Shown here: one piece after another, positions 1 through 42,278 of the stretch
How positions within the stretch are numbered: the stretch's first letter is position 1
How the letters are laid out: every line of letters begins with the position of its first letter
Source: an uncultured Bacteroidales bacterium
GTDB lineage: Bacteria; Bacteroidota; Bacteroidia; Bacteroidales; Paludibacteraceae
Length of the DNA: 42,278 nt
Direction of reading: 5' to 3'
NCBI GenBank assembly: GCA_900319035.1
Contig: ONMU01000015.1
Span: forward strand, 1 to 42,278
The notes under the pieces: model-generated
Databases searched by the model: none
The model's input: the letters and a program-made list of their open reading frames with translations, nothing else
What the model was told of the DNA's origin: nothing
Position numbers and translations under genes: made by a program

Positions 1-1554
1 TTTCTGGATGAGGATCCCCATTCGGGTCAGCCGCAGGAGAAGGTGATTACATCTGCGTCGGCGTTGTACCAGCAGGCGGTTCTGTCGCTGTATAGCCATA
101 TAGGCGGCAGCACGGACGGTTACGGGCTGCAGGGAACGTACCGCGGCGTGTATGATCTGCAGACTTTTGCGTCCAACGAAGCAATCATTCCGGTGCGCGG
201 CGGCGACTGGTGGGACGGCGGTCTGTGGGTGGATCTGCACGAGCATACATGGACGGTTGACAACGAGTGCTGCGAGAACTCATGGCGGTATCTGTTCCAA
301 CTCGTGGGGCTGTGCAACTATTCGCTGTCGCTTCTGGACGAATACGGATATCTCTTGACCCGGGACCAGTCGATGAGTTATAACGCCGAGGTGCGTGCGG
401 TGCGCGCGATGGCGTATATGTACCTGCTGGATCTGTTCGGGCGCGTGCCTATAGTGACCAAAATAACCATGCCCGTGCATGCTATCTACCAGTCCGAACG
501 GAGCGAAGTGTTTGATTTCGCATGGGATGAGATGCAGATGGCATTGCTCTACCTGCCCGACGAGCGCAGCAACAGCCGCGGCGAATACTACGGTCGTGTG
601 ACCAAGCCTGTAGTTCATTTTATGCTGATGAAAATGGCGCTCAATGCGGAGGTTTGGCGCGATGACGACTGGACGGATGAGGTGCGACCGGACGGCAAGA
701 CCATCCAACTGCCCTGCGGCGAGGCTGGAGAGAAAAACGCGTGGGAGGCGGTCAATTTCTACGGTCAGCAGATACTCAGTTCCCAAGCCGGATATGTGCT
801 CTGCGAGAGCCAGTTGAACTGTTTCTCGACGTACAACGAAGACGCGACGGAGAATATTTTCACCATTCCGATGGATCCGAATGTGTATCGGAATAGGTTC
901 AAGAACCTGTTCCGCAGTCTCCATTACCAGCACGCCGCGGCGATGGGTTACGGCGGCGAGAACGGTTCTTGTGCAACCCAGGAGACGCTGGATGTGTTCG
1001 GTTACGGCACGAACCATCCGGACTGCCGTTTCCCGACTACTTTCTTCTCAGGCATCGTCCATGTGCGGGGAGTCCCGTTGGTGCTTTCGTCCGGCGATAC
1101 GCTGGTTTATTATCCCCGCGAGGTGCAAATGAACCTGACGGGCAGTCCGTATGTGGCGACGGCAGGCGCACGCATGAGCAAGTATGCGCACGACCCGGGA
1201 ACGATCTTCGACGGTCAGTTGCGCAACAGCGATATTGTTCTCTTCCGTCTGGCGGACGTCTATCTGATGATGGCAGAGGCGAAAGTGCGCAACGGCGAAG
1301 ACGGACAGACGGAGTTCGAACTGGTTCGTCTGCGCGAAGCGATGGCGCTCAACCAGACGATCGAACCCCGCGATGCGACACTCGAAAATATCTATTATGA
1401 GCGGTGGATCGAACTGATGTGGGAAGGCTGGCATCGGCAGGATCAGATCCGCTTCGGCAAATTCGACTTAGATCCCGGTCTCTCTGTTTTCCCCATTCCC
1501 CAAACAGCTCTGCAGACCAACGGAAACCTGAAGCAGAACAAAGGCTACGAATAA
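1..1554 (+). CDS. SusD/RagB-family nutrient-binding lipoprotein, 5' truncated
   Basis: The reading frame is open from base 1, so the gene begins outside the window and its lipoprotein signal peptide is not visible; a GTG at 43 is internal. The visible 517 residues look like a SusD protein. The N-terminal part, FLDEDPHSG then YQQAVLSLYSHIGG, matches the start of the TPR-like helical fold. A typical late SusD block follows (DIVLFRLADVYLMMAEA), then an ERWIELMWEGWHRQDQIRFGK-like stretch near the end. SusD proteins sit on the outer membrane and close over a SusC porin to capture glycans or other nutrients. The SusC partner would be expected just upstream, outside the window. The substrate cannot be told. 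It ends 110 bp before htpG. Confidence 0.9.
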   Translation, partial: FLDEDPHSGQPQEKVITSASALYQQAVLSLYSHIGGSTDGYGLQGTYRGVYDLQTFASNEAIIPVRGGDWWDGGLWVDLHEHTWTVDNECCENSWRYLFQLVGLCNYSLSLLDEYGYLLTRDQSMSYNAEVRAVRAMAYMYLLDLFGRVPIVTKITMPVHAIYQSERSEVFDFAWDEMQMALLYLPDERSNSRGEYYGRVTKPVVHFMLMKMALNAEVWRDDDWTDEVRPDGKTIQLPCGEAGEKNAWEAVNFYGQQILSSQAGYVLCESQLNCFSTYNEDATENIFTIPMDPNVYRNRFKNLFRSLHYQHAAAMGYGGENGSCATQETLDVFGYGTNHPDCRFPTTFFSGIVHVRGVPLVLSSGDTLVYYPREVQMNLTGSPYVATAGARMSKYAHDPGTIFDGQLRNSDIVLFRLADVYLMMAEAKVRNGEDGQTEFELVRLREAMALNQTIEPRDATLENIYYERWIELMWEGWHRQDQIRFGKFDLDPGLSVFPIPQTALQTNGNLKQNKGYE

Positions 1555-1555
1555 C

Positions 1556-1570
1556 TGCCATTTTGGCAGA
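1556..1570. other. perfect inverted repeat just after the susD stop
   Basis: CTGCCA and TGGCAG flank a three-base loop, starting one base after the stop codon. It is followed on the + strand by A residues rather than T residues, so it is not a standard intrinsic terminator for the susD transcript. It could stabilise a 3' end or bind a protein. Confidence 0.4.
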
Positions 1571-1607
1571 AAAAAGCTCATGGCATGAGATTTGTTCAGA
1601 AAAAATC

Positions 1608-1639
1608 GGCATGACGGCATAACGTCATGACGACATGAC
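1608..1639. repeat. 8-bp tandem array, 4 copies
   Basis: Four consecutive units GGCATGAC, GGCATAAC, GTCATGAC and GACATGAC fill the gap between the susD gene and htpG. The array ends 25 bp before the chosen htpG start. It belongs to the 7/8/11-bp array phenomenon described in the findings. Confidence 0.8.
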
Positions 1640-1664
1640 GAAATTTTTAAACAAAACATATACT

Positions 1665-3599
1665 ATGAGCAAAGGTAATATTGGGGTAACGAGTGACAAT
1701 ATATTCCCCGTCATTAAGAAATTTTTGTATTCGGATCACGAGATCTTTTTGCGTGAGTTGATTTCCAATGCCGTAGATGCGACGCAGAAATTGAAGACGC
1801 TGTCGTCGGTCGGCGAAGTGAAAGGCGACCTGGGCGATTTGCGTGTACGCGTGTCTATAGATAAGAATAAGAAGACCTTGACGGTCTCGGATCACGGAAT
1901 CGGCATGACCGCTGAAGAGGTGGACAAATATATCAACCAGATTGCGTTCAGCGGCGCAGAGGAGTTTGTCAACAAATACAAAGACAAGACCGAGGCCATC
2001 ATCGGACATTTCGGTCTGGGCTTCTATTCCGCATTCATGGTCAGCAAGAAAGTGGAGATTTTCTCGCTGAGCTACCAAGAGGACGCGAAAGCCGTTCATT
2101 GGAGCTGCGAAGGCAATCCGGAGTACACCATGGAGGAGACGATCAAAGCCGAACGCGGTACGGATATCGTGCTGCATATAGATGATGAGTTTAGTCAGTA
2201 CCTCGAGGACGCTACCATCGAAGGACTGCTCAAGAAATACTGTAAGTTCCTGCCCGTAGAGATCGCTTTCGGCAAGAAGAAAGAATGGAAAGACGGCAAA
2301 GAGGTGGAGTTGGAGGAAGAGAACATCATCAACGATACCAACCCTGCTTGGACCCGCAAGCCGAGTGATCTGAAGGACGAGGATTACGACAAGTTCTACC
2401 ACGAGCTTTACCCGATGCAGATGGACGAACCGCTGTTCCATATTCACCTGAACGTGGACTATCCGTTCAACCTGACAGGTATCCTGTATTTCCCGAAGAT
2501 CAAGAGCAATTTGGATGTTCACCGCAATAAGATCCAACTCTACTGCAATCAGGTCTATGTGACGGACGAGGTGGAGAACATCGTACCGGAATATCTGACG
2601 TTGCTGCACGGTGTGATCGACAGTCCGGACATCCCTCTGAACGTCAGCCGAAGCTACCTGCAGAGCGATAATAACGTCAAGAAAATCAGCGGATACATCA
2701 CCAAGAAAGTGGCTGACAAGTTGGCAGAGCTGTACAAAGCCGACAAGGATGAGTTTGCCAAGAAATGGGACGACATCAAGATGTTCATCCAGTTTGGCAT
2801 GCTGACCGACGAGAAGTTCTACGAGAAAGCGACCGGTTTTGCACTCTACAAGAACCTTGATGGCAAGTACGCCACCTTGGACGAGTACATGGATCAAGTG
2901 CGTGAGAATCAGGTAGATAAGGACGGAAATATGGTACTGCTGTACACCAATGATCCGGACGCTCATTATACCTATATCGAGCGTGCGAAAGCGAAGGGTT
3001 ACGACGTGCTGCTGATGGACGGCGAGTTGGACGTTCATTGCATGAGTCAAGCCGAGCAGAAACACGAGAAACTGCGTTTCGTACGTATCGACAGCGACAC
3101 GATCGAGAACCTGATCCGGAAAGAGGAGACAGCCAAAGATAGCTACACCGACGAGCAGAAAGAAGGCCTGCGGAAGGCGTTTGAAGGACAGCTGCCGAGT
3201 GATGCCGACAAACTGCGTTACACCGTAACCTGCGAAGCAGCCGCAGCAGATGCACTACCTGTCTTCCTGACTCAGAACGAGTTCATGCGCCGAATGAAAG
3301 AGATGAGCGCGCATCAGCAAGGAATGAATTTCTACGGCAACCTGCCGGACAGCTATAACCTCGTGCTGAATACGAACCATCCGCTTATCCAAGAGTTGGT
3401 GGGTAAAGAGACTTCCGAACAAGTGAATGAAGAAGTCGAGAAAGACGGCAAGAAAGAGACCATTGTCAAAACAGTCTGCTCTTTGTCCGGTGAGGACGAG
3501 AAGATCAAACAGCTGATTGACATCGCGCTGTTGGCTTCCGGTCAGCTGAAAGGCGAAGCTTTGGCGAAGTTCGTGAACAGATCAGTGGAACTGCTCTAA
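1665..3599 (+). CDS. htpG: Molecular chaperone HtpG (Hsp90 family)
   Basis: Cytosolic ATP-dependent Hsp90 chaperone, 644 residues from the chosen start. The N-terminal GHKL ATPase has the expected motifs: ELISNAVDA (helix with the catalytic Glu and Mg-binding Asn), DHGIGMT and GHFGLGFYSAFM (lid and nucleotide contacts). The middle domain has YFPKIKSNLDVHRNKIQLY and the catalytic-loop region LNVSRSYLQ. A shorter C-terminal dimerisation domain ends in NRSVELL. An in-frame ATG at 1635 lies inside the tail of the 8-bp array; the start at 1665 gives the family's usual beginning MSKGNIGVTSDN and follows an A-rich stretch usual for Bacteroidetes. No TAnnTTTG promoter is evident in the 110-bp gap. 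A hairpin terminator follows, so the gene is probably transcribed alone or with susD. Confidence 0.97.
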   Translation: MSKGNIGVTSDNIFPVIKKFLYSDHEIFLRELISNAVDATQKLKTLSSVGEVKGDLGDLRVRVSIDKNKKTLTVSDHGIGMTAEEVDKYINQIAFSGAEEFVNKYKDKTEAIIGHFGLGFYSAFMVSKKVEIFSLSYQEDAKAVHWSCEGNPEYTMEETIKAERGTDIVLHIDDEFSQYLEDATIEGLLKKYCKFLPVEIAFGKKKEWKDGKEVELEEENIINDTNPAWTRKPSDLKDEDYDKFYHELYPMQMDEPLFHIHLNVDYPFNLTGILYFPKIKSNLDVHRNKIQLYCNQVYVTDEVENIVPEYLTLLHGVIDSPDIPLNVSRSYLQSDNNVKKISGYITKKVADKLAELYKADKDEFAKKWDDIKMFIQFGMLTDEKFYEKATGFALYKNLDGKYATLDEYMDQVRENQVDKDGNMVLLYTNDPDAHYTYIERAKAKGYDVLLMDGELDVHCMSQAEQKHEKLRFVRIDSDTIENLIRKEETAKDSYTDEQKEGLRKAFEGQLPSDADKLRYTVTCEAAAADALPVFLTQNEFMRRMKEMSAHQQGMNFYGNLPDSYNLVLNTNHPLIQELVGKETSEQVNEEVEKDGKKETIVKTVCSLSGEDEKIKQLIDIALLASGQLKGEALAKFVNRSVELL

Positions 3600-3627
3600 T
3601 AGTTTAGTGTTTAGTGTTTAGAGTTGA
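3600..3627. repeat. 7-bp tandem array, 4 copies
   Basis: Units TAGTTTA, GTGTTTA, GTGTTTA and GAGTTGA begin at the base directly after the htpG stop codon and run into the htpG terminator. Confidence 0.75.
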
Positions 3628-3632
3628 GAGAG

Positions 3633-3664
3633 AAGTGTGTCATGAGAAGTGGCACACTTTTTTA
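3633..3664 (+). terminator. Intrinsic terminator of htpG
   Basis: AAGTGTG pairs with CACACTT, extended by one G.T and one C-G pair into a 9-bp stem, followed by six or more T residues. Confidence 0.8.
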
Positions 3665-3706
3665 ATTTTTTATGCAAATAGTAGGGGTATTTTTATTCAA
3701 AATAGT

Positions 3707-3764
3707 ATACGATTATTAAGATTTTAAGTAAAAATTGAAAAATTGAGCACTTTTTCTTAATAAT
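3707..3764. promoter_or_regulatory. Candidate operator upstream of the TonB-receptor operon
   Basis: ATTATTAAGA at 3712-3721 and its exact reverse complement TCTTAATAAT at 3755-3764 form a 10-bp inverted repeat with a 33-bp gap, upstream of the promoter at 3770-3800. The left arm lies in a 15-bp word (ATACGATTATTAAGA) that recurs exactly at 10956-10970, at nearly the same distance from another promoter. This suggests a regulator site shared by the two surface-protein transcripts. Confidence 0.45.
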
Positions 3765-3769
3765 AGGTA

Positions 3770-3800
3770 TTGGGTGTATCCCAAAAAAGCAGTACCTTTG
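3770..3800 (+). promoter_or_regulatory. Bacteroidetes-type promoter of the TonB-receptor operon
   Basis: TTG at 3770-3772, a 20-bp spacer and TACCTTTG at 3793-3800 fit the -33/-7 pattern of the Bacteroidetes primary sigma factor. Transcription should start near 3806, leaving a leader of about 40 nt. Confidence 0.85.
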
Positions 3801-3847
3801 CACCCGATTTTGAAATGATGTATTAGTTAAACGTACAAAAGAGAAAA

Positions 3848-6634
3848 ATGCAAAATTATTTTAGACAAACAGTCACTATTTTTTTTGTGGCGCTTTTGTG
3901 CCCATTGTTTGCACAAAAGAAAGCATCCACAATGACCGAAGTATCGGGTATTGTAACCGATTTCCAGACGCGTGAGCCTCTGATCGGTGTAACTATTTAC
4001 GACGTTAACAATCCTACCGTAGGTACCGTAACGGACATAGACGGTCGGTATTCAATTACGCTGGACACGAAAAAAGCTGTTCAGCTTAGTTTTTCGTATG
4101 TGGGTTATGACACGGAGACGTACCTTGTGACGTCCGTGCTGACGAAATTGGATGTTCCTCTGCTGCCTCATAACGAGAAACTGGACGAGGTGGTAGTGAC
4201 CGCCGGTCGTTTTGAGCAACGTAAGACGGACGTAACGGTCTCGATGGAGGTGATCAAGCCGGAGATGCTGCGTAGTCAGGCTCCGACCGACCTGTCGGCT
4301 ACCTTGCAGACCCTGCCGGGTGTGGAGATCATCGACAAGCAGCCGAGTATCCGTGGCGGTGGAGGTTGGACCTACAGCGTAGGTAGCCGTTGTCAGGTGC
4401 TGATGGACGAGATGACGATCCTGAACCCCAAGACCGGTGAGATCAACTGGAACAACGTACCGCTGGAGAACGTAGCGCAGGTAGAGGTGATCAAAGGTGC
4501 TTCGTCGGTGCTGTACGGTTCGTCGGCGCTGAACGGTGTGATCAACGTTCGTACACAGCGTCCGGGTCTGAAGCCGGAGACGAAAGTGAGCGGTTACGTA
4601 GGTGTTTACGACAACTACAAGAACTATAAATACACGGGTGCGCGCCTTCCTCTTTATTACGGAGCAGAGGCTTCTCACTCCCGTCGTATCGGTAATTTTG
4701 ACGTATCGGCTGCTATCAGCGGATTCAAAGATGAGGGTTATCGTAAGCAGAGCTTCAACGACCGTGTGCGTCTGGGCGGCAACATGACCTACCATGTACC
4801 TATGCCGGAAGGCAAATACATGACCGTAGGCGCCAATATGAACTATGTAGCTAACCGATACGGAGATTTCTTCATCTGGCGTAGCCCGAAGGATCCGCTT
4901 CATCCGTCTCCGCTGACGAACATGGGTCGTAAGGAGCATAACTTCAACATCGACCCCTTCCTCAACTACGACGACACCGACAAAGGTATCTCGCATAAGC
5001 TGCGTACCCGTTTCTATGTAACGTCGGACAACCTGACGACGCCCTCTGAGCGTATGAGCTCCGAGGACCTCGCTAAATGGGGAGTCACGAGTTTTGATAT
5101 GAATAAGGCCGGAAGCTTGATAGAGAAGATCGGGAACGGAGGTAATATTTTGGATGCCTTTGTAAGCATCTACGGAACAGAGCTTATACCTATACTGAAC
5201 GACTTGAGTAGGAGTCCAATAAATTATACGAATCTCATTAATCATGGTATTGACTTAGTACAAAAGGGGTTCGGTTATACCGGTACGGTAGCTGAGCTGC
5301 AAGATGCAGCCGCTTATGCGATGTCGCTGGTAGCGGACAACAACCCTACCCGTCCTGAGATGACCTATAACGGCTATGTCGATTATCAGTTCTCCAAGTC
5401 TTGGAAATCAGGCGTACGTCTGACGACCGGTATCAACTGGAGTCACATCACCAATACCGCCAATATCACCGGTACGCATCAGACGGATAACCTTGCGGCT
5501 TATCTGCAGTACGATCATCGTATCGTCAATCGTCTGTCGCTGAGTGCGGGCGTTCGTTTTGAGTACTACCGTATGGATAATGATTTCAAGGAAGCAAATA
5601 TCCAGATCGGTAACTGGCTCTGCCCGGTACGTCCTGTTGTTCGTGCGGGTTTGAACTGGGAGATCTACAAAGCCGGATTCCTCCGCGCAAGCTTCGGTCA
5701 GGGTTATCGCAACCCGTCTATCACGGAGAAATTTGCTCGTAAGGACATTGGTGGCGTAGGTGTTTATCCGAATCATAACGTCAAACCGGAGAGAGGCTAC
5801 AATGCCGAATTGGGTTATATGCAGCTCTATAAGTTCGGTCCGATCACCGGTATGCTCGATGTAGCCGGTTTCTACACGGAGTACCGCGATATGATTGAGT
5901 ATCAGTTCGGTCTGTTCCGCAACTCGGATTTCACGATGATCAACTCCATCGATGATGTGATTGACGAAGGCATAAAGATGATTGATAACATCCAGCAGAC
6001 CAAGTCTCTGAACAACGCCGGTATCGGTATCGGTGCGCAGTTCGTGAACGTAGGTCATGCGCGTATCTACGGTGCCGAAGTCAGCACGAACGGTAAAGTG
6101 GATATCAACAAAGATATGAACCTGATGTACACCATCGGTTATACCTTCACCGAGCCGGAAGATCTGGACAACAAGAAACGTATCGAGGAGGAGAAGACCT
6201 ACACCGATCCGCTGCAGATGAAGAATAAGTCCAACGACTCCAAGTACCTCAAATACCGCAACAAACACTCGTTCAAAACTACGATCGACTATAACTACAA
6301 GTGGTTGTCGCTGGGTGTGAACATGATGTATAGGAGTAAGATGTTAGCGGTGGACTACCTGATGGTGGACGAGCGCGAGAAAGCAGAGCCGGATCTGATG
6401 GATTATGCCCGTAAGTTCATCTTCGGTTACGAAGACGGTGTGTCGCTGCATGACTACTGGATGGATCATAACAAAGGTACCTTCACGATGGATCTGCGTG
6501 CTACCGTACGATTCAAGGAGTACGCTGAGGTACAGTTCCTCGTCAATAACCTGCTCAATACGGAGTATAGTTTCCGCCCGATGGCTTTGGCTGCTCCCCG
6601 TACGTTCGTTTGCCGACTGAATCTGAAGTTCTAA
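3848..6634 (+). CDS. TonB-dependent outer-membrane receptor
   Basis: 928 residues. A signal peptide (about 1-22) is followed by a carboxypeptidase-regulatory-like domain (about 30-108: SGIVTDFQTREPLIGVTI, GTVTDIDGRYSI, LSFSYVGYDT). Next come a TonB box-like DEVVVTAGR (113-121), a plug domain (about 120-237, with QVEVIKGASSVLYGSSALNGVINV) and a beta-barrel ending in the aromatic-final strand RTFVCRLNLKF. The length and the plain iron-complex-type plug differ from a SusC porin, and no susD follows it. It is therefore more like a siderophore, heme or cobalamin receptor than a glycan importer. The ligand is unknown. It is the first gene of an operon: the next start is 19 bp downstream and encodes a secreted calycin-like/PCMD protein, which may bind the same ligand or assist at the surface. 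Confidence 0.93.
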   Translation: MQNYFRQTVTIFFVALLCPLFAQKKASTMTEVSGIVTDFQTREPLIGVTIYDVNNPTVGTVTDIDGRYSITLDTKKAVQLSFSYVGYDTETYLVTSVLTKLDVPLLPHNEKLDEVVVTAGRFEQRKTDVTVSMEVIKPEMLRSQAPTDLSATLQTLPGVEIIDKQPSIRGGGGWTYSVGSRCQVLMDEMTILNPKTGEINWNNVPLENVAQVEVIKGASSVLYGSSALNGVINVRTQRPGLKPETKVSGYVGVYDNYKNYKYTGARLPLYYGAEASHSRRIGNFDVSAAISGFKDEGYRKQSFNDRVRLGGNMTYHVPMPEGKYMTVGANMNYVANRYGDFFIWRSPKDPLHPSPLTNMGRKEHNFNIDPFLNYDDTDKGISHKLRTRFYVTSDNLTTPSERMSSEDLAKWGVTSFDMNKAGSLIEKIGNGGNILDAFVSIYGTELIPILNDLSRSPINYTNLINHGIDLVQKGFGYTGTVAELQDAAAYAMSLVADNNPTRPEMTYNGYVDYQFSKSWKSGVRLTTGINWSHITNTANITGTHQTDNLAAYLQYDHRIVNRLSLSAGVRFEYYRMDNDFKEANIQIGNWLCPVRPVVRAGLNWEIYKAGFLRASFGQGYRNPSITEKFARKDIGGVGVYPNHNVKPERGYNAELGYMQLYKFGPITGMLDVAGFYTEYRDMIEYQFGLFRNSDFTMINSIDDVIDEGIKMIDNIQQTKSLNNAGIGIGAQFVNVGHARIYGAEVSTNGKVDINKDMNLMYTIGYTFTEPEDLDNKKRIEEEKTYTDPLQMKNKSNDSKYLKYRNKHSFKTTIDYNYKWLSLGVNMMYRSKMLAVDYLMVDEREKAEPDLMDYARKFIFGYEDGVSLHDYWMDHNKGTFTMDLRATVRFKEYAEVQFLVNNLLNTEYSFRPMALAAPRTFVCRLNLKF

Positions 6635-6652
6635 ATTGAAAATTATAGGCTT

Positions 6653-9283
6653 ATGAAAAAGATATTTACTGCTATTTGTATATTGGTGTCGCTGAGTGTA
6701 CAGGCTGCACAGCTGGGTGTGTATAGCGGTTCGGTGACCATCAACGGCACTTCATACAACGCAAGTCGAATCTATGTCTTGCCCGGCGCAGAAGCGAACA
6801 CATTGACATGCGTGGTAGGGCAACAGGTACTGGTTAATATACCATCATCATCGATTGTTCTCTCGGCACAGGAGATTAACGCCAATTATGCCATTACGAA
6901 CGGTGGTTTTGAAGGCAACTGGTCGAATAGCGAGCCACAAGGCTGGCATTCGTTCCCTTCTGCTACTGGTACCTATGCTTCAATGGCAGGCGGTGATGAT
7001 CAGTACAAACAGTCCACCGAAAAACGACCGGGTTCAACGGGTTCTCATAGTGTGTTGATAGCCTCTAACCTCATAGCCGGTGTCAAAGCGAACGGTAACT
7101 GTACAAATGGTCGTATCAATGCAGGATCGATGACTGCTTCAGATGCCAGCGGCAACTATAACTTCTCTGATCCGTCCAACAACGGCTACAACACCCCGTT
7201 TGTGGGTAACCCGGATTCGATGGTATTCTGGGCAAAATATATCCCTGCAGATGAGAACCCTTCGAATAGTGTGAACAAAGCGCGTATGCACACGGTCATT
7301 ACCACCAATGCGCGCTATCAGGACCCGGAATCAAGCAACTACTCCTCGGTGAAAATTGCAGAAGCGACCATCAACTATTCCGCTACTTCTTCGATGGGTT
7401 GGCAGCGTATATCGGTACCTTTCGTGTACTCATCTCTTAATCCGGCATCGGCGGCTTATGTGTTAGTTACCTTTACCACGAACCAAACTCCAGGCGGCGG
7501 TTCAACGTACTCGACCGGAAGTCTTTTCAACAAGACCGTTTATCCGGATAAAATCTATCTTGACGATGCAGAGATGGTTTATAACCACAGTCTGACTCAA
7601 TTGACAGTTGACGGCGAAGTTATTTCTTTTACGAATGGTCAAGCGACAACAAATAAGATTTATAGCAATGAGTACGCTGTTTCAGCTACGACGAACGGTA
7701 AGGCAGCTAAGACGTTTATCGGATATGATGCGACCAATTACCGTATGTATATCTACGTAGTAGCAGATAACTACTCACAGGCGCACACGTATTCCTTATA
7801 TACTCTGCAGATGGCAGAACCCATCAAGGATACTGAATACGCCTACTCCGCTACCACTTGCGACAACGAGCCGTATTCGGACAATTTGTTCCAGAACCTG
7901 ACTAAGTCCGGTGTCTTTCACACCACTATCCCCAATACGCAAGGAGGTGACTCGCTGATCACGCTGACGCTGACGGTGAACAAGACCTATGCTTTCTCTG
8001 CCGAAGGGACAATCAAGATGGATGAGAGTTACACTTGGCGTGAGAAAACCTATCAGAATCTCACTCCGAGCGTACATACTTTTGCTGATTCGCTGCAAAC
8101 GGAAGCCGGTTGTGACTCTGTCTATACGCTGACGCTGACCGTTCAGTCGATCGGTTATTGGTACGACGAGACGATGAGCGTTTGTCAGAACGAAGAGGCG
8201 AGTTGGCATCAGAAAACGCTGAAGAGTTCAGCAGCAGGTACGTTCACGGTCTATGACTCGCTTCAATCGATTTACGGTAAAGACTCTATCTATCGGCTGA
8301 CGCTGACTGTGTTGCCGACCTATACGATACCTTTTGAGGCAACGATCAAGATGAACGAGAGCTACACTTGGCGTGAGAATACCTATGAGCATCTCACTCC
8401 GGGTACATACACCTATGTGGACTCGCTGAAGACGAAAGCCGGTTGCGACTCTGTGCTGATCCTGACGCTGACAGTAGAGCCTATAGGCTATTTGTTCGAA
8501 GAGACGATGAGCGCTTGTCGAAACGAAGAGACCAGTTGGCATCAGAAAGCGTTGAATACCTCGGAGGATGGCACGTTCACGGTCTATGACTCATTAAAAT
8601 CGATTTACGGACAGGACTCCATCTACGCCCTGACGCTTACGGTTCATCCTGTATATCTGTTCACGGAAGAGAAATACGTCAACGAAGCCGACTTGGTTTG
8701 GCGCGGCAAGACCATTACAGACCTGCCTAAACGCGAAGAACCGTATCTGATCTACGACTCGCTGATGAGCCAGTTCGGTTGCGACTCCGTTTACATGCTT
8801 CGTTTGCACGTATCGGATATACCTATCACTTACGGCAGTTACACCAACGAGTGCTGCGAGGGTGAGTTTATTCTCTTCGATGGTGTGGAATACAGAGAGT
8901 CGTTTGAGGGTGATGTACGTGTAGCCGAGAGAAATATCTACGGCGGAGACTCCATCGTCCATGTGACCATCACCGTCTTCCCGTCGTATTATATCGAGGA
9001 AGAGATGACGATTGTCGTAGGCGAAGAGGCTCAATGGGAGTACTATGAGTTGAGTCAGTTCCCCTTAGGTTCGACGACCCTGAAGGCGGAATTCTGGTCG
9101 GATGATTTCTGCGATTCCATCCGCGTACTGCACCTCACTGTTGAGCCCAAACCAATCGGTACGGGACTGCCGAACACGCTCTCCGAGAAGCGCGTAGCTC
9201 GCAAAGTGCTATACAACGGACGTATCTATATCATCCGCAAGGACGAAAATGTATATGATGTATTAGGAAACAAAATACAATAA
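6653..9283 (+). CDS. Secreted PCMD-domain protein with about eight 50-residue GCDSVY repeats and C-terminal tail
   Basis: 876 residues with a signal peptide ending near residue 19. It starts with a short calycin-like fragment (about 21-75, GVYSGSVTINGTSY, IYVLPGAEANTLT), much shorter than in the next gene. A region of about 80-315 resembles the putative carbohydrate metabolism domain PCMD (GFEGNWSNSEPQGWHSF, NSVNKARMHTVITTNARY, KIYLDDAEMVYN). About eight repeats of 50 residues follow (about 393-835), each ending in a [G/C]-[C/K/Q]-DS-[V/I]-x(3)-L-x-LTV consensus. Repeats 2+3 and 4+5 look like a duplicated pair of about 100 residues. The last 25 residues carry the tail shared with seven other proteins here. 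Probably surface-exposed or released through a type IX-like route; binding target unknown. Middle gene of the TonB-receptor operon. Confidence 0.8.
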   Translation: MKKIFTAICILVSLSVQAAQLGVYSGSVTINGTSYNASRIYVLPGAEANTLTCVVGQQVLVNIPSSSIVLSAQEINANYAITNGGFEGNWSNSEPQGWHSFPSATGTYASMAGGDDQYKQSTEKRPGSTGSHSVLIASNLIAGVKANGNCTNGRINAGSMTASDASGNYNFSDPSNNGYNTPFVGNPDSMVFWAKYIPADENPSNSVNKARMHTVITTNARYQDPESSNYSSVKIAEATINYSATSSMGWQRISVPFVYSSLNPASAAYVLVTFTTNQTPGGGSTYSTGSLFNKTVYPDKIYLDDAEMVYNHSLTQLTVDGEVISFTNGQATTNKIYSNEYAVSATTNGKAAKTFIGYDATNYRMYIYVVADNYSQAHTYSLYTLQMAEPIKDTEYAYSATTCDNEPYSDNLFQNLTKSGVFHTTIPNTQGGDSLITLTLTVNKTYAFSAEGTIKMDESYTWREKTYQNLTPSVHTFADSLQTEAGCDSVYTLTLTVQSIGYWYDETMSVCQNEEASWHQKTLKSSAAGTFTVYDSLQSIYGKDSIYRLTLTVLPTYTIPFEATIKMNESYTWRENTYEHLTPGTYTYVDSLKTKAGCDSVLILTLTVEPIGYLFEETMSACRNEETSWHQKALNTSEDGTFTVYDSLKSIYGQDSIYALTLTVHPVYLFTEEKYVNEADLVWRGKTITDLPKREEPYLIYDSLMSQFGCDSVYMLRLHVSDIPITYGSYTNECCEGEFILFDGVEYRESFEGDVRVAERNIYGGDSIVHVTITVFPSYYIEEEMTIVVGEEAQWEYYELSQFPLGSTTLKAEFWSDDFCDSIRVLHLTVEPKPIGTGLPNTLSEKRVARKVLYNGRIYIIRKDENVYDVLGNKIQ

Positions 9284-9312
9284 CCATTAATATTATCAAA
9301 ACAACAAAAAAA

Positions 9313-10866
9313 ATGAAAAAGATTTTTACTGTTTTAGTTGCCGGTCTGATGATGACGGCACAAGTAATGGCCGTAACGGTTCAAGACGTATGCGGTCAGT
9401 TTAACGGCGATTTGAATATCGGCGGAACACCTTATCTGAATAGATCCATTTACCTGCTGCCGGGTACAGTGGACAATGCGATCACATTCGTATTGCCGGA
9501 TTTTACCTTTGGTTCTAAAGGCAAATTAGGCAACATCGTTCTGCCAAATATCCCGATGGACGCAAACGGTCAGTTAACGCTGGAGGGCGCAACGCTCTAT
9601 CTGGACTCCATCAACGAGCGTGCCACCATCACGGTGCTGAACGGTCTTGAAGATGGTGGTATTACCTACAACTCTATCATTACGCATAATGATGCCATGG
9701 TGTTGCTCTCTATCCAAGCTCCGTCTCTGCTGGAACCTATCCTTGTACTCTTCGTTGGACAAGCAGCTCGCAGCAACAACTATGCGCTGCCTAATGGTGG
9801 TTTCGAGGGTCAGTGGGTAAGCAATGAGCCCGCAGCATGGCACTCATTCGGTACTGCTACCGGTGCGTTGGCTAATATGGTAGTAGACCACACCTATCAG
9901 TTTATTCCCTCCACACAGGTTCGTCCGGGTTCTGAGGGCACACAGAGTTCAATGCTGTCGTCTGACATGCTTGTCGGCGTCAAAGCTAATGGTAACTGCA
10001 CCAACGGACAAATCAACGCAGGTTCGACTACTGCAGATGATGCGGCAAATAACTACAATTTCTCTGATCCTGCTAACAATGGTTTCAACACGGCATTCCA
10101 AGGTCATCCGGACTCGATTGTCTTCTGGGCAAAATACCTGCCTGCTGACAAAGACCCGAATAACGAGATAAACAAAGCTCGTATGAGCACGATCATCACT
10201 ACCAACGCCCGTTATCAGGATCCTGAGACCGCCAACTACGGCGAGGTACGTATTGCAAAGGCAGAGGTCAACTTTGCCACTACCGCTGAGATGGGTTGGC
10301 AACGTATCTCCGTGCCGTTTGAGTACACCAGTTTTGCAGCTGAACCGGCTTATATCCTCACCACTTTCACCACGAACCAAGTGCCGGGCGGCGGTTCTTC
10401 TTACAACAAAGGCAGCTTTCTTTCTCCGAAATATGTATTGGATACCGTTTATCTGGACGATGTAGAGTTGATTTACAACAAGACTCTGAATTCCTTCTCG
10501 ATTGACGCTAATCAGTTGCATTTTACGCAGCACATAGCTACTGTTAACGAGAACTACTGTGATAGTTGCGCTGATTATATCGCTGCAGCCGACGGACTTA
10601 CCGCTCAGACCTTCATCGGTTTTGATGCTACCCACAAGTGCATCCATGTGTATGTCATCGCTGACGATTTCGCTCAGTCGGGTGCTTACAAACTGTACCG
10701 CGTTGAGTTCAGCAACAGCCAGACCGGCGATCTCGACCCGATTGATCAAGGCGTAGAGAACCTCCTGCACAATACCATCAGCAGCGAGAAAGTGCTCCTG
10801 AACGGTCAACTGTTCATCCGTCGCGGTGATGTTTGGTTCAATGCCGCAGGTATACGAGTAAAGTAA
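9313..10866 (+). CDS. Secreted calycin-like plus PCMD-domain protein with C-terminal tail
   Basis: 517 residues. A signal peptide (about 1-20) precedes a full calycin-like beta-barrel domain (about 24-155; FNGDLNIGGTPYLNRSIYLL, LGNIVLPNIPMDANGQLTL, ERATITVLNGLEDGG). A PCMD-like domain (about 158-395) is closely similar to that of the upstream gene (GFEGQWVSNEPAAWHSFGTA, INKARMSTIITTNARYQDPE, TVYLDDVELIYN). The shared tail closes it (VLLNGQLFIRRGDVWFNAAG). The upstream paralogue has lost most of the calycin domain and gained repeats. Last gene of the TonB-receptor operon, 29 bp after its neighbour, followed by a tandem array and a terminator. A ligand-binding surface role is an inference from the calycin fold and the neighbouring receptor. 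Confidence 0.82.
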   Translation: MKKIFTVLVAGLMMTAQVMAVTVQDVCGQFNGDLNIGGTPYLNRSIYLLPGTVDNAITFVLPDFTFGSKGKLGNIVLPNIPMDANGQLTLEGATLYLDSINERATITVLNGLEDGGITYNSIITHNDAMVLLSIQAPSLLEPILVLFVGQAARSNNYALPNGGFEGQWVSNEPAAWHSFGTATGALANMVVDHTYQFIPSTQVRPGSEGTQSSMLSSDMLVGVKANGNCTNGQINAGSTTADDAANNYNFSDPANNGFNTAFQGHPDSIVFWAKYLPADKDPNNEINKARMSTIITTNARYQDPETANYGEVRIAKAEVNFATTAEMGWQRISVPFEYTSFAAEPAYILTTFTTNQVPGGGSSYNKGSFLSPKYVLDTVYLDDVELIYNKTLNSFSIDANQLHFTQHIATVNENYCDSCADYIAAADGLTAQTFIGFDATHKCIHVYVIADDFAQSGAYKLYRVEFSNSQTGDLDPIDQGVENLLHNTISSEKVLLNGQLFIRRGDVWFNAAGIRVK

Positions 10867-10897
10867 TTTGACATTTGTCATTTGTCATTTGACATTT
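10863..10897. repeat. 7-bp tandem array overlapping a stop codon
   Basis: Units GTAATTT, GACATTT, GTCATTT, GTCATTT and GACATTT. The TAA stop of the upstream gene lies within the first unit. The GACATTT unit also occurs inside xylB (37184-37257). Confidence 0.8.
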
Positions 10898-10908
10898 GAA
10901 AGTTATTT

Positions 10909-10943
10909 AGAGAAATCCTCAATTCGGGGATTTCTCTTTTTTA
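10909..10943 (+). terminator. Intrinsic terminator of the TonB-receptor operon
   Basis: AGAGAAATCC and GGATTTCTCT form a perfect 10-bp stem around a 9-base loop, followed by six T residues. Confidence 0.88.
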
Positions 10944-10955
10944 TGTTCTGCTCCG

Positions 10956-10970
10956 ATACGATTATTAAGA
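10956..10970. promoter_or_regulatory. 15-bp word shared with the upstream region of the TonB-receptor operon
   Basis: ATACGATTATTAAGA is identical to 3707-3721. It ends 69 bp before the -7 element at 11040; the other copy ends 71 bp before its -7 element. The flanking sequences differ, so this looks like a conserved binding site rather than a duplicated region. Confidence 0.5.
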
Positions 10971-11015
10971 ATCAGTTACAACCTATTATTAAAAACACGC
11001 GCGCGTACGTAAATA

Positions 11016-11047
11016 TTTGCGTATTTAAAATAAATATATTAATTTTG
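11016..11047 (+). promoter_or_regulatory. Bacteroidetes-type promoter of the 1692-residue surface protein gene
   Basis: TTTG at 11016-11019, a 20-bp spacer and TAATTTTG at 11040-11047. The predicted leader is about 110 nt. Confidence 0.8.
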
Positions 11048-11162
11048 CACGCTTTTTTGAGGATATATAGAAGCGATTCTTACGTTTTATCTTAAAAATC
11101 GTACATTTTGCAAACCCCACTTAGCAAAACGAAAAGTAAACAATAAATTTATATAATCAGGT

Positions 11163-14100
11163 ATGAAAAAGATTCATTTATTCATCGTATGTGCTCTACT
11201 CACTCTTAGCGCATGGAGTACGTACGTTCATGCTGCCAATGTCACGTTGACAATGAACTTAAATGCAAGTCCAGCAGCAGGTGGTTCCGTATCTTTAGAC
11301 GGCAACTCTTACAAGGCTTCAGCTACGGATGTGCATGCTGGAGAATCAACCATGTCGTGGTTTGTTTATTCTACAGTCTCGCATGATTTTTATTTGTATG
11401 CAAATGCCAATGAGGATTATGTGTTCAAGGGCTTTGCAACTTCGGAGTCTGCTAATAGCGGAAACACGAACAATCCGTACAAGGTAACAATGTCTAAGCA
11501 AGGAGCGTTGGGTGGTGCATCAGATACAAAGACTTATTATGCCATCTTTGCGAAGATGAAAGCAGAGAGCGAGGATGAGTTGGCTTTTGGTCAAGTATTG
11601 AAGAATCATTCCAAATCATTGTCAGTCACCGTAAAACACGTTCACGCCGGTTCAGTGACTGCCTCTTTACAAGGCAATGAGGATGGCTTATTTGCTATTA
11701 CATCAGGTTCTTCTGCTTCATCTAACCAAAATGAAGTAAGCACTACCGTGACTGTTACATATAGTCCTGTTGAGTCAGAGACTGAAGCTTCGGCTACACT
11801 GGTGATCACCAGCAATAACGGTTTGAGTTCCATCAGCATTCCGCTGTCCGGTAGTTGTCCTCCACAGTTAACACCGGAGTTCACTCTGCCTAAGACTGAG
11901 ATTGAGTTGGAAGAGACAGTAGCATTCACATTCAGTGAGTTTACCGACCCGCAAGTCGTTGTAGCAGACGAGAGCATCGTTTCTTATGATGCAGTCAATC
12001 ACACGCTGACTGGTTTGGCACTCGGTTCTACTACCGTCACCTTGACCCAAGAAGAAACAGGTGAGGTATTGGCAGCAGAGAAGGTGTTTACCGTAACGGT
12101 AACAAAGATCAATCCGCTTTTGGCTATCACTGAAGGCGGCTACGCGAAGACGCTGATCAGCATCCTTCCTAATGGTCAGACGACCATCGGTTTCTCTACT
12201 CGTTCGAACGCGGAGTTAAGTTTCGTACAAGTTTCAGGAGAAGCATACGTTTCTTACAATAATGACACTCATGTGATGAGCGCGATAGGTAAAGGTGTAG
12301 CAGAATTCGTTGCATCTCAACCAGAGAATGATCGCTATTTTGCAGCAGAGGCTCGCGTTTCCGTATGGGTTAAATCCAAATACCACGTTCCTGTAACCGT
12401 TGACCAGAGCTTGTATAACGATGGTAATTTCAAGACCGGAGTCAGCGGAGATAACTCATGGTACGAGAGTAGTGTCTGTGTCGGTGGTGAAAATGGTTGG
12501 TTAGACGGTGTAGCTAACTGGGATGACAAGTATGTAGAGTTCCATTTTGAAGGTATTCCCGATAAACTGTCTTTCGAGTTTAAGTATATCTATCGCGATG
12601 ACTTAGCAAACAAGATGACGGCAACAGCCCCAGGTTCAAGTTCTGTTGCTGGTGAGAAATATTTCCTTTACATTGAAGAGAGTGCCGATCGAGCAAACTG
12701 GACTCCTATCTCTTGGCAGCATACAGAGCCGAATAAATCGGCATGGTTGACCTCCGGTGACCAGCAGTTAAAGAAAACTACACGTTACCTGCGTTTCCAC
12801 CTCCATGCTAACTACGGCGCATTGTACCGCAATATTCATATCTCCGAACTCAAATACGTAGAAGACCCTGTTCCGTCATCAATCGATTTGGGAACAGCAG
12901 TCATCAACTCAGGAGAAGTGAAAGCTAATCCGTATATTAACTGGTGTAATATTGCTCCTATGAGTGTAGTATCCTCGAATGACCGCTTTACCGTTACTCC
13001 GGCATCGTTTGGAAACTACGAGGAGTACGGAACTCAAGTGTTGGAGATCAGTTATACGCATAGTAATGTAGTCGGTGCGCAAGAGGCAGATATTACGATT
13101 AGCAACACGGAAGCTGCTTATACCAAAACTATTCACGTTACTGCCAACACCACCAAACGTCCTCAAACTATTGAGTGGAATGCAGACTTGGCGGCTACCG
13201 GCTTTGCAATGAATACAGACGAGCAGTATCCGGACGCATTGATTCCTACAGTAGCTACAGCTACCAATGGTGAGCGCGTCACCTTCATTTCCGATAATCC
13301 GGATGTAATTGAAGTCATAGCGGATACCGCATTGTTGGCCAAGACAGTAGGAACGGCAAATATCACCGCTTACCAAGTTGGTGATAATGAGTACGACGAG
13401 GTTTCGGACACGAAGCAGTTTGTTGTTACTGAGTTGCTCAAGCAAACGATTACTTGGGATCAGAATTTCTTAAGTCTTCTGACGACGTCAGAACCCGTAG
13501 TCCTGACAGCAACGGCTTCTAGCGGCGGTGAAGTTACTTATAGCTCTGGAGATGAGCATGTTGTAACAATTATTGATGGCGTGCTCACCGTAGTAGGCGA
13601 AGGAGAGACTTATATCACTGCCACGCAAGGCGGTGGAGAAATTAACGAGCATACGTATCTTTCTATCTCGATGAATAATTATGTCATCGTACGTAACCCT
13701 GCTTCGCAGTGTAATGGTTTGGCTTTGGCACAAGGTTCGCTCACGTTGGGAAGCCAACTCAAACGCGAGACATACAATCTCTTCGGTATACCACAGACCC
13801 TGACTTTCTCTGCATATCACGGAGAAAAGAGCGCAAACTGGGGTACCGGTGTCTCCTACGCAGAGTTGGTAGTAGATCAGTACGCATGCATCAACGGTCA
13901 GTGGGATTGGTACACGGTCTTCAACCAAGTCGTAGGCACATCAGCTTCTTCCTATAGCGCTCCGATAGATGAGACCGCTACTAAGATCCGTTTCTCAACC
14001 GGTGAGACTGCTGTAAATCACACCATAACGGATATCCGCGTAACGAGACAGAAATTCATGCGTTCGGATGTAACGGCTGTTGATGAGAATGTTGAGGCAA

Positions 14101-16241
14101 ACGCTACTTGGCAAAAGACCATCACCATCAGTCACTCCAATATCGATCTCATGACCGTGACATCCAAGCAAGGACTGCTGAATATCAATGTCACGACTCT
14201 GGGAGAAGGATGCGATGATTTCAGCGATGATGCCTTTACCGTTTCGTTCACTCCGACCGTCAAATACGAGGATTATTATGACACGATTGTCATCACCGAC
14301 GAGAAAGCAGAGCCGACCATCATCGAGATTCCGGTTCATCTCTTCTCGCAGGGATTAAACCAAGTCATCAATGACTTCGAGTTAGCTGCATCGTGCCTGA
14401 CGACCAATGTGTTGGAGCCTTTCCACGCTACAGCAACGAGCGGTTTGGAGGTTGTTTACCTCAGTTCGGACAGCACTATCGCTTATGTAGATGAGAACAA
14501 GCAGCTGATCATCCTTGCTGCCGGAACGGTTACTATCACCGCTTATCAGGCAGGTGACGAGCGTTTCGAGTCCGCTTCGGACGACAAGACGATAGAAATC
14601 CAGTTGACACCGACGACGATCACCGACGCTCCGCAAGCAACTGAAATCGCAGTAGGACAGAGTCTTGCTAACTCCAAGCTCATCGGCGGACAGGGCTCTG
14701 TAGAAGGTTCGTTCGCTTGGCAAGCTCCTGAGACGATGCCGGATGCAGGAGAGCAGACCTTCACGGTAGTCTTCACCCCGACGTATAATAGCATCTATGC
14801 TGCTGCTACCATCGAGGTGACAGTTCATGTAGAAGACGGTAAACTCACACAGACTATCACATGGGAGGATGTCTTCCCCGAGCTGTTCTACAAAGGAATG
14901 AGCTTCGAACTGACCGCTACGGCTTCGTCCGAACTGCCTGTAGAATATACCTCTTCCGATGAGACGATCGCACGTATAGAAGGTACGACCCTCTATCCTT
15001 TGGCCGCCGGTACAGTAACGATCTCGGCTTTGCAGAATGGTAACGAGTTCTATTTCGCTGCCGATTCGGTTAAGAAACAGCTGATCGTTTCTCCGATACC
15101 GACCACCTATGGTGAGTATCAGGCTGCTTTCTGCAACGGTGACTCGGTTGAGTTTGCCGGAACATGGTACTTCGTTGCTACTGCAGATAGCGTCCTTGTG
15201 CCGGAGAAGAACATCTACGGAGGTGACTCCATCGTAGCATTCACAGCTACCGTTCTGCCGCGTCATTTCTTTGCAAAGGACACGACTATTAACATGGATG
15301 ACAGTCTCCTTTGGCGCGAGAATGAATACGGACTCTTCACTCCGGGCACTTACACGCTGTACGACTCGCTCAAAAACATCGAAGGCTGCGACTCTGTATA
15401 TGCGCTGCAGTTGACGGTGAACGCTATTCCTTACCTCATTGAGGAAGTGACAACCGCTTGTCAGCACGAAGATGCCCTCTGGCGTGACCAGACGCTGCCT
15501 AGCGCTGAAGCAGGTACGTTCGTTCTCTATGACTCGCTGCAGTCGATCTACGGCATGGACTCTGTTTATCAGTTGACGCTGACCGTTTATCCGACCTATG
15601 CCCTCGAAGACGAAGCACAAACGATCTACGTAGGCGCAGCGGCTGAATGGCGAGGCATCGACTTGAGCCTGATTCCTGTTGGCGATACTATCCTGACGAA
15701 GATCTATCCGACCATCATGGGCTGTGACTCCGTCTATACGATGCGCCTGACGGTGAACGAAGCACCGACAACCTATGGTGTTGACTCGATCTATATCTGC
15801 GGAAGAGGAGATGTTGCTTACTATGACAACGTAGAGTACTCCAAGCCGAGCAAGACGCCGTTCACGGTGACATTGAGCACTCCGAATCAGTTTGGCGGAG
15901 ACTCCATCGTGGAGTTGTGGGTTCTCGCTTCGAACAAATATGACATGTCTTTCAGCAAGGAGATCAAAGAAGGTGACGAGGAAGAATGGCAAGGTATTGA
16001 CTTGAGTCTCCTGCCTGCCGGAGATACCACGCTCGTAGTTATCTACACGACAGTTCACGGATGTGACTCCACCTTTACGCTCCATCTGACCGTCAAGCCC
16101 GTACAACAGACAACGACGGCATTGGATAACGCAGACGCAGTAGAGGACAAGCCGTACAAGTTCTTCCATAACGGACAGATGTACATCCGCAAGAACGGTC
16201 AACTCTATAATCTCCAAGGTATCAAGGTAGATGAAGAGTAA
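11163..16241 (+). CDS. Large secreted multidomain (Ig-like/GCDSVY-repeat) surface protein with C-terminal tail
   Basis: 1692 residues with a signal peptide ending near residue 24. I see no catalytic domain. The N-terminal part has a stretch like bacterial Ig/ASPM-type sheets (about 125-235). A central region around 400-580 (WYESSVCVGGENGWLDG) resembles a carbohydrate-binding jelly roll. Several Big2/HYR-like Ig modules recur between about 670 and 1300 (TATASSGGEVTYSSGDEHVV and TATASSELPVEYTSSDETIA). Six 50-residue repeats (about 1310-1660) end in GCDSVY..LTV or GGDSIV and are of the same type as in the protein at 6653. The last about 25 residues carry the shared tail (FFHNGQMYIRKNGQLYNLQG). 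It probably works as a surface adhesin or binding protein; the target is unknown. It has its own promoter and terminator. Confidence 0.8.
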   Translation: MKKIHLFIVCALLTLSAWSTYVHAANVTLTMNLNASPAAGGSVSLDGNSYKASATDVHAGESTMSWFVYSTVSHDFYLYANANEDYVFKGFATSESANSGNTNNPYKVTMSKQGALGGASDTKTYYAIFAKMKAESEDELAFGQVLKNHSKSLSVTVKHVHAGSVTASLQGNEDGLFAITSGSSASSNQNEVSTTVTVTYSPVESETEASATLVITSNNGLSSISIPLSGSCPPQLTPEFTLPKTEIELEETVAFTFSEFTDPQVVVADESIVSYDAVNHTLTGLALGSTTVTLTQEETGEVLAAEKVFTVTVTKINPLLAITEGGYAKTLISILPNGQTTIGFSTRSNAELSFVQVSGEAYVSYNNDTHVMSAIGKGVAEFVASQPENDRYFAAEARVSVWVKSKYHVPVTVDQSLYNDGNFKTGVSGDNSWYESSVCVGGENGWLDGVANWDDKYVEFHFEGIPDKLSFEFKYIYRDDLANKMTATAPGSSSVAGEKYFLYIEESADRANWTPISWQHTEPNKSAWLTSGDQQLKKTTRYLRFHLHANYGALYRNIHISELKYVEDPVPSSIDLGTAVINSGEVKANPYINWCNIAPMSVVSSNDRFTVTPASFGNYEEYGTQVLEISYTHSNVVGAQEADITISNTEAAYTKTIHVTANTTKRPQTIEWNADLAATGFAMNTDEQYPDALIPTVATATNGERVTFISDNPDVIEVIADTALLAKTVGTANITAYQVGDNEYDEVSDTKQFVVTELLKQTITWDQNFLSLLTTSEPVVLTATASSGGEVTYSSGDEHVVTIIDGVLTVVGEGETYITATQGGGEINEHTYLSISMNNYVIVRNPASQCNGLALAQGSLTLGSQLKRETYNLFGIPQTLTFSAYHGEKSANWGTGVSYAELVVDQYACINGQWDWYTVFNQVVGTSASSYSAPIDETATKIRFSTGETAVNHTITDIRVTRQKFMRSDVTAVDENVEANATWQKTITISHSNIDLMTVTSKQGLLNINVTTLGEGCDDFSDDAFTVSFTPTVKYEDYYDTIVITDEKAEPTIIEIPVHLFSQGLNQVINDFELAASCLTTNVLEPFHATATSGLEVVYLSSDSTIAYVDENKQLIILAAGTVTITAYQAGDERFESASDDKTIEIQLTPTTITDAPQATEIAVGQSLANSKLIGGQGSVEGSFAWQAPETMPDAGEQTFTVVFTPTYNSIYAAATIEVTVHVEDGKLTQTITWEDVFPELFYKGMSFELTATASSELPVEYTSSDETIARIEGTTLYPLAAGTVTISALQNGNEFYFAADSVKKQLIVSPIPTTYGEYQAAFCNGDSVEFAGTWYFVATADSVLVPEKNIYGGDSIVAFTATVLPRHFFAKDTTINMDDSLLWRENEYGLFTPGTYTLYDSLKNIEGCDSVYALQLTVNAIPYLIEEVTTACQHEDALWRDQTLPSAEAGTFVLYDSLQSIYGMDSVYQLTLTVYPTYALEDEAQTIYVGAAAEWRGIDLSLIPVGDTILTKIYPTIMGCDSVYTMRLTVNEAPTTYGVDSIYICGRGDVAYYDNVEYSKPSKTPFTVTLSTPNQFGGDSIVELWVLASNKYDMSFSKEIKEGDEEEWQGIDLSLLPAGDTTLVVIYTTVHGCDSTFTLHLTVKPVQQTTTALDNADAVEDKPYKFFHNGQMYIRKNGQLYNLQGIKVDEE

Positions 16242-16260
16242 ACCATTCTGCAAACGATAC

Positions 16261-16302
16261 AAAAATAGAGTGTTCCGAATAATTGGAACACTCTATTTTT
16301 TG
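16261..16302. terminator. Bidirectional intrinsic terminator between convergent genes
   Basis: A perfect 16-bp inverted repeat (AAAAATAGAGTGTTCC and its complement at 16285-16300) surrounds an 8-base loop. It has A-rich and T-rich flanks, so it should work for the + strand surface protein gene and for the minus-strand peptidase gene. Confidence 0.93.
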
Positions 16303-16319
16303 TTGTGACTACTGTGCGA

Positions 16320-18098
16320 TCAGATCTCTATCGCTGCACATTTCTTAGCCAAGTAGGCTCTCTCCGCCTCGTTGAGCAGCGGGCTCACCTCCTTATAAAC
16401 GCGCACGTGGTAAGCATTGATCCAATCTATCTCGTCCTCGGTCATGAGACTCATCTCGATGAGGTTCGTGTCGTAGAAACAGAGGGTCAGCGTCTCGAAC
16501 GTCAGCCACTCGTCCTCGGTCGTCGTAGCCTTGGTCTGTTTGGCAGGAATGACGGTAATCAGGTTCTCCGTGCGGATTCCCCATTGTCCGGTACGATAGA
16601 TGCCCGGCTCGTCAGAGATGATGTGTCCGATTTCCAAAGCAGTGGGGTTATTATCGGTACGCACGTTCTGCGGTCCTTCGTGGCAGCCTAAGAAATGTCC
16701 AACTCCGTGACCTGTTCCGTGACCGAAAGTGATACCGGCTTCCCACATATATTGCTTAGCCAAAGCGTCCAGTTGGTTTCCACGCGTACCTTTCGGGAAA
16801 CGTGCACGCTGCAAGGCTATATGTCCCTTGAGCACATAAGTATAATCGAGTTTAGCCTGCTGCGGAATGCGTCCTCCGAGCCAAACGGTACGCGTGATAT
16901 CCGTCGTTCCATCCAGATACTGACCACCACTATCCAGCAGCAACATCCCTTCCGGCTTGACCTCTGCGCAGTTCTCTTTCGTAGCGGCATAATGGACTAT
17001 CGCTCCGTTGCCTTTGTAACCGGCTATCGTGCCAAAGCTCTCCTCCACAAAGTTCTCACCCTTCGCGCGGAACTCATGCAGTTTCTCCATCAGGTTCCAC
17101 TCTGTCTGCGTCTGTCCATTAGCAAACGCTTCCTCTTCGAGCCACTTGAAGAACCGAGTCAGAGCCGCAGCATCCTGACGCATAGCAATTCGCTCGCCTT
17201 CCAACTCCACGGCGTTCTTCTTCGCCTTGTCAATGAGAATCGGCGATTTGGTGTTGATCTTCTTGCATCCCTCGGGAACAGCTTCAAAGAGCGCCTCATT
17301 GACCTTGGCTCCATCGTACAACACCGTTCCGTTCAGAGAGCGGATATATTCAAACACCGCCTCGTACGGCTGCACGTCAATACGGTTAAAATCAAGGTAG
17401 TTCTGCGCTGCTGAATCCAGTTTCGCGTGGTCCACAAAGAGCGTACATTTATCGGCCTCGAGTACGAGATAAGAGATCACTACGGGGTTGTACTCCACAT
17501 CGTTTCCGCGGATATTGAGCAGCCAAGCAATCTCATCCAACGCACTGACAATCATTGCATTCGCTTTCTTCTTGGCGAGTTGCTCACGCATCCGCGCAAT
17601 CTTACTCTCCACCGTCTCACCGGCGAAGTCTGCACTGTACGGATAGAGTTTGTCCGCAGGAATAGCCGGACGACCTTCCGTCCAAAGAGGCTTGATCAGA
17701 TCAATGGATTTCAAGCTCACTTTCTCACTCCACTCCGCAAAATCGTTCACGCTGAACATCTCGGGATTGACTCCCACCAGTCCCTCCACATGCTCGCTCA
17801 ACCAATCCACCACACTCGGGCAGTCCACATCCGACTCACGCATCAACTCAATCGAACTGCCTTTCAGCTCAATACCTGCCTGCAGGTAATACCGGCTGTC
17901 CGTCCAGAGCAACGCACGATCCATCGTCACAACGACCGTTCCGCTCTCTCCTTGGAAGCCCGATAACCACTGCATCTCACACCAATGCGATGCCATATAT
18001 TCACTCGCGTGCGGGTCATTACCCGGCACTACATAAGCAGATAACCCGTTCTCACGCATCAATCCGCGAAGAGCGGCAAGATTGTCCAATACTGTCAT
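16320..18098 (-). CDS. pepP: Xaa-Pro aminopeptidase (M24B family)
   Basis: 592 residues with the three-domain layout of long aminopeptidase P: two creatinase-like N-terminal domains (about 5-300) and a C-terminal M24 pita-bread domain. The metal-binding residues are recognisable: Asp in LLLDSGGQYLDGTTDITR (two), His in GHGTGHGVGHFLGCHEGP, Glu in SDEPGIY and Glu in GIRTENL. It removes N-terminal residues preceding proline. No signal peptide is visible, so it is cytoplasmic. It stands alone with its own promoter and shares the bidirectional terminator. The symbol is by family; long bacterial forms are also simply called M24 aminopeptidase. Confidence 0.94.
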   Translation of the reverse strand: MTVLDNLAALRGLMRENGLSAYVVPGNDPHASEYMASHWCEMQWLSGFQGESGTVVVTMDRALLWTDSRYYLQAGIELKGSSIELMRESDVDCPSVVDWLSEHVEGLVGVNPEMFSVNDFAEWSEKVSLKSIDLIKPLWTEGRPAIPADKLYPYSADFAGETVESKIARMREQLAKKKANAMIVSALDEIAWLLNIRGNDVEYNPVVISYLVLEADKCTLFVDHAKLDSAAQNYLDFNRIDVQPYEAVFEYIRSLNGTVLYDGAKVNEALFEAVPEGCKKINTKSPILIDKAKKNAVELEGERIAMRQDAAALTRFFKWLEEEAFANGQTQTEWNLMEKLHEFRAKGENFVEESFGTIAGYKGNGAIVHYAATKENCAEVKPEGMLLLDSGGQYLDGTTDITRTVWLGGRIPQQAKLDYTYVLKGHIALQRARFPKGTRGNQLDALAKQYMWEAGITFGHGTGHGVGHFLGCHEGPQNVRTDNNPTALEIGHIISDEPGIYRTGQWGIRTENLITVIPAKQTKATTTEDEWLTFETLTLCFYDTNLIEMSLMTEDEIDWINAYHVRVYKEVSPLLNEAERAYLAKKCAAIEI

Positions 18099-18116
18099 AC
18101 TAATTCAATTTTGATG

Positions 18117-18148
18117 CAAAAATACTACAAAAAAATGATATATGCAAA
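18117..18148 (-). promoter_or_regulatory. Bacteroidetes-type promoter of the aminopeptidase gene
   Basis: On the minus strand TTTG (18148-18145), a 20-bp spacer and TATTTTTG (18124-18117). The start codon follows within about 12 nt of the predicted transcription start. Confidence 0.8.
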
Positions 18149-18185
18149 TAAAATGCACTTATAACGGTAAAAAGTACAAAAAAAT

Positions 18186-18217
18186 TTGTGTATCTCAACA
18201 AATTTTAGTATCTTTGC
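18186..18217 (+). promoter_or_regulatory. Bacteroidetes-type promoter of the AsmA-like gene
   Basis: TTTG at 18186-18189, a 20-bp spacer and TATCTTTG at 18210-18217, divergent from the aminopeptidase promoter. Confidence 0.82.
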
Positions 18218-18241
18218 GCCAAATTAGAACAAATTTATATC

Positions 18242-20392
18242 ATGAGACTCGGACGCAAAACAACTGTTTTAATTCTGGCGGTCGTGCTGGGATTCGTTAT
18301 TGTTAGTTACAGCAGCGTAAGCGCTATCCTTTCGCGCTACGTCACTCGTGAGGTCAACAAAGTGCTTGCCACCTTGCCGGACATAGAGGCTTCGTGCGGT
18401 TCGATAGAGCTCAGTATTCTCCAGACTTCCGCTACAGCGAACGATCTGCGATTCTCCTATCGCGGCGAACCGGCTCCCTCCGATTCCATCGCTCCGGGAG
18501 CAGAGATACGCGTGGAGAGCATCGAACTCAACGGTCTCTATCTATTACGTCTCCTCCGTAAAAAAGCCATCCTGCATGAGTTGCGTATTGTTCGTCCGAC
18601 GGTGGAGATTTGGATGGATGAGGAGCATCCGGAACGCTCTTTCCCAACTATCCCGAAAGACACTACCAGTGCTCCCAAGACTTTTCCGCTCAAGCGTGTT
18701 GCGTTGCGGGACTTGTTCCTCGAAGAGGCTTCGCTGAAACTGCATAGTATTCATACCAGCCTCGATGTAGCTACCAATAAATGCTCGTTTGAGGCGCATG
18801 ATCTCGCTTTTGAGAACAACGCCTTCACTTTCGACTCCATCTACCACGTAGCAGTAGCATCCGTCTCCATCCTTTTGCCGGACGGGCGTACCAACATCAC
18901 AACGAGCGATATTGACTTTGTCAATACCGGCAACCTGACCATTGGCGCCACGCGCATGATCTACTGCTCTGCGGACGAACAGACGCCCAAAGTGCCCGGA
19001 TCAGATATCCGCGTAAAAGGCATAGAGATCGGTCCGTTATCTCACAACATGCTGTTGCAACCTGAGATACTCATTGAGAAAGCAAGCATCCATCAGCCGC
19101 AGGTCGAGATCTGGATGGATGACCGGAAGCCCGAGCTCTCCTTCCCGTCCGGCAGCAAGAAAAACGACAAACCCCTTCAACTCAAACTGGACGAAGCGAT
19201 CTTGCAGCATTTCGCTATCAACAATGCTTCCTTGACCCTGCGCAACGTCAAGACCCGTTTGAACGTCAGCCTCAACGACTGCTCCATTGCGTTCAACGAC
19301 ATCACGTACGACGACGAGAAAAACATCTGTTTCAACGACTCGGTCTATAGTTTCTTCATGCAATCCGCATCCATTATCACGCCGGATGGACTCATGCGTA
19401 TTGACGTGAACAGCATCGAGCATCATGATCAAGGACCTCTGTTCGTGGGCGCAACACATCTCGAAAACACCCTCAAAAAGAAGAAATTAGGCGACTACCT
19501 CAAGGAACCTGTCACATGGATAAGCATGCAGATTGACAGCGTCAGCACATCGCCTTTCAATCCGTTCCGCAAAGCGATGGCGAAAGATTGGACGCTTGAC
19601 CGCCTAAACGTAGTGGTCAGTGAAATGGACATCTTCCGTGATGCACGTCACAAGCCCGTACGACCCTTTGTTATGCCTCAGGAGCCGCTGATGGCTATTC
19701 CGACCGTCTTCCGCATCAACCGAGCTGACGCGGTCATCAAAAAGATGAACATCGACCTCTCCAGCACGGATATCAATAATGGTCACTTGACCTTAGGCGA
19801 CCTCAGCGCGACCGTTACTAATATAACCAACCGCAAAGGACAAACCACGCATTTTAAAGGAGGTGGACCATTGGGAACCGGCAAAGCGGAAGCAGCTTTC
19901 GACATGACCATGGATGCAAACAACACCTTCGCTATCAGCCTCAAGGCGACTCGCTTGAACGCCAACATGCTGAACTCTTTCGTCCGTCCGTTAGTCGGCA
20001 TCTCATTCGACGTGCCGGTGGACATCCTCGAAACGCATTACAAAGGAGACCGAGACAGAGCGGCTGGTACCTTCAAGATGTTGTACCATGGTTTGGAAGT
20101 GGAGGTGCATAAGGAAGATAATGTGCCCTTTAAGTTCGTTACGCAGAATGCGAATACCATCACGCATATCGGCAATAAACTGCTGCCCAAGAGCAACCCT
20201 AAGAAACCGGGAGAAGCTCCGCGCGAATATAATGTACAGGCGAAGAGAAACCCGTGGAAACCGGTGGCACTTTATTTCTTCATGCCGACTATAGATGGAG
20301 CAATCAAGACCTTCCTGCCGGGATTATTCCTCAGCCATAAGATCAAGCAGCCCAAGGCAGAAAAGTCCGCCAAGGCTCCTAAAACAGAATAA
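18242..20392 (+). CDS. AsmA/DUF748-like single-pass membrane protein
   Basis: 716 residues with one N-terminal hydrophobic segment (about 8-30), then a long beta-rich periplasmic part with no enzyme motif. Two similar blocks, with HELRIVRPTVEIWMDEEHPE followed by F-rich strands and later EKASIHQPQVEIWMDDRKPE, show an internal duplication typical of AsmA/TamB-type repeating beta-groove proteins. The C-terminal part (about 500-640) has VIKKMNIDLSSTDINNGHLT and looks like the end of an AsmA-2 domain; the extreme C-terminus is lysine-rich. AsmA-like proteins bridge inner and outer membranes and take part in lipid transport; that role here is an inference. It ends 12 bp from the convergent nrnA-type gene, with no clear terminator hairpin in between. 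Confidence 0.72.
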   Translation: MRLGRKTTVLILAVVLGFVIVSYSSVSAILSRYVTREVNKVLATLPDIEASCGSIELSILQTSATANDLRFSYRGEPAPSDSIAPGAEIRVESIELNGLYLLRLLRKKAILHELRIVRPTVEIWMDEEHPERSFPTIPKDTTSAPKTFPLKRVALRDLFLEEASLKLHSIHTSLDVATNKCSFEAHDLAFENNAFTFDSIYHVAVASVSILLPDGRTNITTSDIDFVNTGNLTIGATRMIYCSADEQTPKVPGSDIRVKGIEIGPLSHNMLLQPEILIEKASIHQPQVEIWMDDRKPELSFPSGSKKNDKPLQLKLDEAILQHFAINNASLTLRNVKTRLNVSLNDCSIAFNDITYDDEKNICFNDSVYSFFMQSASIITPDGLMRIDVNSIEHHDQGPLFVGATHLENTLKKKKLGDYLKEPVTWISMQIDSVSTSPFNPFRKAMAKDWTLDRLNVVVSEMDIFRDARHKPVRPFVMPQEPLMAIPTVFRINRADAVIKKMNIDLSSTDINNGHLTLGDLSATVTNITNRKGQTTHFKGGGPLGTGKAEAAFDMTMDANNTFAISLKATRLNANMLNSFVRPLVGISFDVPVDILETHYKGDRDRAAGTFKMLYHGLEVEVHKEDNVPFKFVTQNANTITHIGNKLLPKSNPKKPGEAPREYNVQAKRNPWKPVALYFFMPTIDGAIKTFLPGLFLSHKIKQPKAEKSAKAPKTE

Positions 20393-20404
20393 AAGAAACG
20401 AAAA

Positions 20405-21493
20405 CTAATCGCGCTTGAGGTACTTACCCATGTTCCGCTCAAACATACGAACGGCTTGCCCCACGGTTCCGTACAACTCTCCGCCGGAAGCGTTGGCATG
20501 ACCGCCACCACGGAAGATCTCATGCGCAAACATATTCACAGGTCTGTCTCCTTGCGAACGGAACGAGAGACGGATGCGACTATGGGGCGTGCCTGGCTTG
20601 GCGCGCTCCTCGCGTATAAAAACAGAGTAATACACATCGGAGATCTGCAACGGCATATTCACCAATCCCTCCGTATCGCCCACTTGATACTTATACTTAT
20701 CCAACTCATCAGCGTCTAACACCATCAGCGCAGCGTGGTACTCCGGATAAATCTTCATCTTACGGTACAACGCGTATCCCCATAAACGCATCCGGTTCTC
20801 CGAATGCTGGTTGAAGACAGCGTTATAGACCGCATCTTTGTCCACTCCCGCACGCACTAACTCCGCCACGATCTCGTACATCTCCGGGTGATTCGAATTG
20901 AAGGAGAAATTGCCGGTATCCGTCATCATGCCGGTATAGATACAAGTAGCCTCTTCGCAGGACAGCGAGCCGAAGAAAGACGACTGAGAGCTGATCGCTT
21001 TCATGATCCGATACACGATCTCCGAAGCAGAAGGGCTGCCGGGGAAAGAGAACACTACCTCTGACCAATCGATCGGTTTGTCCGGCAGATGATGATCGAT
21101 CACGGCTTTGGGACAAGCGTTAGCAAGCATCTTCTCTCCAACTGGTCCTATGCGTTTGGGGTCATTGAAATCGGTACACAGGAACAGATCCGCTGCTTCG
21201 ATAATCCGGTCGCACGCAGCCGTCTCGTTCTCATACACATGTACCTCACCTGCTCCCGGCATCCAATTGAAAAAGGACGGAAAAGCATTTGGCACGATGA
21301 CATCCACAGACCGCTCTGCGGACAGACTGCCTGCCTCAAAAGCCGAACACAAATAGTGCTTCCACGCGAGAGAAGATCCCATCGCGTCACCATCGGGACC
21401 CATATGGGTCACGATCACCACATGCTTCGCCTCCCTCAATAGTTCCGTGAGACGAAGCACCGATGCATTCTCCAACAGAATGGTATTGTCCAT
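20405..21493 (-). CDS. nrnA: DHH/DHHA1 phosphoesterase (oligoribonuclease / pAp phosphatase type)
   Basis: 362 residues from MDNTILLENA; the frame is open another 11 codons upstream, but those run into the neighbouring gene's 3' end. DHH motifs are present: VIVTHMGPDGDAMGSSLAW near residue 27, CTDFNDPKRIG, VIDHHLPD and D-T-G-NFSFNS. The C-terminal DHHA1 motif is GGGHANASGG. NrnA-type enzymes degrade 2-5 nt RNA fragments and dephosphorylate 3'-phosphoadenosine 5'-phosphate in the cytoplasm. Bacteroidetes usually lack the Orn oligoribonuclease, which fits. The gene lies 29 bp downstream of a deoxynucleoside kinase on the same strand, so both may be on one nucleotide-salvage transcript. Confidence 0.9.
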   Translation of the reverse strand: MDNTILLENASVLRLTELLREAKHVVIVTHMGPDGDAMGSSLAWKHYLCSAFEAGSLSAERSVDVIVPNAFPSFFNWMPGAGEVHVYENETAACDRIIEAADLFLCTDFNDPKRIGPVGEKMLANACPKAVIDHHLPDKPIDWSEVVFSFPGSPSASEIVYRIMKAISSQSSFFGSLSCEEATCIYTGMMTDTGNFSFNSNHPEMYEIVAELVRAGVDKDAVYNAVFNQHSENRMRLWGYALYRKMKIYPEYHAALMVLDADELDKYKYQVGDTEGLVNMPLQISDVYYSVFIREERAKPGTPHSRIRLSFRSQGDRPVNMFAHEIFRGGGHANASGGELYGTVGQAVRMFERNMGKYLKRD

Positions 21494-21522
21494 GTTCACT
21501 CTTTCTATCCTATTCAATGGAA

Positions 21523-22170
21523 TCAAATCTCCTTACCGGTCGTTGCCTCGGATTCGAAGGGGAAGAGACCGAAGAGCTCGGCATCAATACGGTCGGTTAC
21601 CCAACGGAAGTCCTCCGGGTTATCGCCGAACTTGATCTTGTCACCCTCTACTATCAGCAACTTGCCTTTATAATCCTTGATCCAGTTCTCGTATTTATCG
21701 TTCAGACCCTGCAAATAATCCAGTTTCATAGACTGCTCGTATCCACGGGCACGTTTCTGAATCTGCGCTACCAAGGTCGGAATAGATGCACGGACATAAA
21801 TAAGCAGGTCAGGCATCTTCACCAGCGACATCATCAGGTCAAACAAGTCCTGATAATTCTCAAAATCGCGGTCAGACATCATTCCCTGATCATGGAGATT
21901 AGGCGCAAAAATACGCGCATCCTCATAGATAGTACGATCCTGAATGATGTACTTATCCGATTGACCTATTTCCACCACGTCCTTGAAACGTTTGTTCAGA
22001 AAATAGACCTGAAGATTGAAGGACCATCGCGCCATGTCGGCATAGAAATCCGACAGATACGGGTTATACTCCACGCTCTCAAAACGAGGTTCCCAGCCAT
22101 AATGTTTGGCTAACATGTTGGTGAGGGTGGTCTTACCACACCCAATGTTTCCGGCTACTGCTATATGCAT
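21523..22170 (-). CDS. Deoxynucleoside kinase (dNK family), copy A
   Basis: 215 residues. It has a P-loop AGNIGCGKTTL (6-16), the FEPRFESVE-like substrate region (WEPRFESVEYNPYLSDFY), the DRS-type motif IIQDRTIYED, a lid-region arginine cluster (QKRARGYEQSM) and the C-terminal GDKIKF region. It phosphorylates deoxynucleosides for salvage (family knowledge; the exact base preference cannot be told). A closely similar paralogue lies directly upstream, separated by 96 bp that hold an 11-bp tandem array. The pair resembles the paired dAdo/dGuo kinases of some bacteria, which can form heterodimers; whether these two do is an inference. Confidence 0.92.
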   Translation of the reverse strand: MHIAVAGNIGCGKTTLTNMLAKHYGWEPRFESVEYNPYLSDFYADMARWSFNLQVYFLNKRFKDVVEIGQSDKYIIQDRTIYEDARIFAPNLHDQGMMSDRDFENYQDLFDLMMSLVKMPDLLIYVRASIPTLVAQIQKRARGYEQSMKLDYLQGLNDKYENWIKDYKGKLLIVEGDKIKFGDNPEDFRWVTDRIDAELFGLFPFESEATTGKEI

Positions 22171-22201
22171 AATTAGATGTTGATTTTTTCGACAAAATCT
22201 T

Positions 22202-22245
22202 TAGTTCTTATTTAGTTCTTCTTTCGTTCTTCTTTGGTTCTTCCT
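22202..22245. repeat. 11-bp tandem array, 4 copies
   Basis: Units TAGTTCTTATT, TAGTTCTTCTT, TCGTTCTTCTT and TGGTTCTTCCT follow each other exactly, in the gap between the two deoxynucleoside kinase genes. Confidence 0.88.
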
Positions 22246-22266
22246 CTTCCGTTTGAGGTGAGTCAC

Positions 22267-22902
22267 TTATCGATTCCAGTTATTCTCGCTAAAGAGTCCA
22301 AACAGCTCTGCATCTACGCGATCGATGACTTTACGGAAGTCCTCGGGGTTATTCTCAAAATCCATTCCATCGGATTCGATAACTAACACTCTACCCTCGT
22401 ACTTATGGAAGATAAAATCCTCGTATTTGTCGTTCAGATCTTTCAGATAATCAATCTGCATGGACTGCTCATAGTCGCGTCCGCGCTTCTGAATCTGGGC
22501 AATGAGTGCCGGAACTGATTTGCGCAAGTAGATCATCATATCCGGCATTTTCATCTGCGATTTCATCAGATCGAATAACTCCATGAAGGTCTCAAAATCA
22601 CGTTGACTGAGGTCGCCTCGCTCGTAGTTATTACGCACAAACACATAAACGCCTTCGAAGATAGAGCGATCCTGTACGATCGTGTGACTCGCTTTCTGAA
22701 CGACCAACATATCCTTGAAACGCTCCTTTAGAAAATACGTCTCCAAACAGAACGCCCAACGGTTGATATCCGTATAGTAATCCTCCAAATACGGATTGAA
22801 ACTCACGCTCTCAAAGCGCGGTTCCCATCCGTAGTACTTCGCTAACATCTTCGTCAGCGTGGTCTTTCCTGCTCCAATATTACCCGCAATCGCTATATAC
22901 AA
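22267..22902 (-). CDS. Deoxynucleoside kinase (dNK family), copy B, TTG start
   Basis: 211 residues, similar over the full length to copy A: P-loop AGNIGAGKTTL, WEPRFESVSFNPYLEDYY, IVQDRSIFEG and QKRGRDYEQSMQIDYLKDLN. The likely start codon is TTG at 22902. Upstream, in frame, only ATT and then a TAA stop occur, while the alignment with copy A (MHIAVAGN against xYIAIAGN) shows the protein must begin here. The weak start could keep this copy at a lower level. It follows the GH13 gene by 28 bp, with an 8-bp array covering the GH13 stop codon, so read-through from the amylase cluster is possible. Confidence 0.9.
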   Translation of the reverse strand: MYIAIAGNIGAGKTTLTKMLAKYYGWEPRFESVSFNPYLEDYYTDINRWAFCLETYFLKERFKDMLVVQKASHTIVQDRSIFEGVYVFVRNNYERGDLSQRDFETFMELFDLMKSQMKMPDMMIYLRKSVPALIAQIQKRGRDYEQSMQIDYLKDLNDKYEDFIFHKYEGRVLVIESDGMDFENNPEDFRKVIDRVDAELFGLFSENNWNR

Positions 22903-22911
22903 AATGCTTAC

Positions 22912-22935
22912 TGTTTAACGGTTTAACAACTCAAC
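22912..22935. repeat. 8-bp tandem array, 3 copies, overlapping a stop codon
   Basis: Units TGTTTAAC, GGTTTAAC and AACTCAAC. The TGA stop of the adjoining GH13 gene (22931-22933) lies within the third unit. Confidence 0.6.
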
Positions 22936-24979
22936 GAACCTCTTGTCCCTGCACGTTATACACTTTCTCACCACGAAGGATCAATATCTGTCCGTCACGC
23001 AAGATCTTCTGTCCCTTGGAGAAGGACTCAGAAGGAGTTAACTCAATTCCTGTGTGGTCACGTTTCTGGATGTTCGAGAACGTCGGCGCAATCACAGGTG
23101 TACCGGTAAACACTTTCAACTCACCCGGAGCAAGGGTATATGTACTCGATGCCTGCGTAGCTCCATCCAGATAATCGTACCATGTACCCGAAGGCAAAGT
23201 CACCGCCTGATTAGTCGTTACATCAAAGTTAGCAGCTGCAAACACATTACTACCCCATTGTATCTTACGCAGCTTAGCACCGGAACTGATGTTTTGACTC
23301 GTCGGATTGCCTTCAAACACTTCCGGCATCAGTTGCGTACGAAGTGTGATCACCTGAGCACACTTGGTAAACGCTGCTACACGGTTAGCCTGTGTGAAGT
23401 AGTTACGACCGACAGCATCCGGACGCGGTTTCTTATTGCAACGATAGTTCGTGTTATCAGCATCCGGATGATCCACATCGCTGTTGATTGAGAAATCATA
23501 ACCGATCTCCTCCCACATCCATAGCATATGCGAGCCATTAAGCAGTACGTTAAATGCCACGTTCTCTGCTATACGTCCCAAACGGACTGCGGTATTGGTT
23601 TTGACATCTCCGTTTCCGTATTTCTTACATTTATACTGCATTCGTTCCTCGTCGTGGCTCTCACAATAGGACACATAACCGTCCCTGTTGGCTTCACCAA
23701 AACCGTCACCGTCCTTGAGCCAACCCATCGCCGTCTGGCAATAAGCATTCGTAGTGTTGTTCCAACATTGCATCCCGTAACTGATCAACTGCGGACGCTC
23801 GGTGCCCATATTACCACCCCAATGTTCGCAGATCATATACGCCGTCGGAGAAACAGCCTTGATACTCTTGTCGTAATAGTCCTTGAGGTTCGCAACAGAC
23901 GTATTCGGTTTGTCCGAACAAAGACCATGACTCAAGTCCAAACGGAAACCGTCCACCTTATACTCTGTCAACCAGTACTTTAACGCACGGATGAACATCT
24001 CATGTGCAGGCTCAAAACCATGGTTCCAATCCTCATACACATTATCCGAGTGAGGAGCTGTGACGTTAAACCAAGGGTTGTTTGCCAAGTCCGTTCCGTA
24101 TGGATAAAGCTTATTCATCGGGTTCAAACCCGTAGCGTGGTTAAACACCATATCGAGGATCACCGCCATGCCGCGTTTGTGGCACTCGTCGATGAACTCC
24201 TTGTACATCTCCTCCGATCCGTACGCTCTGTCCGGTGCAAAATAGTGGTTCGGCGAATAACCCCAGTTGTAGTTGCCGTCAAACTCACAAATAGGCATCA
24301 ACTCGATCGCGTTCACACCAAGGTTTTGGATATAATCCAAACGCTTCATCAGACCCTTGAGCGATCCTCCATAGCCGTTGCTACCTGTCGTATAGTCGTA
24401 GATCCACAACTCATAGATCACCAAGTTGTTCTTATTCGGTCGCTGGAAATTGAGCGTAGCATCCGACCACTGGTATTGCGGCTTGCCCGGTTGAATAACC
24501 GTCACATAACCGTCAGCTCCTTTGCCCGTCGGATAATCCAACAAGTTCGGATCTACCGCCTTCGGCTCGTACTGGTCATCCGGATGCAGCACTTTCTCGG
24601 AATACAGATCCGAGATCTGCTTCTTCACACCGTCCGCACGCTCTACCGCATACTGATAACGGTACTCCTGTCCGGGAGTCAGTCCATTCAGCGTGATCCA
24701 GAAATAGTTACTATCCTTGTACAGCTGATAGTCCGCACTCAGTTTCCAATCGGTCATGTCGCCCAAGAGGAACACACGCTTAGCCGACTGAGTCTTGCTG
24801 GCAGCATACGTACAGAGCGTGACGGAAGTACCATCCGCTCCGTAGTAAATACCATTACTTACCCCGGCAGGGCGTTGTCTCTCAATAGGAGTGACATCCT
24901 TTACATCGTTCCAGTTAGCTGCCTGTGTACCCAATGCAAGCACAAAACAACCAATCAGACCTAAAAACAACTTGCGCAT
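22931..24979 (-). CDS. Secreted GH13 alpha-glucan hydrolase with N-terminal CBM48/E-set-like domain
   Basis: 682 residues with a signal peptide ending near residue 20. An N-terminal beta-sandwich (about 45-135; VFLLGDMTDWKL, FWITLNGLTPGQEYRYQYAV) resembles the CBM48/E-set domain of branching and debranching enzymes. The (beta/alpha)8 barrel has DMVFNH (276-281), the nucleophile Asp348 in DGFRLD, the acid/base Glu385 in MICEHWG and the third acidic residue Asp443 in SHDE. A C-terminal beta domain and the shared tail (RDGQILILRGEKVYNVQGQE) end it. Reaction: hydrolysis of alpha-1,4 and perhaps alpha-1,6 links; the E-set domain hints at branched substrates. It is the last GH13 gene of the cluster and differs in type from the other three. 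Confidence 0.9.
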   Translation of the reverse strand: MRKLFLGLIGCFVLALGTQAANWNDVKDVTPIERQRPAGVSNGIYYGADGTSVTLCTYAASKTQSAKRVFLLGDMTDWKLSADYQLYKDSNYFWITLNGLTPGQEYRYQYAVERADGVKKQISDLYSEKVLHPDDQYEPKAVDPNLLDYPTGKGADGYVTVIQPGKPQYQWSDATLNFQRPNKNNLVIYELWIYDYTTGSNGYGGSLKGLMKRLDYIQNLGVNAIELMPICEFDGNYNWGYSPNHYFAPDRAYGSEEMYKEFIDECHKRGMAVILDMVFNHATGLNPMNKLYPYGTDLANNPWFNVTAPHSDNVYEDWNHGFEPAHEMFIRALKYWLTEYKVDGFRLDLSHGLCSDKPNTSVANLKDYYDKSIKAVSPTAYMICEHWGGNMGTERPQLISYGMQCWNNTTNAYCQTAMGWLKDGDGFGEANRDGYVSYCESHDEERMQYKCKKYGNGDVKTNTAVRLGRIAENVAFNVLLNGSHMLWMWEEIGYDFSINSDVDHPDADNTNYRCNKKPRPDAVGRNYFTQANRVAAFTKCAQVITLRTQLMPEVFEGNPTSQNISSGAKLRKIQWGSNVFAAANFDVTTNQAVTLPSGTWYDYLDGATQASSTYTLAPGELKVFTGTPVIAPTFSNIQKRDHTGIELTPSESFSKGQKILRDGQILILRGEKVYNVQGQEVR

Positions 24980-25010
24980 AAATTATTTATTATTCAATTT
25001 TCCTCGACTT

Positions 25011-25065
25011 CATCGGTCCGTTCTCGATCCAACATCGGTCCATTCTCGGTCCAATCTCGAGAGAT
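25011..25065. repeat. 11-bp tandem array, 5 copies
   Basis: Units CATCGGTCCGT, TCTCGATCCAA, CATCGGTCCAT, TCTCGGTCCAA and TCTCGAGAGAT, preceded by TCCTCGAC. It aligns without gaps to the array inside trmO (31483-31537); by my count about 49 of 64 positions are identical when the preceding TCCTCGAC and one more base are included. It fills the 100-bp gap upstream of the last GH13 gene. Confidence 0.9.
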
Positions 25066-25079
25066 AATCATTTTTACCT

Positions 25080-25970
25080 TTATTTAACTTCTTTTCCCGT
25101 TGCATCAAACATCTTGTCACCGCGAATGATTCGCAACTGACCGTCAATAATCATCTTGTAGCTTTTTCCCTTGTCTCCTTGTACATTCTCCACGCCTTGT
25201 TTGTTACCATAGTGGTACGCATCAAAAGTCGCTTTATCCACACGCTCAAGTTTAATCTGTCCTTTGCAAGCCGCGCTGCGAATGATGATATAGTTCACAC
25301 CCTGAGGGATAGCCCATTTCTGGCATCCCTGCCATCCGTTAGCCCACTCCATCGTCACAGACTCGTTAGCAATCGTTGTTTCGGTTTTGGAGTAATAGAA
25401 ATTGCCCATATGGTCCTTGATAGCAATATAACTACCCATCTGGCAATCGATCATCAGTTTACCGTCCTCGAACAGGTACTCATCCTCATAAACATCATAA
25501 GCAGCCTCTCCGTGATCCGCTCCGTTGATCCAACCGATAGCATAGTAGTTCACATCATCTTCTACCGGATCTCCGCCGCCTTGACCGCCGCCTTGACCAC
25601 TGATATCAACACCCTCGCCGCAGTTGGAACCCGGACCGATATAGAGCTCGTCCTGTTCGTACTTCAACTTGATGTAGAAATCAAAACAGCCATCAGTCGA
25701 CACCTCGTACTGATTTCCATTGCGGGTAAAGCCCGTTACCGAAGCAGGGTTGAGATCCACCGCCCACACGGCTTTGTTCTCTGCATCGCAGAGTTGGCAG
25801 AAATCACCGGATTTCACCTGCACATGTGCCAGATACTGTTGAAAACCCTCAAACTCACCGGCTGGTTCTCCGGCAAAATAGGTAGTTCCGTTCACCAAAA
25901 TTCCATAACTTGCGGCTTGCATCAACATGCTGACCATCATTGCCGCCATCATCAAAAATGTTTTCTTCAT
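25080..25970 (-). CDS. Secreted non-catalytic protein with the amylase-type N-module and C-terminal tail
   Basis: 296 residues. After a signal peptide (about 1-20) comes a module of about 105 residues (YGILVNGTTYFA, CFDFYIKLKYEQDELYIGPG) that is also at the N-terminus of the two GH13 proteins just upstream. A Gly/Gln-rich linker (about 126-135) leads to a second domain of about 110 residues (YYAIGWINGADHGE, MGSYIAIKDHMGNFYY, NYIIIRSAACKGQIKLER), likely a beta-sandwich. The shared tail ends it. There is no GH13 barrel. It may be a starch-binding surface protein that works with the amylases; this is inferred from shared modules and operon position. The first 80 bases are nearly the same as those of the neighbouring gene, pointing to recent duplication. 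Confidence 0.82.
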   Translation of the reverse strand: MKKTFLMMAAMMVSMLMQAASYGILVNGTTYFAGEPAGEFEGFQQYLAHVQVKSGDFCQLCDAENKAVWAVDLNPASVTGFTRNGNQYEVSTDGCFDFYIKLKYEQDELYIGPGSNCGEGVDISGQGGGQGGGDPVEDDVNYYAIGWINGADHGEAAYDVYEDEYLFEDGKLMIDCQMGSYIAIKDHMGNFYYSKTETTIANESVTMEWANGWQGCQKWAIPQGVNYIIIRSAACKGQIKLERVDKATFDAYHYGNKQGVENVQGDKGKSYKMIIDGQLRIIRGDKMFDATGKEVK

Positions 25971-26000
25971 AGTAATTTAATTTTATTTGTTAGTTTGTAT

Positions 26001-27842
26001 TTATTGTATTTTTCGTCCCATTGCATCGAAGACCTGCTCGCCCACTCGAATCAGCAGCTGGCCATCTTTGACGAATTTCTCTCCTCTTCCCTTTAGGGAG
26101 GAGTCGGAAGGCTGCTCTACCCCTTCCACGATCGGTTGACGCTCCTTATCTTTATCCGCGCGCGCGCTCGTGGTCTTATAATATACTCCGTAGTTGGTTC
26201 CCTTCACTGCCAAGGTATAGCCCTGCGGTGTGGTATTATAGCCCGAGTTCGGACCTAAGAGCAGACGAATCTCACCATTCTTACCATAGATAGTAGCTTT
26301 GTAATAACCATTACCCGCTTCATCGTTCACACTACTCTCGCTATGAACGCCTGTTTTGTAACGAGCATTGATCATCTTCTTGATCTCTTCTTTGAAGGTC
26401 ACCCAGTGAGGCCAGAAGACACACGGCACACCCGGCATCGAAAGCATATAAGCGTTACATTGCAGCACTTTGTCACGGCAAAGCGACATAGAGTTGCCTT
26501 CGCCGCACAATTCATTATTGTCACGCTGGAAACTATCATGACTATCCACGAACGTTACCGCATAACGGCTCTTACCTGCTCCCGGCAGACCTGCTCCCTG
26601 CAGTTTGTAGTAGTTTTCCGAAGCAATACCATCATTAAATGCCGTATATTTGGTAGCAAAGTCAAAAGTCGTGGTGTTCCAACCAGCGTCTGCCAGACGG
26701 CTCTGGAGCGTGTTTACATTACCGTCCCAGTACTCCATAACTGAGAAATAAGTCTGCGCTGCACGGTTGTAATCATTGATATGCGAGTTATGATAACCCT
26801 TGCAGTAATCATAACGAACACCGTCTATCTTAATCACATTATGCAACCATTTCAGATATGCCTTGAACATCGCCTGCACATTCGAATTGGTGTGATCCCA
26901 ATCACGACCATCAGGATAGTTCGCCTCGTCGCCGTAACCGTCATCAGCTCCACCGGTCGCATAACCCTTACACGAACCGGCCTTGGAATCATAATTCATC
27001 TCGTCCGTGTTGCAGATATACGAACCATCCGGTTTGAAAGAACCGTACTCTCCAAAATTGTACGTCTGGTTATAATTACACCAGCCTTGACCCGCTACCG
27101 CGTGATTGATCACAATATCGGCAATCACACGTGCTCCGTTCTGATGGAATATACCTACGAGTTCTTCCAACTTACGCTTCGTTCCTAAATCACTGTCCAA
27201 ATTACTGTAGTTGGTCGGCAGATAACCCATTCCGCCCGTCGATTTGCTCAATTGTGGCAACCAAATCATATCGAACCATTGTCCCATCTCTACGGCATTC
27301 GAACCATTCGTACCATTGATATGATCAATCCATTTGGTACGACCATATTTGGTTGTCGATTTGGTAGCATCGTAGCTATCCCAGTAGAACGCCTGTAGCA
27401 TCACATCCGGACATTGTGCCGGAGCGGAGCCGCTATAACCCGGATCAATAGGTGTGTCACCGCTGATGTCCTGACCTTCGCCGCAATTAGAACCCGGACC
27501 GATATACAACTGATCAGCCTCATACTTGAGCTTGATATAGAAATCATAGCAGCCGCTGACCTTTGCATCATAATGATCGCCGTTACGCGTAAAGCCGGTT
27601 ACCGAAGACGTATTCAGATCCACAGCCCATGCGGCTTTGTTCTCTGCATCATACAACTGAACTTTATCGCCATTAGCAATCTGAACATGAGACAAATACT
27701 GCTCAAAACCCTCTCCAAAAGGATCCGGTCCTTCATACGTAGCAGCAAAATACATCTTGCCGTTCACCAAAATTCCATAATTGGCGGCTTGCAGCAACAC
27801 ACTGACCATCATGGCCGCCATCATCAAAAAAACTTTCTTCAT
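26001..27842 (-). CDS. Secreted GH13 alpha-amylase with N-terminal binding-like module
   Basis: 613 residues. It has a signal peptide (1-19), the shared N-module (about 20-122), then a GH13 barrel starting at VMLQAFYWDSYD, a typical amylase opening. Conserved region I is DIVINH (242-247). The nucleophile is Asp345 in DGVRYDYCKG, the acid/base Glu370 in FSVMEYWDG, and the third residue Asp436 in FVDSHDSF. The C-terminal domain ends in the shared tail (KDGQLLIRVGEQVFDAMGRK). It should cut internal alpha-1,4 bonds of starch or glycogen outside the cell. It sits between two homologous genes with gaps of 28-30 bp and has no promoter of its own in sight. Confidence 0.93.
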   Translation of the reverse strand: MKKVFLMMAAMMVSVLLQAANYGILVNGKMYFAATYEGPDPFGEGFEQYLSHVQIANGDKVQLYDAENKAAWAVDLNTSSVTGFTRNGDHYDAKVSGCYDFYIKLKYEADQLYIGPGSNCGEGQDISGDTPIDPGYSGSAPAQCPDVMLQAFYWDSYDATKSTTKYGRTKWIDHINGTNGSNAVEMGQWFDMIWLPQLSKSTGGMGYLPTNYSNLDSDLGTKRKLEELVGIFHQNGARVIADIVINHAVAGQGWCNYNQTYNFGEYGSFKPDGSYICNTDEMNYDSKAGSCKGYATGGADDGYGDEANYPDGRDWDHTNSNVQAMFKAYLKWLHNVIKIDGVRYDYCKGYHNSHINDYNRAAQTYFSVMEYWDGNVNTLQSRLADAGWNTTTFDFATKYTAFNDGIASENYYKLQGAGLPGAGKSRYAVTFVDSHDSFQRDNNELCGEGNSMSLCRDKVLQCNAYMLSMPGVPCVFWPHWVTFKEEIKKMINARYKTGVHSESSVNDEAGNGYYKATIYGKNGEIRLLLGPNSGYNTTPQGYTLAVKGTNYGVYYKTTSARADKDKERQPIVEGVEQPSDSSLKGRGEKFVKDGQLLIRVGEQVFDAMGRKIQ

Positions 27843-27855
27843 ATATTAGATGTTA

Positions 27856-27876
27856 ATCATTTATTATTCATTATTT
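27856..27876. repeat. 7-bp tandem array, 3 copies, overlapping a stop codon
   Basis: Units ATCATTT, ATTATTC and ATTATTT. The stop codon of the adjoining GH13 gene (27871-27873) lies in the last unit. The same unit type occurs at 29669-29696 and just upstream of the start codon at 24979. Confidence 0.6.
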
Positions 27877-29655
27877 CACTCTTCTTCCGAAGGCGTCATA
27901 TACATTCTCACCCATACGGATCAACAGTTTTCCGTCCTTGAGGAACTTATGTCCTTTCGCCTTTAACCCTTCGCCTTTCGCCTCCTCAATACCCGTCGGT
28001 CTCGGCTGATCGCTCAACACCCAGATCTCAAAACTCTCGTTATGTCCCTCTTGGGTGCTATAGTTGCTGGCTGCCAAGGTGAACCCTTGGAACGTCTGAC
28101 CGGTCTTATCGCCCAGACACAGGATCAACCATCCGTGTTTACCAACAACCGTTGCCTGATAACCCGTAGCCGTTGAGTACTCATCTTTCACCTCACTCTC
28201 ACTATGAACGCCTGCCCATTTACGAGCTAAGATCATCGGCTTCAGATCGGCTTTGTATTTCTTCCAATGCGGATAGAACACACACGGCACACCCGGCATC
28301 GACAGCAGGAACGCATTCGCCTGCATCAAACGAGCCTTCAGAGCAGGAGTCATCGAGTTACCGCGACCACCAAACTCATTCTCGTTATCCGGTCTCAAGA
28401 ACCAGTCATGGCTCTCGATGAACGTTACCGAATGACGGCCGTTACCGCGACTCATGATACAATCACCGCGACCGCGACTATAGTCCCAACCGGCTATCGA
28501 GTTGAATACATGCCATTTGAGGTCAAAATCCAGTGCCAGCAAGTCATATTGCGCTCCTTGTATACGCTCCCAAATCTGGTCCGTACCCTTATAGCACTCC
28601 ATGAAGGCGATCTCGGGTTTTGCCTCGGAGTTATAATGCCAGTGATGCCAGTTATTGAAACCGTCGCCTTTGTCGTAACGGAAACCGTCATAGTGCATCA
28701 CATTACGCATCCATTTCAGGTAAGCGATAAACATCTCCTGCACATATACATTATCATGCGCCCAGTCACGCGCGCCATCCCAGTTCTCACCATCATCCAT
28801 ATTACCCGTAGCTGCTCCATAACAATCGCCTGCCTCGGGATTCAGGTTCACCTCGTCGTTCTGGCAAATATAACTTGCATCCGGATGGAAAATTCCGTAT
28901 TCGCCAAAATCCATCGTCGGGAAATCACACCAACTCGTCCAACCCGTACAGTGGTTAATCACGATATCTGCTACCACTTTACATCCGTTAGCATGCAACG
29001 CACTAATCAGCGCATCCAACTCAGCACGCGTTCCCCAGTTCGAACTCTGGTTGCTGTATTGCTTCGGGTGATAACCCATTCCGTCTCCATTAGCACTTGG
29101 CGGCAACCAAACATAATCGAAATACGCACCTATTTCAGCTGCCTGCGGCGTCAGAGTCGTCCATTTGGTATTGCCGTACTCACTCACACCCGGAGCAGTA
29201 GCATTATACGACTCGTTGTAGAACGCCTGCATCATTACAGCCTCACATTGATGAGGAACAGCTCCCTTATAGACATCGTGAATATCTTCTCCATCGCCGC
29301 ATCCACTTCCGTTGCCGATATACAACTGATCCTCGCCGTACTTGAGCTTGATATAAAAATCATAGCATCCGGTCACGCTGGCGGTATAACGATCGGTGCC
29401 CTTCGTAAAACCGGCGACCGACCATGTGTCCAGATCTACCACCCAAGCTGCCTCATAATCCACATCGTACAGCTGTAGATAATCGCCGTTCTGCACTTTC
29501 ACATGCGCCAGATACTCGTCATAAGTACCCGTCATACTGTCTTTCCCTCGGTACTCTGCGGCAAAATACGTTGTGCCGTTCACCAAGATTCCATAACCTG
29601 CTGCTTGCGCCATCCCGGCACACATCAACAGCAACCATAACATTGTCTTTTTCAT
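27871..29655 (-). CDS. Secreted GH13 alpha-amylase with N-terminal binding-like module
   Basis: 594 residues. It has a signal peptide (1-18), the shared N-module (about 20-125; YGILVNGTTYFAAEY, CYDFYIKLKYGEDQLYIGNG) and a GH13 barrel from AVMMQAFYNESY. Motifs: DIVINH (230-235), nucleophile Asp328 in DGFRYDKGDG, acid/base Glu353 in AFMECYKG, third Asp417 in FIESHDWF. The tail is KDGKLLIRMGENVYDAFGRR. It is homologous throughout to the next downstream amylase, so the two arose by tandem duplication; sequence around the acid/base residue differs, which may reflect different substrate lengths. Second gene of the cluster transcript. Confidence 0.93.
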   Translation of the reverse strand: MKKTMLWLLLMCAGMAQAAGYGILVNGTTYFAAEYRGKDSMTGTYDEYLAHVKVQNGDYLQLYDVDYEAAWVVDLDTWSVAGFTKGTDRYTASVTGCYDFYIKLKYGEDQLYIGNGSGCGDGEDIHDVYKGAVPHQCEAVMMQAFYNESYNATAPGVSEYGNTKWTTLTPQAAEIGAYFDYVWLPPSANGDGMGYHPKQYSNQSSNWGTRAELDALISALHANGCKVVADIVINHCTGWTSWCDFPTMDFGEYGIFHPDASYICQNDEVNLNPEAGDCYGAATGNMDDGENWDGARDWAHDNVYVQEMFIAYLKWMRNVMHYDGFRYDKGDGFNNWHHWHYNSEAKPEIAFMECYKGTDQIWERIQGAQYDLLALDFDLKWHVFNSIAGWDYSRGRGDCIMSRGNGRHSVTFIESHDWFLRPDNENEFGGRGNSMTPALKARLMQANAFLLSMPGVPCVFYPHWKKYKADLKPMILARKWAGVHSESEVKDEYSTATGYQATVVGKHGWLILCLGDKTGQTFQGFTLAASNYSTQEGHNESFEIWVLSDQPRPTGIEEAKGEGLKAKGHKFLKDGKLLIRMGENVYDAFGRRVK

Positions 29656-29668
29656 ATATCAGATTTTA

Positions 29669-29696
29669 ATTATTCATTATTCATTATTCATTATTT
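29669..29696. repeat. 7-bp tandem array, 4 copies, overlapping a stop codon
   Basis: Three exact ATTATTC units followed by ATTATTT. The stop codon of the upstream amylase gene (29691-29693) is inside the last unit. Confidence 0.8.
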
Positions 29697-31163
29697 CACT
29701 CTTCTCCCTTGTACATCGTACATCTGTCCTTCGTACATCAAATATAGTTTTCCGTCCTTGAGGAACTTCTTTTCCTCCCTTGATGAGGGGAGGGTCAGGG
29801 AGGAGGTTTCTATTCCCTTCTCCATCTGAATATACACGGTATAAGCGCCTCTATCGCCGCCTTCTACCGCTACTTCATATCCCTCCGGCAGTGTCGTACT
29901 GCGATATTTGCCCACACGCACAATCACTTTTCCGCGATGACCTTGGATCGTAGCATGGTACTTATACTGACCACTTTCCTCTGCCAACACTTGCGACTGA
30001 CTGTGGATTCCTGCCTGTTTGCGAACGGCTATCAACTCATTGATCTCGTCCTTGTAACTTGCCCAATGCGGATAGAACACACACGGCACACCCGGCATCA
30101 TCAGCATATACGCACTTGCCTGCAACACAAAATCTTTATTCGTAGCTGTGGACAAATCCGTACTCGGAGTAAACTGGTTTTTTCCATAAGCGTCACCTCG
30201 GTCAAACGTATCGTGGTTGTCGATGAACGTCACCGAATAACGCTCCAAACCATGCTTACGCAGACCCTCAAACGTCTTGTTTGCATTCAGTTTGCCGTAC
30301 GAACCGGTCACAATACCTTTCATCGAGTATTTCGCCTGAAAATCAAAGATCATCGTGTTCGAGTCACACTCCTGCAGATGTTGTTTCTGACGGCTTATAC
30401 TCTCCCACAACTCCGAAACCGACATATACGGTTGTGCCGCCTCGTTGTACATCTTCAGATACCGACCGTGGAAACCCAAGGTCATGTCGTACCTAAATCC
30501 GTCATACTTCATCGTGTTCAGCAACCATTGTGTATAAGCCTTCGACCAGTTCTGCACAACCTCGCTCGTGTGATCCAAGTCACGCGCTCCATCGAAATTA
30601 TTTCCGGTATCGTTCGCTCCACGCTCCGACGTAGATGCTCCGTAACACGACGATTTCGCATCCGTAAAACACTCGTCATTACGGCAGATCTCTTTCTGCG
30701 TCAAAGTAAACGTACCATAACTTCCAAAATAATCGGTAAAGAAATTACACCAACTCGACAGATTACCGCGATGGTTCAACACCACATCCGCCAGCACTTT
30801 CGTGTTGCCTTTATGCAATGCCGTAATCAGGTTGTTCAATGCCGTTTTGGTTCCCCAATCGCTCTCTTGGTTACTATACTGCCTTGCCGAATAACCCACG
30901 CCGCAACCGGTCGGACCCGCACTCGGCGGAAACCAAACCACATCAAAATTCGCATTGATGGCTGCGGTATCCTTGAGCAGATCAATCCATTTCGTACGAC
31001 CGAACTTGCTATCCGTACTCGTTTTGGTCTTGTAGCTATCCCAATAGAACGCCTGTAACATGACGTCTTCGCATTCCGCCGGAACGCCCACATTAGACGC
31101 GCAAACAACGCCCGCACTCGCGAGCAAAACAATAATGAGAGATGTCAGAATAGATTTTTTCAT
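29691..31163 (-). CDS. Secreted GH13 alpha-amylase without N-module, first gene of the cluster
   Basis: 490 residues from MKKSILTSLI; an ATG at 31172 would add three residues but leaves almost no leader after the predicted transcription start. A signal peptide (about 1-22) leads directly into a GH13 barrel (CEDVMLQAFYWDSYK). Motifs: DVVLNH (126-131), nucleophile Asp226 in DGFRYDMTLG, acid/base Glu251 in MSVSELWE, third Asp318 in FIDNHDTF. It ends with the shared tail (KDGKLYLMYEGQMYDVQGRR). The binding-like module of its two downstream relatives is absent. It is the promoter-proximal gene of a five-gene set (four GH13 enzymes and one module protein) likely to degrade starch-like glucans at or beyond the cell surface. 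Confidence 0.93.
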   Translation of the reverse strand: MKKSILTSLIIVLLASAGVVCASNVGVPAECEDVMLQAFYWDSYKTKTSTDSKFGRTKWIDLLKDTAAINANFDVVWFPPSAGPTGCGVGYSARQYSNQESDWGTKTALNNLITALHKGNTKVLADVVLNHRGNLSSWCNFFTDYFGSYGTFTLTQKEICRNDECFTDAKSSCYGASTSERGANDTGNNFDGARDLDHTSEVVQNWSKAYTQWLLNTMKYDGFRYDMTLGFHGRYLKMYNEAAQPYMSVSELWESISRQKQHLQECDSNTMIFDFQAKYSMKGIVTGSYGKLNANKTFEGLRKHGLERYSVTFIDNHDTFDRGDAYGKNQFTPSTDLSTATNKDFVLQASAYMLMMPGVPCVFYPHWASYKDEINELIAVRKQAGIHSQSQVLAEESGQYKYHATIQGHRGKVIVRVGKYRSTTLPEGYEVAVEGGDRGAYTVYIQMEKGIETSSLTLPSSREEKKFLKDGKLYLMYEGQMYDVQGRRVK

Positions 31164-31185
31164 GGCTATCATTTTAAATTGGCTG

Positions 31186-31216
31186 CAAATTTACAACTTT
31201 TTTCGCATATATGCAA
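31186..31216 (-). promoter_or_regulatory. Bacteroidetes-type promoter of the amylase cluster
   Basis: On the minus strand TTG (31216-31214), a 20-bp spacer and TAAATTTG (31193-31186). I see no comparable element upstream of the other amylase genes, so the cluster is probably one transcript. Confidence 0.82.
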
Positions 31217-31260
31217 GCGCGTGAACCATTTTTTTGATAAAAAATGCTATTTTTACGTTT

Positions 31261-31350
31261 TTTCTATCTTTTTTACCACTACTACTTGCAAATTCCTCTT
31301 TTTTCACTACTACTTTTGCTTTTCTATTTTTTTTACCACTACTACTTGCT
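31261..31350. repeat. Three imperfect copies of an AT-rich 28-32 bp unit at the 3' end of trmO
   Basis: CACTACTACTT followed by GC occurs at 31277, 31305 (with two extra T residues) and 31337, each next to a T-rich run. The third copy lies inside the trmO coding end and encodes KQVVVVKKIEKQK; the other two lie after the stop. The first and third copies are nearly the same over 30 bp. Confidence 0.7.
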
Positions 31351-32011
31351 TATTTACCGAAAAAGTGACAGTATATCCGTCATAATCCATTTTGTACTCC
31401 CTTTCCGGATCATCTTGGTAAGCCGGACGGGGATCTTGAGAGAGGATATATTCCACATCTCGCACCCATTTTTCCTCGACATCATCGAGCCATTCTCGAG
31501 GCAATATCGATCCATTATCGAGACATTTACGAGAGATGAGTCCCCAATCGACCTCCAAACGGTCATTTTTATGCTCTTCAGCGAACCCGTTTTGCGCATC
31601 GGGATGACTGTCGCTAAAACTCAAATACGGCTTGATATCATATATCGGCGTCCCGTCCAACACATCCGCTCCGCTGACAGCCAGCTCTCCCTGTCCAACG
31701 CGCACCAACCGCACGCTGGATAACCCGATCGGGTTCGGGCGAAAAGGACTCCGCGTAGCAAAAACGCCCATCCGTTTATTCCCGCCCAATCGCGGTGGTC
31801 TAACCGTAGGGGACCACGAATCCACTTCGGAGAAGCCCCAAATCAGCCACAAATGGCTATACCCTTCTATTCCGCGTAAAGCCTCCGGCACGTTATATTC
31901 CGGCTCAAAAACGATACGTGTCAAGATGGGACTTTCCTCCCTGCTCTGTCTCGGAATTCCGAACTTGTCTGTGTGCCCATTTCGGGCATAAGCAATCACT
32001 TTTAATATCAT
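31310..32011 (-). CDS. trmO: tRNA (adenine-N6) methyltransferase TrmO / TsaA-domain protein
   Basis: 233 residues from the ATG at 32011; a GTG three codons earlier sits almost at the predicted transcription start and is less likely. Core motifs match the YaeB/TsaA family: VIAYARNGHTDKFGIPRQ, SHLWLIWGF, PTVRPPRLGGNKRMGVFATR, SPFRPNPIGLSSVRL, VLDGTPIYDIKPYL and ILSQDPRPAYQ. The enzyme uses SAM to methylate N6-threonylcarbamoyl-adenosine at position 37 of tRNA-Thr. Odd points: the stretch encoded by 31483-31537 is an 11-bp tandem array that makes the linker before ILSQDPRPAY longer than in homologues I know, and the last codons are part of a triplicated AT-rich repeat that continues past the stop. 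It is divergent from tRNA-Phe. Confidence 0.92.
   Translation of the reverse strand: MILKVIAYARNGHTDKFGIPRQSREESPILTRIVFEPEYNVPEALRGIEGYSHLWLIWGFSEVDSWSPTVRPPRLGGNKRMGVFATRSPFRPNPIGLSSVRLVRVGQGELAVSGADVLDGTPIYDIKPYLSFSDSHPDAQNGFAEEHKNDRLEVDWGLISRKCLDNGSILPREWLDDVEEKWVRDVEYILSQDPRPAYQDDPEREYKMDYDGYTVTFSVNKQVVVVKKIEKQK
31483..31537. repeat. 11-bp tandem array inside trmO, 5 copies
   Basis: Units CATCGAGCCAT, TCTCGAGGCAA, TATCGATCCAT, TATCGAGACAT and TTACGAGAGAT, preceded by TCCTCGAC. In the protein they give the segment around SRKCLDNGSILPREWLDDV. It is the same element as the intergenic array at 25011-25065. Confidence 0.88.
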
Positions 32012-32030
32012 AATTCGCACAAATTTGGCG

Positions 32031-32061
32031 CAAAATTACAAAAAATACACCAAAAATGCAA
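32031..32061 (-). promoter_or_regulatory. Bacteroidetes-type promoter of trmO
   Basis: On the minus strand TTG (32061-32059), a 20-bp spacer and TAATTTTG (32038-32031). Confidence 0.82.
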
Positions 32062-32087
32062 GTTTTTTGAAAAAAAATGCAAAAAAA

Positions 32088-32119
32088 TTTGGTCATGTCA
32101 AAAAAAAGCAGTACTTTTG
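32088..32119 (+). promoter_or_regulatory. Bacteroidetes-type promoter of tRNA-Phe
   Basis: TTTG at 32088-32091, a 20-bp spacer and TACTTTTG at 32112-32119. The transcript would have a leader of about 115 nt before the tRNA. Confidence 0.8.
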
Positions 32120-32193
32120 CACCCGCTTTCGTTCGAAGAGCATTTTTTATGCCCCTTCCGGCGGAGGCCAATAAGCGATAAAGCGTGTGTGAA

Positions 32194-32234
32194 GCCCTTT
32201 TGGGCAGAGGCCGCTTCTCCCGTTTAACGGGAGA
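32194..32234 (+). other. Hairpins in the tRNA-Phe leader
   Basis: GCCC-TTTT-GGGC at 32194-32205 and TCTCCCG-TTTAA-CGGGAGA at 32216-32234 lie between the promoter and the tRNA and end eight bases before it. They may guide 5' processing, or remain as a stable leader RNA. Confidence 0.5.
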
Positions 32235-32242
32235 CCGCTCTG

Positions 32243-32315
32243 GGTGCCATAGCTCAGTTGGTAGAGCAAAGGACTGAAAATCCTTGTGTCACTGGTTCGA
32301 TTCCCGTTGGCACCA
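32243..32315 (+). tRNA. tRNA-Phe (anticodon GAA)
   Basis: A 73-nt cloverleaf. Acceptor GGTGCCA pairs with TGGCACC, the D-stem GCTC with GAGC, and the anticodon stem AAGGA with TCCTT around CTGAAAA. The T-loop is TTCGATT. The T-stem (ACTGG against CCCGT) has one T.C mismatch in its middle. The CCA end is not encoded. It has its own promoter and a strong terminator. Confidence 0.95.
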
Positions 32316-32352
32316 CAAAAAAACGACTCCATTGGGGGGGGTCGTTTTTTTG
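32316..32352 (+). terminator. Intrinsic terminator of tRNA-Phe
   Basis: A7 then CGACTCC pairs with the GG.GTCG stretch followed by seven T residues; the hairpin starts directly after the tRNA. Confidence 0.88.
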
Positions 32353-32367
32353 TAAATCAAAATTTTT

Positions 32368-32481
32368 TTAATGTCCTCGCACGAACTGCCCTTCGGGCTG
32401 ATATTCGAGGAAGCAACTATCATCCGGCTGTTCCTCATCAATCGCTTGCTGTTGTTGCGCTATGTACTCGTCGTAAGTCAT
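32368..32481 (-). CDS. Small 37-residue acidic protein
   Basis: ATG at 32481 and TAA at 32368, seven bases downstream of the stop of the macro-like gene. The peptide starts MTYDEYIAQQQQAIDEE and ends YQPEGQFVRGH, is Gln/Asp/Glu-rich, and has one Cys and no hydrophobic segment. I do not recognise the family. Support comes from tight spacing to the two upstream genes on the same strand and a coding-like composition; the stop is followed by a T-rich region shared with the tRNA terminator. It could be a small partner of the macro-like protein. Confidence 0.55.
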   Translation of the reverse strand: MTYDEYIAQQQQAIDEEQPDDSCFLEYQPEGQFVRGH

Positions 32482-32488
32482 AACAAAG

Positions 32489-32875
32489 TTATTCATTAAT
32501 CTCTCTCCAGCCATTCGGCAGCGAGACATTCTCCATTGCCACGGCGGCTTTGAAAAGCGGAGCTATCTCTTCGTTCGTAAAACCGGCTATACCACAACCG
32601 ATGCGCGTCACGCGGAACAGCTGTTCCGGATGTTGCTTCGCGTACTCAATAAACTCATCCACATACGGACGGATGGTCTCCACGCCGCCTTGCATGGTCG
32701 GAATAGCGTAACATTGCCCTGTCGGACCAACGCCCACGCCCCACTCTGCTCCAAAGAGTTTGTGCGCGATGTGTGCTGCTCCGCCGCCATGCATGCCCGC
32801 AAGATTACTGCCGAACACAAATATCTCATTCGGCTTCAGAGAGGTGATATACTCCGGTGTTACATGTAGTGTCAT
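32489..32875 (-). CDS. Macro-domain-like small protein (A1S_2505-type phage non-structural protein family)
   Basis: 128 residues. The motifs IFVFGSNLAGMHGGGAAHIA, GQCYAIPTMQGG, VDEFIEYAKQHPEQLFRVTR and IGCGIAGFTNEEIAPLF fit a family found in bacteria and phages, often named A1S_2505-type, with a macro-domain-like arrangement of glycine loops. Such loops suggest binding of ADP-ribose or another nucleotide; no function is established that I know of. The start codon overlaps the stop of the upstream 76-residue gene by four bases, and the 37-residue gene follows seven bases later, so the three are translationally coupled. Confidence 0.8.
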   Translation of the reverse strand: MTLHVTPEYITSLKPNEIFVFGSNLAGMHGGGAAHIAHKLFGAEWGVGVGPTGQCYAIPTMQGGVETIRPYVDEFIEYAKQHPEQLFRVTRIGCGIAGFTNEEIAPLFKAAVAMENVSLPNGWREINE

Positions 32876-33102
32876 AATAATTCTGTTAATGTATCTTCCC
32901 GAATGATCTTCGGCGCACTTTTGCCTGCTAACACAAGGATTTTCTTTCCGTCGCGATAGATGTGCAACTGCCGCGAGCGAACAACCGCCGTCAGCGTCGG
33001 GTCTGTCTCTATCTGCTCACGGATAGCACAGTACTCGCCGTTCTCGGCGAATAACTTCCGCTGTAAATGCGAGCACATGTTTGTGGTGTCTATCAATTTC
33101 AT
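32872..33102 (-). CDS. Hypothetical 76-residue protein
   Basis: 76 residues, MKLIDTTNMCSHL at the start, then YCAIREQIETDPTLTAVVRS and KKILVLAGKSAPKIIRED. No signal peptide or membrane segment. I do not recognise the family; the C-terminal half suggests a small alpha/beta fold. It is first in a three-gene set with a 4-bp overlap to the macro-like gene, with a TACCTTTG element upstream. Confidence 0.7.
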   Translation of the reverse strand: MKLIDTTNMCSHLQRKLFAENGEYCAIREQIETDPTLTAVVRSRQLHIYRDGKKILVLAGKSAPKIIREDTLTELL

Positions 33103-33128
33103 TTCTCTTTAGTACAATAATTCGGGCG

Positions 33129-33136
33129 CAAAGGTA
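33129..33136 (-). promoter_or_regulatory. -7 element upstream of the macro-like operon
   Basis: TACCTTTG on the minus strand, 26 bp before the start codon, between that gene and the xylE stop. No good -33 TTTG is present at the usual spacing, so the promoter may be weak or activated. Confidence 0.55.
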
Positions 33137-33148
33137 CAAAAAGCATGT

Positions 33149-34552
33149 TCAGGCTTTCATTGATTCGCGCCACATCGTGGTGATTTGTTCGAGGGTTTTT
33201 CCTTTCGTTTCGGGCACGAGTTTCCACACGAACAGCGCCGCTATGAGACAGATCACGCCATACAGGATATAGACCATGGCATGGCTGTAGTTATACAGCG
33301 GTACAAACGAAGAAGAGACCGCGAAATTGCTGATCCATTGGAAGGCTACGGCGATGGCTGTTGCCTGCGAGCGGATCGTGTTCGGGAAGAGTTCCGCCAT
33401 ATAAACCCAACAGATAGGACCCCAACTGAACATGAACGAAGCACTATAGACCAAGATGCTCGCCACCGCCACCCAAGCCGGGAGTGTGGTCATATTGGTT
33501 AGCGCAACACCGAATGCGCCTACTGCCATCAGCAACGAGCCGACGATGAGCAGCGGTTTGCGACCGAGTTTCTCCACAGTGAAGATGGCCAAGAGCGTGA
33601 AGCCGATATTCACGATACCCATAATGACCGTAAAAACCATCGGGTTAGCGACACCCATCGATTCGAAGATACGGGGTGCGAAATAGAGCACCGCGTTGAT
33701 GCCCACTATCTGCTGGAAGACCGAGAGCATGATTCCCACGAAGATCACCATCCAGCCGAAGGCAAAGAGCGGTTCGCGGGTCTCGATGGCCGTCTCGTGT
33801 ATCTCACGAACGATGATACGCGCGTGCTCCTCGGGGTGCAGTTTGGAGAGCACGTCGATGGCTTTCTTGTCGTCCCCTTTGAGCGCCAAGTAACGCGGGC
33901 TCTCAGGTACAAGCAGGATGAGCAAAGCGAAGGCGGCTGCCGGTACACACTCGCTGCCGAACATCGCGCGCCAGCCTATATGTTGCGTCCATTCCAGAAT
34001 AGCAGGGTCATTGACATGCGACCGTACGATGAGGTAATTGACGAAATAGACTACCAACTGACCGAAGATGATGGCGAACTGGTTCCATGAGACGAGTGCG
34101 CCACGTTTGTCCGCCGGGGCAATCTCGGCAATGTACATCGGGCAGATGGCGGAAGCCAAACCCACACCTATTCCGCCTAATATGCGGTAGAGGTTAAAGA
34201 CGATCAGCAAGGTCTTGGTAGGCACGCTATGCGGCAGTATTCCGCTCTCCGGCGCATAGGAACCCAAGGCAGAGATGAAGAACAGCACACCGGCGATGAA
34301 GAGCGTACGCTTACGTCCGAGACGCGAAGAGAGCACGCCGGAAAGAAACGCGCCGATGATGCAGCCGATAAGCGCACTACTGGAGGTGAAGCCATGCCAG
34401 AAATCGGAGTAGTTAAAGTCCTGCGCGCTGTCAAAGAAGTGTTCAAGTCCCTTCTCTGCGCCGGAGATGACTGCTGTGTCGTAACCGAACAGCAGTCCTC
34501 CGATTACCGCCACGAGGACGATAAAAAACAGATTCAATTTGTATTTATTCAT
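33149..34552 (-). CDS. xylE: D-xylose/H+ symporter, MFS sugar-porter family
   Basis: 467 residues from MNKYKLNLFF. The frame is open 39 codons further upstream, but that part overlaps the xylA end in another frame and is not protein-like. It has twelve hydrophobic segments and sugar-porter signatures: GGLLFGYDTAVISG near the start, RLGRKRT after TM2, PESPRYL, the second-half loop KLGRKPLL, and PETKGKTLEQI near the C-terminus. It imports xylose, or a related sugar, with protons across the inner membrane. It is the last gene of the xylose operon, 28 bp after xylA, with an 8-bp array in the gap. Confidence 0.92.
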   Translation of the reverse strand: MNKYKLNLFFIVLVAVIGGLLFGYDTAVISGAEKGLEHFFDSAQDFNYSDFWHGFTSSSALIGCIIGAFLSGVLSSRLGRKRTLFIAGVLFFISALGSYAPESGILPHSVPTKTLLIVFNLYRILGGIGVGLASAICPMYIAEIAPADKRGALVSWNQFAIIFGQLVVYFVNYLIVRSHVNDPAILEWTQHIGWRAMFGSECVPAAAFALLILLVPESPRYLALKGDDKKAIDVLSKLHPEEHARIIVREIHETAIETREPLFAFGWMVIFVGIMLSVFQQIVGINAVLYFAPRIFESMGVANPMVFTVIMGIVNIGFTLLAIFTVEKLGRKPLLIVGSLLMAVGAFGVALTNMTTLPAWVAVASILVYSASFMFSWGPICWVYMAELFPNTIRSQATAIAVAFQWISNFAVSSSFVPLYNYSHAMVYILYGVICLIAALFVWKLVPETKGKTLEQITTMWRESMKA

Positions 34553-34555
34553 TGA

Positions 34556-34587
34556 CGTATTTACGCATTTACTCATTTTCTCATTTG
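34556..34587. repeat. 8-bp tandem array, 4 copies, at the xylA-xylE junction
   Basis: Units CGTATTTA, CGCATTTA, CTCATTTT and CTCATTTG. The xylA stop codon (34581-34583) is inside the last unit, so the final codons of xylA are part of the array. Confidence 0.82.
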
Positions 34588-35897
34588 GCGTAGAGGGCAA
34601 CGATGGTTTCGTAGAGCTCCTGTTTGCCGCTGGTCTGTTTGGGTTCTCCGACCTGCTTGCCGTACTCATAGACCTGTTCGAAGGTCAGTTTGCCCTCCTC
34701 GAAGTCCTTGCCGAGACCGCTGTCAAAGGAGGCATAACGGTCTTTGAGCATAGCCGGAATCGGGCTCTTCTCGAGGATCTCGATGGCGTTGAGTAGCGCA
34801 CGTGCGCAAGCGTCCATGCCGCTGATATGGGCGATGAAGATGTCCTCCAAGTCGGTGGAGTTACGGCGTGTCTTGGCGTCGAAGTTCGTACCGCCTGTTC
34901 CGAAACCGCCGTTGCGGACGATCTGCATGAAAGCCTGGGTGAGTTCGAAGTTATCAATAGGGAACTGGTCGGTATCCCATCCGTTCTGGGCGTCACCGCG
35001 GTTGGCGTCGATCGAACCGAGCATGCCGGCATCAACGGCGCAAGCCAGTTCGTGCTCGAAGGTATGCCCTGCGAGCGTAGCGTGGTTGACCTCGATATTG
35101 ACTTTGAAATCCTTGTCGAGTCCATGAGCTTTGAGGAAACCGATGACGGTCTCGGTATCGACATCGTACTGGTGTTTAGACGGCTCGCATGGCTTCGGCT
35201 CAATAAGGAACGTACCTTTGAATCCTTTGGCGCGCGCATAATCACGAGCCATGCGGAGCATAGTAGCCATGTGCTCTTTCTCGCGGCGTTGGTCGGTATT
35301 GAGGAGCGACATATAGCCCTCGCGTCCACCCCAGAAGACATAGTTCTCTGCGCCCAGTTTGATGCCTGCGTCGATGGCGTTCTTGATCTGCACGATAGCA
35401 CGCGCTACTACATCAAAATCGGGGTTCGTGCTGGCGCCGTTCATATAACGGGGATTACTGAACACGTTTGCCGTGGACCACAGCAGTTTGATACCTGTAT
35501 CGTCCATTTTCTGCTTGAGGTAGTCGGTGATAGCGGCTAAGTTTGCTTCGTATTCCTCTACCGAAGTGCCTTCGGCGATGAGGTCCACGTCATGAAAGCA
35601 GAAATAAGGGATGCCTAATTTCTGCATGATTTCAAAGCCTGCATCGGCTTTGTGCTTAGCAATCTCCAAGGCGTTTGCGCCTTCGTTCCACGGGAATTTC
35701 TTCGTGCCGGGTCCGAACTGGTCGCCGCCTTCTGCGCAGAGGGTGTGCCACCATGCCATAGCGAAACGCATCCACTCTTTCATTGTTTTACCGGCTACTA
35801 CGCGCTCAGCGTCATAGTAGTGAAACGCCATCGGGTTCTTGGACTCCGGGCCTTCAAATGGGATCTTTCCGATCTCAGGGAAATACTCTCTTGCCAT
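34581..35897 (-). CDS. xylA: Xylose isomerase
   Basis: 438 residues from MAREYFPEIG; seven further in-frame codons upstream lie in the 8-bp array and are unlikely to be translated. Class II xylose isomerase: the catalytic His-Asp pair in FCFHDVD, metal ligands in FWGGREGY, INIEVNHATLAGHTFEHEL and GSIDANRGD, and GTGGTNFDAKTRRNS near the C-terminal third. It converts D-xylose to D-xylulose in the cytoplasm. In the operon it follows the kinase gene xylB and precedes the transporter. Bacteroidetes xylose isomerases are of this type. Confidence 0.97.
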   Translation of the reverse strand: MAREYFPEIGKIPFEGPESKNPMAFHYYDAERVVAGKTMKEWMRFAMAWWHTLCAEGGDQFGPGTKKFPWNEGANALEIAKHKADAGFEIMQKLGIPYFCFHDVDLIAEGTSVEEYEANLAAITDYLKQKMDDTGIKLLWSTANVFSNPRYMNGASTNPDFDVVARAIVQIKNAIDAGIKLGAENYVFWGGREGYMSLLNTDQRREKEHMATMLRMARDYARAKGFKGTFLIEPKPCEPSKHQYDVDTETVIGFLKAHGLDKDFKVNIEVNHATLAGHTFEHELACAVDAGMLGSIDANRGDAQNGWDTDQFPIDNFELTQAFMQIVRNGGFGTGGTNFDAKTRRNSTDLEDIFIAHISGMDACARALLNAIEILEKSPIPAMLKDRYASFDSGLGKDFEEGKLTFEQVYEYGKQVGEPKQTSGKQELYETIVALYAK

Positions 35898-35898
35898 A

Positions 35899-35938
35899 AT
35901 ATTTAAATATTTATTCATTTATACATTTCCTCATTTAT
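35899..35938. repeat. 8-bp tandem array, 5 copies, at the xylB-xylA junction
   Basis: Units ATATTTAA, ATATTTAT, TCATTTAT, ACATTTCC and TCATTTAT. The xylB stop codon (35935-35937) is inside the last unit and the array ends one base before the xylA start. The units resemble those of the xylA-xylE array. Confidence 0.82.
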
Positions 35939-37455
35939 AACAAAGCTTTCCAACGGTTGTAGGCTTCGCGGTATTCGTCCTCGTGTGCAGGACGGATGGT
36001 AGCGAGGGTTTGGAGTGTGCTGAAAGCCTCTTCGGGTGTTTGGTAAATACCGGCTCCTATTCCGGCGCCTTTGGCAGCTCCGGCAGCTCCATCCGTGTCG
36101 TGGAGCAGGATTGTTGCACCGCTGACACCGGCAAGGGTCTCGCGGAAGATCGGCGAAAGGAACATATTCGCGTTACCGGCATGGATGGTGGAGATGTTAA
36201 GTCCCATCTGCTGCATAATCTCGATGCCGTACATGAACGAGAAGACGATTCCCTCCTGCGCCGCACGAAGCATGTGTGCACGGCTGTGCTGGGTGAAACT
36301 GAGCCCATGGATAGAACAGCCGCGTTCGGCGTTGCAGAGCATGCGCTCAGCGCCGTTACCAAACGGCAAGATACTCAGTCCGGCGCTACCGATAGGCGCT
36401 TTGGCTGCCTCTTCGTTCATCTGCGGATAACTGAGATCCGGCGCTAACTGATGATGCATCCAAGAATTGAGAATACCTGTTCCGTTGATGCACAACAAGA
36501 CGCCTAAACGGGGATTTGCGGGCGTATAATTGACGTGTGCAAAGGGATTGACACGAGACTGCGGGTCGAAAGCCACTTGGTCGATGACGCCATAGACGAC
36601 TCCCGAAGTGCCGGCAGTAGAAGCAATCTCTCCTGCGTGCAGAACGCCTAAAGAGAGGGCGTTGTTCGGCTGATCACCGGCACGATAGGAAACCGGAATA
36701 CCGGCAGGAATGCCTAAGAGTTCCGCCGCTTCTTTGGTCACCGTTCCCTGAATACCGAAAGTCGGTTTGGTTTCGCAAAGCAAGGAGGGATCGATGCCGT
36801 AGTGCTCCAATAACGCGTACGCGGGCGTTCCTTCTTTGAAATCCCAAAGGATTCCTTCGCTCAGACCGCTCATGGTCGTTACCGCATCGCCGGTGAGGCG
36901 CATGGCGATATAATCGCCCGGCAGCATGATTTTGTCGATGCGGGCATAGAGTTCCGGTTCGTTTTGCTTGACCCAAGCCAGCTTGGCGGCTGTGAAATTG
37001 CCCGGCGAGTTGAGATAGTGCTCCTGGCAATATTCCGCTCCCAAGGCGCGATAAGCCTCCTCACCATAAGGAACAGCACGGCTGTCACACCAAATGATAG
37101 CGGGACGAAGCACGTTCTGGTCCTTATCAACACACACCAAGCCGTGCATCTGATAACTGATGCCGATGGCGGCGATGTCATTGGAAATTTGACATTTGAG
37201 ATTTCTTATCTTCCTCCGGTCGAACGATCTGCTTCGCCGTATGGACATTTGAGATTTGGAGACAGCCTCTTTGAAAGCCGCTTGCGCATACTCCCACCAT
37301 TGAGCGGGATCCTGCTCCGCCCAACCTGCTTGGTGTGAGATAATAGGCGCTTCCTGTTTGGGGTAAAAAGCCGATGCGATACATTGCCCACTCTCCGCCT
37401 CTACCAGCGAAGCTTTAACAGACGAGCTGCCTATATCGAAACCTAATAGAATCAT
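35935..37455 (-). CDS. xylB: Xylulokinase with an in-frame repeat insertion
   Basis: 506 residues, FGGY carbohydrate kinase fold. It opens with the phosphate-1 loop LLGFDIGSSSVKASLV, has AIGISYQMHGLVCVDKDQ (usual for xylulokinases), VIWCDSRA, LPGDYIAMRLTG, YRAGDQPNNALSLG, and the adenosine-site GAERMLCNAERGCSIHG and IHAGNANMFLSPIF. It phosphorylates D-xylulose. Residues about 67-92 (SQMSIRRSRSFDRRK, IRNLKCQIS) do not fit the family, which usually has only a short linker here; they are encoded by 7-bp repeat units (37184-37257). The insertion keeps the frame and lies before the substrate-binding AIGISYQMHG, so activity may or may not be kept. The gene is second in the operon. Confidence 0.94.
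   Translation of the reverse strand: MILLGFDIGSSSVKASLVEAESGQCIASAFYPKQEAPIISHQAGWAEQDPAQWWEYAQAAFKEAVSKSQMSIRRSRSFDRRKIRNLKCQISNDIAAIGISYQMHGLVCVDKDQNVLRPAIIWCDSRAVPYGEEAYRALGAEYCQEHYLNSPGNFTAAKLAWVKQNEPELYARIDKIMLPGDYIAMRLTGDAVTTMSGLSEGILWDFKEGTPAYALLEHYGIDPSLLCETKPTFGIQGTVTKEAAELLGIPAGIPVSYRAGDQPNNALSLGVLHAGEIASTAGTSGVVYGVIDQVAFDPQSRVNPFAHVNYTPANPRLGVLLCINGTGILNSWMHHQLAPDLSYPQMNEEAAKAPIGSAGLSILPFGNGAERMLCNAERGCSIHGLSFTQHSRAHMLRAAQEGIVFSFMYGIEIMQQMGLNISTIHAGNANMFLSPIFRETLAGVSGATILLHDTDGAAGAAKGAGIGAGIYQTPEEAFSTLQTLATIRPAHEDEYREAYNRWKALL
37184..37257. repeat. 7-bp repeat element inside xylB
   Basis: GAAATTT, GACATTT and GAGATTT at 37184-37204, and GACATTT and GAGATTT again at 37244-37257, so a 14-bp direct repeat flanks 39 bp of other sequence. 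The GACATTT unit is the same as in the array after the gene ending at 10866. Confidence 0.8.
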
Positions 37456-37471
37456 GGTGTTTGCTTATTGA

Positions 37472-39013
37472 TTATTTCAGATTGATTTCAAACCAGTCCA
37501 CGTCAAGCCATCCTGCATCATTAAATTTACGACCGTCACGCGTACAGAAAAGCCCCACTTGCACACCTATCCAATGCCCGGGAACGGCCTGAAACGGCTC
37601 ACCGACCTTTGTCCATCGCCCTTTTTCTCTTTGTACATAAAACTGGCCCTTTTGACGCTCGTCCATCTCCAGTTTCAGCAGGCACCACTCGTCGTAAACC
37701 GGCACGTCAAGACGGAAAGATGCTTCGCGGCCTGTGACAATCATACCTGCTTGCTCTGCTCCGAGCATTTTCTTGTTTTTATTCGGCATAAATCGCACGC
37801 GTGCAGTAGCCGTAAAAGCCACGGCAGGAATCTTCTTGAGCAGCATATTCGGCATCCATTCATTGGCTTCGCGGGGCGTGCTATACAGGCGTAACTTGCT
37901 ACCCTGTGCATCGCAGAAGAACCACCGCGGTTCAACTCTCCCACCCGACCATTGCCAATCGAGCGCCAATTCGGTACTATCAAACTCATCTCGCCGCGCA
38001 AAATTAGAATAAGAAGGGTTCTGTTGTACTTTTGTACTGCCCACTTGGCTCCCTTTGTACTTCAAAACGGGTTCACCATCCTTTCCCATTATTGGCCAAT
38101 CGTCCACCCACTGAACGGGTTGCATATGAACGATGCGACCGGCGGTTCCTATGTCTTGGAAATGAAGGAAGAAATGTTCGCCTTCCGGTGTGTCCACCCA
38201 TGCCCCTTGGTGAGGTCCATTGATAGCCGTTTTGCCTTGTGCAAGCGTCACTTTGAGTTCGTACGGACCATAGATATGCTTGCTGCGTTGGACTACCTGC
38301 CAGCCTGTTTTGACACCTCCGGCAGGGTGCATAAGATAGTAGTAACCGTTGCGTTTGTAAAGTTTGGTTCCTTCGCTGGTCGGGTGCTCTTCGTGGCCGT
38401 CAAAGATAATACGGCTGGGTGTTTTGACCGCCAAACCATCGGGTGTCAGTTCCGCCATCATCAGTACTGATTTGAGCCCGAACCGGCTTCCAGCCACGCC
38501 ATGACTCAACCACACGCGCCCATCTTCGTCCCAAAGCGGGCAGGGGTCTATATAACCTTTCGCCGGCATCACCAACACCGGTTCTTCCCATTCCAATGGA
38601 AAATGCAACTCCTTTGTACTTTGTACATGTTCCCCTTGTCCTTTACTGCGGATGCAGTAGATGCCTCTGTCGGGGTCGCCGTAGTAGATCCACAACCGAC
38701 CGTCATGCTCACGGATAGCGGGAGCCCAGACGAAATTGCCGGACACCTCATCGCCGTCCTCATACCCCGGCAGACGATACCGAATAGCGGCATCCACTAT
38801 CTCCCAATGCACCAAATCTCTCGATGCCAGAATCTGTAACCCCGGCACATTATTGAATGATGAAGAGGTCATTAGATAAGTCTCTCCCACACGGATGACA
38901 TCCGGATCCGAGTAGTCGTATGGCAAGATGGGGTTGGTAAAACCGGGTATTTCGGCATAACACGTCATACCCAAAACGAAGCTCGCTACAACAGAAAAAA
39001 TAAATCGTTTCAT
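37472..39013 (-). CDS. GH43 beta-xylosidase/arabinofuranosidase with C-terminal beta-sandwich
   Basis: 513 residues with a signal peptide (about 1-20). It has a five-bladed GH43 propeller with the catalytic base Asp36 in YSDPDVIR, the pKa-modulating Asp156 in GYIDPCPLWDEDG and the acid Glu214 in PTSEGTKLYKRNGYYYL. The second domain (about 345-513; RRDEFDSTELALDWQW, QAGMIVTGREASFRLDV) is the beta-sandwich found in long GH43 beta-xylosidases. There is no shared C-terminal tail, so it is more likely periplasmic than surface-exported. It should release xylose, or arabinose, from short xylo-oligosaccharides to feed the three downstream xyl genes. First gene of the xylose operon, with its own promoter. 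Confidence 0.93.
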   Translation of the reverse strand: MKRFIFSVVASFVLGMTCYAEIPGFTNPILPYDYSDPDVIRVGETYLMTSSSFNNVPGLQILASRDLVHWEIVDAAIRYRLPGYEDGDEVSGNFVWAPAIREHDGRLWIYYGDPDRGIYCIRSKGQGEHVQSTKELHFPLEWEEPVLVMPAKGYIDPCPLWDEDGRVWLSHGVAGSRFGLKSVLMMAELTPDGLAVKTPSRIIFDGHEEHPTSEGTKLYKRNGYYYLMHPAGGVKTGWQVVQRSKHIYGPYELKVTLAQGKTAINGPHQGAWVDTPEGEHFFLHFQDIGTAGRIVHMQPVQWVDDWPIMGKDGEPVLKYKGSQVGSTKVQQNPSYSNFARRDEFDSTELALDWQWSGGRVEPRWFFCDAQGSKLRLYSTPREANEWMPNMLLKKIPAVAFTATARVRFMPNKNKKMLGAEQAGMIVTGREASFRLDVPVYDEWCLLKLEMDERQKGQFYVQREKGRWTKVGEPFQAVPGHWIGVQVGLFCTRDGRKFNDAGWLDVDWFEINLK

Positions 39014-39035
39014 GGTTACTAAAGTAATCTCGGTG

Positions 39036-39066
39036 CAAAATTACAAAAAAAATTCCACATGTGCAA
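39036..39066 (-). promoter_or_regulatory. Bacteroidetes-type promoter of the xylose operon
   Basis: On the minus strand TTG (39066-39064), a 20-bp spacer and TAATTTTG (39043-39036). No other such element appears before xylB, xylA or xylE, so the four genes likely form one transcript. Confidence 0.83.
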
Positions 39067-39081
39067 GGGTTTGAGGGATTT

Positions 39082-39576
39082 TTAGTTGTTTATTGCTGTT
39101 TTTTGGCGAAGGAGGGCTTGGATGAAGGTGTCGAGTTTAGCGTACTGCTTTCGATAGAGTTTGGATGCTCCGGGACGCAGTTTTTTCTCGAAAGGCGCTT
39201 CCGGGTCGGGGTTCTTGAACTGGGCATAGAAACGTGTACGATAGTTCTCTAGCCGGAGGCGGAGTTCGGCTACGTGTGCGCACTCTTCGGGTGTCATCGC
39301 GGCGAGTTCTTCGGCGGTATAGCGCTCGGAACGGATGATTTCGGTTGTCATCCGGCTGACTTCTCCGAAAGAGCGCATATTGGCGAGTTCGGCACCTTGA
39401 GCGGGCGTTCTATCGAAATCGCGCGGATGAGCAATTTTGTAAGACTCCTGCACACCGACTTTGAGGACCGCGCCGTTGGGTGCGCGATACTTCTTTTGGC
39501 GCATGATAATTCCGCTATTTTTCTCAAATTCTCCGTGCATTTCTGCCACGGGTGCATGTAACTTAACTTTTGTCAT
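39082..39576 (-). CDS. Conserved hypothetical protein, 164 residues
   Basis: Basic, soluble protein without signal peptide or membrane segment. The N-terminus MTKVKLHAPVAEMHGEFEKN is followed by a short beta-rich part (KYRAPNGAVLKVGVQES), then HPRDFDRTPAQGAELANMRSF, and a helical C-terminal half with charged residues (LRLRLENYRTRFYAQFKN, KLYRKQYAKLDTFIQALL). This resembles small conserved proteins seen in Bacteroidales and in their phages; I cannot name a function. It is preceded by an about 280-nt leader with its own promoter, a palindrome and an 11-bp array. Confidence 0.75.
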   Translation of the reverse strand: MTKVKLHAPVAEMHGEFEKNSGIIMRQKKYRAPNGAVLKVGVQESYKIAHPRDFDRTPAQGAELANMRSFGEVSRMTTEIIRSERYTAEELAAMTPEECAHVAELRLRLENYRTRFYAQFKNPDPEAPFEKKLRPGASKLYRKQYAKLDTFIQALLRQKTAINN

Positions 39577-39613
39577 AGAATGGCATGATTTTTGTGGTTA
39601 ATTAAAAGAGTTA

Positions 39614-39633
39614 ATCCGCCAAACTTGGCGGAT
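39614..39633. other. Palindrome in the leader of the 164-residue gene
   Basis: ATCCGCCAA and TTGGCGGAT flank two bases, giving at least a 7-bp GC-rich hairpin. On the + strand it is followed by GG and five T residues; on the minus (coding) strand it lies 38 bp before the start codon. It may be a regulatory hairpin or a protein site. Confidence 0.55.
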
Positions 39634-39666
39634 GGTTTTTGGGCTCATTCTCCCTTCACGTAATAG

Positions 39667-39721
39667 GAATAACAGGCTAATGACGCGGTAACCACCCGGT
39701 TATCACGCGCTAATCACGCGC
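39667..39721. repeat. 11-bp tandem array, 4-5 copies
   Basis: Units GAATAACAGGC, TAATGACGCGG, TAACCACCCGG, TTATCACGCGC and TAATCACGCGC. It has the same period as the arrays at 22202, 25011 and 31483 but an unrelated unit. It lies in the long leader of the 164-residue gene. Confidence 0.85.
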
Positions 39722-39863
39722 TTTTTGATGCTTTTAACCCTTATAAAACCTCGATTTTAGGTCGAGGCAGTTTCGGGGCGGAGTGGTCTGTTGTAGGACA
39801 TTGGAATGTACAGCCACAAGCGGTTGCTCCAAACGGGAAAAAGAACACTTTTGAAATCGAGTG

Positions 39864-39894
39864 CAAAGGTACGCATTTTTTTTGATATATGCAA
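39864..39894 (-). promoter_or_regulatory. Bacteroidetes-type promoter of the 164-residue gene
   Basis: On the minus strand TTG (39894-39892), a 20-bp spacer and TACCTTTG (39871-39864). Transcription should start near 39858, about 280 nt before the start codon. The 19 bp around the -7 element match those of the cupin promoter exactly. Confidence 0.82.
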
Positions 39895-39943
39895 ATTTTG
39901 GTGAACAGAAAAGTAATGAAAATGGGATTTTCTGTGAAAATAG

Positions 39944-40197
39944 TCGGATGATATCCGACACAATGGACGATGAAGAGGGCGGAGCTGATGCTCCGCGTCA
40001 TGGACGTAATCCTGAGCGCGCATCAATGCACGATGCAGGAACGCGAGAAACAGCCGGCATCAGATGCCGGGAAAAAGAAGAAAGAAATCGTTACCACGTG
40101 CTCACGTGATTAGGTGAGACCGTAGGTAAGTGTAAATGAAAACTGCCGGCTCTTCACGAGTCAGCAGTCTCTACATACTTACATAAACAGCGTTTAT
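39944..40197. other. Gene-free region rich in perfect hairpins
   Basis: No convincing gene lies between 39577 and 40289. Besides the leader elements of the 164-residue gene, this part holds successive inverted repeats: TCGGAT-GAT-ATCCGA (39944-39958), GCGGAGC-TGAT-GCTCCGC (39979-39996), CCGGCATC-A-GATGCCGG (40054-40070), a CACGTG pair near 40095-40108, an 11-bp stem at 40142-40168 enclosed by GTAAGT/ACTTAC arms (40126 and 40182), and ATAAAC-AGC-GTTTAT (40183-40197). It could be a non-coding RNA or a repeat island. No TAnnTTTG element points at it on the + strand. Confidence 0.45.
40142..40168 (-). terminator. Possible terminator of the cupin/radical-SAM operon
   Basis: On the minus strand ACTGCTGACTC pairs with GAGCCGGCAGT (one mismatch, one G.T pair) around a 5-base loop and is followed by TTTTC. 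It lies about 120 bp after the radical-SAM stop. Confidence 0.55.
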
Positions 40198-40289
40198 ACA
40201 ATAGATGTCTGCCTGTGTATATTCATACTTCTGCTGCAAGCACAATGTAAAGGAAGTGCCTTTAGCTTGGCAACAGTTGCAATTTTTTG

Positions 40290-41171
40290 CTATTTATTGT
40301 TATTTAACCGGATCTCCTCATGATAAAGGTAATTGACCAGTATCGGCTTTCCTTTTTCGGCTCGCCCATATGGCAGATCATTGCGTAAATACGGCATTTC
40401 ATGCTCGGTAGCAAAGCGTTGCACGTCTTCCTCCAGACGATGCCACCAATTGCGTTTGCCTTTGTTGTAAATTTCATCGTACAGTGGCATAAGATGCGGA
40501 TATTTTTCTGCAATGTAACGCATGATTACGGGTTTGAATTGTCCGCGCAGATTCAGGTTCTCCAGCCAAATGAGGTCGCACTGTTCGCGCACCCTCTCCA
40601 TGATACTCCAAACATCTGTTATACCAGGGAAGATAGGCGAGATAAAACATACAGTGCGGATACCTTTGTCGTAGACCTGCTTCATAGCAGCTAGCCGACG
40701 CTCAATACTGACTGCTTCATCCATATCATTTTTGAACTGCTCGTCGAGCGTGTTGATTGACCATGATACGGTTACTTTTGGGAATGTACTCAGTACATCC
40801 AAATCGCGCAGCACGAGATCAGATTTGGTAGTGACAAGAATCTCCGCCTGTGCGCCCTGCAACTCCTCTAATAGCCGGCGTGTGCGACGGTAGTGCTCTT
40901 CTTGCGGATTGTAGCCGTCTGTCACTGAGCCGATTACAATACGTTGCCCATCGAATTTGTGAGGGTCTTTTATAGGTTCCCAGTTCTTCACATCCAGAAA
41001 CGTCCCCCACGGCTCTGTATGTCCAGTAAAGCGTTTCATGAACGAAGCATAGCAATATTTGCAAGCGTGTGTACACCCCACATACGGGTTCACCGAGTAA
41101 CCGCCCACGGGCAGTGACGATTTGGTCATCACACTCTGCACTTGCTTCTCGGAAATAAGTATTTCACTCAT
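40290..41171 (-). CDS. SPL-family radical SAM protein
   Basis: 293 residues. The radical SAM cluster motif is Cys33-x3-Cys37-x2-Cys40 in YVGCTHACKYCYASFMKRF, followed by EPWGTFLDVK. Further motifs RIVIGSVTDGYNPQEE, VTTKSDLVLRDLDVL and ICFISPIFPGITD-like (VCFISPIFPG) fit the group related to spore photoproduct lyase that is widespread outside spore formers. Its substrate is not known; the relation to SP lyase is distant and DNA-repair activity should not be assumed. It lies 31 bp downstream of the cupin gene on the same strand with no promoter of its own. Confidence 0.88.
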   Translation of the reverse strand: MSEILISEKQVQSVMTKSSLPVGGYSVNPYVGCTHACKYCYASFMKRFTGHTEPWGTFLDVKNWEPIKDPHKFDGQRIVIGSVTDGYNPQEEHYRRTRRLLEELQGAQAEILVTTKSDLVLRDLDVLSTFPKVTVSWSINTLDEQFKNDMDEAVSIERRLAAMKQVYDKGIRTVCFISPIFPGITDVWSIMERVREQCDLIWLENLNLRGQFKPVIMRYIAEKYPHLMPLYDEIYNKGKRNWWHRLEEDVQRFATEHEMPYLRNDLPYGRAEKGKPILVNYLYHEEIRLNNNK

Positions 41172-41202
41172 ATTATTCTTTTGATAATCACGACAAGTTC
41201 AA

Positions 41203-41658
41203 TTACCATTTCAGCGGCTCATTCAGGATATTACCATCCGTCATGGGGCTGTCTGCATCGGTGAACGCATTCGCTTTGTACTGGATACAAAGCATCGTCA
41301 GGTTTTCTTTGCCTGTATTCTTCAGCGCGCGTTTGCCATCCGGTGCAACACGTACCACGGCACCTTCCTTAACGGGGAAGAGCTCGCCGTCCACTTGGTA
41401 TGTACCTTCGCCACGAAGGATGAAATAGAGTTCTTCGTGCGTCTTGTGCGTGTGCAGGAAACCGCTATCTTGTCCTGGAACAAGTGTCTGGTAAGACAGC
41501 TCTGCTCCGGTAGCACCCAAAGCCTGGCCTAAAAAGACTTTGCCTTTGAGGGTGAAATCGGGACCCATCGGTAGTTCGTGTTCAATAATCTCAGCAAAAG
41601 AACCTGCTGTTACGGCGGTAAAATTTTTGCCGCTCTTAATCGTCTCAATCTGTTTCAT
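41203..41658 (-). CDS. Cupin-domain protein
   Basis: 151 residues from MKQIETIKSG. The frame runs to 41700 but the earlier TTG overlaps the -7 promoter element, so it cannot be the start. It has a cupin beta-barrel: cupin motif 1 in DSGFLHTHKTHEELYFILRG (two His and one Glu as metal ligands) and motif 2 with EGAVVRVAPDGKRALKNTG, in which the usual His is not evident. Probably a metal-binding small-molecule enzyme or sensor; substrate unknown. First gene of a two-gene operon with the radical SAM gene, divergent from an HxlR-type regulator that likely controls it. Confidence 0.88.
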   Translation of the reverse strand: MKQIETIKSGKNFTAVTAGSFAEIIEHELPMGPDFTLKGKVFLGQALGATGAELSYQTLVPGQDSGFLHTHKTHEELYFILRGEGTYQVDGELFPVKEGAVVRVAPDGKRALKNTGKENLTMLCIQYKANAFTDADSPMTDGNILNEPLKW

Positions 41659-41697
41659 AATCGTATAATTTTTGTGTTTGTGTTTCAAAATCGAGTG

Positions 41698-41728
41698 CAA
41701 AGGTACTACATTTTTTCGACATGTGCAA
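41698..41728 (-). promoter_or_regulatory. Bacteroidetes-type promoter of the cupin/radical-SAM operon
   Basis: On the minus strand TTG (41728-41726), a 20-bp spacer and TACCTTTG (41705-41698). The leader is about 35 nt. Confidence 0.83.
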
Positions 41729-41729
41729 G

Positions 41730-41757
41730 AGGTTACAAATAGGTGACATAGTAACCT
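41730..41757. promoter_or_regulatory. Candidate operator between cupin operon and hxlR
   Basis: AGGTTAC (41730-41736) and GTAACCT (41751-41757) are exact reverse complements, with centres 21 bp apart (two helical turns). They sit two bases upstream of the cupin -33 element, a fitting place for the dimeric winged-helix regulator encoded next to it. Confidence 0.6.
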
Positions 41758-41832
41758 TTTTGTCTATTTTTGCAAATACAGCACATTATGAAAATAAATT
41801 TTTATAAAAAACTTACTTTTTTTTTGAAACTA

Positions 41833-41862
41833 TTGCGTATATCAGTATTTTATAGTACCTTT
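41833..41862 (+). promoter_or_regulatory. Bacteroidetes-type promoter of the hxlR-type gene
   Basis: TTG at 41833-41835, a 19-bp spacer and TACCTTTG at 41855-41862, 23 bp before the start codon. Confidence 0.8.
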
Positions 41863-41885
41863 GCACTCGCAAACGAAAATATATT

Positions 41886-42251
41886 ATGCAAAAGAAAGAC
41901 AACAAGAACTCAATGTTTGAGATGTGCCCGGTGCGAAATGTCATCGCACGGTTTGGTAACAAATGGGGATTCCTTGTGCTGTTGGATATCAATGAGCACG
42001 GCACGATCCGTTTCAATGAACTGCATCGCGTCATTCCGGATATCAGCACGCGCGTATTAAGTAGTACGTTGCGCACGCTCGAAGCGGATGACCTCATCGT
42101 CCGCAAAGTTTATCCGGAGATTCCTCCTCGTGTGGAGTACAGTCTCACACCGATGGGCAAGGAACTGGTACCCATCGTGCAAGAATTGACAGCGTGGGCA
42201 TCCAAGAACTTGCCGACGATCATGAAGCATCGTCAGCAGTTCGAGGAATAA
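41886..42251 (+). CDS. HxlR-family winged-helix transcriptional regulator
   Basis: 121 residues. The HxlR core begins MCPVRNVIARFGNKWGFLVLLDI, with the conserved Cys14 that in several members senses oxidants or aldehydes. The recognition helix region RFNELHRVIPDISTRVLSSTLRTLEADDLI and the wing KVYPEIPPRVEYSLTPMGKEL follow. A C-terminal dimerisation helix ends it. It probably binds the inverted repeat at 41730-41757 and controls the divergent cupin/radical-SAM operon; this is inferred from arrangement. Confidence 0.93.
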   Translation: MQKKDNKNSMFEMCPVRNVIARFGNKWGFLVLLDINEHGTIRFNELHRVIPDISTRVLSSTLRTLEADDLIVRKVYPEIPPRVEYSLTPMGKELVPIVQELTAWASKNLPTIMKHRQQFEE

Positions 42252-42254
42252 GCT

Positions 42255-42272
42255 AATCCCGCGTTAGGGATT
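42255..42272 (+). terminator. Possible terminator hairpin after the hxlR-type gene
   Basis: AATCCC-GCGTTA-GGGATT starts four bases after the stop codon. The window ends before a T-tract could be seen. Confidence 0.4.
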
Positions 42273-42278
42273 GGAAGG

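Follow-up and report, generated by a model that had tools for sequence, protein, structure and literature searches.

Several families of short dispersed repeats in bacteria provide points of comparison for the arrays described here. The BrickBuilt MITE of Porphyromonas gingivalis, a member of the Bacteroidales, is described as dispersed, with fixed ends around a body of tandem repeats (PMC4596501), while Rickettsia palindromic elements (RPEs) are small dispersed elements that lie in frame in unrelated protein genes (PMC10969869). The TAACTGA direct repeats, known from Beggiatoaceae, cyanobacteria, and five Bacteroidetes, are reported as sets of 2-6 heptamer copies near start codons that spread in an unexplained way (PMC4679880), and GGGAATC arrays in Xanthomonas and GGGGA(T/C)T arrays in Nostoc are reported from the same intergenic places in related species, with widely varying length and sequence (PMC4692102). 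These two accounts also propose a heptanucleotide preference linked to polymerase slippage (PMC4679880, PMC4692102). The original prediction knew of no described Bacteroidales system that explains the present arrays; judging from its published description, BrickBuilt is a close parallel, and a literature search turned up no account of 7/8/11-bp arrays being exchanged in Bacteroidales.

The window, i.e. the whole stretch of DNA that was analysed (42,278 nt), was searched for arrays with Tandem Repeats Finder (TRF) at a score of at least 30, and the resulting sites are given below together with elements found by self-comparison.

1607-1640, forward strand: 8-bp array, CGGCATGA x 4.2, within the spacer that leads to an HSP90-type gene (TRF; Pfam HSP90; lag test)
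3601-3630, forward strand: 7-bp array, AGTTTAG x 4.3, abutting the stop codon of ORF 1635-3599 (TRF, ORFs)
10866-10899, forward strand: 7-bp array, ATTTGAC x 4.9, beginning at the final stop-codon base of ORF 9313-10866 (TRF, ORFs)
22198-22243, reverse strand: 11-bp array, TCTTTAGTTCT x 4.2, at a gene junction (TRF)
22910-22934, reverse strand: weak 8-bp repeat of about 2-3 copies, absent from the TRF list
24995-25086, forward strand: dispersed 11-bp element consisting of TTTTCCTCGACTTC, TCGGTCC-type units, and TCTCGAGAGATAA (TRF array 25013-25059; self-comparison)
27953-27983, reverse strand: 7-bp array, CCTTTCG x 4.4, in frame within ORF 27871-29655 (TRF)
29669-29695, reverse strand: 7-bp array of the AATAATG family x 3.9, spanning the stop codon of ORF 29691-31172 (TRF; family listing)
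29710-29739, forward strand: copy of the GTACATC composite, lying towards the C terminus of an alpha-amylase-type ORF (TRF 29711-29739, period 7; exact 24-mer match)
31260-31349: 29-bp array x 3 (TRF)
31467-31537, forward strand: 11-bp element that separates the N- and C-domain parts of the TrmO gene (ORF 31310-32020) (TRF 31480-31527; Pfam TrmO_N, TrmO_C)
34550-34586, reverse strand: 8-bp array, CATTTACG x 4.6, occupying the upstream junction of a xylose-isomerase-type gene (TRF)
35898-35942, reverse strand: 8-bp array where the xylose-isomerase-type and xylulokinase genes adjoin (TRF)
37187-37258, reverse strand: array-core-array element with 7-bp arms around CATACGGCGAAGCAGATCGTTCGACCGGAGGAAGATAAG, in frame in xylulokinase ORF 35935-37455 (TRF 37179-37204, period 7)
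39676-39722, reverse strand: 11-bp array, GCTAATCACGC x 4.3, intergenic (TRF)
40277-40306: 10-bp array x 3 (TRF)

Eleven of the 13 arrays originally listed were recovered by TRF, and in a lag-match test none of 200 local shuffles equalled the signal at any of these; the remaining two, at 22912 and 27856, were weak, with P values for any period from 5 to 12 of 0.055 and 0.020, respectively. TRF added four arrays to that list (27953-27983 and 29711-29739, both of period 7, 40277-40306 of period 10, and 31260-31349 of period 29), so that the claim of only three periods, 7, 8, and 11, does not strictly hold even within the window; in the larger samples, periods 9 and 10 occur as well. Four array sites lay within open frames (27953, 29711, 31480 in TrmO, and 37184 in xylulokinase). 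Rfam matches in the window were limited to tRNA.

The presence of tandem arrays in this rumen Bacteroidales genus was confirmed. A 273-kb sample of the source genome, chosen regardless of array content, contained 43 intergenic arrays in 20.9 kb, where 20 dinucleotide shuffles averaged 1.7, and an excess over shuffled sequence, which the original prediction had named as a test, therefore stands. The period histogram of the large samples was not flat either. In a 987-kb genus set, which takes in 140 kb picked for the 11-bp element and two near-identical species pairs, arrays of at least 3.2 units had periods of 7 (171 arrays), 8 (62), 11 (40), 9 (17), 6 (9), 10 (6), and 12 (3), while the shuffled set gave fewer than two arrays per period; periods 7, 8, and 11 thus dominate genus-wide, yet are not exclusive. 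The source genome (window plus sample, 316 kb) yielded 53 arrays of period 7, 17 of 8, 14 of 11, five each of 9 and 10, four of 12, three each of 13 and 6, and one or two of each other period, and a sample from 20 species of the genus (258 kb) yielded 34 of period 7, 11 of 8, nine of 11, seven of 9, four of 12, three of 16, one of 10, and three singles. As controls, ten other families of the order showed 15 arrays in 233 kb (one of the ten sequences being all N) and E. coli K-12 showed one in 50 kb. Draft assemblies underlie these counts, and many carry titles that mark them as metagenomic; the arrays themselves are short.

Cassettes were found both in short stop-to-start spacers and at in-frame positions in conserved proteins. 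Among 84 arrays of period 7, 8, or 11, 65 fell mostly in noncoding DNA (1.31 per kb) and the other 19 mostly in coding DNA (0.071 per kb), a split that rests on genes from a simple hexamer-based caller, and the arrays are consequently not restricted to gene junctions as had been proposed. Conserved enzymes with in-frame arrays include XylB, TrmO, RecF (the name I take to fit an SMC_N match), SufS, and SOD, and the core element of the xylulokinase type lies in frame within XylB, DNA polymerase I, an RlmL-like methyltransferase, and an amidase-domain protein. The predicted xylulokinase structure had a mean pLDDT of 34 and the insert could not be placed from the model. Annotators should treat the odd low-complexity loops of these proteins as insertions. 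The excess of arrays in noncoding DNA speaks for their local birth, through slippage (primed by microhomology) or tandem duplication that strongly favours steps of 7, 8, and 11 bp and certain units, with purifying selection leaving those at junctions and in in-frame loops. This explanation, which could draw on the heptanucleotide preference and polymerase slippage already proposed in the accounts cited above, is possible but doubtful.

The usual array holds four to five copies of its 7-, 8-, or 11-bp unit, and at each of the three periods the sizes cluster around 4.4 units. Lengths peaked at 30-31 nt for period 7 (43 of 213 arrays), with second modes at 35 nt for period 8 and at 46-48 nt for period 11 (13 of 92 arrays). 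For periods 9, 10, and 12, array counts dropped from the detection limit on; such a decay, which is expected under slippage, was not seen for periods 7, 8, and 11. The lengths lie near 4p+3 (p = 7, 8, 11), which would fit priming on about 3 nt, a rule that depends on TRF edges and on length peaks that are broad. Priming of this kind would suit local birth. It would also suit a telomerase-like or other templated enzyme that starts on a 3-nt primer and adds about four repeats. Such an enzyme is highly improbable: many different units would need many templates, the rule has the dependence on edges and broad peaks just given, and no reverse transcriptase was found in the source genome (about 91% complete).

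Some arrays were found as block copies at unrelated places in several species. The GTACATC composite occurred as an exact 24-mer at seven places in 5 of 121 genomes (five species), with unrelated flanks, sharp ends, and a broken unit retained in the copies, while the reversed-pattern control gave no match in the 121 genomes. By eye, there was no target duplication of at least 3 nt at the seven copies, one of which lies 7 nt from a contig end, and no inverted ends were seen in the 31-bp composite. The core element had 17 further matches in the source genome, some to the array arm only, and some match to this stretch was present in 29 of 100 other genus genomes; among the samples examined the core was limited to the genus. 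The 11-bp element had 14 matches in the source genome, and what may be an imperfect terminal inverted pair, TTTTCCTCGA and TTATCTCTCGA, was seen by eye. Arrays at unrelated loci moreover had variant-unit order in common (157 against a shuffle mean of 80.6 and a maximum of 105; 200 shuffles, 588 pairs). Local birth cannot yield a composite with the same broken unit at seven unrelated places, nor a common variant order between arrays, nor the core element. Block copying was shown for the GTACATC composite, the core element, and the 11-bp element, which make up a minority of the families.

Units were not simply specific to their sites, as had been claimed, and instead form recurrent families: 4.2% of 7-bp array pairs had a common unit against 0.16% expected. 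Unit sharing within genomes was only about twofold that between genomes, and species-specific homogenisation at unlinked loci was weak and not significant (permutation P of 0.09 and 0.16). An AAAAATT-family composite was found in 7 of 198 genomes, and AAAGKTG arrays, considered as genus-specific, turned up in 16 of 295 genomes of the order from 15 genera, which rules this out. The reversed-pattern control is not independent for these two families because their units are nearly mirror-symmetrical, and was relied on for the GTACATC composite only. The heptamers found here also appear in contigs of a viral collection, at 42-70% GC. Recurrence in distant taxa fits a preferred-sequence process as well as it fits spread, and such identical units count in favour of local birth.

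Comparison of relatives showed that one cassette can be replaced by another with a different unit at the same site, while arrays that persist mostly keep their length. Different arrays occupied one site among relatives, once at 96% identity. The junction at 22198-22243 measured 4-15 nt in 8 of 18 relatives and carried other arrays in four, with the array itself at the same length in a 95% identical genome; the relative genome G050 had ATTTGAAG units at both the 34550-34586 and the 35898-35942 junctions. Of 53 sites lifted between species of about 94% identity, 25 were unchanged in length, 8 had changed in length, and 20 were different or absent in a tally by eye, and against a 95-96.5% identical genome 5 of 6 sites at three loci had the same length. 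In 14 of 29 species the RecF loop held arrays, made up of at least ten different units when counted by eye, and at one coding site period 9 was as common as period 7. Some length changes between relatives were exact unit multiples, as in slippage, which again favours local birth; wholesale replacement at 94-96% identity is what local birth cannot yield. Simple slippage is, as originally predicted, not the whole explanation, because sizes cluster, composites are duplicated at unrelated loci, and arrays replace each other at one site.

Several proteins bind tandem sites with matching steps, namely omega (7 bp), MetJ (8 bp), and ParR (11 bp). The arrays may accordingly be selected binding sites for tandem-site proteins, or spacers for translation of the next gene, and the stop-to-start spacer is often filled by an array. 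Units and periods swap at one site, however, arrays also lie within unrelated coding genes, and neither the 31-mer nor the 11-bp element folds better than its shuffles, and I consider selection for binding or spacing improbable. The proposed selection for helical spacing is likewise without support because different periods and units exchange at one site.

No copying machinery was found in the source genome, which is about 91% complete. Retroposition was rejected, as the PF00078 reverse transcriptase was not found there, and so was spread by a Y1 transposase, for which the sole candidate ORF was marginal (22.6 and 21.5 bits against a cut-off of 23) and the nearby hairpins, CCGAATnnnATTCGG by eye, differ. 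A function as structured RNA or DNA was set aside on the fold values (z of 0.48 for the 31-mer and 0.01 for the 11-bp element); three cores of 39-42 nt folded weakly, with z from -1.7 to -2.1. A period equal to the length of a target duplication was rejected since no duplication was seen by eye at the GTACATC composite copies. A phage carrier was rejected too, as the core pattern and the GTACATC composite had no match in the viral collection; the 11-bp pattern matched three of its contigs, and the two of these that were inspected carry the unit TCGGTCCCGTT.

On the whole, the arrays are probably, with some reserve, tiny dispersed cassettes and not only locally grown microsatellites. A cassette would repeat its 7-, 8-, or 11-bp unit about four to five times, for a total of about 31, 35, or 47 bp, respectively; some would have a 24-42-nt core mid-way or fixed ends, and some cores would be hairpin-like. 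Copying would be non-autonomous and without target duplication, e.g. by template switching or by patching with short single-stranded DNA at the replication fork, and the period preference would belong to the copying or priming process. Slippage may act as a second process that homogenises units and gains or loses single ones. A bolder version, in which a novel array-writing or copying machinery operates across the genus, with cassettes of about 4.4 units, three favoured steps, and ongoing exchange at fixed sites including the RecF and SOD loops, i.e. a class of mobile element smaller than the usual transposase-recognised one, is unlikely.

Short tandem repeats in bacteria are usually put down to slippage, and here arrays throughout a genus are partly cassette-like, offering a natural experiment on the spread of short DNA patches without a visible transposase. 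With 29 sequenced outcomes at one RecF loop, the question is testable.

The cassettes would work like RPEs, with which they share the placement of one core element in frame within unrelated proteins. Unlike RPEs, which are about 150 bp long and palindromic, they have a tandem-array body with a fold not above shuffles, and they also occupy junctions and get exchanged at fixed sites. The TAACTGA sets, as described, have one fixed unit, which is not one of the 67 different heptamers found as units in the 987-kb set, whereas the present arrays use many units and three main periods and include in-frame copies in coding sequence. The GGGAATC and GGGGA(T/C)T arrays are presented as G-rich, with one dominant unit, and were investigated as G-quadruplexes; G-rich units are a minority in the present arrays. 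Unlike a MITE of a DDE transposase, the GTACATC composite copies showed no target duplication by eye. BrickBuilt, on its published description, comes closest to the 11-bp element in having a tandem body and fixed ends within the same order, but its unit is 23 nt long, its copies are always intergenic, and its ends are inverted repeats, while the cassettes described here have 7-, 8-, or 11-bp units of many sequences and are often coding.

Tandem Repeats Finder (TRF) returned 44 rows for the window and recovered 11 of the 13 array sites listed in the original prediction, and a lag-match test against local shuffles concurred, the listed sites at 22912 and 27856 being weak in it. Arrays outside that list include the following:

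Window 27953, array of period 7
Window 29711, array of period 7
Window 40277, array of period 10

A longer repeat of 333 bp (1.9 copies, 8012-8637, within the ORF at 6653-9283) is a repeated protein segment. Dispersed TGCAAAGGTAC-type sequences, which are probably promoters, were found at three places:

Window 32021-32143, TGCAAAGGTAC-type sequence
Window 39854-39899, TGCAAAGGTAC-type sequence
Window 41683-41728, TGCAAAGGTAC-type sequence

In 273 kb of the 2.48-Mb draft genome to which the window belongs (hereafter own genome), sampled blind to arrays, 20.9 kb of intergenic DNA held 43 arrays of at least 2.5 units, compared to a mean of 1.7 in 20 dinucleotide shuffles. The idea that only periods of 7, 8, and 11 bp occur held as a strong preference but not as a rule: across 987 kb from the genus, arrays of at least 3.2 units had periods 7 (171), 8 (62), 11 (40), 9 (17), 6 (9), 10 (6), and 12 (3), with no more than 1.8 arrays per period in shuffles, while 6 of the 13 arrays in one receiver loop had period 9. 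Control DNA from other families and E. coli (280 kb, same unit threshold) yielded six arrays of period 7, three of period 6, and one each of periods 3, 4, 8, 9, and 15. Some 9-bp arrays form inverted pairs with their own unit per pair (e.g. TTTTGCACT with AGTGCAAAT) and could form hairpins; these were seen in the genus genomes G075/G080 and at L026:6583-6930, adjoined by further 9- and 11-bp arrays. A single intergenic stretch (L019:7122-7296) carries a 7-bp, then an 11-bp, then an 8-bp array.

Growth by slippage alone is expected to give counts that drop away from the detection limit, and those of periods 9, 10, and 12 do so. Period 7 instead peaked at 30-31 nt (43 of 213 arrays), while periods 8 and 11 had the usual maximum at the detection limit plus a second mode, at 35 nt (8 of 98) and 46-48 nt (13 of 92), respectively. 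Array sizes thus cluster, each of the three modes being ~4.4 units, near 4p+3.

Units recur at unrelated loci, and by eye the flanks of the family members displayed did not match. A unit was shared by 4.2% of 7-bp array pairs; noncoding heptamers would predict 0.16%, and 1000 draws never gave more than 0.87%. Arrays at unrelated loci also had their variant units in a common order more than shuffles did (157; 588 pairs, all families; shuffle mean 80.6, maximum 105). Sharing at separate loci was only about twofold higher within the own genome (200/12065) than between genomes (307/36063), and one permutation test on within-genome sharing was not significant. Partnerless arrays may stem from a sequence-biased local process, the more so because viral-collection contigs picked for AAATCTS arrays (42-70% GC) carry other genus units (11 of 53 in common, against 2.8 expected and no more than 7 in 500). 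These contigs (L245-L274) are dense in heptamer arrays, 254 kb of them carrying 143 period-7 arrays.

Three elements were clearly copied as blocks. The GTACATC composite TCGTACATCTGTCCTTCGTACATC (window 29710-29739) is present at seven sites spread over 5 of 121 genomes, its ends being sharp and its flanks unrelated; read backwards, the pattern had no match in the same genomes. The second lies in xylulokinase (XylB):

Window 37187-37258, array-core-array element, with 17 other own-genome matches, some to an array arm only

By my count, some part of this element is matched in 29 of 100 other genomes of the genus, while its exact core pattern was absent from 294 other genomes of the order, one of these from the same genus. 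The 11-bp element (window 24995-25086, and 31467-31537 in TrmO) has 14 own-genome matches, most with similar ends, and was found in 3 of 40 relatives at the own-genome match threshold; a scan of named genomes for its pattern yielded 68 stretches, of which 46 belong to Bacteroidales- or Paludibacteraceae-titled records (my count).

Arrays are also replaced at fixed sites. Among 18 relatives, junction 22171-22266 is 4-15 nt long in eight, holds the same 11-bp array in one and arrays of other units in four (AAAAATT twice, AATAATG, AATGTTT), has longer other content in three, and an array-free spacer of 28-29 nt in two. The xylose operons of the own genome and of G050, another genus member, carry arrays at the same three sites with differing units, ATTTGAAG being present at all three in G050. 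Repeat sites of period 6-13 were lifted between G075 and G080 (82 kb aligned) and between G103 and G104 (26.5 kb); by my reading, 25 of 53 kept their length, 8 had altered length, and 20 were different or absent. Four stretches of RUG715 (uncultured Bacteroidales, one of the records from the 11-bp scan) were aligned to own loci. Identity was 95.4-96.5% at three of these, which makes the host of the window closely related to RUG715. At these three, length is conserved in four 11-bp arrays and one 8-bp array, and junction L020:7505 has AACTCTC units in the own genome and AACGACC-type units in RUG715; at the fourth (87%), differences affect three 7- or 8-bp sites, one of which kept its length.

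Arrays are tolerated in frame, 19 of 84 being mostly coding. The array stretch of XylB, for which three orthologues were aligned, is 21 residues longer than its counterpart in PDB 2itm, and SufS and SOD exceed 5vpr and 1ues by 12 and 3 residues, while the TrmO array sits between the two domains. Further coding arrays occur in a RecF-type protein, an NtrC-like receiver, a pseudouridine synthase, and a ThiF-family enzyme, and core elements lie within DNA polymerase I and an RlmL-like methyltransferase. The RecF loop holds a significant array in 14 of 29 species (12 of period 7, two of period 8), no insert in four, a DTTGEA-type loop in six, and other inserts in five; the receiver loop holds one in 13 of 30 (six each of periods 7 and 9, one of period 8). 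Judging from sequence, several of these sites appear to lie just ahead of a predicted core strand. CTCCCC...GGGGAG hairpins, a second type of dispersed element, share junctions and protein loops with the arrays, namely junction 25971-26000 (G075/G080) and the RecF and receiver loops of two genus genomes (G042, G050).

As for the route of copying, I favour a process in which short DNA would be copied patch-like, and slippage would be a second process. In the own genome (~91% complete), the PF00078 profile revealed no reverse transcriptase, and no target duplication was seen by eye at copies of the composite. One marginal Y1-type transposase ORF (L153:1441-2441) has CCGAATnnnATTCGG hairpins within and after it.

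None of the descriptions of RPEs, BrickBuilt, TAACTGA, or GGGAATC, as far as the portions considered go, reports arrays of several periods being swapped at a single site. On the same portions, the TAACTGA (PMC4679880) and GGGAATC (PMC4692102) sets are likewise heptamer arrays at junctions, BrickBuilt (PMC4596501) joins dispersal with a tandem body, and RPEs (PMC10969869) offer the nearest parallel for arrays inside genes.
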